Shown here in pieces: positions 1-64,000 of a DNA stretch of 64,000 nt. The notes beneath the pieces are model-generated. The model was not told the origin of the DNA. It saw nothing but the letters and a program-made list of their open reading frames with translations, and made no database searches. A program made the position numbers and the translations under genes. Source of the DNA: Membranipora membranacea. Taxonomy: Eukaryota > Bryozoa > Gymnolaemata > Cheilostomatida > Membraniporidae. Each line of letters begins with the position of its first letter. Within the stretch, counting starts at the first letter, position 1. The stretch covers positions 34,880,162 through 34,944,161 of the forward strand of contig OU612067.1 in NCBI GenBank assembly GCA_914767715.1, in the 5' to 3' direction.

Positions 1-1009
1 AGCATCTTAACATAGAATAGCCTGAATAACCACCACCTTCAGCTGTTGTATGAGAAAATCGCAATGGTTTTGATGAAAGATCTGAGTAGAACCATAACCA
101 CTTGTAGTGCCAGGGCAGGTATGAACAATAGTGTTTGCAGAGAATGTGTGTGAAACAATGTATGTCACGTAAGTTACGCAACATAAGTAGTGGCTGGTTA
201 CATGTCCAGGGATACAGCGCAGCACACGAGGCGATAGTGGTACCACATAGTCGGATGTCAATAGTTTCCGAACAGTTTATTGTGTATGCAGCAGCATGGT
301 TCACATTCAACATTGTTGTCAGATTGGCAGCAGTCACATAATGATTTGTATCAGCAGAACAAAACATATCTGGGTGTAAAGTTAAAGTTTGTTCAACAGC
401 AGTTGTCAACACAGGTGTCATAGCAATGACAGACATAGCCACAGCAGTAGCACAGGTAGCAACAGGTCTCGTAGCAACGAGCAGTGTTTCAGATTCGATA
501 ACCTTAGCAAAGGTCTCGGATTCCTCAACTGTTTCAAAGTGAACAGTTTCTTGACTGGACGTACAGATATGGACAGGGTTTACTGATACAGTTTGAAATA
601 TCTCAATGCCATGATGAACCATAACCGGCAATGGAGTATGATAACTGACTGGTACATAAGAAAAGGAGAATCTATCTTCAAAGCGTTGAAGATAAAATTT
701 ACAACCTCGTACATGAGCTTCACTCTGAGCATAGAGATGTAGTCCAAGCTGATGGTCATTATCAAACATATTTATAGCCTTCTGTAATGTAAGAGTATTG
801 CACTGATACTCACCAAATATCCTAGACATAATTAATAACTCTGCGTGGTAATCCCATAGTTGATGTTTTTCACAGAAGTCCAGTGCTTGGTCAAGTCCGA
901 TCCGTATATTCGGCTCAGCAGGTAGCAGCTGCCTCTGCCCAGTGAAGAGGTTATCCATAAGTTTGCTGAAAGTTTCACCTGGATAATGTTCTTCGTAGGG
1001 TAAATCCAT
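1..1009 (-). CDS. long open frame of the LTR element, gag-like by position, N-terminal 336 codons
   Basis: From the ATG at 1009 (minus strand) the frame stays open to the window edge without a stop, which is 336 codons. The protein begins MDLPYEEHYPGETFSKLMDN. The first third is a charged, probably helical region, followed by a Thr/Val/Ala-rich middle and a part rich in Cys, His and Trp. I recognise no domain: no CCHC knuckle, protease or polymerase motif is visible. Its place just downstream of the LTR and primer-binding-like site suggests gag or the start of a gag-pol frame. It could instead be an unrelated single-exon gene. The stop lies beyond the window. Confidence 0.5.
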   Translation of the reverse strand, partial: MDLPYEEHYPGETFSKLMDNLFTGQRQLLPAEPNIRIGLDQALDFCEKHQLWDYHAELLIMSRIFGEYQCNTLTLQKAINMFDNDHQLGLHLYAQSEAHVRGCKFYLQRFEDRFSFSYVPVSYHTPLPVMVHHGIEIFQTVSVNPVHICTSSQETVHFETVEESETFAKVIESETLLVATRPVATCATAVAMSVIAMTPVLTTAVEQTLTLHPDMFCSADTNHYVTAANLTTMLNVNHAAAYTINCSETIDIRLCGTTIASCAALYPWTCNQPLLMLRNLRDIHCFTHILCKHYCSYLPWHYKWLWFYSDLSSKPLRFSHTTAEGGGYSGYSMLRC

Positions 1010-1060
1010 TTTAGCTTAATTTAAGAGTGTACTGGAGGCTGTAAATCGAAAGATTTTTAG

Positions 1061-1077
1061 CCCACCCGAGGACGCCA
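1061..1077 (-). other. primer-binding-like site of the LTR element
   Basis: Minus-strand sequence TGGCGTCCTCGGGTGGG follows the presumed LTR end after three bases. A TGG start is expected because it pairs with the CCA end of a tRNA primer. I did not identify the tRNA. The first coding ATG follows about 50 bases further on. Confidence 0.5.
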
Positions 1078-1080
1078 AAC

Positions 1081-1436
1081 TGTGATACGTGGTTGGATGC
1101 TAATCGCAAGGTGGTTCAACTTAGCCCAGCTAAGATTTATATCAGTATGCAAGAACGTTTAGATGTAAATAATAATTACCAGAGAGATAGATGTCGAGTG
1201 AGTCTGTCAGTATGTCCAGGTGAAAGTATGAATGGAATGGATTGGATACCAATGGTGTATGATAAGTGTGTAACCTTGTTAGGTCAGATAAGTGAGCTAG
1301 TTAGTTGTAATGGCCAGTTGACCATCTGTATGTGCTCAATATATGTAGTGGAATACCACCAGTCATGGGTTTTCCCGGCTAAGCCGATGGCATCCCAGAA
1401 TGCCAGTCTGGGTTTTCTGACTATGTGTCAGTGACA
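1081..1436 (-). repeat. putative 5' LTR (about 356 bp)
   Basis: On the minus strand this stretch opens with TGTCACTGACACATAGTC and closes with ACGTATCACA, so it has the TG...CA termini of an LTR. An AT-rich TATA-like motif (GATATAAATC) lies near its 3' end. It directly precedes the primer-binding-like site. A 113-codon frame runs through it on the plus strand but has no family resemblance and is read as chance. The partner LTR is not in the window, so the ends are inferred from the terminal dinucleotides. Confidence 0.5.
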
Positions 1437-2104
1437 GCCCAGAACGCGCCAGTTCCCAGAGCTATGCCAATGTTTTGACCCTACCTTTTCCAAGTTACAA
1501 CTTAAATAGTGTGCTATTGTGCGGGCTGGAGGAGATAATGACTGGAATACATATAGTTGAGAATAGCATACAGTAATTATGATGATGACTCAGTAGCTAT
1601 CAATGCAGAAAGCCTGAGTTGAGTGTAATAATATTTTAATTACTACAGGTTGTGAGTAAAAGTATCTCATAAATATAATAATAATATGTAAAATAAAAGC
1701 GCATAATTGATTGATGAGGATGCCTCATGTGAATGAAAGACTGGCTGAGCACATCATCATCTGAAGACTCATTATAAGCATGTAGGATCATTATTATTGT
1801 ACTCAACTCAGCACACCAACTTACTTGAGCTTTTAAATGCTTGGCTTGTTATAAATAAGCATCCATGATTATGATAGCCACCACATAAACTCTCGAGTCC
1901 TTATTACAATGCCATTCATTCGTCATTTACACAGCAAAATCCCTTGTATACATTCAGCAAAATTCATAATCTGACATTGTTGTTTTCATTTGAGAGCTAG
2001 ATCTATATATGACTCAGTCTCAGGATTAATACCTGACTGACAGTAGAATATATTATATATTAGTTAGGCCTCTAATTTCCTTCTCGCTGTTTGCTGATAA
2101 GAAA
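1437..2104. other. intergenic stretch between the LTR element and the hnRNP M-like gene
   Basis: I see no gene here. It must contain the promoter and 5' UTR of the plus-strand gene that starts at 2105, but no TATA box or initiator stands out. Confidence 0.5.
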
Positions 2105-5100
2105 ATGGATATGATAAAAAGGGAGATAAAAACAGAGATAAGGTTTGTCTGTAAATTGTTAAATATATATATATATATATATGCCTATTTGAATCTCTGA
2201 CTTTCCAGGCTTAGGAAGAGGACAGATTGAATTGTAGGTTTGTAATTTGATGTCAGCTCAGCCTCCAATAGGCCTGTTTATGGTTCCGAGATAACTTGAC
2301 TTGAGTATGTCAACTGTTTCAGTTTGAAGCAAATGAAGCACAGCTATAAACTTCAAGTCATTAACCCCATCTGTGTCTCACATTTTAATCCAGCTGCAGT
2401 AGATATTTTACATTGTAGATCACCACAACATGAGAATGGACACAGGGGTCGTTCCAGGTCACGTTCAAGGTCAAGATCTCCTAACAGACGTAGCCGTCCC
2501 GTACAAAACAGAAGACTCTATATATCTAATATGCCATTTGATATGAAGTGGAAAGATGTAAAAGATTTATTCAAAGAGCAAGGTTGGTAACCCGATTACG
2601 TAATCAAGTTAACAAGTATTAATCTGTTCCTCAGCATGACCATCAGATTCAAGTGGGCTATTCACATGAGAATGGAGCTATATTGAGCAATGATCAAAAA
2701 GACTATTGGGGGTAATAGACTATTACTATGTTATACTATTGTTTGCTCCTGTGGTTTTATTGTTATTGTGTGCTGTGCTATACTATAAGATAGTATTACC
2801 TGTTACAGTGGGAGATTGTTATGTTACATTATATGAACGTCCTGATGGTAAATCTCTGGGTGCTGGACTAGTGGAGTTTAGAGATCTATCTAAAGCACAA
2901 GAAGCTGTAGATAAGATGAATAGATATGAAGTCAGCGGCAGAAAAATAATCGTCAGAGAAGTAAGTATCTCAGCTTATGTAGGTATATATCAGTATGTCT
3001 GGGTATATCTATCTGTATCTCAGCTTATGTAGGTGTATATCAGTAGCCTATGTATAGGTATATCTATCTGTATCTGAGTAGTATACTGAGCTATAACTGG
3101 ATCATGTCTCAGTCACATATCTGGCTCTCATCTCCCTCAGTAATATAGCCTCTTTGTGGCGCTCTGTGATACCCGTGGTGCGCCCTGTGGTTCCTGCGGT
3201 TTGTACTGTGACACCTGTGGTTTGTACTGTGACACCTGCGGTTTGTACTGTGACACCTGTGGTTTGTACTGTGACACCTGTGTTTTGTATTGTGACACCT
3301 GTGGTTTGTACTGCGTGTAGCGATATTTGTATGACCATAGTAATGTATCGAATGGTTTGTTACTCAGGAGACAGACAGAGACAGACGGAGACATGAGAAC
3401 GATAAGCCTGATGGGCGAGGAGGAGGCGGTGGAGGAGGCCGCAGTGGTGGGGGTGGAGATAGAGGGGGTGATATGAGAGGGGGACATCCTATGGACAGGG
3501 GTGGAGGTATGAACCTACCTATGAATCTACCACCAGGGGTAACTCCTCAGCTCCTTGGCTCACTCGGTATCAACGATGGACCAATCACTAATCAAGTATT
3601 CGTAGCAAATGTAAGTTATCTACCTGATTACTATAAGTGTCAAATGTAAGTTATCTACCTGATTACTATAAGTGTCAAATGTAAGTTATCTACCTGATTA
3701 CTATAAGTGTCAAATGTAAGTTATCTACCTGATTACTATAAGTGTCAAATGTAAGTTATCCACCTGATTACTATAAGTGTCAAATGTAAGTTATCTACCT
3801 GATTACTATAAGTGTCAAATGTAAGTTATCTACCTGATTACTTTAAGTGTCAAATGTAAGTTATCTACCTGATTACTATAAGTGTCAAATGTAAGTTATC
3901 TACCTGATTACTATAAGTGTCAAATGTAAGTTATCTACCTGATTACTATAACTGTCAAATGTAAGTTATCTACCTGATTACTATAAGTGTCAAATGTAAG
4001 TTATCTACATGATTACTATAAGTGTCAAATGTAAGCTCTGTACTCAATTATTATTATTATGCGTCATTTATATTAAGTAAAATGATTTAGAAAGTTTTAC
4101 TCTAGTATTTCCAGAATCATACTTTGGTAACATTTGTGCTTCTTGCGATGACACTCTATATGTTTGATATTAACAGCTGGACTACCGATGTTCAGAACAG
4201 AAACTAAAGGAGGTGTTCAGTATGGCTGGATCTGTTACTAAGGTAAGTCAGTGTAACCTACCTATGTATGTAGAGTTAGGTATTAGTGGATATAGCTGCT
4301 GATGTGGTGTCAGATAACAGTTCATATCAATCATATCAGATGATAGTAACTCCCAGTCATTGTATGTAAGGTAAGGCCAATCATATAACTCAGACCTTAA
4401 TACACCTCGGAGAAAGATAGAAAGTAAAGAGGTACATAACATATCCTATACACATTACGTATCCTACATGCAACACAACTGCTCTGGTAATAATTAGTTA
4501 TATTGATTAACATGTAAACTATACCGGTAGGTTACACTGTATGACTACAGATACTGTTTACTTATACTGTATAATTTGTATATTACAGCTGGAATGTAAG
4601 AACGATAAGGATGGTAAGTTTCGAGGTATGGCAGTCATAGCCTTTGAGACACCGATGGAAGCTCTACAGGCTATCAGTATGTTTAATGGACAGACTCTGT
4701 TTGACAGGAATATGTCGGTTAAGATGGACAAACTCGCTAATATGGAAGACAAGAAACCATCTCTACCAGGTAAGCGACTATTACCTGTACCAGTGTGGCT
4801 TCTGTCTCTCTAATCTTATGTGACAATCTTCTGTGTAATTTGGTGCAAAAACACATACTTTTTGTTGCTGGAGATCAAACCTAACATGATACATTTTCTC
4901 TTAACATGTAACACACCGCGTTGTATTCATTTAGTTATGATGAAAAATTTCTATGATTTAAAGGGATAATACACTTCTGATCTCTGTTTGGCAGCCAATG
5001 GAGCACAGAAAAATGTATGTACATACAAAAACTCCTTATTTGTAATTCAAAACCCCTTGTTCTGCTCAAATGTGCAGTCTAAATTGTAGTTGTGCATCTC

Positions 5101-8100
5101 CAACAAGAAATAAGACAACTAACAGAATTGCTTGTGATCTGAAAAAAGCTGATTTTGTGAGCAGTTGTGTGCTCCTACCTCTTGGTTAGTGTTTCAATTG
5201 TCCAGATACTCAAAGTGCGCATGTGCAATAAGGATGACCTTTTGACTTTAGCTTGTTATTTTCTAACAGCCCAGCTTAACACTTTTATTACCATAACCGG
5301 ATATGGTAATAAAAGTGTTAAGCTGGGCTGTTAGAAAATAACAAGCTAAAGTCAAAAGGTCATCCTTATTGCACATGCGCACTTTGAGTATCTGGACAAT
5401 TGAAACACTAACCAAGAGGTAGGAGCACACAACTGCTCACAAAATCAGCTTTTTTTAGATCACCAAGCAATTCTGTTAGTTGTCTTATTTCTTGTTGGAG
5501 ATGCACAACTACAATTTAGAATGCACATTTGAGCAGAACAAGGGGTTTTGAATTACAAATAAGGAGTTTTTGTATGTACATACATTTTTCTGTGCTCCAT
5601 TGGCTGCCAAACAGAGATCAGAAGTGTATTATCCCTTTAAGAAAAAAAAAATTTGATTCCAAACCTAAACAGAACAGATAAATCCATAGATAGACAAAGT
5701 AATGTAATAACTGAACCTTATGTATGCCTTCTATGGTACTGTGTTACTGTGACATATATAAATGATGTGTTATATTTACAGAGGGACTTAAAGGTATCGG
5801 CTCATCCCTACCCCTCGGAGGAGGGGGTGGTGGAGGAGGTATGGGGGGACCTCCTGGAGGATTTATGGGTATGGGAGGAGGCGGTGGTATGGGCTCAGGA
5901 GGAATGGGTAGTGAGTATCCCCTACATAATATACTATACATATATCAGTCCATCTCATGTGTTACATGCTTACATTAATCTTTTATCCTTGGTTGTATAA
6001 GGATGTATACCTCTCCCAGCACCCTCGGGTGTATACCTCTCATGTGTAGACAATGATGTTGTCATATCCCCCATCTGTCATATTGTGGTCAGTTGATCTT
6101 ACTTACATGTACAGATGTCACATTGGGTATTCTTGTCACACAATGCGTTTTATATACACTCTGATTGAATTTTTTATAGATATGGGAGGCGGCGGCGGTG
6201 GTTCCAATATGGGATCACTAGGCGGTATGTCAGGTGGTATGTCTGGTGGTATGGGAGGTCTTGGAGGAGGTAAGTCATACTCTACATATACTGTACTTAC
6301 TAAACTATATATGATATGATCTACATGTAAATGTCTAGCCTGTTTTAACAAGCTCTATTTGGTGCAACAAAGCTTGTCAATACATGGATAGATTTTATTT
6401 ATATTTGCTGCACGGAAGCTGTATGTGCTGGAGAGTTGAGCAAGCAGAAATCAGCCTCTTAGTAAATCCATTCATGACCCACACGTAATATATGTGTACT
6501 ATAAATAGCAAATTTATCACAACATATATATTTATATGTTTGCTGCTGGTTGTGTGTATGACATGACCTTCACCTCACCGCCTCTTCGCTCGATGTCATA
6601 CATATATACAACGAGGAGGAGGAGGAGGTATGTGTGTATGTATATGTGTGTGTGTATCTGACTGATTACAGGCGGAGGAGGCGGTATGGGAGGTATGGGA
6701 TCAGGCGGAGGTGGTATGGGTGCTATGTCTGCTATGTCAGCCTCAGGAGGAGATTATGGATCACCACTAGGAGGTCTGGGAGGGCTCTCAGGTGGAGGAG
6801 GACTCGGAGGGTCAGGAGGTTCTATGGGAGGACTCGGTGGTGCCTCATCAGGCTCTGCATTCGGAGGAATGGACAATATGGGCGGCTCTGGTCTCGACAA
6901 CCTCAACCTTAAAGGTTAGCTGTACATTCACAGTCATATCATCTACACTCTACAGCTACATCATCAGTAGTAGGCTACATTAGACACAGTTAGTACACAA
7001 GTACATAACCCAGCCAACAGTGACATATATCAGAGTGTACAGACAGATAAATGCCTCTACTGTATGATCTGTATATAATGTTAGCTGCCAGCCTTTCTCT
7101 CTCAGTCACCCATCACCATCACCATTACATGCTTAGTATAGTATAGTGTAGTTATGTTTGCTCTGTTTTATTTTAGGAATCGGTGACTTGAGTAGTTTTG
7201 CTTCACTGGCTGCTAATCTACAGAATAACCCTGAGGCGTTTAACACACTCAGTAACATGATGAATAACATCTCTGGAGGAGCCTCTATGGGAGGTGGAGG
7301 TGGTGGTGGTGGTATGCCAGGGGGTATGGGTATGGGTAAGTCATACAGTATATACATACATACAGTAATATTAAGCTCTCGTTAGTATTCAGCATGACAC
7401 TTCTCTTTTCACTGATTTTCAAAATAAGTCCGTGTAATAAACCATCTAGGATTCACCCTGTCCTGTATATATATATACCCAGTCATGTACACTGAGTTAT
7501 CGTGTTGCAGGTGGTGGTGGAGGAGGCGGGGTTATGAACTCTCGATCATACGGAGGGGGAAGAGATGATAGAATGGACAGGGGCGGAGGAATGGGGGGAG
7601 GTATGGACAGAGGAAGGAGATCGCCTATGAGGGACACTGGAGAGATTACCAGTGTGTTTGTCAGAAATGTAAGTTACGGTCATAAGACGTCGCTGAAACT
7701 GTGAATATCACTTTTCTGCAGTGATCTCACATGAGCGGACATAATAGTACCTTTAGTAATGTTACAACTGACCCCCAGTCAGTGTATCCCCTAATCATCC
7801 TCCTCCTTGTCCTATCTGATGACTGTATGTATGTTATGTGGTTGTATGTATGTTATGTGGTTGTATGTATGTTATGTGGTTGTATATATGTTATTATCAC
7901 TGTATGTATGTTATAATGACTGTATATATGGTATTATGACTGTATATATGGTATTATGACTGTATATATGTTATTATTACTGTATATATGTTATTATTAC
8001 TGTATATATGGTATTATGACTGTATATATGGTATTATGACTGTATATATGGTATTATGACTGTATATATGGTATTATGACTGTATATATGTTATTATTAC

Positions 8101-8966
8101 TGTGTATATGTTATTATGACTGTATATATGGTATTATGACTGTATGTATATTATGACTGTATGTATATTATTATGACTGTATGTACGTTATGTGGTTGTA
8201 GCTGCCGTTTACTTACACCTGGCAGATGATGAAGGAGACATTTAAAGCAGCCGGTGAGGTTCAGTATGCCGAGATAAAGAAGGATTCAGATAACAAGTCG
8301 AGAGGATTCGGTATAGTTAGGTTCTCTACTCCTGATGAGGCCAGAAGGGCAGTCAGTATCCTTATACACAACAAATAATCACATATAACCATTCTATAAC
8401 CATTAACAACCACTACAAGCCAGCTGTGTGCTGTTAGACCTAGTCATAGTCACAGCTAGTCATAAACTTAGCTTGAATCCACTGAATCCACTCATTATAC
8501 TACTAACCATTATTGTATTGAATTTACATGGAATTGTTCAATTCACCGAAAGAGAATTCATAGAGCAGTTTTGGCACTCTAGACGGTCAGTAGTCATGAA
8601 ATCCCCTCCCTCACTCCCACCATAGACCCTGATCCATAGACCCTGATCCATAGACCCTGATCCATAGACCCTGATCCATAGACCCTGATCCATAGACCCT
8701 GATCCATAGACCCTGATCCATAGACCCTGATCCATAGACCCTGATCCATAGACCCTGATCCATAGACCCTGATCAAGATCACTTATAATAGATTATTGAC
8801 ATTGATGCTCAGTTAAATACTGAGAGTATATATTCTAAGATAGTATATGTGGCTTGGATGTTTGACATGAAGGTTAGAAGTTTCCTTAGCTAATGTTTTA
8901 GATTTATTTAATAAGACGAGAGTGAACGGTCGAGAACTGGAGGTGAGACTGAATAATGTGAGATAG
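2105..8966 (+). CDS. hnRNP M / MYEF2-family RNA-binding protein (three RRMs, Gly/Met-rich linker)
   Basis: The spliced coding exons are 2105-2142, 2419-2582, 2809-2960, 3368-3610, 4177-4242, 4589-4769, 5782-5910, 6180-6269, 6672-6914, 7177-7335, 7511-7668, 8202-8355 and 8902-8966. All phases match and give 613 aa. The N-terminus has two SUMO-type motifs (IKRE, IKTE) and an Arg-Ser run. RRM1 (about 45-118) has LYISNM and KSLGAGLVEF; RRM2 (about 193-268) has VFVANL and KFRGMAVIAF; RRM3 (about 535-611) has VFVRNL and KSRGFGIVRF. Residues 282-534 are Gly/Met-rich. The order RRM-RRM-GM-linker-RRM at the extreme C-terminus, and AISMFNGQ in RRM2, are typical of hnRNP M, a nuclear regulator of pre-mRNA splicing. 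The start in exon 1 (AAAATGG context) is the least certain part. The last donor (GTATCC) is weak. Confidence 0.88.
2164..2182. repeat. AT dinucleotide microsatellite
   Basis: A short run of alternating AT lies in intron 1 of the hnRNP M-like gene. Confidence 0.9.
3181..3312 (+). repeat. 21-bp tandem repeat in hnRNP M intron 3
   Basis: About six copies of a 21-base unit containing TTTGTACTGTGACACCTG lie inside the intron, about 55 bases before the acceptor of exon 4. The unit does not include a splice site. Frames through it are chance products of the repeat. Confidence 0.85.
3606..4036 (+). repeat. 35-bp tandem array that starts at the exon 4 donor and duplicates it
   Basis: Twelve copies of a 35-base unit run from the exon-intron boundary (first intron base 3611) to 4030, with a further donor-like GTAAGC at 4031. 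Each copy contains CAAAT|GTAAGT, the same sequence as the real junction, so there are 13 consecutive candidate 5' splice sites exactly 35 bases apart. The copies are almost identical. Reading past the first donor reaches a TAA in the next copy, so only the first donor leaves the protein intact. Confidence 0.92.
4958..5640. mobile_element. 683-bp foldback element with TTAA ends (MITE-like)
   Basis: The stretch is a near-perfect inverted repeat: two arms of about 335 bases around a six-base loop at 5296-5301. Its outer ends read TTAAAGGGATAAT and the complement. TTAA at both ends fits TTAA-targeting (piggyBac-type) transposition, although TTAA is its own complement and so is ambiguous. It has no coding capacity. 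It lies in intron 6 of the hnRNP M-like gene (4770-5781), so the pre-mRNA would carry a very long hairpin. Confidence 0.8.
7795..8200 (+). repeat. tandem array leading to the exon 12 acceptor of the hnRNP M-like gene
   Basis: Repeats of about 20 bases built on ACTGTATATATGGTATTATG fill the intron. The edges carry TTATGTGGTTGTATG units that resemble the acceptor TTATGTGGTTGTAG at 8188-8201. The acceptor therefore looks like one member of the array whose AG has been kept. Confidence 0.8.
8624..8773 (+). repeat. 14-bp minisatellite in the last hnRNP M intron
   Basis: About ten near-identical copies of CCATAGACCCTGAT lie in intron 12 and do not touch a splice site. Confidence 0.9.
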
Positions 8967-9506
8967 AGGCTGTTATCCCTCTCTCTCTCTCTCTGTCTCT
9001 CTCCTACACGCCCGTCACAGCTTCTACTGATAATACTACTACTACTACTACCTGATGAACATGATGTACCTGATGTACCTGATGTCTAACTTAGCTGGGT
9101 AAGATCAGCTACCAAACACCCAAACCAATATCATCATCATCTTAACGTTAACCTAATGATTGTCAGCGTCCTCGCTGCTGCTGCTGTCATGGCTCGCTCT
9201 GTCATGGCTGCTGACTCAAGGAGATGATTCCATAGTTGGCTGTTCTGTCATCGTTGTGACATGCTTGAAGCTGCGGTGGTTATCAAGGTGTTAATCAAAC
9301 TGGTGGCTCGATCTTCATAAATCCATCTAGTACATTATATTATCATGGGTTCGGAATTTGGAACGGTTCAGATCTTTGGTACATTCAATGTCTGATCAAT
9401 CAGTTGAACAATTGTTTTAAGTTTTGCACGAAATCGGCGGCAAATTATTCCATGTACATAGCTGACGCTGTAACAGCAGATTATTAGTCGAATTGTGAAC
9501 TAAGAG

Positions 9507-9534
9507 ATGATGGCGAGCGACTTCAGCCTTCTCT
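9507..9534 (+). other. possible first coding exon of an unknown gene
   Basis: Tandem ATGs (ATGATGGCGAGCGAC) followed by a good donor (CTCT|GTAAGC) could be an initial exon encoding MMASDFSLL. A phase-compatible segment exists at 10815-11051 (acceptor GAAAAG, donor CTG|GTAAGT) but its translation looks like nothing known. No further exon confirms it, so this is a low-confidence candidate. Confidence 0.2.
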
Positions 9535-11852
9535 GTAAGCATAGACAGAGGGACAAGAAGAGATTTTGATATATTAATTCTCTAGGTTGAGTCAATTCTT
9601 TGAAAATCAAACTCTCTGAGCTGAATTATAGTCATTTTATAGACTTGTGGGGATGTTGCTTGTAATGAACATCACATTTTATCTTGTCACAGCTATGAGA
9701 TAAGTGCTAGTCAATTTGTACTATAGTAGAACGGTTCGTCCATCGCCAAAATTGTCTCAACATTTTATTCTATTGTCATTTAAGTTCATTCTGCTGCATT
9801 GTGTATAAAATACAACAATTCTTGTATATAATTTTAGTTGGTTTCCATCCATGCGTGTTTGCTCTTGAACTTAGAAGGGCTTGTTTTGTGAACCGTCCCT
9901 GAGTTTTGACAAAGGGTCGCTCGTTTATTTGAGTAATTTTACTCATTACTTCCTCTTGTTAGTGACATTCAAACTGTACTACAATACCAGTATCTATCAT
10001 GGTGTCCTACTGTATAGTCTCAAATATAGCCACATGTGTTAGCAGGGATTGTTGAAAGATATCCGGTAATATGTTGTATAGAATCACAAATTCACTCTGC
10101 TGGCTGTTAAGGTTCTACCTACCTGACCAAGAGGAAACTTGTTCCCTAAGCTTAGAAAATAGTCAATCACTTCATAGGGCCTCGAGGATAATATCTTGTG
10201 TGCTTATATGAGAGATTATACAGTAATCATTCATTGGCCACAGACCGTGGCTAGGTTTTGGCGTCCGGAGTAATTTCAGGTTATAAGATAGTAACTCACA
10301 GAACAAAGTGATGATGCTGGTATTGTAGAAAGTTTGAGGGTCAAATTGTGTGTTTATCAATCCTGAATCCATGCTAGTTTGTTGGACAAAGGGTCAATAT
10401 CTGCATAGCATTTCTAAACCTTGTGTCAGTTGGGCGGAAATCTAGGTGATGATCAAATGACTGGTTATCTGTGGATACTCTCAGCTTAAAGACGCTCACT
10501 CACCATTGGCATTGTACTCTATTATGGATTGATATTCGAATATTGTTGCTGTTGGACTGGAAGTACTCGATCACACCATTTCTTGCATTCTGCATTTTTT
10601 GATCAAGAAACAAAGTAAGTTGTGATTCATATATTCCTCTTTTCAAGGGTATCAGCTGCTGTTAGATTTTACCGCATACAAAATTTGTCATTTCTAAGTC
10701 TCGTAAATTTCATTGCTGCCCCTTCACAGGATCTTGGGATCATGCAAACTAGTTTCATGTTAGATTTGCCTGAAACATGTGGTTGGGTTACCTCAAACTA
10801 ACTTGAAAAGCAGTTGCTGGCTCGATGAGGATCGTCGCTGATATGCAAGGGTACAACTCTTTGATAGTTTGTATTGTTGGAAAGGCCCCATATTCTCATC
10901 ATAGGGCCGAGAACCCTTGTGTTGCTCACGACTGCGTCAATAAGCGTGTGTATAAGCGGGCTTATAGTGGAGCCTATATGCCTGCCTATGAGTATGTTTA
11001 TATACGTGATACTTTGACGCTGTTAGATCAGCCTCGGCAGCTTGATCGATCTGGTAAGTTCCCTCCCTCGATCTCAAACAGCACTTGCTAGGTTTTAACT
11101 TCCCTTTATATCTCTGGACCCTGCCTTATAATTCAAACTGCCAAAACAAAAAAAATCGATCTGTCATTTGTTGCTTTTTTATTCTTTTTGTTATTGGTCT
11201 GAACTCGGCACTGAGACGTACAGACTTGTAACATGAAAAGGTTCTGTGGCGGCTTGTAAATATTTATACTGTGTATCATCACACTTTATATCTGGTCCAG
11301 TCTGGTCCAGTCTGCTGGTCAGTACGGCACACAGGTTTGAGTTGGTGAGGTTGTGATGTGATGTCCTCCGGGCAGGTACTGGTAGGTACTGCTATCAATG
11401 AGCGTGTCTGTCGTACACTCGATAAAGATTGATATGAAGCATCAGCCGACGCAGCACACATAACTAGCGATGGTCAGGTATGGTATGTTTTTGGATTATA
11501 ATTTGATAGCGTTACCTCCTCTGCTGATAGCTCTTTTGTTTTATGAGATCTTCTTTATTCCAATCGGGACCAAAAGTGTAATCGGCAAATAAAAACACTT
11601 GGTGTAATGGTTCATCTTCTGTTTAGCACATTTTGATCCAATGATATAACATATTGGCATCGAAGAGGTTCTTTGTAAAGTAGTAGATGGTAGCTACTAG
11701 CCTTGCTGCAGATTTTCTTCAAAATGAGGTGTAACTCACTTGTTGTTTTATCTTAGAATTAATTACTGACACATCAGCTGAGATTGGTTCTACTCACACG
11801 AAGTAAATCTTTTCCTATTTGAGTATTGAAAATATATGTATTTTATTTCTAG

Positions 11853-11935
11853 GCTCACCACGATGGGGATCGCAGCACCTTGTGACGAAACATCAGCCAT
11901 GACATTGATGGAGAACTTGAAAGGGCTCACTATTA
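11853..11935 (+). other. exon-like segment with a strong start context
   Basis: An acceptor (TTTATTTCTAG) is followed by CACCACGATGGGG, an open frame starting MGIAAPCDETSAMTLMENLK, and the donor ATTA|GTAAGT. It looks like a coding or start exon, but the next phase-compatible acceptor (12511) leads straight to a stop. It may be a non-coding or alternative first exon of a downstream gene. Confidence 0.25.
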
Positions 11936-12024
11936 GTAAGTCATGATAAATCTGAGGAGGATTACCATAGATTTACAGCACTGCGACTGTGTCTCACCAC
12001 TGTGACTGCCTGTCAGGCACTGTT

Positions 12025-12425
12025 GGACCACTGTGACAGTGAGAAATGTGTCGTACCACTGTCACAGTGAGGCGTACCACTGTCACAGTGAGGCGTACCA
12101 CTGTCACAGTGAGGCGTACCACTGTCACAGTGAGACATGTGTTATACCACCTTGACAGTGCAACCTGTGTCGTACCACTGTCACAGTCAGAAACATGTCA
12201 TACCACTGATGGTGCGACATGTGCCGTACCATTGTGACGGTGCAACATGTGTCGTAACACTGTGACGTTGCGACATGTCTTGTACCAGTGAGACATGGCC
12301 ATATAACTGTGACAGTGCAACATGTGCCGTTCCACTGTGACGGTTAGACAAATGTCGTATCGGTGAGACATGTGTCATACCAGTGAGACAAATGTACCAC
12401 TTTGATGGTGAGACGCATGTCTCAC
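12025..12425. repeat. degenerate satellite of about 35-bp units
   Basis: Irregular copies of a unit containing GTACCACTGTCACAGTGAG repeat here. The core CACTGTCACAGTG is self-complementary, so each unit can fold. Divergence between copies is clearly higher than in the intronic arrays of the window. Confidence 0.8.
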
Positions 12426-13967
12426 TAGCATAGCAATAGTACAGAACTATTCATGATTGCACTGTACTATATGAATCCTGATACCTGAATCAATGACTTT
12501 TTATTTACAGTCAACATCTAATATAAGGTGCTGAAATGGAATAAAGACCAAGTTTAAATATGTACTCTACCACTACTCTACTCTACTCTACCAGTTCCTA
12601 TTGGTGACTTAAATATGTACTCTACCAGTTCTACCAGTTCCTATTGGTGACTTATTTCAGGTTTTAGTGGATCTGAAAATTATCGAATAACTTTGGTTGT
12701 AATGTGTACCATTCTACAGACATCTCTTTGGCTCCTAGAGAGCTCTTTTATTCATAACTTTCATAAAATTTCTTAGATCTCAATTTTACCTACGTTGACT
12801 ACATTATCATCTTTTGATGTTTTCTTTTATCTGGTTTTTTAAATTGTTGTATTAAACGTGCTGCATTTTATTGATGCCGTTAACTTAGTGGTTCTAATTG
12901 TTTACTTATGTGGTGCTGGGGCTCCTTACACCCCCCCCCCCCCCCCCCCTGATATTCTATAGATTAATAACATCCCAACAGATTTATGAGTTTTTATTTA
13001 TTTTTCATCATTGATTCAGAATATTTTTCTGTTAGAACAAGAGTAGTCGTACCACTTGTGATATTAATATTGATATTTTCTGTATGAAAAACTGGCAGCA
13101 ATCTCACAAGTTGGCTGTAGTAGGATTAAATTTGTCACAATAAATTTGGATCACAGCAAAATTACTGAATTCTGCATTATGCTTATTATATGTAAGATGC
13201 TGGGTGTGTATACGGTGCCACGCGCACGGCATAAAATAGTTTATATATCCAACAAATTGATGAAACTAGCTTCAGTCAATGACAAATACGTAGGTATTTT
13301 TGTTTTATTTCACTTCTCAAAGATGTTTCATCTCTCATGGTTATGTAAATAACCGGCAGCCAAAAAAATCAGTGTAAAAAAAATACAAGATACGGTCTAA
13401 GGACATTTTGGCTATCAAAGAAGAGGTGATTGCTGTAACTTAAGTGACCACTGATGCAAACTTGAAGATGGCTTAATGTGATATAATCCAGACCTCGGAG
13501 AGTACTGACTGTGCGAGTTATGTCTCAGTATCACTGATTATTTAGAAAGTCGAGCCGTCTGATGGTTAAACAACCGTCTCTTCCCAGGTGAGGTTATTCT
13601 ACAATTTAACACAGAGTACACAAACTTCTCATATTTTGACAACACCTCACACACATCTATATATATATTATATATATTTATCCCACTTGTAGTATGAGGT
13701 GAAGCCCCACTGTAGTACTTGGAGCCTGTGGAGGAAACTGTACTTGTCAGTGTAATTTTGCTGGTGTCGATTTCTATTACATATATTTCGTATGGATAAA
13801 ATCCATCACAAAGCGGATGTGAAATAGTTTCACAGTGGTGAGTATGTTGGATTATATTTCACACGTGTTCAGATCCCTCTCAGGAGTCAGATCTATCATG
13901 TGGATCGATTTACTCTCCGAGATCATAGTTAAATATCCATGTCAGAATCACCAGATCCATGTCTCAC

Positions 13968-16900
13968 TCAAAATGAACTTGATCTTCGTTTACTTCTAGG
14001 GCTGTACTGATCAATCATAACTTCCCTAAAATCACATTTCCAAGCCCTCAGAAGTGCTTTGGATGATGTAGGGTAGCTAACCAAGGTGCAGAGCTCGGTA
14101 AAATAATAGCTCATATTATTATCAGAAGTGCAGACTTCCGTCACTTTCATAACATACCCTGCTGTGTTGTGAACGTCCGCTGGTTTCTTTTTATCGGCTG
14201 TTTTACTGACAACTTTTTTACCTGAAGGAAAATTAGAGAAAAATAGGACTAACAAAACTGCTGTAGGCTAAACAAAAATTTACTGTTTCTGCTGAGATAC
14301 ATCAAACATAAATATGCAGCACGTTGTGAATCATGGACTTGAGAAATGTTTATTTGAGATTGCAAGACAAACCTGTTTGTTTCTGAGCAGATTCTGATAG
14401 ATCATGAACATGAGCTTTCAGGATTCGCCTCAAAATTTCTAACTCCAGACCTGAAAGTTTAAAATGGGGTTTCGAGTTTTCAAGCATACCGCGAAAAGAG
14501 ATAGTATCGCAACTTGAAATTATGGGATGAAATGAATGAAGAGGGAAATATTCTGGAAATATTGTGGAATTCATATTAAAGGGTCAGTCCAATTAGAAAA
14601 GTGGATATATTACCCGAGTAAATCGAATATTGTGAGCTCATAGGGCAAATACCAAAAATGATCCCAATTTTCAGACTTCATGCAGCAGTTTTACTGCAAT
14701 TAGGTTCACAGGCTGTTTTATTTCATATGCCCCAATTACTTTTCAGCCTTGGATTCTTAAAAACATACCTAACATGGCCTAGTAGGACTGTCACTTTAAT
14801 ACAGCCTGAAGCCTCATGTACACTATATTCATGGGGCCATAATCAGGATAGATTATTCTCGTATGATAAAACTCTATTACAAGTTTGTTAGTTTGGTATA
14901 GAGCGGCCTGCCGCCCCTCTATATCAAATTGATCATGAGAAGCTGCTGAATTGATAACAGTTTTCAAACTCAAGGTCCCTTTCCGATCATCATCGATCAA
15001 TGTCAATCCAATAAACCATAACTGCAGCGCGTTCAATGACTTTACCAACAACTGGCCTGGTGTCATGTCTATGTAGTCTACGTAGTCTACAACTTGTTCT
15101 AATAAAACTTGCGATTCCAGTGTTCATCTCAAAAAGCTAAGATTAACAGATGATGATCATGTCATACATTTCTCTTCAGGAATCTTCTGTAGAGATAAAA
15201 CTCTCTGTACATCCACTCCTGTCTTCTCTACAATATGACTGTTCAGTGATTCTGAAACAGAAGGTAAAACATAGCTCAAAATTTATATTATATACAGCGT
15301 GAGGCAATGGTGAGACGCACAAATAATTGGAATTGTGAAAAACATAACGTGATTTTTTGTGTGTACAGGCCTCGTTAAGATCAACCTCACCTGTATAACA
15401 GCTCATGTCTGGATCAGTATTTCTCTCTCCTGGATATTAGTGTTATACACATATCAGATTATCAAACCTCCGACTTTGGGTCTGCTGTAAAAGACACCTA
15501 TGTATGTTTAATTGGAGCATGATTTCACAGCCACTAATCTATCGTTACATTATATGTTATGACAGATTAGTGGCTGTTATATATACCCTATTAAGAGACC
15601 ATTAGAGTTTTTTGCTGGCTTGATGAAAATTTAAGCCAAATAAAAAAGAAAAGAAATAACAATTTTTAATCATTTGATTATTACAGAGTAACGGATCAGA
15701 GATGATGGATGAGATACAGAGAGCTTTTGATACTGGACACACCTGGAGACTTTGTATGAAATAACCTAGCCTGTCTTGACAAGCTTTGTTCGGTGGGGGG
15801 GGGAGGAACAAAGCTTGTCAACGCTTGCATGCTCGACCGTCGAGCAGCCGATATTAAATATTGTCTCCTCTTGCGATCATCCCCCCCACCGAACAAAGCT
15901 TGTCAAGACAGGCTAGAAATAACCTAGAACAAGTTTGATCCAATTACCTGCATTCCTGTTGCTCCCTTCCACTGGTCACGCCGCAGTTCCTTCCCCCCCC
16001 CCCCCACCGAACAAAGCTTGTCAAGACAGGCTAGAAATAACCTAGAACAAGTTTGATCCAATTACCTGCATTCCTGTTGCTCCCTTCCACTGGTCACGCC
16101 GCAGTGGATCGGGAGCGACTCGGAATGTAGGCAAATGGACCAAACTTGGTCTAGAAATAACCTGTCAAGTAAGTACAAGATCTGCTCAGTCTTTAGTTAG
16201 ATTGCATCAAATAATGATGGGAAAAATACCAATGATTAAAATGGCTGTAAAAATAGTACAGAATAAATCTCAATAAGACCTAAACCGCCTGGAGAGGTAT
16301 TGGAATTGAAATCCCTTCTTCGGGCTGAGAGCTGATTCTGAGTCTGTCCTTCTCAGGACGTAGATCATAATAAGGTAAGGTATAGTAAGGAAGGAATTGT
16401 TCTCATATCACCCCCTCCCCGCTCCCCCCCCCCCCCCCCCCCCCCCCGCTCCTGGGCTATATATCCTGAGTGATCCTTTGAGAACATATATGTAAATAAA
16501 CTTATAAATTATATATTTGTGGAAAATTTACAGGAAGGATATTGAGTGAGCTGGTGACTTAATTTGGCACAATAAGAGTGATAGAATAGATAAGTGAGAT
16601 GATAATGGCACCAGGGAGCTAGAGACTCCTTGATGGCACTTAATTACTACCATTCATGCATGGGCCCCTGGGACTTACATGTCTTTACTTTGCCAATGTC
16701 CACTGATAGTGGACATTGGCAAAGTAAAGACATGTAAGTCCCAGGGGCCCATGCATTCATGTGGCCAATATATATACCATTATCCATGCTTCTGATCAGG
16801 CTAGTGTTATTACTCACTCACTGTGTGTATTTTGAGCAGAGTGGACTCCCTACTACCACTGGACTCTCATTCACTCTACAACCCTGCATGGACATGGCTA

Positions 16901-17023
16901 GTAAATGATAAAACCAATTTGATAGGGATTTACCTTGAATTCTTGCTAGTCTGGCACTAAAATGGCAAATCTTGAAAAATAATTCTTTCAGGATATGAAT
17001 AGAAAGACCATCCAAGTGAGTCG
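13968..17023 (-). CDS. unrecognised protein, C-terminal five exons
   Basis: Exons read on the minus strand are 17023-16934, 15251-15168, 15107-14970, 14450-14373 and 14221-13968 (TGA stop). Each junction is GT-AG and every intron is phase 1. The four upstream exons are multiples of three (90, 84, 138, 78), and all phases match, which strongly supports real coding sequence. The joined C-terminal part is about 200 aa and largely helical. It contains TPGQLLVKSLNALQLWFIGL and ends in a basic Ser/Arg tail. I do not recognise the family. The middle part vaguely recalls the helical region of Sec1/VPS33-like proteins, but I would not name it on that. Upstream exons must lie beyond 17024, antisense to the GRDP-like gene. 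The exon at 16934 may extend upstream. No nearby polyA signal is obvious. Confidence 0.6.
15756..16165. mobile_element. composite MITE-like inverted repeats
   Basis: A unit with arms AGCCTGTCTTGACAAGCTTT and its complement spans about 15763-15914. It is followed by two direct copies (from 15887 and 16006) of a roughly 100-base segment containing CTAGAACAAGTTTGATCC, and then by an inverted partner ending near 16140. Related arms (CTAGAACAAGTTTGATCCAA) occur at 43541-43637, and a fragment of the first arm occurs near 6338. No coding sequence is present. This looks like nested non-autonomous DNA elements of one family. Confidence 0.55.
16656..16756. repeat. perfect 49-bp-arm palindrome with a 3-base loop
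   Basis: Bases 16656-16704 and 16708-16756 are exact reverse complements around the loop GAT. A perfect stem of 49 pairs with no mismatch implies either recent origin or selection. It could be a small hairpin RNA source or a minimal foldback element. No transcription signal is visible. Confidence 0.9.
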
Positions 17024-17653
17024 CTGTAAAGCTTTCAATCAAATATAATATCTTTGGTTTAAAGTAGTGTCAACCAGATTTTGATTGGTCGATCTGCTCA
17101 ATCTGCAAAAAGAAAATAATATGGTGTGCGTGGGATTGCTCATCTGGGCCACTATAATTTCACAATTATGGTTGAGTGGGTTTTCACATCTCACACATTG
17201 TTGAATTTAGAGCAGAAACACTTTGTTTATAAAAACAGACTCCAGATTGGCAGATACATTATCTATCACCGCACTCTTGCAGGCAAGTGATCAAATTGAC
17301 ATGTTGAGAATGCATATTATTTATATTACATTGATTGATTATTATTACATGTATATATATATATTCATATTGATTTGATCATACCATGGACAAGTCTTTG
17401 CTCAGTGCTTGATAGAACTATATCTTTTCTAATCGAATGATTTGAAGTTTCTAATTGAACGAACTTCCTAAATCGAGAGAGCAAAAGAGGGAGGACTTTC
17501 AGCAAATTGATTGTGGTACTTTGGCTGAAAATCCTCGGCTCATTCTACATCAAAAGACCCGACATGGTCAGCCTGACTTAGCTAATGCATGGAAGTTTTT
17601 CTACTAATGATCTCACGTTTATCTATATATATATATTTTATTATTCCATACAG

Positions 17654-20600
17654 ATTTAATTATGAGCCACTAAACGATCGTCATTATGGGACGACACAAG
17701 AACCTGGAGAAGGAAGCTGATAAGATTAGGTTTTCTCTAACGGAGAACGACCACGTTAAGTCGATGGTAGCTGAGATTGAGCTGCTCAGGACTGTATCTA
17801 ACTATCCACTTCTGTTTACAGCCGGACCTGTACTTAATAACGCTATCAGAAGGTGTGTAATACAGACATAAGTATATCTCTGTCTGTCTGTCTCTCTCTC
17901 TCTGTAACGCTATCAGAAGGTGTGTAATACACACATAAGTAAATCTCTGTCTGTCTTTCTGTCTGTCTGTCACAACATTAATATCTGAGGAGTTGCTTGT
18001 AACCATCTAAAGTTTGTCTTATTGAACTGTCTAATAAATGAATGTAATTTGGTTTAAGGTATGAGACGTTATTCCTGCCCGCTGTACAGAAGTCTCTTAT
18101 ATGTGAGGCTCTCTCAGCAGCTCCGCTGGATATCCAGTGGGTGTGGCATTGTCACATGCTCTCTCCTTATCATTATGAGCAGGATATGAGTAAACTAATC
18201 GGGCTAATACCTGATCACACCATACTACCGGCTGATTTACTACATGATAAACACAAAACTACTCATGGGACCTCCGGTCCATATGAGACGTCCGCTCAAG
18301 TCAGAAATATGTGGAATAGATTCGTTGAGGTGAGTAGATTCAGTTTTATGTATGTATTCTTTGTTGTTGTACCCTCCGATGTTTTTTTAGTTTTTTGTAA
18401 GAAAATATTGTTTTTCAAATAAAAACTTCTGGTTTAACAAATAAAGAAGTTTGAAAGTGTGAGTTTCAAGTAGAATGTTTCTCAGACGTTCTGTTATAGC
18501 GTGTCGTCCCTGAAGCTGTTATTGTTATGTTATGTTTGATAGGATGGAGAGCCGTTAGATGTAGATCTAAGAGTACCTGTAGAGTTCCCAGGAGGACCAG
18601 AGTATACATCTCAGTGTTCATATGATCTTATATCAGCAGTACATAGGCAGAGCTGCTTCTACTATAACGTCAGCTTACCTCACTATAGGAACGATCACTT
18701 CCTACATACAGCTATACACCGATATAAGGTTTGTAACAATTACCTACAATATACTGTCAGCTATACACAGGTATAAGTTCTGAAATAATTACCTACAATA
18801 TACTGTCAGCTATACACAGGTATAAGTTCTGAAATAACTATCTACAATAAACTGAGATATGAGATAAGACCCATATTTTACATTGTGTGACAGACCGCAT
18901 CACAAAGTAAGTGAAAAGTTGGCTCTTAGACTGAAAAGATTTAGCTTCGGGTACTCATGTACTTCTTATGATATAAATCCTATAATTATAACATGTTTAG
19001 TGTAGTAATCCACTACCACTACTCCTGGGCTTTATCAGCGCAGAAGTAGCCTTGTTCACGCGGTCACAAAAAAACCAAAACCCGTGGCCGCGTGAACAAG
19101 GCTAGTGCAGGAGGCTGACACAAGTACTGTATATTACAGCTAAAGCGTTTATCGTGTAAACTGATAACCAAAGAACTTGAATCAAAATATTTTTCGTAAA
19201 CAACTATTATAAGGAGTTTATATGTTCACCCTTAGGTATCAAATGGCCGTAAATAGCAACGTCAACAAATGTGTGAGTCTCTACTATAGGTCAAAGTCTG
19301 TTACTGGTGTATAATTTCTGTGATCGACATCAAATTAGTCTGGTCTGGTTCTTTTTATTGTTTAACAATAGTGTGTGTCAGTGAATCAGTTATTATACGT
19401 GCAATCCCCTGTATACAATCAAATTAGTATATAGAGAATGTTGGAGTGGAGGTTAAAGGGAGGTTAAAATACCAGAACCGTCTGTCTCTTACACAACATT
19501 GTTGCTGAGTTTTATAACTTCTCGTCTCTCACATGCCATGTGCTCGGATTACATGAGTGTTCCTGTAATATCGTGTTACATGATTACATCTGAGTTATTT
19601 TGGGTATTGAACTGCCTAAGTATTAATTTTGTCTGCTGAGGATCATCAATAATTATAGAGTTGAGCAGCGATCATCACATCTATGACCTATATGATAACC
19701 TTGAAAGTGGGTACCTGCATATAGTTCATGTATTGATGCACCAACAACTGCCTGCAAACAGTTATTATTGCTGAAAGCGTAATGTCTATTATTATTACCC
19801 ACAAAACCCTCTGAGATGCGCCTAAGCTATCATCACAATTGAATCGATGGTGTTGATATTTGTCTATCCCAGATTAACTTCTGTGTTCTCAAAACATGCT
19901 CAATATCATGTGGTGAGATCTTAGGGCCACAATCACACAAAACACAGCAAGCTCTCCGTATCACACTGGCTTATATAGTGATATTTATGGCTAGCCACAC
20001 TTAGTCAACATCATTACCAGCCATAATGAACACTGAATAGAAACTCCCACCTAGTGAAAAGTGGTGCTAGCTAACAAAGCACTTAAAACTAGCTAAACTA
20101 AACACTAGCTGATATTTTTCATCTAGGATATATGTAACATATCTCACATATGGTATTATTGTATTATCCTAACCTATTCTATTAACCTATTCTATGCTCT
20201 ATGAGATGAGATGAGATGTTCACTTTGATTATATAGATGATGTTGAGACTGAAGTTGTCTCACCCAGAGGCGTTTGTTGTTCCGTGTTATGATATGGACC
20301 TGGCCTGGCATACTCATCAACTTCATCCTCATCTATATAAAAAGGATACTACAGAATATCTCGGCAAGGTTAGTAGTCGCTTAACACACGTACATACAGT
20401 ATGAGATGGACTATAAACCTAACATACAGTGTAAACTATAGACCTGACATATGGTATGAACTATTGACTTAAACGTACAGCCTTGCTTTGCTCACATGAA
20501 TTGTGCGGCAAGTATTTTGGTGATATCCTAATATAATCCTAATTCTCTTCCCCTGCCTGTCGTATCATTGGCAGATATCTTCCCTCTGATATTAAAGATT

Positions 20601-23600
20601 ATCTGCATTTGGAGGTCCCTGGTAGTATATCTAACACAATATTTGGATTCTCTATGTCTTTTTACATCTCTTTTTCATGGGAAGAAAACACCAACAGAAA
20701 ACAACCAATTTTCTGCTTGTAACATAGCAACAGTGGTAATGTTACTTTCGCCAATACGTAATTCTGAAGGAGGGATTCCCAAATAAAAAGTTTTCTAACC
20801 AATAAAGTCAGCAGTTCCAGGTTATTATTCCTCACAGAATGGTCACAGAGATTTGGAACTTGGACTCCAGATGTAAAAAGACATGGGGAATCCAAATATT
20901 GTGTTAGATATACTCCCAATGCAGATAATCTTTAAGTGGCTTACTCTTATGTATAATAGCAGGAGAATAAGCATAAGTGGTTTGACTACATGGACATTGA
21001 TTAATCTGATATGCAACTTAGCAAAAAGCCCAACGTTGTTATGTGACGGGCGCAGCTCTATTTTGTTGAGCGACTGGTGCAGCTCTATGTTGTTGAGCGA
21101 CTGGCGCAGTTCTATTTTGAGCGACTGACGCAGCTCTATTTTGAGCGACTGGTGCAGCCCATTAACATATAAATAAGTATTTATATGTTTATGGTTTTGA
21201 CGCAGCTCTATATTTGTGATACATCATGTTACAGAGCTGTGTATACTGTAAATGTTACAGATGTTTAATCATGATGATAATATGACAGATAGAGGACCAG
21301 GATCACACCTGGCTAAGTCTCAGGCTATCACTCAGTCTCTTTGGTCTGCTGATTATAACTGTAACCTGGCTCTGAGCGGTGCCATGTACCGGGGATTATC
21401 ACCTGTCGGCAAACTAGGCTATATGTATCCACAAGAGGTTTGTCTACTATCATCGAAAGTAGAAACACCATCCGGCACCAGATATTCTTATTAAAACTCT
21501 CATATCATCGAAATAGCGCCCATTTATTTACTACAAGTATGACTTAGGGCTACCATGAATAGTGAATAAGACTCATAGACATCATAAATATACAGAGATG
21601 AAACTGTTCTTATCGCAGACCATTTCTAGGTCTTATTTACTTGGTTCGGAAATTCTGATTATTATGCCATATCAGATATTGTCTCTCAAACATTACATCA
21701 ATGACCATTGACCATGGCCATGACCATTGCCAATGTCATTTCTTTAATTACGAAACAAACAGATGAGGCTCTAGATTATTCCTACAGGAGGATGGAGTAG
21801 CTAATCAGATATTTCATCTGAACCTCGACTCCCTCAGTGCTGATCACTCTGCTGCTGCTAAGATGAAACTTGTCTTCTCTCTAAACGGGAAAACTGTATA
21901 CAAGAAAAAAATTAAACAAGATAAATACAAACATTTCAACTTCGGCTCTCATCAGGTGAGATTATATTATGTTCTGTGTCCTCTTGGTGTCACTCTGTGT
22001 CCTCCTTGTGTCATACTGTGTCCTTCTTGTGTCATAATGTGTCCTCTTAGTGTCACTCTGTGTTCCACTGTGTCACACTGTGACTTCTTGGTGTCACAAT
22101 ATGTTGCACTGTGTCACACTGTGACCTCCTTGTCTCACACTGTGTCCTACTTGTGACATACTGCTTCCTCCTTGTGTCACACTGTGTCTTCCTTGTGTCA
22201 CACTATGTTATTCTTGTGTCACGCTGTGTCCTCCTTGTGTCATACTGTGTCCTCCTTGTGTCACACTATGTTGCACTGTGACACACTGTGACCTCCTTGT
22301 CTCACACTGTGTCCTACTTGTGACATACTGCTTCTTCCTTGTGTCACACTATGACCTTCTTGTGTCACACTATGTCCTTCTTGTGTAACACTGTGTCCTC
22401 CTAGTGTCACCCTGTGTCCTCCTCGTGTCATAATGTGTCCTTCTTGTGTAACACTGTGTCCTCCTTGTGTCACACTGTGACCTCCTTGTCTCACACTGTG
22501 TCCTACTTGTGACATACTGCTTCCTCATTGTGTCACACTGTGTCTTCCTTGTGTCACACTATCTCCTTCTTGTGTGACACTGTGTCCTCCTTGTCTCACA
22601 CTGTGTCCTACTTGTGACATACTGTGTCCTCATTGTGTCACTCTGTGTCCTCCTTGTGTCACACTCTGGATAACAATGAACTGATGGTTATTATTACAGC
22701 GTAAACTTACTCTGTATGATCACGGCAGCGGCATTATGATGCTGACTCTGACTCAGACTCCAGCTGGATTCTGCGCCTCCTCTGAGCGAGAAGGAGATAT
22801 CACCAGAGATTTATCTCAGTATATCAGGAGGGGAATCACTGGTGGGCAGGAGATCAACATCACACAGACTATCAACAAGTCTAACTTTACTCTCAATGGT
22901 GGGTAGAGTTAGTATCACGCTTATAGTATTAGTAGGTAGTGTCAATATATGGTCTCACGTTCGGGTGTAACACATATACATATAAATACATATTCATATG
23001 TATATGGTCTAAGCTCAGAGTCTTAGAGTAACACCTCGTCTGTTTGTCGCTCATTAAAAACTCATCGTTTCTAATATTTTTTTTTTTATGTGTGTGTGTG
23101 TGTTTATTGCTTACTATAAAAACTAGAATGAGTAAAACGGTATCAAAGGTATATAAAAAGTTAAAAAGCAATGGGACAGTCAGATAGCACGAAGCTAGAG
23201 CAGAGACTGCCCGACTAGAACTCTTGACGCCACACTCGCCTGCCGGAACGACAGAGCGAAACATCCGCAACCTGCACACAATCAATCCCCTCCCACAGGC
23301 GCGCCGCCAGGCCACCCAAGGAACCAGACTGAGTACATGTCTCCACTCCCATAAGGTACCTGTTGTACAGGTTGACACCATGGCACAACAGGGACCTCTC
23401 ACCTCGCTTGTTTTTGGCCTTTTTTGTTCGTAAATTATTTAATCTTGTGTTATAATCATGATCTGATTTAAGAGAGTTGATAAACTCATTCGAAAATGTT
23501 CTTAAAAATAGTTTTAAAGAGCAGTATTGGAATAGCATATTCAAAGGCATTATATTTAAAGTCTTAAAAATGGTTGAAACATGATCTCTGGTTTTTTTCT

Positions 23601-26600
23601 TTAAAATCACTCTTACACAAGCTTTTTGGAGGACTATAACTCGTTTAAGGTCATTTTCAGCAGCATGGCACCAGAACTCTTCCATAGAGCAGGTGCGGGT
23701 AAAAAAATGAGTAATATAGTTCGATCATTGTTTTTTCGTCAAAATATGGCCTTACTACACGCATCATTATTACAACCAAATTTAATTTTTTGCACAATTC
23801 ATTTATGTGCGACTTAAAAGTAATATTTGAATCAAGGATAATACCTAAAAATTTAGTTTCATTTTTCAGTTCAAGGGTGTTGGTATTCAGTTTGATAACA
23901 TGATCATCGGCACTGATAGCTTTTATTGGGGATTTAAAAATTACCTGAAAAGTTTTGGAATAGTTAAGTACTAGTTTATTAGCTAAGCACCAATTTTCAA
24001 CTTTGTTTAAATCTTGACTTAAAATAGCATGGTCTGTACAAAAAATATTAGTGTCGTCTGCATACAGTATGTAATTCAAGAGGTGGTTTATGTAAATCAA
24101 AAATAAAAGTGGCCCCAGGTTTGAACCTTGGGGTACTCCTATGTTGATGTCACGGTTCTGAGATACAGCATTATTTACAATAACATATTGTTTACGGTTT
24201 TTGAGGTTATTTTCGATGAGAGATGTGGCACAGGGTAAAAATCCATTAAACGGTAGTTTTTTGACTAAAATTTCATGATTAATAGTATCAAACGCCTTTG
24301 AGAAATCTAAAAGTATGCCAAATGTGCTGTTGCAGCGATTAAAATTTTCATACAATTGTTCCATGAGCTTGTTTATAGCAGTGGTGGTATTTCTGCCTCT
24401 TCTAAATCCAAACTGGCAGTCGGTTAAAATTGAGTTGGTCTCTAAAAAATCAAATATCTGGTTACTAAGAATTTTTTCAACAATTTTAGAAATAGTGCTT
24501 AAGATTGATATTGGGCGATAGTTATTAGTTCTTTGTTTTTTCCCCTATTTTAAAGTGTTTGTAAAGGAACAGGGTTCTTGGTATCATTTTTGAGCTTGAA
24601 ATGAGATTAAGACAGCTATCACACATGCATTTGCATGAAAAATATGTCTTCAGGGTTACTTGGTCTGGTAGGTTTGGGGGTTATAAGTTAACACTATTGA
24701 GTTGCCTACTCATGCACAGCCCAACTTGTCCAGGCGATTTGTAATGAGCCTATTATGAGGGAAATACAGTAATGTTAGTGACTATTGTGGTTAGATAACA
24801 ACCTTTGCAAATACATGACAAAGTCACTCACAAGTCTGTCGATGACATAAAAGTTCAAATTTAATGAGTTGAGACGCTAATCAAAACAACCTTCATTTCT
24901 GTTATGAGCCCATGTTGAAGAAGAGATTAGAAGAACCACTGTACCAAAGATTATAAATACTGACTGTACATTACAATCAATGACTATGACCCATTCCCTG
25001 TCCACAGCTTTTCAAGCGAGTGATTTTCATTTCATACCGCTGCGCTTGTTTGCTCTGTTTAAATAAGATTACACTGGAGCAATGAATTCTTCCTGCTGAC
25101 AAAGCCTTGCTTATTTCAGATTTACCTAAAAATGGTCCATACAATGCTTTATGGTTAGTACCAAATCTTGCGATAATATCCAACACTAGCCCCCAAAATA
25201 AGATCCATACTGATGAAATAACTCAAAAACTCGACAAATTAATTTCCTAAGTGACTGATGTGTGCTTTGACATAGGTTCTCATATGGCCTGCTGCACTCA
25301 GTCAGTAATATTGATAGTCCATGTTTAGATCTGCTGAGTATCTGTGATGCACAGATGGACAAGATCTGATGTAAAATAATATAGAAAGTTTCTCAAGGTA
25401 TTCCACTGCTTACACGATTATCAATACTCCTCTCTTTAGGAGGCAGTCAAATTCATTTACATTTTTCATCACCCTGAAGTCTGAAATAACTAGATGACAA
25501 TTTTATTTACTTCAATTTACTTGGTGACTTGTAAATTCCAGTTTTTGATGTACACAACAAAGTTTACCCGAGAAAATCTTGTGAGCCCAAACATCAGAAT
25601 ATTTGCAAAAATTGTTGTAAAGATTCTCAAAACTTCAAATCACTCAGTATTAATCATCGCATGCTTTGGATTTTAATATCATCCTAATGCCTGAAATGTC
25701 CAGATTTAAAAACAAATTATTTTAGATTTTTGTGCAAATTAGAAAAACATCCAGTCTACATGTGTAAATTTTGTATCTTCCATTGAAATTCTATTGAAAG
25801 CCACTAATCATAAAGCATAACGGCTGAAGACAGAGTTTGGTTGGAATGTCATATCTTAGTATTTATAATCCATGTAGCCACAATCTCATTTATTCATCAA
25901 ATAAATATAAACAAAACCTTGAAATCCTTTAGCGATGTATTGATCTGCCTTTATATTGCCAATTTCTATCTCGAACAGTAACCATGGTTAACAGAAAATG
26001 TTGTATCTGTCAAAGCACTGTGGGTTATTTCAAGTGGCCGAAATCATACAGATTTAAACTTGAATGGTGTGACTACCTCAGGGACATTTTCCCTATGATA
26101 ATCACATGGACCCGACGTCGATTTGCTACAATTGCCTCCTGAATGATATTCAATCTCGCTCTCACAGGATCTGTTAATCTCCCTATAATTTTCACTCTCG
26201 CTGTCGGATGAGCTAGAGTTGTAATTTTTGCTGTGCTTGATTTCGATCGTTTGCTTTGTCATTCAATTATGAAATTTTAAACACTATCCCATTTTACCAG
26301 CAAAGCCACACAACATGGGACAGAACTTTGCATTGTATTCACTCATTCATTCAATAGATAAATTCTGTGTGGTTTAATATTGTATGCAGGGAATATCAAA
26401 ACCACTGTGTCATAACAAAAAGTCTTATTTACGAGATACTGTATATTCCCATTATAATCTAAGGTACTAAAAAGGTGCTATTTACTACAAGTGATCACAA
26501 CTCCAAAGAAAAAAAATAGTACCTTTTTAGTACCTTCTCATCCCAACTTTGAGTGAAAATAATTCTTAACTGGGCCACCGGCTGCTTTTGGACATAGCAT

Positions 26601-29600
26601 AATGTTCTAAACTAGATTGAGAGCTCTAGAATGATACCAAAAACCTGTTCCCTTTACAAGCACTTTAAAAATGGGTGTCACTCGTGCAATTTTTCAAGCA
26701 GTCTGGGAACACAGAATTTTCAATGACCAAATTTACAAGATATGCCAATATTGGGAGGATAATCAGCTTGTTTTCTTTGATTGCTCGTGACGAGATTTTG
26801 TCCGGACCAGTGGCTTTTTTGGCTTGGAGATTATCCACAACGGGCAGGATATCAGTGCTATCAACAACATAAAAACTGAATTTGGGTCTAGAATCCCACT
26901 CAATCTGAGGGGCAAAATAGTCAGCAAAGTTAGCGTCTGTGGGAGGCAATTTGTCGGCAAGATTCGAACCTACACTTGTGAAGAATGTATTAAAACTTTC
27001 AGCAACCTCCTGAGAGTTTTTACTGAGTGATTGGTCGTTAGTTTTGAGGGTAATTGTGCTGTCTTTGCTTTTATCCGAACCATTGATCATCATTTTTATG
27101 AATTTCCAGCGTTTGACCTGGTCAGCTTTGCAGTTGTTATATTCGTTTTTGAAGTAGGAAATCTTGGCCGTATGGATTTGTTGGGAAACAAAATTTCTGA
27201 AGGATCGATAATTTTCCTGCAGCTTAATATCAAAGGATGCTAGCCGAGATCGGTCATGAAAATCTTTTCCCTTTTTCACTAATTCTCTCAAAATTTCTGA
27301 CATCCATAGTTGGTTGTTTAAAAGATTTTTTCTTTTGTTTGTTGCGTTTGAACTTTGTCACTTTGCTTGACTATGAAATTATGTTTTGAAAGGTGCCAAT
27401 GAAATTTTCAAAAGCAGAATTAGTGTCAGTAGTAGTAATTACTGAACTCCAGTCTATCACTGAAAGATTATCCTTAAGCTGTTGGTAGTCTATTTTGGAA
27501 AACTGACAATGAATTGTCCTCCTTTTTGTGATCTTTATTCAATTGAAACGATGTACAAATTGGCAAATGGTCAGAAATTTGATAGTCAATGGTACAAGAG
27601 TTGTAAAGTCGTCTACAGTTATTGACTAGAATATGGTCACAGTTATTGACTAGAATATGGTCACAGTGATTGACTAGAATATGGTCACAGTTATTGACTA
27701 GAATATGGTCACAGTTATTGACTAGAATATGGTCACAGTGATTGACTAGAATATGGTCATAGTGATTGACTAGAATATGGTCACAGTTATTGACTAGAAT
27801 ATGGTCACAGTTATTGACTAGAATATGGTCAAAGTTATTGACTAGAATATGGTCACAGTTATTGACTAGAATATGGTCACAGTTATTGACTAGAATATGG
27901 TCACAGTTATTGACTAGAATATGGTCACAGTTATTGACTAGAATATGGTCACAGTTATTGACTAGAATATGGTCACAGTTATTGACTAGAATATGGTCAC
28001 AGTTATTGACTAGAATATGGTCACAGTTATTGACTAGAATATGGTCACAGTTATTGACTAGAATATGGTCACAGTTATTGACTAGAATATGGTCACAGTG
28101 ATTGACTAGAATATGGTCACAGTTATTGACTAGAATATGGTCACAGTTATTGACTAGAATATGGTCACAGTTATTGACTAGAATATGGTCACAGTTATTG
28201 ACTAGAATATGGTCACAGTTATTGACTAGAATATGGTCAATCAGACTTGTTTTTGTTTTTCCAAATCTTGTGGGTGACTTAATGGTGTTGAAAAATCCAT
28301 TTTGTTCAAAATATCAGAATAATTTAGGGTGAAGGCGTCAGGGAAATTTTGTGTATTTAAATCAATGTTGAGGTCTCCTACAACAAGCGAGTTTGAGGGA
28401 AGTGAGGGCAGGCACTCAGTCAGTTCCCCGAGGAAAGCAGGCAACGCACCTGAGGGAGCACGGTAGACAGCAAGCAGAGTACAAAGGTCGCGCCTGGCAT
28501 CACCGACACGAACGAGAAGTGACTCCGAGCCCTCCAGCCGTACAGTCTCTGCTCTAGCCTCGTACTTATCATTTACATATACTGCTACTCCTCCACCATT
28601 ACCACTATCTCTAGAAGCAGAAAACAAGTTATAACCAGCAATGGTAAAATTTCCTAAAAAACTGTCCCGCTGAAACCATGTCTCAGATATAACTATGGAT
28701 GAAAATTCAACATTAATTTCTGATAAAAATAACTCAAATTGGGACATTTTGTTTTGCAAACTCTGGGCATTCACATGTAAAACAGAAAAATTGTTCGTTG
28801 AAAAAATAAGTGTATTGACATCTTTTGGAGCTAGGTTGGCAGCATGAGAGACGAATAAATCGTCGGTGATTTCTGGTCTGTCGTCCATTCACAGAATATC
28901 GGTCCATGTTCAAATACTGCTCGTAGTAGAGTGTTGTATGACTGAGACCAATGTGCAACTAGGATAGAGATTGAAAGATTGTGTCATCAGTGACCTTGAC
29001 CATGTCAGACTCCTTGGCTTTGCGCATGAAGATCTGGCCATGGTGGGTCGACACACTGGTAGTTGAGATCTTTTGTGCATTGCCTAGCCTTGAAGAATAG
29101 AGTGTTGCAGCTTTTATCAGGGATTTGTTGATGTATATTTTGTTGTCACCCGAAAGGCCAAGTTTCTGCACTGTTATCTTGTTTTTGCCTAGTAGTTTTC
29201 TGTAGTTGTAGAACTTGTCTCGTCTGATCAGTGAGCTAAATCTGACGACAATAGTGGTTGATGGGGATTGATCAGAGTTCTTCGGTCTAAATACAGTCTC
29301 CAGGTCTGACTTGTTGATTTGTGAGCAGGATATCTGACCGGCCAACTTAGAGATGATGTATGTGAGATCCTCATTATGAGTTTTAGGTATTCCACAGAGC
29401 CTCAGTGTTTTCAGTGATTTATCGCTTTGGAGTTGTCTGACCCTGATATTATCAGCAGCTTGATTTTCTTCCAGCTTACTCAGCTTATCACGCAGCAAAT
29501 CTAACGCATCCATCCTGCCTTTAATATCCTTGATCTCATCACCACAAAAGGTCAGTGCTTGTTCATAGTCTGATTGCTTTGACTTGATTGACATGAGCCT

Positions 29601-32600
29601 GGTGGTACTTCTGGTTTGTGCAGCTTCTAAATCTGATTGTTTCATTTCAATAGCTGTGATCCTGTCGGTAATTTGGACAATGCTTGAACTGAGCATATCA
29701 AACTGTTCCTCCATATATCTCCGACTGTTGGTCACATTCTCTAGCAGCTGAGTAAGAGTCACCTCCGACTTAGATGTTGATCCGGATCTTAACGCACGTT
29801 CAGACGCCATTATTCCAATCAGGGTTGGAGGGGGGGTATCAGCAGCAGTACTGTATGGTGAAGAGCAATTATAGTATTAAGGTTAGAAAGCAAAGATTAG
29901 CACATCCTCACACTTCGAATGCTTTGTTCAGAATTAATCACTTGTAAGATTTATTTCGAATGCTGCAGGAATAGTCGAGCAATATTAGAGATATTACACT
30001 TTTTCCAGGCTAGGATGTACTTCATGGTGATGTTGCCCTCTGATCTTAGCGTTAGATGTCAGAGTATGTTATTTATATGTTTATATTTACTCAGGTAGTA
30101 TATCAGCTCCACGACTAGGAGAGGTCAGACTCCATCTCATAGCTGGACCGTTCTGTAATGTAGTGATATGTTTATATTTACTCAGGTAGTATATCAGCTC
30201 CACGACTAGGAGAGGTTAGACTACATCTCATAGCTAGACCGTTCTGTAATGTAGTGATATGTTTATATTTACTCAGGTAGTATATCAGCTCCACGACTAG
30301 GAGAGGTCAGACTCCATCTCATAGCTGGACCGTTCTGTAATGTAGTGATATGTTTATATTTACTCAGGTAGTATATCAGCTCCACGACTAGGAGAGGTTA
30401 GACTACATCTCATAGCTGGACCGTTCTGTAATGTAGTGATATGTTTATATTTACTCAGGTAGTATATCAGCTCCACGACTAGGAGAGGTTAGACTACATC
30501 TCATAGCTGGACCGTTCTGTAATGTAGTGATGCCCGAGTTGATAGAGTCACTTTGGGGTCCTGTACCTCTCACTCCTCTACCACCTGGAGAAGTTAATTA
30601 CTGTACTGTCGCTAATCATACGTATGTATATACTATACTGTACTGTCACTAATCATATGTATGTATATACTATACTGTACTGTCACCAATCATATGTGTG
30701 TATATACTATACTGTACTGTCACTAATCATATGTATGTATATACTATACTGTACTGTCACTAATCATATGTATGTATATACTATACTGTACTGTCACTAA
30801 TCATATGTATGTATATACTATACTGTACTGTCACCAATCATATGTGTGTATATACTATACTGTACTGTCGCTAATCATATGTATGTATATACTATACTAT
30901 ACTGTCACTAATCATATGTATGTATATACTATACTGTACTGTCACCAATCATATGTATGTATATACTATACTGTACTGTCACCAATCATATGTATGTATA
31001 TACTGTACTGTACTGTCACTAATCATATGTATGTATATACTATACTGTACTGTCACCAATCATATGTATGTATATACTATACTGTACTGTCGCTAATCAT
31101 ACGTATGTATATACTATACTGTACTGTCACTAATCATATGTATGTATATACTATACTGTACTGTCGCTAATCATATGTAGGTATATACTATACTGTACTG
31201 TCACTAATCATATGTATGTATATACTATACTGTACTATCACCAATCATATGTATGTATATACTATACTGTACTGTCACTAATCATATGTATGTATATACT
31301 CTACTGTACTGTCGCTAATCATACGTATGTATATACTATACTGTACTGTCACTAATCATATGTATGTATATACTATACTGTACTGTCGCTAATCATATGT
31401 ATGTATATACTATACTGTACTGTCGCTAATCATACGTATGTATATACTATACTGTACTGTCACTAATCATACGTATGTATATACTATACTGTACTGTCAC
31501 CAATCATATGTGTGTATATACTATACTGTACTGTCACTAATCATATGTATGTATATACTATACTGTACTGTCACTTATCATACGTATGTATATACTATAC
31601 TGTACTGTCACTAATCATACGTATGTATATACTATACTGTACTGTCACTAATCATATGTATGTATATACTATACTGTACTGTCACTAATCATACGTATGT
31701 ATATACTATACTGTACTGTCACTAATCATACGTATGTATATACTATACTGTACTGTCACTAATCATATGTATGTATATACTATACTATACTATCGCTAAT
31801 CATACGTATGTATATACTATACTGTACTGTCACTAATCATATGTATGTATATACTATACTGTACTGTCACTAATCATACGTATGTATATACTATACTGTA
31901 CTGTCACTAATCATACGTATGTATATACTATACTGTACTGTCACTAATCATATGTATGTATATACTATACTGTACTGTCACTAATCATACGTATGTATAT
32001 ACTATACTGTACTGTCACTAATCATACGTTTGTATATACTATACTGTACTGTCACTAATCATATGTATGTATATACTATACTGTACTGTCACTAATCATA
32101 TGTATGTATATACTATACTGTACTGTCACTAATCATACGTATGTATATACTATACTGTACTGTCACTAATCATACGTTTGTATATACTATACTGTACTGT
32201 CACTAATCATGTATGTATATACTATACTATACTGTCACTAATCATACGTATGTATATACTATACTGTACTGTCACTAATCATACGTATGTATATACTATA
32301 CTGTACTGTCACTAATCATATGTATGTATATACTATACTGTACTGTCACTAATCATATGTGTGTATATACTATACTGTACTGTCACTAATCATATGTATG
32401 TATATACTATACTGTACTGTCACTTATCATACGTATGTATATACTATACTGTACTGTCACTAATCATATGTATGTATATACTATACTGTACTGTCACCAA
32501 TCATATGTATGTATATACTATACTATACTGTCACTAATCATACGTATGTATATACTATACTGTACTGTCACTAATCATACGTATGTATATACTATACTGT

Positions 32601-35600
32601 ACTGTCACTAATCATATGTATGTATATACTATACTGTACTGTCACTAATCATATGTATGTATATACTATACTGTACTGTCACTAATCATACGTATGTATA
32701 TACTATACTGTACTGTCACTAATCATACGTATGTATATACTATACTGTCACTAATCATATGTATGTATATACTATACTGTACTGTCACTAATCATATGTA
32801 TGTATATACTATACTGTACTGTCGCTAATCATATGTAGGTATATACTATACTGTACTGTCGCTAATCATACGTATGTATATACTATACTGTACTGTCACT
32901 AATCATATGTATGTATATACTATACTGTACTGTCGCTAATCATATGTAGGTATATACTATACTGTACTGTCGCTAATCATACGTATGTATATACTATACT
33001 GTACTGTCACTAATCATATGTATGTATATACTTTACTGTACTGTCGCTAATCATATGTAGGTATATACTATACTGTACTGTCGCTAATCATATGTATGTA
33101 TATACTATACTGTACTGTCACTAATCATATGTATGTATATACTTTACTGTACTGTCGCTAATCATATGTATGTATATACTATACTGTACTGTCACTAATC
33201 ATATGTATGTATATACTATACTGTACTGTCACTAATCATATGTATGTATATACTATACTGTACTGTCACTAATCATATTTATGTATATACTATACTGTAC
33301 TGTCACTAACCATACGTATGTATATACTATACTGTACTGTCACTAATCATATGTATGTATATACTATACTGTACTGTCACTAATCATATGTATGTATATA
33401 CTATACTGTACTGTCACTAATCATATGTATGTATATACTATACTGTACTGTCACTAATCATACGTATGTATATACTATACTGTACTGTCACTAATCATGT
33501 ATGTATATACTATACTATACTGTCACTAATCATACGTATGTATATACTATACTGTACTGTCACTAATCATATGTATGTATATACTATACTGTACTGTCAC
33601 TAATCATATGTATGTATATACTATACTGTACTGTCACTAATCATACGTATGTATATACTATACTGTACTGTCACTAATCATATGTATGTATATACTATAC
33701 TGTACTGTCACTAATCATATGTGTGTATAAACTATACTGTACTGCCACTAGTCATACGTATGTATATACTATACTGTACTGTCGCTAATCATACGTATGT
33801 ATATACTATACTGTACTGTCACTAATCATATGTATGTATATACTATACTGTACTGTCACTAATCATATGTGTGTATAAACTATACTGTACTGCCACTAAT
33901 CATATGTATGTATATACTATACTGTACTGTCACTAATCATATGTATGTATATACTATACTGTACTGTCACTAATCATATGTATGTATATACTATACTGTA
34001 CTGTCACTAATCATATGTGTGTATAAACTATACTGTACTGCCACTAATCATACGTATGTATATACTATACTGTACTGTCGCTAATCATACGTATGTATAT
34101 ACTATACTGTACTGTCACTAATCATATGTATGTATATACTATACTGTACTGTCACTAATCATATGTGTGTATAAACTATACTGTACTGCCACTAATCATA
34201 TGTATGTATATACTATACTATACTGTCACTAATCATATGTATGTATATACTATACTGTACTGTCACTGATCATATGTATGTATATACTATACTGTACTGC
34301 CACTAATCATATGTATGTATATACTATACTGTACTGTCGCTAATCATATGTATGTATATACTATACTGTACTGTCGCTAATCATATGTATGTATATACTA
34401 TACTGTACTGTCACTAATCATATGTATGTATATACTATACTGTACTGTCACTAATCATATGTATGTATATACTATACTATACTGTCACTAATCATATGTA
34501 TGTATATACTATACTGTACTGTCACTAATCATATGTATGTATATACTATACTATACTGCCACTAATCATATGTATGTATATACTATACTGTACTGTCGCT
34601 AATCATATGTATGTATATACTATACTGTACTGCCACTAATCATATGTATGTATATACTATACTGTACTGTCGCTAATCATATGTATGTATATACTATACT
34701 GTACTGTCGCTAATCATATGTATGTATATACTATACTGTACTGTCACTAATCATATGTATGTATATACTATACTGTACTGTCACTAATCATATGTATGTA
34801 TATACTATACTATACTGTCACTAATCATATGTATGTATATACTATACTGTACTGTCACTAATCATATGTATGTATATACTATACTATACTGCCACTAATC
34901 ATATGTATGTATATACTATACTGTACTGTCACTGATCATATGTATGTATATACTATACTGTACTGCCACTAATCATATGTATGTATATACTATACTGTAC
35001 TGTCGCTAATCATATGTATGTATATACTATACTGTACTGTCACTAATCATATGTATGTATATACTATACTGTACTGTCACTAATCATACGTATGTATATA
35101 CTATACTATACTGTCACTAATCATATGTGTGTATATACTATACTGTACTGTCACTAATCATATGTATGTATATACTACACTGTACTGTCACTAATCATAT
35201 GTGTGTATATACTATACTGTACTGTCACTAATCATATGTATGTATATACTACACTGTACTGTCACTAATCATATGTGTGTATATACTATACTGTACTGTC
35301 ACTAATCATATGTATGTATATACTATACTGTCACTAATCATATGTATGTATATACTATACTGTACTGTCACTAATCATATGTATGTATATACTATACTGT
35401 ACTGTCGCTAATCATATGTATGTATATACTATACTGTACTGTCACTAATCATACGTATGTATATACTATACTATACTGTCACTAATCATACGTATGTATA
35501 TACTATACTGTACTGTCACTAATCATACGTATGTATATACTATACTGTACTGTCACTAATCATACGTATGTATATACTATACTGTACTGTCACTAATCAT

Positions 35601-37996
35601 ATGTATGTATATACTATACTATACTGTCACTAATCATATGTATGTATATACTATACTGTACTGTCGCTAATCATATGTATGTATATACTATACTATACTG
35701 TCACTAATCATACGTATGTATATACTATACTGTACTGTCACTAATCATACGTATGTATATACTATACTGTACTGTCACTAATCATACGTATGTATATACT
35801 ATACTGTACTGTCACTAATCATATGTATGTATATACTATACTATACTGTCACTAATCATATGTATGTATATACTATACTGTACTGTCGCTAATCATATGT
35901 ATGTATATACTATACTATACTGTCACTAATCATACGTATGTATATACTATACTGTACTGTCACTAATCATACGTATGTATATACTATACTATACTGTCGC
36001 TAATCATACGTATGTATATACTATACTGTACTGTCACTAATCATATGTATGTATATACTATACTGTACTGTCGCTAATCATATGTATGTATATACTATAC
36101 TGTACTGTCACTAATCATACGTATGTATATACTATACTATACTGTCGCTAATCATACGTTTGTATATACTATACTGTACTGTCACTAATCATACGTATGT
36201 ATATACTATACTATACTATCGCTAATCATACGTTTGTATATACTATACTGTACTGTCACTAATCATACGTATGTATATGCTATACTCTGTATCTATACGT
36301 TCAACAGCAACCCTTATACCATCAAGGTCTTCTCTTGGATTAATTACAGCTTGCAGATAGCCGGTGAGAGAGATATCACATTTACAGTCAGAGCTATCCA
36401 CTCTCTACCCCTACTTATGTCAGCTGTACAGATATATTACAGAGATAGGATGATAGCTGTATCTCATCTAGTGGGTACTGATACTATACCAGAGCATAGT
36501 AAACAGGTAAATATCACAAACATCATCCTAATGGCCTGACTCTACTTACATTAGATAACATAACTGTCACTATCACTGTCTAGAGCTTGTCAGACTGTGA
36601 GATGACCTACCATGACCTCTGATCTCTGAACTCTGACCTCCGACCTGTCATATACTCATCTATAGCCTGATGTTATATTCTGTCACAGTATAAGAATGAT
36701 AAGAGTTTGGTTACACTATATAGAACCGCTGGAGAGAGGGCGATGATAATAAAAACGGCTGATGGAGATCGCTCGATTATATTCGCTCACTGGGCGAACA
36801 TGAAGAAGGGCAGAGCAGGTGAGTCTAATGTGAGACATGCTCACTATGCACTAGGGGAACATATAAAAGGGCAGAGCAGACTGATGCAGTTGTTGAGTTT
36901 CAAATTCAGTCTGGGAAAAAACAGCATTAAATAACATCACTGTATCAGATCCCAACAATATTTGCATGAAGAATTATTTACGTTACGTAGGAACCAGAAA
37001 CCAGAGAGGTAAACTTGGAAAGCCTGGGAACCTGAGGATTAGAGTGAGTGTACCAGGTGAAGGTGGGGCGTGGCATAACTACCCTCATCAGGATATCTCT
37101 GGTGATAGAGCCACACTACTTGATTCAGTTATAGATATGAAGAATGGTGTGGTAAGTGTTACTAACTTATTAAAAATGAATATTTCTCTCTTTGTGTCTC
37201 GACTGTTTGAAATTTTTCTTGTACTGATATTAAGATTTGAAAAATAGCTTTGAAAGCTTTGACCAGCTGGAGATCTCATGATTTGATGTGGTAACACTGG
37301 AAGACTTCAACAGCAAGCACTGAGCGAGTACAATAAACAGTGATCACACAGATATAGGTTCTCTTATCCTCTTAGATGTAACGGTTAACTCTGTGCTTGA
37401 TATGCAATAAAATTAGAGACAACTATTTTTAGTTGTCTCTAAAGGTTCTCTCATACTAACGCCAAACTGCTTCTTGGTGATTTTTAACTGAATGTTTACA
37501 GGTGGAGTTTAAAACTGCACGTCAGTTGGGTGAGAAGCTGGCTCTGACCTTCAGCTTAGCTGTACTCAACTGTCTGTGTCAGCCACCACCCCCAGGGATA
37601 ACCCCGCCGATCACAGCTAGTAACCTCGGAGTGCAGCCTGCTCCCCCCAGATACAGACCTATAGTCAGAGGTACTCGTACTGTTCAGTACAGTGATAGCG
37701 CCGGTCTGCTGTTCTGTGTGGCCTCTGGTTGGCTCATGGGGATCCCAACTAATCACTATATCCGTAAACATCACAGGCGCAGACGTCGAGCATCTGCAGG
37801 GGCGTGTGGGGGAGCGTGTGAGGGGTTAGCTGAGTGCGCTGCATGTGGTGGGGAGACAGGAGATGGGGGTGCGTGTGCTGGGGACGGTGGGGATGATGGT
37901 GGTGGATGTGGTGGTTGTGGTGGAGGAGATGGGGGAGGTGATGGTGGTGGTTGTGGGGGTGGAGATTGTGGGGGAGGATGTGGAGGAGGTGATTAA
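17654..37996 (+). CDS. DUF1399 / glycine-rich domain-containing (GRDP-like) protein
   Basis: Coding exons are 17686-17852, 18059-18329, 18543-18728, 20237-20368, 21261-21437, 21788-21955, 22700-22898, 30459-30621, 36308-36506, 36689-36818, 36991-37151 and 37502-37996. All phases agree and give 815 aa. The ATG at 17686 is chosen because an in-frame TAA (17671) precedes it in the same exon, which begins after an acceptor at 17653, so a 5' UTR exon lies upstream. The family hallmark is present twice: WVWHCHML (about residues 83-90) and DLAWHTHQLHP (about 229-239). The C-terminus (about 751-815) is a Cys/Gly/Asp-rich tail with CGGGD repeats. Plant GRDP proteins are linked to stress and development; the animal role is unknown. 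There is no signal peptide or membrane segment. The introns are unusual: five boundaries carry duplicated splice sites, and intron 7 holds an antisense LINE. Confidence 0.85.
17838..17960 (+). repeat. two-copy duplication spanning the GRDP exon 1 donor
   Basis: The exon end TAACGCTATCAGAAG with its donor GTGTGTAATAC recurs 67 bases downstream with the same donor (17853 and 17920), separated by a CTGT-rich tract. Use of the second donor would read into TAA, so the first is the productive one. Confidence 0.9.
18708..18850 (+). repeat. duplications of the GRDP exon 3 end with decayed donors
   Basis: The exon end CAGCTATACACCGATATAAG|GTTTGT is followed by two further copies of about 49 bases in which the exon-like part is kept (CAGCTATACACAGGTATAAG) but the donor has become TTCTGA. 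These are old copies of a junction-spanning duplication. Confidence 0.85.
19040..19105. repeat. small inverted repeat in GRDP intron 3
   Basis: TAGCCTTGTTCACGCGG and its complement CCGCGTGAACAAGGCTA face each other around an A-rich loop. It is probably a short MITE remnant. Confidence 0.7.
21035..21165 (+). repeat. short tandem repeat in GRDP intron 4
   Basis: About four irregular copies of a unit containing GAGCGACTGGCGCAG and CTCTATTTTG lie about 100 bases upstream of exon 5. They do not include a splice site. Confidence 0.75.
21965..22675 (+). repeat. about 20-bp minisatellite filling GRDP intron 6
   Basis: Irregular copies of TGTGTCCTCCTTGTGTCACAC run from just after the exon 6 donor to about 25 bases before the exon 7 acceptor. 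The unit does not contain a junction, unlike other arrays in this gene. Confidence 0.88.
24554..26664. mobile_element. 2.1-kb TTAA-flanked non-autonomous DNA element inserted in the LINE
   Basis: The ends are inverted: AGTGTTTGTAAAGGAACAGG at the left and the complement of AGTGCTTGTAAAGGGAACAG at the right, continuing into a shared TTGGTATCATT. TTAA borders both ends (24550-24553 and 26665-26668). Removing the element with one TTAA rejoins the LINE reading frame (PIF and KIGEK on the two sides), which shows the exact insertion point. No transposase frame is present inside, so it is a non-autonomous piggyBac-like element. It is younger than the LINE it interrupts. Confidence 0.85.
27613..28238 (-). 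repeat. 24-bp (8-codon) repeat inside the LINE endonuclease frame
   Basis: About 26 near-identical copies of a 24-base unit encode DHILVNNC repeatedly on the minus strand. The motif is the LIDHILVNN segment of the endonuclease, present once in a normal element. Single-base variants are shared between copies. On the plus strand it creates meaningless long frames. Confidence 0.9.
28959..29810 (-). CDS. LINE ORF1 protein (283 aa)
   Basis: The frame is intact from ATG to stop. The N-terminal half is coiled-coil-like with heptad-spaced hydrophobics and many Gln/Asp/Lys. The C-terminal half contains LRLCGIPKTHNEDL and KIYINKSLIKAATLYSSRLG, which resemble the RNA-binding ORF1 region of CR1/Jockey-type LINEs (FP25K-like). 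Such proteins bind element RNA in the retrotransposition particle. It lies directly upstream of ORF2 on the same strand. Confidence 0.8.
   Translation of the reverse strand: MASERALRSGSTSKSEVTLTQLLENVTNSRRYMEEQFDMLSSSIVQITDRITAIEMKQSDLEAAQTRSTTRLMSIKSKQSDYEQALTFCGDEIKDIKGRMDALDLLRDKLSKLEENQAADNIRVRQLQSDKSLKTLRLCGIPKTHNEDLTYIISKLAGQISCSQINKSDLETVFRPKNSDQSPSTTIVVRFSSLIRRDKFYNYRKLLGKNKITVQKLGLSGDNKIYINKSLIKAATLYSSRLGNAQKISTTSVSTHHGQIFMRKAKESDMVKVTDDTIFQSLS
30074..30531 (+). repeat. 91-bp tandem repeat carrying the GRDP exon 8 acceptor and exon start (5 copies)
   Basis: The acceptor TATATTTACTCAG|GTAGTATATC occurs at 30094, 30185, 30276, 30367 and 30458, exactly 91 bases apart. Each copy includes about 76 bases of the exon's 5' part. 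Only the last acceptor leads into the rest of the exon (GTGATGCCCGAG); from the earlier ones the frame meets TAG in the next copy. Copies differ by a few substitutions. Confidence 0.93.
30601..36290 (+). repeat. 5.7-kb array of a 37-bp unit carrying the GRDP exon 8 donor (about 150 copies)
   Basis: The unit begins with the last 21 bases of exon 8 (CTGTACTGTCGCTAATCATAC) and continues through the donor GTATGTATATACTATA. Variants have CATAC or CATAT before GTATGT. Each copy also contains CACTAAT, a plausible branch-point motif. The array fills the intron until about 18 bases before the acceptor GTTCAACAG (36307). The true donor is taken to be the first (30622), because only it keeps the exon 8 to exon 9 phase without a stop. 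Confidence 0.93.
36780..36890 (+). repeat. decayed duplication of the GRDP exon 10 end
   Basis: The exon end GCTCACTGGGCGAACATGAA...GGGCAGAGCAG with donor GTGAGT is followed about 60 bases later by a diverged copy (GCTCACTATGCACTAGGGGA...GGGCAGAGCAG) in which the donor is lost (ACTGAT). Confidence 0.7.
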
Positions 37997-40900
37997 ATCT
38001 GCTTCCAATCTTCTATTCATACATTTCATGTCATTCATACACCAATAATATCGGAGTTATCAACGATTGTCACACATCTGCTGGTTCTGTTGCTCTCTGG
38101 CATAGCCATATGAGCAGATAGATCTTAAAAAAGAGCATCATTGAATGATACTCAGATTATCAGTTATATTTCAAGCAGATAACTCACTGACTGTGACTGA
38201 AAGTTACGGTGGTATGGTTTCGTTCTGAATCTGCAGCGAGAAGTTAGATGGAGCTGTTATAATTATATTCTTTTTATATTTTCTGCTGTTGCTGATTTTT
38301 ACCAGTTCACCCTCAATATCTTATTGGCTGATCCACCTAATGTTCTTCACATAAATACACCTCACACATACACCTAACACATATACCTCACACATACACC
38401 TCACACTAACCTCACACTAATACCTCACACTAACCTCACACATATACCTCACATATATACCTCACACTAACCTCACACATATACCTCACACTAACCTCAC
38501 ATATACACCTAACACATATACCTCACACATACACCTCACACTAACCTCACACTAATACCTCACACTAACCTCACACATATACCTCACATATATACCTCAC
38601 ACTAACCTCACACATATACCTCACACTTACCTCACACTAACCTCACATATACACCTCACACTAATTTAAGGTGATACTCGGTTTATACTCGGTGATAAAA
38701 TCATGTGGTAAGAGCATAATATAATTGGTGATATAAAATTTATGTGTCTCAATTTTCAGTTCTTTCTTTTTTGCATCTTTTCTAAACTAACTTTACTTTT
38801 TGATAAAATGTCAATTCTATACAAAAAGTTTACTGTAACAGATTTTCCTGGAATTAATAAGTATATATATATATAAAAATAAATATTATGATATAATAAG
38901 TAATGAAAAGTAAGATAAATTAAATATGTTATTACTTGAGAGATTTCATCACACACTCTAGCCTATCTATGGATGGCTAAGAAAAATAAACCGTCTGATA
39001 GAAAGAGCAGAGTCTACTCTGCTCTTGACTTGATCAACAATCCAACAAACTCTTAATAGACAGTTTTCTGAGCTCTTATTTATGCCTCAATTTGGAGTTG
39101 TCCTCTCTCCAGTTTGGTACTTTTAACCCACGCCGCATAGGAAAAACCTGCTGAAAGAGGGTTATCTTGAGACAAGAGTGTGAGGGGCTCAAACTATGAA
39201 ATTATAGGCTGTGTAGTCGACAAGTTATTGGTATCATTCACTATGCCACTGTCCTAGCCTAAGCGCCAACATGACACAGGCGTGATTTTGTGGCGTTATG
39301 TTATCAAACATGTTGATCATGCCACAATGCGGCGCAAGCTCAGATGTGCACTTAGACTACCAGACGAGCGAATGAATATGATCCAGACATCTGAAATTAT
39401 AACAACTGTGAAAATCACCCATCGCCAGTCCTTCCAAAACCTTTTTTTATTACCTCAGCAAAAACTTGCAATGGGCACATGATGAACGCTTGTTGGCGGG
39501 CCAATTGGTCTTGCTGGATAGTACAAAAGTTACGCAGCACTACGAACAGTTCAAGTAAATTTTGAATAAACAAACAACACAAACATCATAACAATGTGAA
39601 ATTTTCAACTTTTCAATGTATCTGTGAAAGTTCTACATAACATTGATCCTCACTTGAGTTCTTTTTTTTATTCCAATAATTTTTTAATTGTTTTTGTCGC
39701 CGCTATTTTTAAATACATTCTGGTAAAATGTCCAACCTGGCATTGTACTTATGTCCACCAAAGGTCCTACTCACCTAGATCATGCACGTCCAATCCTTTT
39801 TTTTCCGGGATTGGGCACTATTGTTGAGGGAGCGTACCAATTAACAGCAACGTTTTTGGGCAAATTTTTGTTTGCGCTATAGATAACAAGGAAATCCCAT
39901 TTAATAGACCAACAATTGGACTTTTCGTTCTGTGATAACTGGAATTTCAGATGTGACAGAATACTGAAGACAATGTAAACTTGTGCAATTTCTTTTCTTC
40001 TATTTTTGAACAAGACGACAAAATATGTTTCAATTTCTTTCTGGCCAAACAAAAAGACCATTTTTGCTGCAATGGCTGAATTTGTGGAGGTTGGGCATGG
40101 CTGATCTGGATCACCCACCCAACAATATAACTTTTACTGCAGGGTCTATTACCTGTTAACTTTTCCTGTGACTTCCATTTAGGCACTGCAGTGCCTTACA
40201 CTGCAGGCTCGTCAAAAGATGAAACATCATAATATGATATATTCATGAATAAATCTAAATCTGAAAAGTTAGAGCACTTCACCTACATTCCAATAGGCAC
40301 CTTCCGCTGTGCCATTATAATATTTAATGAATGAATGAATTGAAACCAGGAATTAGTTGAGAATAGAATAATATTAGATTATGTCTTTCATGAGACGTGC
40401 TGTCTATGAATAACTAGCATTTAACCCTTCAATCTTACTATAAATAAATAAGGGGGAGTCCCACTCCCACCCTCCCTGCATAAATATATACCGTAAAGGA
40501 ATGACCGTATTTGCAGTTGTCTTCACATTGCATGATTTTTTTCAGTCTAATATTATTATTACTCGAGTAAGTAAAATTTGTCTAGGTTCTGGATTGTCAA
40601 TAAATCCCTTGTGTAGCGATGAGAGGCAATCTGTATCCAACGGGATTGCTCTAGATCTTTATCTACTGTGATGTCTTAGGTGTTAACTTTATGGATGATA
40701 CTTTCAGTTTCTTATGGATCAGATGCCTCAATGACTTGTGCTTATTTTGTTCATTTTATTTTTGTACAGCTGCAGACGGTTAAATCTCCTCGAACTTAGT
40801 GACACTGACATGTCAATGAAAGTTCTGAATCGCATCATGATGGGGGACGAACAGATGCCAACCTTATCCTTCATTATATACACTGAAGTAATTATTATGT

Positions 40901-42540
40901 CGTCAGCAACATGTGTTATGGGATTTATAGTTGAGTGTACTTGGCACTTGGTAACTGTGTTCCTTGTACACCTACCAAAACTGGTCGGCAGTATAGTTAT
41001 CTTTTCCCTCTACATATATTATTCTTTAGTCTGAGCCCTCCAGACTCTTGTCCCCCCCTGGCCCACCCCCCCCCCTCTTGCCTGGGGAAAATTCTTCCTG
41101 TGTAGTCAGGATTTTTTGTTTCCGGTAAGGCGATATTTGTTGACACCACCAGCCTCTATCCTATTTTACCTGATACCACTCAATCACTCATGAAATCTCC
41201 CAAGCTGACAGAGCCAGAGCCATAGCCAGAGCCGGATGTATCAGTGTACATCACATCAGCTTCTGAGGATATACTGGAATGGTCAATAATTCAGCGTTAC
41301 CTGACAAAGTGATGTACAGGCTATGTAACTATTCCTATCTACTTCGGAATCTGGGTATTTATGTAAGAAATACAGAACTATCATCCCTCATCTTTACTCT
41401 CTTAGAGTTTGGGATGAAGTAGTATCTCACCTGAGACAAAGAACCTGACTTAAACGTAGCAAGCTGTGGATAATTGAGGTGAGTGAGGAACAAGCTAGTT
41501 ATGCATTACACTCAGACTGCCTTGTGTCATCTAGAATAAAAAAACACCTAGAATACTTTAGATTATAAATAACTTAACTTCAAGGTCATATTAAGATAGC
41601 GCCAGTTGTCCTTGGCGACAGGACCATGCCTATAAACATTCTTAAACCTAACCTATACCACACTGTGTCAGCCTGGCTATTCTCCTGTTAAAACTCGGGT
41701 ACCCGCTTAACAGAACAGTATACAAGATACTCCATCGTAAATCAGGTATGTAGATATAAACTCGGCTGCCATGTGGAATGCTTAGGCAGTGGATAAGGGA
41801 GTAATTTTTCTAATTACCTACTGTCTACCCTTACTATTTACAATCAACCAAACTTTTAATAGTAAAGATTTTTCCTTGTAAACACGCTCATATGAGATTG
41901 ACATGTGGCGATTTTGAACGGTTCAAAATAAGTTAATATCATCTTCATCAAGACACCATGGTGATCTATGTAAGATGATTATGAATTTAATAATGGTATA
42001 TAAACCGGGAGGGTTTTTGTATTTTAACAGCAAACTGGGCTCAAACTTAACCTGGGTCACTGGTATTAGCATTTCATTGTATCAACCAACGAAAGAGTTC
42101 ACATTCCAAATATGTCGGGGATGCAACCAAGGGAAAATTTCAACAAGAACACAAAGCTGAGAGGATGAGAATTGAGGGCTGAAGACTCCAAACTGAAGTC
42201 AATTAGTAAGGATTATAAGCTAGATACATGGTGAGGATTTATAAATTATCCATGAGGACAAATTTGGGTGGTCTGATGATGGAATTAGTAAATATCACTT
42301 GAATAAATTCCCAGTGTATAAATATCAATATTAATATCCCTTACTCTGTGATCAGCTTGTGTGGGTGCAGTGTGAACTTTATACATAAATATGTCATTGC
42401 ATAACCAGAATTTACTGGATCTGTCTAGGGGATTTAAATTGATAGGAGAGTCAAAGTCACATCAACTACGTAAAAATAGTTGAAATAAAATATTCTTATT
42501 TATAAAAGATGTTTATTTAGAAACATCATTATACCAGCCC
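37997..42540. other. intergenic stretch between the GRDP-like and dioxygenase-like genes
   Basis: It contains the 3' UTR of the GRDP-like gene, a CCTCACAC-type satellite (38345-38670), short AT runs and C-rich runs near 41056-41075. A 112-codon minus-strand frame at 39780-40118 has no family resemblance and no splice context, so I do not call it a gene. Confidence 0.5.
38345..38670. repeat. CCTCACACTAA / CCTCACACATATA satellite
   Basis: Irregular tandem copies of 10-13-base units such as ACCTCACACTAACCTCACAC lie downstream of the GRDP-like gene. A longer composite period is also visible. No gene overlaps. Confidence 0.88.
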
Positions 42541-42558
42541 AGGGTATAAATACCCTGG

Positions 42559-42600
42559 TATATAAACTGCTGCAAGACTCTGCTCTCTCAGTTATTACAC
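42559..42600 (+). promoter_or_regulatory. core promoter of the dioxygenase-like gene: TATA box and initiator
   Basis: TATATAAA at 42559-42566 is followed 24-31 bases later by TCAGTT (42588-42593), an initiator of the type common in invertebrates, placing +1 at about A42590. The spacing is canonical. An upstream hairpin, CCAGGGTATAAATACCCTGG, overlaps the region. The 5' UTR (42590-42700) contains a CT-rich microsatellite and leads without an obligatory intron to the ATG at 42701. Confidence 0.6.
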
Positions 42601-42700
42601 TTCGCTCTCTCTCTCTCTCTCCCTCTCCCTCTCTCGCTCTCTCAGTTTTAGACTGAGCTCTCGGAGTTATAAGACAACGTGTGATTACAGGTAGAAGAAC

Positions 42701-45700
42701 ATGGATTTTGTGGCTGATTCTCTTCTACCGAAGATTGATACAACTCTGATCTCTGCAGTGTATGTGGGGGAGAAACAGAGAGTTAGAGTGAACATCAATG
42801 GGGAGGTAAGATCCACTACGTTTGTACCTCGTATCCTAGCGTGAGAAGTTAGATGGACATTCTTTTTAATGGTACATTCTCTGTACATATATCAATGATC
42901 AAAGGCTCAGTTTGAGTGATGATGCGCTGATGATCCGGGATGGACGGTGAGCGCCGAAGTTATCACCGGAGCAGCTTAGACGCTAATAAAGGCTGCAGGT
43001 TTTTTTTACTCAATCATCAATCATAATAAGCTCATAGATTTTATTCTCTCCTTACAGGGCCTGGAGTACCCACTAGAATGGCTCAGATTTAACTGTCAGT
43101 GTAAGAAATGCTTCAATGCTATCTGTCAGAGCTTCATCATGTCATTTAAACCTTTTCTAACCCAAGTCACAACTCTTCTATCTGTAGAAGTAAACAAGGT
43201 AGGTTTTAGTACATCTAACCAGTTACTACTTGATCTAGCTATAGCTTGGTGCTTGTTTGGTGTTGGGTTTATGACATTAAACTGAGTACTAAGTCGAAGG
43301 TCAAATAGATCGTAGAAATTTTATCAGAATATCGCAATTATGTTTTTACCAACTATTCTCAATCTTGAAATCTGATAAATCTTATTGTCTGTCGCTGAGT
43401 GAGTGATTTCTTATTGATAATGAAGGAGAATTGGATGAAGTAACAGGCTAGACAATGTAGCACATATTAAAATCTACAATGATGAGTTAGATGGCTTATA
43501 TTATGTCAAGAGAAGTTATCTGTAGCATATGAGTGCCTTCTAGAACAAGTTTGATCCAATTTGCCGCAGCCTGGTCTACAAGTAAGCCGGTGACTCGAAC
43601 CAAACTCAAGGCAAATTGGATCATGTTGATCTAAATGCCATCCCTGTGATATTTCCATCATTATTTTCCATTATATAAGTTTTATTTCTCCCATAATGCA
43701 AGAAAATCTCACAATAAACTATAACTGTCCAACTCAGATAATTATTGTGGGGTCACTGCTAGTATCAATTCATTTTCCCTTTTTATGACAAGCTAAGTTA
43801 TTTTTGATCTTAATTATATTGGTTATCATGTTATATGAATTTATTGTGATGCTGCTGTAATGCGCCCCGGGACTCGCTAGAAAACTCTTTTACCACCTCA
43901 TGTCTCTCGTTGTTATCTTCGCCCTGTTTTGGGTCAGATGTGATTAAGTTATTCTCTGTCTGTTTTTCTTATTTATTGTTGCTGTACTTTCAGTCTGATA
44001 ACACATTGAGAGTTGTCTACTCAGATGATCATGTGACTGAGGTCACTGCTGATTGGCTGTATAAAAGACGCCTTACTGAGGAGGGAAAGGAGGAAAGAAA
44101 AGAACTGATAAAGATAAGAAAACCTGTAATATGGGGGGATAATCACCGTGTGAAAAAACAGAGTTATGACAAGGTAAAGGATCCTGTATTAACTCATATA
44201 TATGACTCTTTACGTAACTCCTCATGTAATAAAGAATACTTACAGACTAAACCATTTTATAGTCAGGCAGTAAGCACCTGAGCAAGGGGGACAATTTCTA
44301 ATGCTATCCATAATTTTTAAGGAGAGGGCAGCTTTGAATCTTGCACTGTTGAAATCTTAAATAAGTACAGCGGTCCATACTGCCTGCCTATGTAATGCTT
44401 CGGTCTGTTTAAAGAGCTAACTCCTAAGTCTGTGTGAGGACAGAGGAGCTAATTCCTCGATCTGTGCAAAGAGCTAATTTGTTACTGTGGGTAAATTATT
44501 GTCAATTATTATACTGGGAGTGAGATTAAATAGGTAAGTATAACAGCTCACCGGTGTGAGAGTAGCTTATCCATATGTTACTTGTTTATATTTTAGGTGA
44601 CGGCGATGGGCAGTGGATTTATAGAGTTTGGGGAGACACTGGCTAAGGATGGTATATTTGTGATTACTGATACTCCTGACAGATTGGTATTCAATGAGTT
44701 TGTAGAGAAGACAGGACTGCCTGTTCAGTTCTCTCATTATGGGTGAGCAGAGCTAAATCAGCAAACTAATACTCTTATATGGATTGTTAGATAGTCATTG
44801 TGGGTTCGACATAAATAACTCATATTACGATTGCCGGCTGCAGACAATACTGGATAGAGTTTGATGCAATTTGCCAAACGCAAAAAAAGTTATAGTCACG
44901 AGACATATTCAGCTGTAGGTAGCGCTTTTGGGTTTGTGACATTCGCTTAGGTAAAAAAAATTAGGAGTCCCATGCCAAAAAACATATTTTTCTATTTTCC
45001 ATAGTTTACATAACTTCACAAACCATGCTCTGAAATTGGAGCATTTCATACACGTTTATCTGTTATAGAGTGATTAAGAGAGGACAACTTTAGCGGTTGA
45101 CAAAATGTAAGAAGAATTTTAATTCCAATAAAGCTAATAGTTTCAACTGTGTCTGTGGGCTATTTAACGTGCTGCCACAGTGCTCTTAATTAGCTTGAGA
45201 CCGTAAATATGTTACAAAATATAGATATGCGCTAGCTACTATAGTTTTAGCAGTAAGACACAGTCGAGTGAGTAAATAAGCTGTTTAGTCCCTTAAATTA
45301 AGTCAAGAGATTTGTTTCAGTTGGCGTGCCAAAAATAATTGCAGCCCCTAAACTGTAAACCAGAAATCGGTGAATACATGGAGCCCAACTTTAGCCTGAG
45401 TTTAGTTATCTAGCTGTAGGTTCGTCCCTAGATTATATAAATTGGTTTTTGACATCTCAAAATGTTTCTGATTTTCTAGGGATAGTTGGGTAGTGGAGAA
45501 CTCACCGACCCCAACCAACCATGCATACACAGCTGTGGAGCTCGAGCTACATGTCGATCAACCATATTTGGACTCTTGTTTGGATGTGAGTGTCATGTTT
45601 ACGAGAAGATCTCTCTCCCTCTACCAATTGGTGATTTATCAGGGTGGAACCTGTGTGTAGCGTGTATTGTAATACTGCAACCTCATTATATACTGTGATG

Positions 45701-48700
45701 CACTTTGAATGACCTATGGGTGTAAAACATTTTCTCAATCAAAATTCTGGTGTGACAAATAATATTCATGTAGCTGTTGTCTAATCTAGTCACTTGTATC
45801 TAATAACCCTTACTGCATTGGGTGTTATCTGATATGATAAGTTGTGTACTCCTACCTAACAGATACAGTACTTACACTGCATGGCTCAGGCAGATGAGGG
45901 AGGAGAGAGCGTTATGTCTGACGGACTGAAGGCAGCACAGATATTACGTCAGAGATATCCAGAGCACTACAACACGCTGACTACTGTGTGTATAGAGTAT
46001 GAGGATGTGATCGGGCATAGCACACACGGTAGTAAGAACTACATGGCTAGTAATACTCCCGTTATATTGTGAGTATGTTATATGGCTAGTAATACTCCCG
46101 TTATATTGTGAGTATGTTATATAGCTAGTAATACTCCCGTCATATTGTGAGTATGTTATATAGCTAGTAATACTCCCGTTATATTGTGAGTATGTTATAT
46201 GGCTAGTAATGCTCCCGTCATATTGGGAGTATGTTATATAGCTAGTAATACTCCCGTTATATTGTGAGTATGTTATATAGCTAGTAATACTCCCGTTATA
46301 TTGTGAGTATATTATATAGCTAGTAATACTCCAGTTATATTGTGAGTATGTTATATAGCTAGTAATACTCCCGTTATATTGTGAGTATGTTATATAGCTA
46401 GTAATACTCCAGTTATATTGTGAGTATGTTATATAGCTAGTAATACTCCCGTTATATTGTGAGTATGTTATATAGCTAGTAATACTCCCGTTATATTGTG
46501 AGTATATTATATAGCTAGTAATACTCCAGTTATATTGTGAGTATGTTATATGGCTAGTAATACTCCCGTTATATTGTGAGCATGTTATATGACTAGTAAT
46601 ACTCCCGTCATATTGTGAGTATGTTATATAGCTAGTAATACTCCCGTTATATTGTGAGTATGTTATATGGCTAGTAATACTCCCGTTATATTGTGAGTAT
46701 GTTATATAGCTAGTAATACTCCCGTTATATTGTGTGTATGTTATATGGCTAGTAATACTCCCGTCATATTGTGAGTATGTTATATAGCTAGTGATGATCA
46801 TGGTTGCTGTCCCTCTATGTAGACGATGACTGCACCGAGGTGCAGGCTAGGGAGAGGTTTTTATAGTGACGAATAGATTTCCAAGTCGTTAGTGTCACTT
46901 TTCAACCACTGAAAGCTTTAACTCAGCGTGAAGCATAAAGCTACAAGGCCGGAGCTGCAGTGGTTGATGACAGCAACCTCCTGTATAGAGCTATACCATA
47001 CAGGAGGGTTCTTTCATCTGCACGCACGATGTTGTTGTGCATACAGAAGACCTCCAATATTTTAAGTCCCGTTATATTGTGAGTATGTTATATGGCTAGT
47101 AATACTCCCGTTATATTGTGAGTATAAGGCCAACAACCCTAACATGTATGCTGTTTTGCATAGGGTGGCGATGTTGGAGTGGGTGGACTGTGCTATGGTG
47201 CTATGTGCGATTGGTGCCACAGGAGTTGTGGGTTTTAATTTCATTGGGGGAGCTTTCAAGGTTGATTGTGCCAGCCCCCAGCACCCTCAGGTGTATACCT
47301 CTTCTGTGTACTCGTCTTCTGACTGACTCATGGAAAGACTTGTGACAGCATGGAAAGTCAAGCTGACAAACAGGAAAAACAGCTAAAACTCACTATAAGG
47401 GGTCCCAGCAATGGGCCATGTAAGGCCAACAACCCTAACGCGTACACTGTGTTGCATAGGGTGGCGATGGTGGAGTGGACTGTGCTATGGGACAATTGGA
47501 CGATTGGTGCCGAAGGAGTTGTGGGTTCTAATCCCATTGGGGGAGCTTTCAAGGTTGATTGCTCCAGCCCCCAGCACCCTCGGGTGTAAACCTCTTCTGA
47601 GTATACCAGCTGTTTGGATATGATAATATTAATACTACATACTCGGTGCTGATTATGATTGCAGGTTAGACAGAGAAGGAGAGCCGGAGTTTCTCAGGAT
47701 AAATCTACTTTGTAGAAGTAGTTTCTTTAACGGACCAGTAGAAGACTGGGAGAAACTATTTCCTGCCTTAAAAGAACTCATGAAAATACTTCAGCAGTGT
47801 TCCGTTGTCTTCAAGAATATGCCAGGTATGCTCTCTGTAGTTAGCAGTAATATAAGTCACAGATAATTGTTATGATTGTAGGAGACAGACGCTATATCTG
47901 GTATTGGGCATATATAATTTTGTTATGATTGTAGGATATATTATATAGTATAGTTATGATTGTAGGATATATAGTATTTTTATGATTGTAGGAGATATTA
48001 TATAGTATAGTTATGATTGTAGGAGATATTATATAGTATTGCTATGATTGTAGGAGATATTATATAGTATAGTTATGATTGTAGGAGATATTATATAGTA
48101 TTGCTATGATTGTAGGAGATATTATATAGTATAGTTATGATTGTAGGAGATATTATATAGTATAGTTATGATTGTAGGAGATATTATATAGTATAATTAT
48201 GATTGCAGGTGATATTATATGGTATTGCTATGATTGTAGGAGATATTTTATAGTATAGTTATGATTGTAGGAGATATTATATAGTATAGTTATGATTGTA
48301 GGAGATATTATATAGTATAGTTATGATTGTAGGAGATATTATATAGTATAGTTATGATTGTAGGAGATATTATATAGTATTGCTATGATTGTAGGAGATA
48401 TTATATGGTATTGCTATGATTGTAGGAGATATTATATAGTATAGTTATGATTGTAGGAGATATTATATAGTATAGTTATGATTGTAGGAGATATTATATA
48501 GTATAGTTATGATTGTAGGAGATATTATATAGTATTGCTATGATTGTAGGAGATATTATATGGTATTGCTATGATTGTAGGAGATATTGTATAGTATAGT
48601 TATGATTGTAGGAGATATTATATAGTATAGTTATGATTGTAGGAGATATTATATAGTATAATTATGATTGCAGGTGATATTATATGGTATTGCTATGATT

Positions 48701-49051
48701 GTAGGAGATATTTTATAGTATAGTTATGATTGTAGGAGATATTATATAGTATAGTTATGATTGTAGGAGATATTATATAGTATAGTTATGATTGTAGGAG
48801 ATATTATATAGTATAGTTATGATTGTAGGAGATATTATATGGTATTGCTATGATTGTAGGAGATATTATATAGTATTGCTATGATTGTAGGAGATATTAT
48901 GGTGTTTGATAACCAGAGAATATTACACGGGCGTCAGTCTTATGTATCTACACAGAGACGTAGATTAGAAGGATGGTACAGCAACTGGGACTCACTTCTC
49001 TCTCAACTCAGAGTTCATAAGATCAAGAATATGAGTAAACTAATCGACTAG
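42701..49051 (+). CDS. BBOX1: gamma-butyrobetaine dioxygenase-like Fe(II)/2-oxoglutarate oxygenase
   Basis: Exons are 42701-42805, 43058-43198, 43994-44269, 44597-44742, 45480-45585, 45863-46068, 47665-47825 and 48891-49051, giving 433 aa (human BBOX1 is 387). The family hydroxylates gamma-butyrobetaine to L-carnitine. The N-terminal zinc domain has C48, C50 and C53 in WLRFNCQCKKCF and H95 in YSDDHVTEVTADWL. The catalytic domain has iron ligands H247 and D249 (ELELHVDQP) and H393 in FDNQRILHGRQSY, with Arg following. All key residues are present, so the enzyme should be active. There is no mitochondrial presequence, which favours BBOX over trimethyllysine dioxygenase, but substrate cannot be proven. 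Introns 6 and 7 are filled by arrays that duplicate the exon 6 donor and the exon 8 acceptor. Confidence 0.87.
43541..43637. mobile_element. short MITE in dioxygenase intron 2
   Basis: CTAGAACAAGTTTGATCCAA at the left pairs with AATTGGATCATGTTGATCTA at the right. The same arm occurs in the composite element at 15.9-16.1 kb. It has no coding capacity. Confidence 0.6.
46043..46792 (+). repeat. 39-bp array carrying the dioxygenase exon 6 donor (about 19 copies)
   Basis: The unit contains the last 26 bases of exon 6 (ATGGCTAGTAATACTCCC...) plus the donor ATATT|GTGAGTATG. Two more copies lie at about 47066-47125 after an interruption. Most donors are intact; a few are changed (GGGAGT, GTGTGT, GTGAGC). 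Although 39 is a multiple of three, TGA follows the first junction in frame, so reading on would stop at once. Confidence 0.92.
46816..47025 (+). ncRNA. U3 snoRNA-like segment, possibly a pseudogene
   Basis: The block that interrupts the donor array contains TTTTTATAGTGACG (compare the U3 box A region), AGCTTTAACTCAGCGTGAAG (very close to the conserved GAGCGTGAAGC of U3), a C-box-like TTGATGA and then a stem CTCCTGTAT...ATACAGGAG, ending in CATCTGC where a D box (CTGA) would be expected. Order and length (about 200 bases) fit U3, the C/D snoRNA of 18S rRNA processing. The imperfect D box and its placement suggest a retroposed or dead copy. The match rests on memory of consensus elements only. 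Confidence 0.3.
47127..47600 (+). mobile_element. two tandem copies of a SINE-like repeat
   Basis: A unit beginning AAGGCCAACAACCCTAAC recurs at 47127 and 47423 (296 bases apart). Each contains a GTTGTGGGTTCTAATCCCAT-type stretch close to the RNA polymerase III B box (GGTTCGAATCC) and a tail with CCCCCAGCACCCTC. A clear A box was not found. Related pieces lie at 60385-60500 and 6011-6050. This fits a tRNA-derived SINE family. It sits in intron 6 of the dioxygenase-like gene. Confidence 0.5.
47866..48890 (+). repeat. 31-bp array carrying the dioxygenase exon 8 acceptor (about 33 copies)
   Basis: Each unit contains TTATGATTGTAG|GAGATATTAT, identical to the true 3' splice site at 48890/48891. 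The array starts shortly after the exon 7 donor and ends exactly at exon 8. Reading from most upstream copies gives GAGATATTATATAG, an early stop, so the last acceptor is the productive one. Blocks of several units recur as higher-order repeats. Confidence 0.93.
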
Positions 49052-50228
49052 ATCAACTCCAAATACTCACTCACTAACTCAAGAACACAGAATATCTAAG
49101 CCTCATACTAAACACAACTCCAAAAACTGAACCAAAAATATCTAAGCCTCAGATGAATAACATTTAAAGTGATAACTAAAATTGTTTGCCTCCCTGTGGA
49201 CACATCAGCTCCAATTTAAATCCAAAGCTGTATCATGAACAACTCTGTTAGATCCTGGTCTTTACAAAACAATAGTACTCAACCAATCCAACACATGTAA
49301 TGTAGGCAAGAATTTAGCTGATAGACAACTGGGTATAATTCAGCTACAGTTTATATATTTTATATCGCAAGGATGGACGATGTAGGCAATGTCCGACCTC
49401 GGAACTTAAGAGTTATGAAATCTAACTAACTACCCAGATACCGGCTCATACTGGCTGAGACTGGTGATCAAATGTGCGACTATAGAAAAGAAAACTTGGC
49501 TAACGACTCGTTCAAATATTTCTTGGTAAACCAGTTTGTTTATATTCAATATGAAACAAGATAATATCCAGGTCACAAGTTTACAGATAATACATACAGC
49601 CCAGTGACAATATTATCTTACTATTGAGTGGAGACCCGGATCGGAATTGTTAGAACCCTTATATGGTTTGTGTTGTTATGTTTTATGTAAGATGATTGAT
49701 ATTTTACTTTGTGAGAAGCGTGTTAGAAATCGTCTTTTTTTATATTGTGGACAGGTTGGTTGGGATACAGAGCTGATATATTTGATATTTATCTCCCAGT
49801 AAATACACTCATAAACGACGAACATACATAATATTGTATTGTTTATTTATGTTCAGGAAATCAATAACTAACCAAACAAACTATTCTTTGGTAATGGTGA
49901 TTACGACTTTTTCTGGGATTTGTTGGGGTCATTCCACCGTAAACAACCGCTCGCTGTGGTGGCTGATTGATAATGAAATGACACAATAATATCTGGACAG
50001 ATGTTCAACTACTTAAAACAAAGACGTGTATAAATAACACCAGACCAAAATATCTAAACTTCTGACTTTTATGCACAATGATATATATATATATATATAT
50101 ATAGCCTGATTGCCATTAGGGTTGTTAAGCTGCTTTGACAGCGAGGAGTTATCTAAATTTACTCATAGAGCATCAGCAGCAGTTTGATAACACATAACCG
50201 CATACAATTCTAAACAGTCTGGACGTTG
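49052..50228. other. convergent 3' region of the dioxygenase-like and BBS12 genes
   Basis: The two genes end tail to tail about 1.2 kb apart. A TTTATT at 49842-49847 (AATAAA on the minus strand) is a candidate polyadenylation signal for BBS12. An AT microsatellite lies at about 50082-50102. There is no additional gene. Confidence 0.5.
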
Positions 50229-53200
50229 TCAGCTATTCACAGAGCCAGTTTTCACATACAATGATATGGTGCTGATATATTTGACTAATGATAGAGAATT
50301 CTCCCAGGCAGAGATAAAAGTCTCAACAGGGTCCACACTCAGACTAGAGCAGAGGGTGTCGGGAGGGGGACTAAGTGAAGATAACTCCTCACTAAGATAA
50401 TATATAGCTTCAGAGAAGAGATCATTATTAGCTTCTGTACCTGTAAAATCGTCAGAAGGCATATATCTGAGTAAATAAGTGTGAGAAATCTGAGCAAGAC
50501 AACTCTAGAACCCAGGCTATGCATTCTTATTGATCAACATAATAAGTTAATGAGAGCATCATGGTGAACACCTCGGACAACTCAAAATTTTCCTCCGCTT
50601 CGGACCACTTTCCAGTTCCCACTCATCAACACCCGATCGCTCACCCGATCGCTCACCCGATCCCTCACCCGATCCCTCACCCGATCCCTCACCCGACCCC
50701 TCACCCATACGTGATCAAGTTTAATACAGTTGGCTACTTTTAGAGTTTTTCCCTCTACTGATAGCCCGGGAAATTCAAAGCATGATCTTAGGCCATACTA
50801 CTGGAGCGCTGCTGGGGTTTGAGGGACACAACTCCAGATACAAACCAATTGGATAAGACTCAATCTAATGAACACTCACATCTAAAGCAGGTGTTTGGTA
50901 AATAATAAGGAGTAACTTACTGTGTGTAGTGTTGATGAGTTGAGATGATAAATTATATAGAGGTAAGTTGATAAGGCACTTCTGTGATGATATTATACTG
51001 AGAAGTCTGGAGAGAGAGTGATTGAATCTCTCAGATAATATCTCACATTCATATCGCACAGGGCTGCATATCACTACCGTCTACAATAGAGAGCGTATAG
51101 GTCCTAGATAGGGAATACATTAGAAGTACCCCACTTGCTGAGATTTAAAGAAAATTTTACATGCTAAGATAAAGAGATGGCTTAATATTAAATATTATAT
51201 TAAATATTATAATTAAAAGTTTACCACTTTAGATTGTTGAATGTCTGCCACACTACAAGGTATAGATAGCCTGATGAGAGAAGAGGATTTCCTGCTGGTA
51301 CACGACAGCTCTGACCTTGATATGGTTAGTTTTGATGTAAATCGCTGAAACAAAATAAAATATTATAACAGTATAAATAGCATGTCCAGCACATAGACTG
51401 GTATACCGCAGGAGCCAAATAGTTACAAGAAGTTGTACATTCACAAAGAGGGTGTATGAGATCTATACAGTAAGTTATTTTAGTAACATGTCCTTAGATG
51501 ATGACGGCCACAGGTGGCTAGTTTGAAGTATGTCAAGTGTCACTGAAAGCCTTAGGCTGTAAGTTATGACGATAGTTCTATTATCATAACTTACCTCATA
51601 AACATAATGTATATAATATAACCTACTTCGTGTGAATCATGTATAAAATATAACTTATCTCATGTACATCATGTATATACTATAACTTACCTCGTGTACA
51701 TCATGTATATACTATAACTAACCTCATGTACATCATGTATATACTATAACTTACCTCGTGTACATCATGTATATACTATAACTTACCTCGTGTACATCAT
51801 GTATATACTATAACTAACCTCATGTACATCATGTATATACTATAACTTACCTCGTGTACATCATGTATATACTATAACTTACCTCGTGTACATCATGTAT
51901 ATACCATAACTTACCTCGTGTACATCATGTATATACTATAACTAACCTCGTGTACATCATGTATATACTATGACTTACCTCGAGTACATCATGTACATAC
52001 TATAACTTACCTCGTGTACATCATGTATATACTATAACTAACCTCATTTACATCATGTATATACTATAACTAACCTCGTGTACATCATGTATATACTATA
52101 ACTTACCTCGTGTACATCATGTATATAATGTAGTATAGGAGATGATGTGAGATGAGTGATATGAGTTAGTACAGAGTGAGGTATATTCTCTAATACTTCT
52201 CCTCCTCTAATCTCTAAGTGTACATCATGTATATACTATAACTTACCTCGTGTACATCATGTATATACTATAACTTACCTCGTGTACATCATGTATATAA
52301 TGTAGTATAGGAGATGATGTGAGATCAGTGATATGAGTTAGTACAGAGTGAGGTATATTCTCTAATACTACTCCTCCTCTAATCTCTAAGTGTACATCAT
52401 GTATATACTATAACTTACCTCGTGTACATCATGTATATACTATAACTTACCTCGTGTACATCATGTATATAATGTAGTATAGGAGATGATGTGAGATGAG
52501 TGATATGAGTTAGTACAGAGTGAGGTATATTCTCTAATACTACTCCTCCTCTACTCTCTAAGTGTACATCATGTATATACTATAACTTACCTCGTGTACA
52601 TCATGTATATACTATAACTTACCTCATGTACATCATGTATATACTATAACTTACCTCATGTACATCATGTATATACTATAACTTACCTCGTGTACATCAT
52701 GTATATAATGTAGTATAGGAGATGATGTGAGATGAGTGATATGAGTTAGTACAGAGTGAGGTATATTCTCTAATACTACTCCTCCTCTACTCTCTAAGTG
52801 TACATCATGTATATACTATAACTTACCTCGTGTACATCATGTATATACTATAACTTACCTCGTGTACATCATGTATATAATGTAGTATAGGAGATGATGT
52901 GAGATGAGTGATATGAGTTAGTACAGAGTGAGGTATATTCTCTAATACTACTCCTCCTCTAATCTCTAAGTGTACATCATGTATATACTATAACTAACCT
53001 CGTGTACATCATGTATATACTATAACTTACCTCATGTACATCATGTATATACTATAACTTACCTCGTGTACATAATGTATATAATGTATTATAGGAGATG
53101 ATGTGAGATCAGTGATATGAGTTAGTACAGAGTGAGGTATATTCTCTAATACTACTCCTCCTCTAATCTCTAAGTGTACATCATGTATATACTATAACTA

Positions 53201-56200
53201 ACCTCGTGTACATCATGTATATACTATAACTTACCTCATGTACATCATGTATATACTATAACTAACCTCGTGTACATCATGTATATACTATAACTTACCT
53301 CGTGTACATCATGTATATACTATAACTAACCTCATGTACATCATGTATATACTATAACTAACCTCATGTACATCATGAATATACTATAACTTACCTCGTG
53401 TACATCATGTATATACTATAACTTACCTCGTGTACATCATGTATATAATGTATATACTATAACTTACCTCATGTACATCATGTATATACTATAACTTACC
53501 TCGTGTACATCATGTATATACTATAACTAACCTCGTGTACATCATGTATATACTATAACTAACCTCATGTACATCATGTATATACTATAACTTACCTCGT
53601 GTACATCATGTATATACTATAACTTACCTCGTGTACATCATGTATATACTATAACTTACCTCATGTACATCATGTATATACTATAACTAACCTCGTGTAC
53701 ATCATGTATATACTATAACTAACCTCATGTACATCATGTATATACTATAACTTACCTCATGTACATCATGTATATACTATAACTTACCTCGTGTACATCA
53801 TGTATATACTATAACTTACCTCGTGTACATCATGTATATACTATAACTTACCTCATGTACATCATGTATATAATGTAGTATAGGACATGATGTGAGATGA
53901 GTGATATGAGTTAGTACAGAGTGAGGTATATTCTCTAATACTACTCTTCCTCTACACTCTAAGTTATACTTCAGTATTCTGTCACAGTAACCAGTCATAA
54001 GTACACACTCTATACCTGACTGTAACCGTAATAACACATTTTATATTAATGAGAATTGTGGTCCTGATAGAAAGGCAAGGTTCCGGTTTCAGACTAGTTA
54101 TGTAGGTCTACAGGAGTTGCTTATTCAACATCAATGAGGGGACAACTCTCACATAATACCGGACTGAGATTTAGACTAACCTGTATCAGTGTTTTATAAG
54201 CTGTATCACACCAGTTACTGTCTGTGTGTCTAACGTCTCCCTGTCGGGTTTCTCCATGTCTGGGGTGTGTAAGGAGATAATCACTAGAGTTTATTACTCT
54301 GTGATGTTTCACAGCCTCCTTATAACCAGTATGTGTAAACTCTGATGTTAAATCACCCTGAAACATCTGTGAAAAAGTGAAAGGTAAAAAATAATCTTAC
54401 AGCGATTCTCACGAGCAGAAAGGTGGCTATGGATTAGTGTTAACCAGTTATTCGTATGAATAAAAATCACTTATCAATTATCTTTAGGTAAACAAGACTG
54501 ATTGCATTGAATCTTTTGTTTCCCGACATGACATCCTAAAACCTTGCAGTCAATCTAACATGAGGAGAGTAATGTGGAGTATTAGTTGTGAGGAGAGTAA
54601 TGTGGAGTATTAGTTGTGAGGAGAGTATTGTGGAGTATTAGTTGTGAGGAGAGTAATGTGGAGTATTAGTTGTGAGGAGAGTAATGTGGAGTATTAGTTG
54701 TGAGGAGAGTAATGTGGAGTATTAGTTGTGAGGAGAGTAATGTGGAGTATTAGTTGTGAGGAGAGTAATGTGGAGTATTAGTTGTGAGGAGAGTAATGTG
54801 GAGTATTAGTTGTGAGGAGAGTAATGTGGAGTATTAGTTGTGAGGAGAGTAATGTGGAGTATTAGTTGTGAGGAGAGTAATGTGGAGTATTAGTTGTGAG
54901 GAGAGTAATGTGGAGTATTAGTTGTGAGGAGAGTAATGTGGAGTATTAGTTGTGAGGAGAGTAATGTGGAGTATTAGTTGTGAGGAGAGTAATGTGGAGT
55001 ATTAGTTGTGAGGAGAGTAATGTGGAGTATTAGTTGTGAGGAGAGTAATGTGGAGTATTAGTTGTGAGGAGAGTAATGTGGAGTATTAGTTGTGAGGAGA
55101 GTAATGTGGAGTATTAGTTGTGAGGAGAGTAATGTGGAGTATTAGTTGTGAGGAGAGTAATGTGGAGTATTAGTTGTGAGGAGAGTAATGTGGAGTATTA
55201 GTTGTGAGGAGAGTAATGTGGAGTATTAGTTGTGAGGAGAGTAATGTGGAGTATTAGTTGTGAGGAGAGTAATGTGGAGTATTAGTTGTGAGGAGAGTAA
55301 TGTGGAGTATTAGTTGTGAGGAGAGTAATGTGGAGTATTAGTTGTGAGGAGAGTAATGTGGAGTATTAGTTGTGAGGAGAGTAATGTGGAGTATTAGTTG
55401 TGAGGAGAGTAATGTGGAGTATTAGTTGTGAGGAGAGTAATGTGGAGTATTAGTTGTGAGGAGAGTAATGTGGAGTATTAGTTGTGAGGAGAGTAATGTG
55501 GAGTATTAGTTGTGAGGAGAGTAATGTGGAGTATTAGTTGTGAGGAGAGTAATGTGGAGTATTAGTTGTGAGGAGAGTAATGTGGAGTATTAGTTGTGAG
55601 GAGAGTAATGTGGAGTATTAGTTGTGAGGAGAGTAATGTGGAGTATTAGTTGTGAGGAGAGTATTGTGGAGTATTAGTTGTGAGGAGAGTAATGTGGAGT
55701 ATTAGTTGTGAGGAGAGTAATGTGGAGTATTAGTTGTGAGGAGAGTAATGTGGAGTATTAGTTGTGAGGAGAGTAATGTGGAGTATTAGTTGTGAGGAGA
55801 GTAATGTGGAGTATTAGTTGTGAGGAGAGTAATGTGGAGTATTAGTTGTGAGGAGAGTTTTGTTGGGTATTGTTCGGTCTGCACTCACCACACTCCTGAC
55901 TGAACAGCTGTGATCAGTGAGTAGTTGTGATGTCGCCTCAGTACATCTGAGCACTATACCATCTAATATACATGAGTTAGCTGAGAGAGGCCCTACACAT
56001 GATACCACAGTTATATCACTGAGTGATTTACTGGTTAGATTATCAGAAGCTCTTAGCTTACTGATTATCTGATGTAGTAAATCTGTGATGAGAGGATCAT
56101 CTCTAGCTAAAGCAGCTGTGAGATCTGAGACGGTTATATCGGGAGGTATAACTGTCATGTAGTCAGAGTGAGAGAATCTATCATCTAATGGTTCTACTGT

Positions 56201-58470
56201 GGACAGATTATCAGTAGAGTGTGGGCTGAGAGGAGCAGTCAGTTCTGGTTCATGTTTATCGGAATGATGGGAATTCCCGACACTAGCATAGTCTGGTTTA
56301 TATGACTGAGATGGTGAAGGGTTAGATGTATAGTCTGGTTTAAAGGACTCAGGTAGCTCGTAGTTAGATGTATCTTCTAGCTGCATTGAGTGTCTTGATA
56401 TAATGGTAAGTTTCTTTGTAACTGTGTTGGAGCTGAGAGAGTTGAGCGCCTCGTTCAGCCAATCGATTTTATCAGTTTTATTATCTGAGCTCAGCTGATG
56501 TGACACGATCTCAGCAGGAGAAGACAACTCAATGTCATCGAAGCAGTCAGCGAAGTCCTCATCATCAGAATGTACTGTGACTGTAGCAGCTGCTGCTGCC
56601 GCTGGTCTCTTGTGTATTTGTGAACTTTGCCCTTTTGAAATGTTATGATCTCCGACAATAACTGTAGCTTTCAGAGACTCAGCTAATTTAATGTCCAAGT
56701 TATTATCAGTGGGTAAAAAATACCATGATACATCATCGTCTAACACTCGCTGGTCTGTCTTTGATTCTTTTCCCCGACCTGCTGTTAGGTTATCCCATTT
56801 CCTGCCTTGTGACTGTATCTTCTGCTCAGACACAGTTTTTGTTACTGATATATCGCTGTTGGTTTGAGGCTTCACAGGCTCAATGATACCAAACCCCTGG
56901 TCATTAACGCTTCCTGATGTGTATGTCAGGGGAGAGGTCAAGGGAGCAGTTAGGGGAAAGAGATTTGTTGTGATTGAGATTGCTTTGCTGTTAACATGTT
57001 TTATAATCAGTTCAAATATGTCATCTAAGGTGTGGCTGATCTCTGCAGTGGGTATGTTCTAAAAAACAAACATTTCGATTAAATTCAAAATACATGCTGG
57101 TCATTCAACAGTAAAAACATCAATAATGTTGTATTCAAAGTATCATAAGTAAGAGGGCATCAGTAACGCAGGACTCGGTACAAGTCAACCAGACTGATTC
57201 AAACACATAGTCGTGTAATTATTATATAAGACGTTAACTCATAATCAAGATGTAATTATCTGTCAACAAACACCAAACATTACCAGTAAAGTTATACTTA
57301 CTTGATCTAGTAATCTTATATAGACTCTGTACCAAGCCAGTATGAGACAAAGTAGGGATCTCACACCACACCCATACTTTTCGTGAAATGTAGACACACA
57401 GTCTAACACAATACTAGCCAAGGGGTGCTTCAAGAAAAGACAAATGGCAGTTTAAATAAAACACTTCAGTGAGATAGGGTACCTTTTTATAGTAAACCAA
57501 GCTATGCTTATTTAGTTTTATGACAAGCAGAGCTGGGTTACCACATGGTCACCGACTCACTGTACATACTTGAGACCAAATATGGTTTTCAACAGCACAG
57601 AATGTCTCCCATTATCATCATATAACGTCAGACATGTCTATAGAAAATCCTTCTGATCCGCTAAAATGTGATTAGTAAAACAACCTACTGCGCATGTGAC
57701 CAGAATGACAAGCGATAAACGATAAGATTATGACTATGCTGACCTGTATATCAAGGTTATTCAGGAGTTCATGACAGCATTCAGTATGTACCGCCTCATC
57801 TCTACCTATTATGAACTTCAACCTACGAAAAATAAACACAAATCATGAAAAAAATTTGAACTTGGGAATTATTTGATCTCCTTTTCTAATGATTCGATAT
57901 CGTGAGTAGTGTGATAATTGTCGCTGCTCTGTATGATATCTGTATAATGCCCTAAGATCAGAAGAGCTATCCGACTGATATATTTGTATACAATAATACC
58001 CTGATGTATATCGTTTATATGACATTTATATATAATACACATAAAATTATAATGGATAAGAGGAATGTACCCACCCTGACCAAGGAGTTTTCTACTTACC
58101 TTTCAAACATGTGAAAAGTTGTAAACTAACCCCTCATGGAAATTACACTTGTTTATACAAGGCTAGAAATATTTTGACATACCTTGTTTGTGACCCATAG
58201 CCTCTAACAGCAAAGCCACCTGAAACATAAGAGCACATACCAGCTTTCCAACAGAAGTATGGGTTAGATAGACTAAAATACTAATTACAGATTTGAGTTA
58301 TAATTAAATGAGCGCGATGATGTGTATATGTAGTATAGAAGAATACTTTTGAGAAATATCCTCTACTCACATAGCGAGACTTACGTAGACAAAGACTTAA
58401 TCACTAGTATTCGGATCTACTTACATAAAAAATTGAGAAGTTGATTCGTAGTTGTAACTTTTGAAGCCAT
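50229..58470 (-). CDS. BBS12: BBS12, chaperonin-like Bardet-Biedl syndrome protein
   Basis: Minus-strand exons are 58470-58425, 58219-58183, 57822-57744, 57427-57302, 57058-55889, 54366-54181, 54019-53852, 51344-51225, 51080-50921 and 50440-50229. All phases match: 767 aa (human 710). Matches to BBS12 include RLKFIIGRDE near the N-terminus, CGVRSLLCLILAW (about 74-86) where ATP-binding chaperonins have GDGTT, FQGDLTSEFTHTGY (about 488-501), ERFNHSLSRLL (about 660-670) and a C-terminus with VETFISAWENSLSLV. With BBS6 and BBS10 it belongs to the complex that helps assemble the BBSome for ciliary transport. Lack of GDGTT suggests no ATPase, as in vertebrates. Exon 5 carries a long Ser/Asp-rich insertion with a poly-Ala run. 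Intron 7 holds copies of the exon 7 end. Confidence 0.85.
50633..50706. repeat. 12-bp repeat in the last BBS12 intron
   Basis: Six copies of CACCCGATCGCT or CACCCGATCCCT lie between BBS12 exons 9 and 10. They give an unreal Pro/His-rich frame on the plus strand. Confidence 0.88.
51590..53865 (-). repeat. array carrying the BBS12 exon 7 donor, with six copies of the exon's 3' part
   Basis: On the minus strand the 32-base unit is the exon end ATACATGATGTACATGAG with the donor GTAAGT and following intron bases, repeated dozens of times. Six longer blocks (starting near 52125, 52295, 52468, 52706, 52875 and 53072) also carry about 105 bases of exon 7, encoding VVLENIPHSVLTHITHL almost unchanged, each followed by the donor. 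These exon copies stay in frame with a possible acceptor ACACTTAGAG. The array fills most of intron 7. Confidence 0.92.
54560..55858 (-). repeat. 28-bp highly homogeneous minisatellite in BBS12 intron 5
   Basis: About 46 copies of a 28-base unit containing GTGAGGAGAGTAATGTGGAG follow one another with almost no variation. The array begins about 30 bases inside the intron after the exon 5 donor and does not include the splice site itself. Confidence 0.93.
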
Positions 58471-59614
58471 CCATGGATTAAGGTCTGTACAGCTGAAGAT
58501 AAAGATTATATAAACACTCGATCCTTGATATAGAAATAGGGATTGACAAACATACTAGTTACACTTTGTTCTTGAGCTAGAATGGTTGTGGATTGAGTGA
58601 CATGGAATAGGGCCAGGCCTAGGCATACTGATACTTGATACTGTAGAGTAATCGCTTCTGGTGAAGGTTCCAGCGATGTTTCAGGCTCGTCTATCGGTAA
58701 TCAGTCCATTTCATAAATCGTGTAACCAGATTCTCACCATTTGCTGGAACCTGCCACAGGAGAATCTTTTGTTAACCTTTTTTGAAGGCCTATTTCAGTT
58801 GCTAATACTAATAGCATGATGCATTTTTTCTACTAACCTTGACATAGAGCCATACAACAGCGTACTCATGCACATGTAAACATGGTGATGTGTTTTACTG
58901 ACACTAGCTAGTATTTCTATATATTAACACTACTGTAACTATATACAATATAATATATTATATATATATATTATATCTATTCTACTAATGCTTCAAAAAA
59001 TAGCAAGTTTTTGAGTTTTTTTGCTTGGAGTTGGATGCCAATCTATTTCACTTCACAATTTATTTCATTGTTTGTGTGATTAACAGGATTCAGACATTCA
59101 ATCTATAGGGATTATGTTCATGCACAATGGTTATCTTCTCATATCAAAATCACAAAGAACTATTACCATTTTCAACAGTTTAAGTTGAAAAAATGCTGGG
59201 AAATCCGAAAGAAATAAAACACATGGGCTCATTATATCTGACCTAGTATTGCCTTTTTACTGCTCTATTTGAATGTCATTCCGCATTAAAACCAACAATA
59301 TCCCCACATATAATGCCATAATTATCAGATATTTAGACAATATAATCAAAAGTTTTAATAATTATCAAAATTTTCTATAATTGTCAATGACACTTCATTA
59401 GATGGGAGTCAGATTTTGTGTATGAATATAATACTAAACTAGTTTCACTTTAGAGAAAAGTGGCAATGTGAAAGTGGTAAACAGAAATGAGAACAACATC
59501 AAAACATATCGTGTTGTGTAAAAGGAGTTAACACACTGTGGATATATACTTTCTCTGTGGATATATCAACAAGGCCATGCGTCTAATGACTCACAGGATA
59601 ATCACTGAGTAATT
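58471..59614. other. divergent intergenic region between BBS12 and the secreted-protein gene
   Basis: The two genes start head to head about 1.1 kb apart, so this region should hold both promoters. I see AT-rich sequence with a short ATATAT palindrome near 58950-58975 and no gene. The start sites cannot be placed. Confidence 0.45.
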
Positions 59615-62600
59615 ATGACCTTTAAATGGAGTCAATTACAGTTAATCTCTGTGCTTTTATTATCATCATCATATTTTGAAGGTAAGCTGAGAGTGAGTTA
59701 CTGTTAGTTAACCCATAACAGACTCTTCTTTCTAAGTAAGTCTAGTCTAACCAATGAATGAGTGGGAGTTCATCATTGTTCTATCTGTAAATAACAGTTA
59801 CTGTTAGGAAGAATTGGAATGGGGTGTAGTAGCCTGTCATGAATGAGTAGGATAGCATTAGATTGTGAGGGTCTCGGTTAAGTTAAGGTATTAGTTACAA
59901 TCAATGAATAACATAAGTAATAATAGGTACTCTTTCCCCTGTGATGTTGTATTCCACATTTCTTAGTAACTTACCTGTAGTATCAACAGTCCAACCAATG
60001 AACTACGGACTTGGGTGTTCATTGGTCAGAGGCTGTTGCTTGCTATCCTCCAGTGACAATATTGTGGATTGTGATTGATTGATATGTAGCCCTATCTATG
60101 TGTTGTTTTTATTCATAGATTCTCTAAACATGTTATACATAGAAATAATAGGCATAGATGTCAGTGTCAGAACAATGAACATTTTCGATCAAAATTAGTA
60201 AACAATTCCAGGCATGTGACCATGGAGCGCTCTCACTCCTGTGTGTGATTGTGTTGGAGTTGGAATGGAATAGTTTTATTTGCTAATATGTTAAAGACCA
60301 CCTCGCAATTAAACAAGAACCATATATATCAGCTATTGAGAAGGTGAATACTTTAAGGCTCAAAGCTAGGTATGATATACTGACTCATGGAAAGACGGTT
60401 TAAACACCACAACGGGACCCAGCAATGGGCCATGTTAGGCCAATAACTCTGAAACATACACTGTGTTACGTAGGGTAGCCATAGTGAGATCGACTGTGCT
60501 GTGGGATGCGGGTGCAAGACTCCGAGTAGTGAATAGTGAGCTTGTAAATTAGCGCCATCGACATGAGACATTAATTTTGGCCAGCTAATAAGCTTGAGAA
60601 TGAGAGGAAATGTTGGACCACCGGAGACGGCGGAGAGTGGGGTGATAAAGCGTTCAAGTTCACTCTAGTCAGAATAAACTTGACTCAATGTAATAATGTA
60701 ATGTAATAATGTAATGCTACATTCAGGACTTTGATAAAAATGGGTACTTATCATATATGGAACTGGGAAGTTCTGCATGATGCCGACAAATCATCTACAA
60801 ATTTTATATATACAAAACATCATTTTATTTTATAAGCTGCATTCAATAACTTGCCATTACTAATTGAACTCTATTTTGATGAAAATACATGATATGTGTA
60901 CACTTGACATTAGATCCTCTCCGCTAGTTTTTGGAGTGAGTTTAGCGAGGACCGACTCAGATACACTATAGGCCTAACTTAGCTGTAATAACCTCACTGA
61001 GCACTGCTTAGACATTTACTCTCATGTGAGGTTGTGAGCATGGATCTAATTTGTACTTATTAGCTCAGCAGAGGTTCACTCGTGGTGTTACATGTTATAC
61101 ATACCCTAATAAGAAGGGGAACATAGCCTATTATTACTACAGCTGCAGGCACATGACGTGATACTATGTTGTGTAACATACTCATAGCGATAGTAAGGCA
61201 CCACCCATAGATTTATAGATTTATAGATTTATAGATTTATACAGTACAGATCAGAGGCCGGCCGGGAATATCTGATATACCTAGTACTAGACAGTGTGTT
61301 CATCAGATCAGATAGGCCTGCGTAAAGAGTGGATATGTTAGTAAATACCAGTAAATACCGGCAGTTAGCAGACAAGATTTATTCTTAGTTGGCTATATTG
61401 AGAAGGTATTTTGATTAGTGGTCAGTTTTTTAGTCTATCTAACAGGAATAGGATGCAGCAGATGTTGTGGATTTTATTTGAGCTGATTTGAATGTTTTAT
61501 AAATAAGCGATCTAAATGCCTCTGTAACTTATTGTCACTCATTGTGCGAGTGTGTGCGAGTGTGTGCGTGTGACATTAACTAATTCAAACACAGGAGAGT
61601 TGTTGACATTTTCCTTTCTGTATGTTAGTATCCAGTTAGTATGTAGAGTGGAGGAGACAGATTTTCACTTTGCACTTAGATAATAAGTGGGTACTTTCAT
61701 GCCATTAGATTGAAGGGTTAATTTAAGATATTATATAACTCTAGTGGCATGGGAGCTTAGTGTTCTGCTGTGCTGCTTAGCCTACTGTAGGCCTATGATA
61801 TAAACATAGATATGAGACACAGCACTGTAAAGCACTGGGTACCTGTCACTGTAAAGCACTGAGTACCTGTCACTGTAATACATCAGCATTCTCAATACTC
61901 CCTTTAGTTAGCTAGCTGAGAAGAAGAAATAATAAACTGGCTGCCAGAATAAGAAAAGTACTGTTAGAGTCTGTTAGAGTCTGTTAGAGTCTGTTAGAGT
62001 CTGTTAGAGTCTGTTAGAGTCTGTTAGAGTCTGTTAGAGTCTGTTAGAGTCTGTTAGAGTCTGTTAGAGTCTGTTAGAGTCTGTTAGAGTCTGTTAGAGT
62101 CTGTGTCAGTCGATGTATCTTTCGATTAGAGTAAAATTGTGACCAAACAGAAAAAAGTAAAACTTTATAATAAATATACAATCACTACAACCAAGGAGTA
62201 ACTTGCTAGAACAAGTGGTGATCACACAGACTGGCCGTTCTACTCATGCTATAAATTATCTTTTTAAGTTCAATTGATATAGTTAAACAGTTTGGTAATT
62301 TAGAGATATTAATAGGAGGCTTACTTACTACTATTAATTTTAATGTAATATAGAAGAAGCTGTACTGTGTTAGACAAAGAGCTAGATTAATGCAGAGATA
62401 ATAAGATATATTTATAACTTTAATAGCTACTAGATAATAGGCCAGTGTATCTGATCCGCACATCATTAGGATTATATATATGTAACCATCTTCTGGTAAA
62501 TTCTATACTGTAATAATATAAACCCTACCACTCACACGACATTTATGCCTAACTAGTGTAAATTTTACTCCCACAGCTGATCATATATTACTCTGTTATC

Positions 62601-63051
62601 ACAGTGACTGTTTAGTCCTATTTGAGCTGCTCAGTTGAGACGATGTTGCGTCTGACCAGCCAGGACACGGAACTCTGGTTGTGTAATTTATCAGTCTAAC
62701 GGGACAATATGAAATATGAAATTAATGTACAAATTAATCACCAAATATATATTTGGAATCTTCAGGCTGCTCTCTCCCTACTAACCACCAGCTCCCCCAC
62801 TCCCTCCCCCTACAAGCTAACGATCTGCTGATATTATCTTTTCTAGGGGCGTATAGCAGCTCACACACATGGTATCAGGGATGTTATACTCTCCGCCCCC
62901 TACTTGTGGAGGGCTATGAGAATATTACACTATCTGAGATATTAGAGAGGCCTCCAGCAGAGCTACAACTCAATATAACACAATACTATACAGACTATAA
63001 TACAGTCGAGTCTCAGCCTCTGTATGGATCGACTCACTGCAGCGCTCATGG
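59615..63051 (+). CDS. putative secreted or membrane protein, first two exons (3' truncated by window)
   Basis: Exon 1 (59615-59681) encodes MTFKWSQLQLISVLLLSSSY followed by a short hydrophilic part, a good signal peptide. Its donor GAAG|GTAAGC joins in phase to exon 2 (62766-63051, acceptor AATCTTCAG, donor CATGG|GTAGGT). Exon 2 encodes about 95 aa with Asn-x-Ser/Thr sites (ENIT, LNIT) and ends in THCSAHG, which resembles the start of an EGF-like module (CxxHGxC). The matching phase and the signal peptide support a real gene. I do not recognise the family. Later exons lie beyond the window or were not found in the last 950 bases. Confidence 0.5.
60385..60500 (+). mobile_element. diverged fragment of the window's SINE-like family
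   Basis: GACCCAGCAATGGGCCATG and the following ACACTGTGTTACGTAGGGTA match the units at 47.1-47.6 kb. Only the head part is present. It lies in intron 1 of the secreted-protein gene. Confidence 0.5.
61961..62103 (+). repeat. 10-bp tandem repeat
   Basis: About 14 perfect copies of TCTGTTAGAG lie in intron 1 of the secreted-protein gene. Confidence 0.95.
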
Positions 63052-64000
63052 GTAGGTATACTCTAAGACTTGAATACAATATACCATTGGTAGTTTGGTC
63101 AAGGGGTTCTCCTAGAATTGTTAAACTATGTCGATGGATTGCTGACTTAATTATTGTGCTTGTGAAAAAAAAATTGTGTTAAACCCTGCACATTATTGAC
63201 AGAGCTCACACTTGGCTACTGACAGGCCTCACTATGGCTAAGTACTGGTTATAAGACTGCCAAGCCTCTCTCCGGCTCTCTCTGGTCTCAGCAGGGAGAA
63301 TGGTCTCAGGCCAATGACTTCTCAATAAACAACCTCTTCACTTTACATTTTTATCACTGAGCCGATCAGTATTTTTTTCCTTGATTGTTATTTTTGAAGT
63401 GATTATCCTATTGAGGTTTTAGTCTCTCACACATATAATACTTAGTCTAACTAGTCTATAACCTTATAACCACAGGCTGACCACTAATAGTTTATATTAC
63501 TGAGCAGAACAATACATGAGATATGTGAGTAATGTGTAGTAATGTGTATGACATTATGTGTCTGATATTACACTCGCGGCAGCAGACTAGTAATGTGATT
63601 GTCTGATATGAGCTGATGTTGTTTTGACTCCAAGCTATCACTTATTGACCACTCATCAGTGATAATCCTGAAGCCTTTTAGACTCACAGCTATTATGCTC
63701 ATTGGTAAAAAATATGAACTAAATTTACAGACTACAGACTGAGCCTTGTTCTTGCTCTGAGTAGGTAACCCATCTCATGTATAACTTGTGTTTCCTGGTA
63801 TGTTACTGTTTGATTGGCTCTAATCTCAGGTAGATCCTAACCTTAATATGACGAGGGTTTACCTGTGGCGGGGGGGGGGGGGGGGGGCATGAGGTGATCA
63901 GTTACTCAGGCTGTCACCTGATGGGACGGCTCAGGATTATATACACACTAGGACTGGATGATGGATGTATTAATATTTATCTGTGGCATTTCCTTCTATA
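63052..64000. other. right end of window without a recognised exon
   Basis: This is presumably intron of the secreted-protein gene. It contains an 18-base G homopolymer at about 63870-63887. I found no segment with matching phase and splice sites. Confidence 0.4.

Follow-up and report, generated by a model that had tools for sequence, protein, structure and literature searches.

Why should tandem repeats lie across exon–intron boundaries in four unrelated genes of the bryozoan Membranipora membranacea? The question arose in a window of 64 kb (the whole stretch of DNA analysed), for which a first-pass annotation had named nine boundaries with repeats that include the exon end and the splice site. 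Hand-built models of the hnRNP M, GRDP-like, BBOX-like and BBS12-like genes gave 77 splice junctions, of which 38 were donors (all GT) and 39 acceptors (all AG). TRF over the whole window returned 50 rows, or 37 once overlapping rows were removed, and eight of these arrays contained a junction. They were spread over all four modelled genes, at 8 of the 77 junctions (Table 1).

The alignment of the hnRNP M model with chain 2do0, which we take to be human, ran without gaps through the array-bearing splice. The exon concerned, called exon 4 in the first pass, was the third in our model; the 5' end of the gene and exons upstream of the model were searched for and not found. The model of the BBOX-like gene (gamma-butyrobetaine-dioxygenase-like) matched the BBOX chain 4bg1, presumably also human, with an E value of 5.5e-41. 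For GRDP exon 9, a start at 36308 was dropped in favour of 36350, the extra residues being absent from homologues; the GRDP queries used in the homologue and Pfam searches ended in about 12 residues from the rejected start. The Pfam match of the BBS12-like model to Cpn60_TCP1 was sub-threshold (E 3.3e-7; 29.8 bits, cut-off 34.3), and a homologue search with its C-terminal part gave no match.

Table 1. Modelled genes, junction-spanning arrays and weaker cases in the window.
Feature	Position	Strand	Junction or structure	Basis
hnRNP M gene	2419..8966	+	12 exons modelled	Pfam RRM_1, chain 2do0
GRDP-like gene	17686..37996	+	12 exons	Pfam PF07173, homologues
BBOX-like gene	42701..49051	+	8 exons	Pfam TauD, chain 4bg1
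BBS12-like chaperonin gene	50229..58470	-	10 exons modelled	
35-bp array, 12 full copies	3606..4035	+	hnRNP M donor 3610	TRF
67-bp array, 2 copies	17838..17968	+	GRDP exon 1 donor 17852; 15 exon nt per unit	
49-bp array, 3 copies	18709..18854	+	GRDP exon 3 donor 18728; 20 exon nt per unit	
91-bp array, 5 copies	30075..30531	+	GRDP exon 8 acceptor 30458/30459	
37-bp array, 154 copies	30599..36286	+	GRDP exon 8 donor 30621	
39-bp array, 19 full copies	46046..46792	+	BBOX-like exon 6 donor 46068; 23 exon nt per unit	
31-bp array, 32 full copies	47911..48900	+	BBOX-like exon 8 acceptor 48890/48891	
32-bp array	51586..53872	-	BBS12-like exon 7 donor 53851/53852; 21 exon nt per unit	
GRDP exon 10 tail and decayed copy	36788..36879	+	31-nt copy at +61, ending at exon end, without donor	
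Near-junction, non-spanning arrays	2965, 7819-8191, 21974, 54561-55858			

The unit sizes read in the first pass (31, 32, 35, 37, 39, 49, 67 and 91 bp) were all recovered by TRF, and the copies did range, as described there, from nearly identical to decayed. The hnRNP M unit comprised 5 nt of exon end followed by the donor within 30 nt of intron. GRDP exon 8 carried arrays at both ends, with units of 18–20 nt of intron end plus 71–73 nt of exon at the acceptor and of 23 exon nt plus 14 intron nt at the donor; intron 8 measures 5728 nt, and all but 63 nt of it fall within the 37-bp array. The unit at the BBOX-like exon 8 acceptor combined 21 intron nt with 10 exon nt. Across arrays the junction had no fixed position in the unit, which contained 5 to 73 exon nt. 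Together, the eight arrays occupied 10,686 of 33,831 intron nt.

At eight of the nine named boundaries the unit thus spanned the junction. The exception was the GRDP exon 10 donor, where the exon tail had one decayed copy that lacks the donor. This copy scored 21 in a gapped comparison (maximum of 15 in 500 randomised introns), and an ungapped scan of the donor gave a score of 10 (control P 0.018). Four more arrays with scores of at least 100 lay 4.5 to 30.5 nt from junctions. Two that had been candidates for spanning, 2965-3075 and 7819-8191, were rejected, as they end 4 and 10 nt before the junction; the junctions beside both exceeded the 99% control value in the period scan described below. 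The hnRNP M acceptors of exons 7 and 10 had weak scores, yet they also exceeded that value.

The view that a process, not one repeat family, produced the arrays was borne out. The eight units had in common only words of 8–9 nt and one 14-nt AT-rich match (E 1.3e-4) that lies in the BBS12 unit and, inverted, in the unit of the GRDP exon 8 donor, and a single dispersed repeat, introner or transposon family was therefore ruled out. Searches for further DNA of the species found no relative of the LINE protein in genome contigs and 0 matches of the 37-bp unit in viral contigs. In seven of the eight arrays the exon part was conserved coding sequence by comparison with homologues, 4bg1 or 2do0 (that of the GRDP exon 8 donor unit is conserved in Watersipora P0004), so the exons are the source and the arrays the product. 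Direct repeats that span a junction necessarily follow gene orientation, and this observation of the first pass is therefore no additional evidence.

Arrays overlapped junctions beyond chance within the window. In a TRF-independent period scan of the 77 junctions and 600 non-coding control positions, the eight junctions found with TRF ranked top, and 12 of 77 exceeded the 99% value of the controls. GRDP exon 1 had the lowest score among these eight junctions (51.5; control P 0.005), below that of the highest control (62.5). Among 20 sizeable arrays (period of at least 20, score of at least 100), 8 spanned a junction, against 1.03 expected from uniform seeding of single units (P 1.8e-6) or 2.7 when whole arrays were relocated (P 0.0036; for the most inclusive set, of 32 arrays, P 0.020). 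Under a strict null, in which each seed was placed only within its own pre-expansion intron, 8 of 15 intronic arrays spanned a junction against 2.94 expected (P 0.0014), for a sample of one 64-kb window picked by a reader who had already noticed the pattern. Three other array cut-offs gave P values of 0.0003 to 0.0037, and omission of one gene at a time gave 0.0002 to 0.044, the latter with GRDP omitted.

Most copies retained the splice site. Including the real copy, the dinucleotides were intact in 12/12, 153/154, 18/19, 5/5, 32/32, 1/1 and 1/2 full copies per array; the second full copy at GRDP exon 3 lacks the donor. The strength of the real donor was matched or exceeded by 11/11, 146/151 and 15/18 copies in three arrays, but by 0/1 at GRDP exon 3. 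In all eight arrays, the exon-proximal site copy was the only one to keep the frame open. Seven arrays were assessed by multiples of the period and seven by real site positions, with agreeing results; GRDP exon 3 was assessed by period multiples only, which drift in arrays with indels. A GT at 30639 and the AG before 48894, which lie within a few nt of real sites without being copies of them, also kept the frame. P0001, probably a cDNA protein, has 339 aa and comes from a contig of 1189 bp; it matched the spliced BBOX model exactly over its whole length, and the DNA behind the match spans 5913 bp. Of the 19 donors a spliced BBOX message therefore uses the first, and of the 32 acceptors the last, as read from a sequence that covers two of the eight arrays and might also derive from a processed gene copy.

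These observations led us to a reading that we consider quite probable, namely that the arrays are minisatellites straddling junctions, almost neutral in effect and tolerated because the exon-proximal site is the one that splicing uses. A local tandem duplication would by chance take in a splice site together with the adjoining end or start of an exon. The array would then expand by slippage or unequal exchange, and would do so on the intron side because only the copy adjoining the exon must be kept. If splice-site choice follows exon definition, with the spliceosome taking the site nearest across the exon, many equally strong copies would be ignored and the array would be close to neutral; over time it would decay, and it would supply much of the length of its host intron. 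Tolerance of extra sites as long as one is kept had been suggested in the first pass, and it fits the open frames, the site strengths and P0001.

Even seeding with tolerance predicts 2.94 spanning arrays where 8 were seen, and uniform neutrality is thus an incomplete account. This moderate excess suggests a further role of exon ends, as preferred points of origin or as anchors. In a rival account, somewhat less likely than not, duplications would start at junctions because these are fragile or slippage-prone, with R-loops, a paused polymerase, nucleosome edges or short GT-rich or CT-rich runs at intron ends as candidate causes. Besides the excess over the strict null, the four further arrays close to junctions point this way, as does array cover, which was far higher in introns (14,411 of 33,831 nt for all arrays) than outside the four genes (1,347 of 22,548 nt). 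However, short introns by themselves already put many arrays near junctions, and six donors against two acceptors are too few for judging a bias.

It is doubtful that tolerance alone accounts for the pattern, with duplication falling evenly, exonic events purged, and junction events surviving as one site is kept and being frequent because host introns were short. Consistent with such a process, an unbiased origin already yields about 3 of 15 spanning arrays in the strict null, 7 of the 15 intronic arrays span no junction, 9 of 13 host introns have just 52 to 277 nt outside arrays, and the junction occupies no fixed place in the unit. The number of spanning arrays speaks against it, under both the strict null and whole-array relocation.

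The 32-bp array of the BBS12-like gene was interspersed with six extra copies of the entire 105-nt exon 7. All six were open, each preceded by AG and followed by GTAAGT, and the frame stayed open when any one of them replaced exon 7 or when all seven copies were joined in a row. This retained frame is a point against near neutrality. It is quite improbable, as judged from sequence, that the intron 7 copies serve, or might come to serve, as alternative exons, although such use would keep the frame. The six copies carried 3 to 6 non-synonymous codon changes each against 1 synonymous, a ratio that gives no hint of purifying selection; upstream of the exon, no more than 8 nt were shared with the real acceptor, so the pyrimidine tract was not copied with the exon.

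The splice sites of the copies are without special conservation, which leaves a decoy role unsupported: in the 154-copy array, 12 of 37 column pairs were as conserved as the dinucleotides or more so, and the counts were 12 of 31 for the array of 32 copies and 27 of 35, 31 of 39 and 85 of 91 for three more arrays. Splicing control by decoy or regulatory sites selected to tune splicing rate or isoforms, raised in the first pass, is accordingly the least probable reading and highly improbable, since the dinucleotides, intact in nearly all full copies and often part of sites as strong as real donors, are no better conserved than many other column pairs, one GRDP exon 3 copy has no donor, and the other site copies break the frame.

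Junction-straddling minisatellites have a precedent in amphioxus mirages, the subject, reportedly, of the amphioxus Adh paper of Canestro 2002. We had supposed in the first pass that no system of this form was described. The mirage literature already reports minisatellite-like repeats across exon–intron boundaries in Adh3, the globins BflGb6 and BflGb9, PGBD5 and troponin C (PMC3087553; PMC3902484). Length instability between haplotypes or tissues is among the features reported for mirages. As described there, mirages resemble the bryozoan arrays in their tandem copies of 5' or 3' boundaries in unrelated genes and in preserving regular splicing despite many copies of the splice signals. The window arrays likewise have units of 31 to 91 bp that differ between genes, boundary, exon and intron sequence within the unit at eight of nine named boundaries, and regular splicing, indicated by P0001 for two of the eight arrays and by open frames alone for the other six. 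Unlike mirages, they occur in a bryozoan, at 8 of 77 junctions and in all four genes modelled within a single 64-kb window, reach 154 copies and 5.7 kb, and in one case include whole-exon copies.

Internal tandem repeats at exon–intron boundaries are also reported for human genes in segmental duplications (PMC2812944). These share the minisatellite units of about 30 bp and the changed gene structure, but can create new introns and splicing patterns in recent paralogues, whereas in the window, within the tests made here, splicing remains where it originally was. The Rogers model of intron gain through duplicated AG/GT proto-splice sites, as cited in PMC3087553, also duplicates sequence bearing splice sites; in contrast, existing introns grew in all eight of our cases and no new intron was seen. 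In the open-licence literature no paper on bryozoan boundary repeats was found, and no bryozoan title was among the matches listed. The kind is thus already known through mirages; what looks new is the density and size of the arrays, the whole-exon copies and the occurrence in an animal so far removed from amphioxus.

A bolder version is unlikely in our judgement: in Bryozoa, junctions might be preferred birthplaces of minisatellites and arrays a main source of intron length, with the exon-proximal copy a selected permanent template that renews the array and added copies favouring exon definition, which would make further copies harmless. The arrays themselves suggest that mirages are not a cephalochordate oddity. 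With 8 of 77 junctions and 10,686 of 33,831 intron nt taken up, they are dense enough that intron growth through junction duplication could be counted across a whole genome. They also constitute a natural experiment in splice-site choice, in which up to 154 donors compete and most match the real donor in strength, which leaves position as the deciding factor.

Splice signals and open frames served to build models of four genes by hand: hnRNP M (12 exons, without its 5' end), a GRDP-like gene (12), a gamma-butyrobetaine-dioxygenase-like gene, called BBOX below (8), and a BBS12-like gene (10). The frame was open in all four models, and all 38 donors were GT and all 39 acceptors AG. Among 86 hits, the GRDP-like protein matched best a protein of Watersipora subatra, a cheilostome bryozoan (50% identity, 56% of the query); 275 of the 580 aligned columns were identical. 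In a 12-row tree, built from the window protein and 11 named proteins chosen among those hits, these two were paired with 100/100 support. On the evidence of this single gene, the DNA, which is from an animal, probably comes from a bryozoan. Homologues covered the ends of GRDP exons 1, 3 and 8 and placed the exon 9 acceptor at 36350. The alignment with the hnRNP M chain 2do0 ran without gaps over the array-bearing splice of hnRNP M, and that with the BBOX chain 4bg1 crossed both array-bearing splices of BBOX. A search for a homologue of the BBS12-like protein found none; its Cpn60_TCP1 match was below threshold and its thermosome and T-complex matches were weak (best E 0.031). The name BBS12 is thus likely, not proven, and the exon 7 boundaries of this gene were predicted from open frame and splice signals alone.

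A modelled junction lay inside 8 of the 37 non-overlapping TRF arrays in the whole window. Each of the eight had one edge 5 to 73 nt within the exon, and the remainder extended into the intron. The first-pass annotation had listed nine such boundaries; eight carry junction-spanning arrays, whereas at the ninth, GRDP exon 10, the exon tail is copied once, over 31 nt, up to the exon end and without the donor. The score of this copy exceeded those of 500/500 randomised introns. A scan for local periodic copies at all 77 junctions and 600 non-coding control positions ranked the same eight junctions highest. Twelve junctions passed the 99% mark of the controls, the four lowest-ranked of them weakly. 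One of the eight, GRDP exon 1 (51.5), scored below the highest control (62.5).

The excess over chance was assessed with three null models. When a single seed unit was placed anywhere except in wholly exonic sequence, 1.03 of 20 arrays were expected on junctions and 8 were observed (P 1.8e-6). When whole arrays were moved so that no whole exon was covered, the mean was 2.7 (P 0.0036), or 3.5 in the loosest set of 32 arrays (P 0.020). When the seed was confined to its own host intron after removal of the array's present length, 8 of 15 were observed versus 2.94 expected (P 0.0014). The last null weighs most, since in 9 of the 13 host introns no more than 52 to 277 nt lie beyond the arrays. With one gene dropped, its P was 0.044 (GRDP), 0.016 (BBOX), 0.003 (BBS12) or 0.0002 (hnRNP M). 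The arrays are real and above chance within this one window, which was picked on a reader's sighting of the pattern, and the excess under the last null is real but moderate.

The frame stayed open only with the exon-proximal site copy in 7/7 arrays with sites at period multiples, and in 7/7 at real site positions, BBS12 donors included; together, these tests cover all eight arrays. Donor strength was scored with a matrix built from 32 other donors. In three arrays, 11/11, 146/151 and 15/18 copies scored no lower than the real donor, against 0/1 at GRDP exon 3; strength therefore cannot guide site choice. The database protein P0001 (339 aa, 1189-bp contig; source label lgn, presumably Logan) matched a stretch of the spliced BBOX model exactly over its whole length; the DNA of this model spans 5913 bp. 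The protein stems from a spliced message or, with lower probability, from a processed copy of such a message. Of the 19 donors in one BBOX array it uses the first, and of the 32 acceptors in the other the last. In a database study, the sites closest across the exon were reported to be preferred with large flanking introns and those closest across the intron with short ones (PMC9225289). The exon-side rule for large introns may act at these arrays.

In seven of the eight arrays (those of hnRNP M, GRDP and BBOX), the exonic portion of the unit encodes residues alignable in other animals' proteins, so the array was copied from the exon and the exon was not recruited from the array. Mean column divergence of the exon versus the intron part was 0.000 vs 0.011 (hnRNP M), 0.014 vs 0.000 (GRDP exon 8 acceptor), 0.038 vs 0.015 (GRDP exon 8 donor), 0.021 vs 0.036 (BBOX exon 6) and 0.028 vs 0.054 (BBOX exon 8), with no consistent sign of coding constraint in these five arrays. 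Counting the real copy, full copies with intact splice dinucleotides numbered 12/12, 153/154, 18/19, 5/5, 32/32, 1/1 and 1/2. Many other column pairs in the same arrays were equally well kept, and this comparison gave no sign of maintenance of splice sites as such.

Tandem arrays made up 14,411 of 33,831 intron nt (43%) versus 1,347 of 22,548 nt (6%) in the sequence beyond these four genes, where unmodelled genes may lie. The LINE in GRDP intron 7 matched reverse transcriptase PF00078 (E 1.2e-34), and its endonuclease-like match was under the cut-off (21.8 vs 24.5 bits). A minus-strand frame (27474-28313) was open throughout the 24-bp array. The 28-bp array begins about 30 nt inside its intron and does not span the donor. 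In the fold-back, the inner arms measure 165 nt (99%) and adjoin without a spacer; outer arms of 191 nt (96%) enclose them.

Features modelled or located in the window
Feature	Position	Strand	Remarks
BBS12-like chaperonin gene		minus	10 exons modelled
LINE-type retrotransposon	22929-29876	minus	GRDP intron 7; several separate frames
24-bp array, 26 copies	27615-28239		between two LINE frames, endonuclease-like and reverse-transcriptase
28-bp array, 46 copies, 99% match	54561-55858		BBS12-like intron 5
Nested fold-back structure	4944-5654		hnRNP M intron 5; resembles fold-back or MITE-type element
Inverted repeat, 54 nt, 96%, loop 3 nt	16651-16761

The junction arrays belong to a known kind. 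Minisatellite-like repeats over exon-intron boundaries, termed mirages, occur in amphioxus PGBD5; PMC3902484, which describes them, also cites Adh and troponin C. Human duplicated genes can likewise carry minisatellites at their exon-intron boundaries, and these are able to alter splicing (PMC2812944). The earlier claim that no system of this form had been described is therefore wrong. No bryozoan paper on such arrays was found among the matches listed in the open-licence literature, and the phylum is probably new for this kind of array. Their density here is high. Near-neutral growth, tolerated through exon-proximal splicing, would account for most of the pattern; the number of arrays at junctions is above that predicted by tolerance.

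BBS12-like intron 7 contains 32-bp units that carry donors (GGTAAGT 34 times and GGTTAGT 14 times, counting the real donor) and six whole copies of the 105-nt exon 7, all open, preceded by AG and followed by GTAAGT. The gene frame is kept when each of these copies replaces exon 7 and when all seven are joined. Against use as exons, each copy carries 3-6 non-synonymous versus 1 synonymous codon change, and the copied sequence reaches no more than 8 nt upstream of the exon, which leaves out any pyrimidine tract. Used or not, the copies are an example of multiplying exon material.
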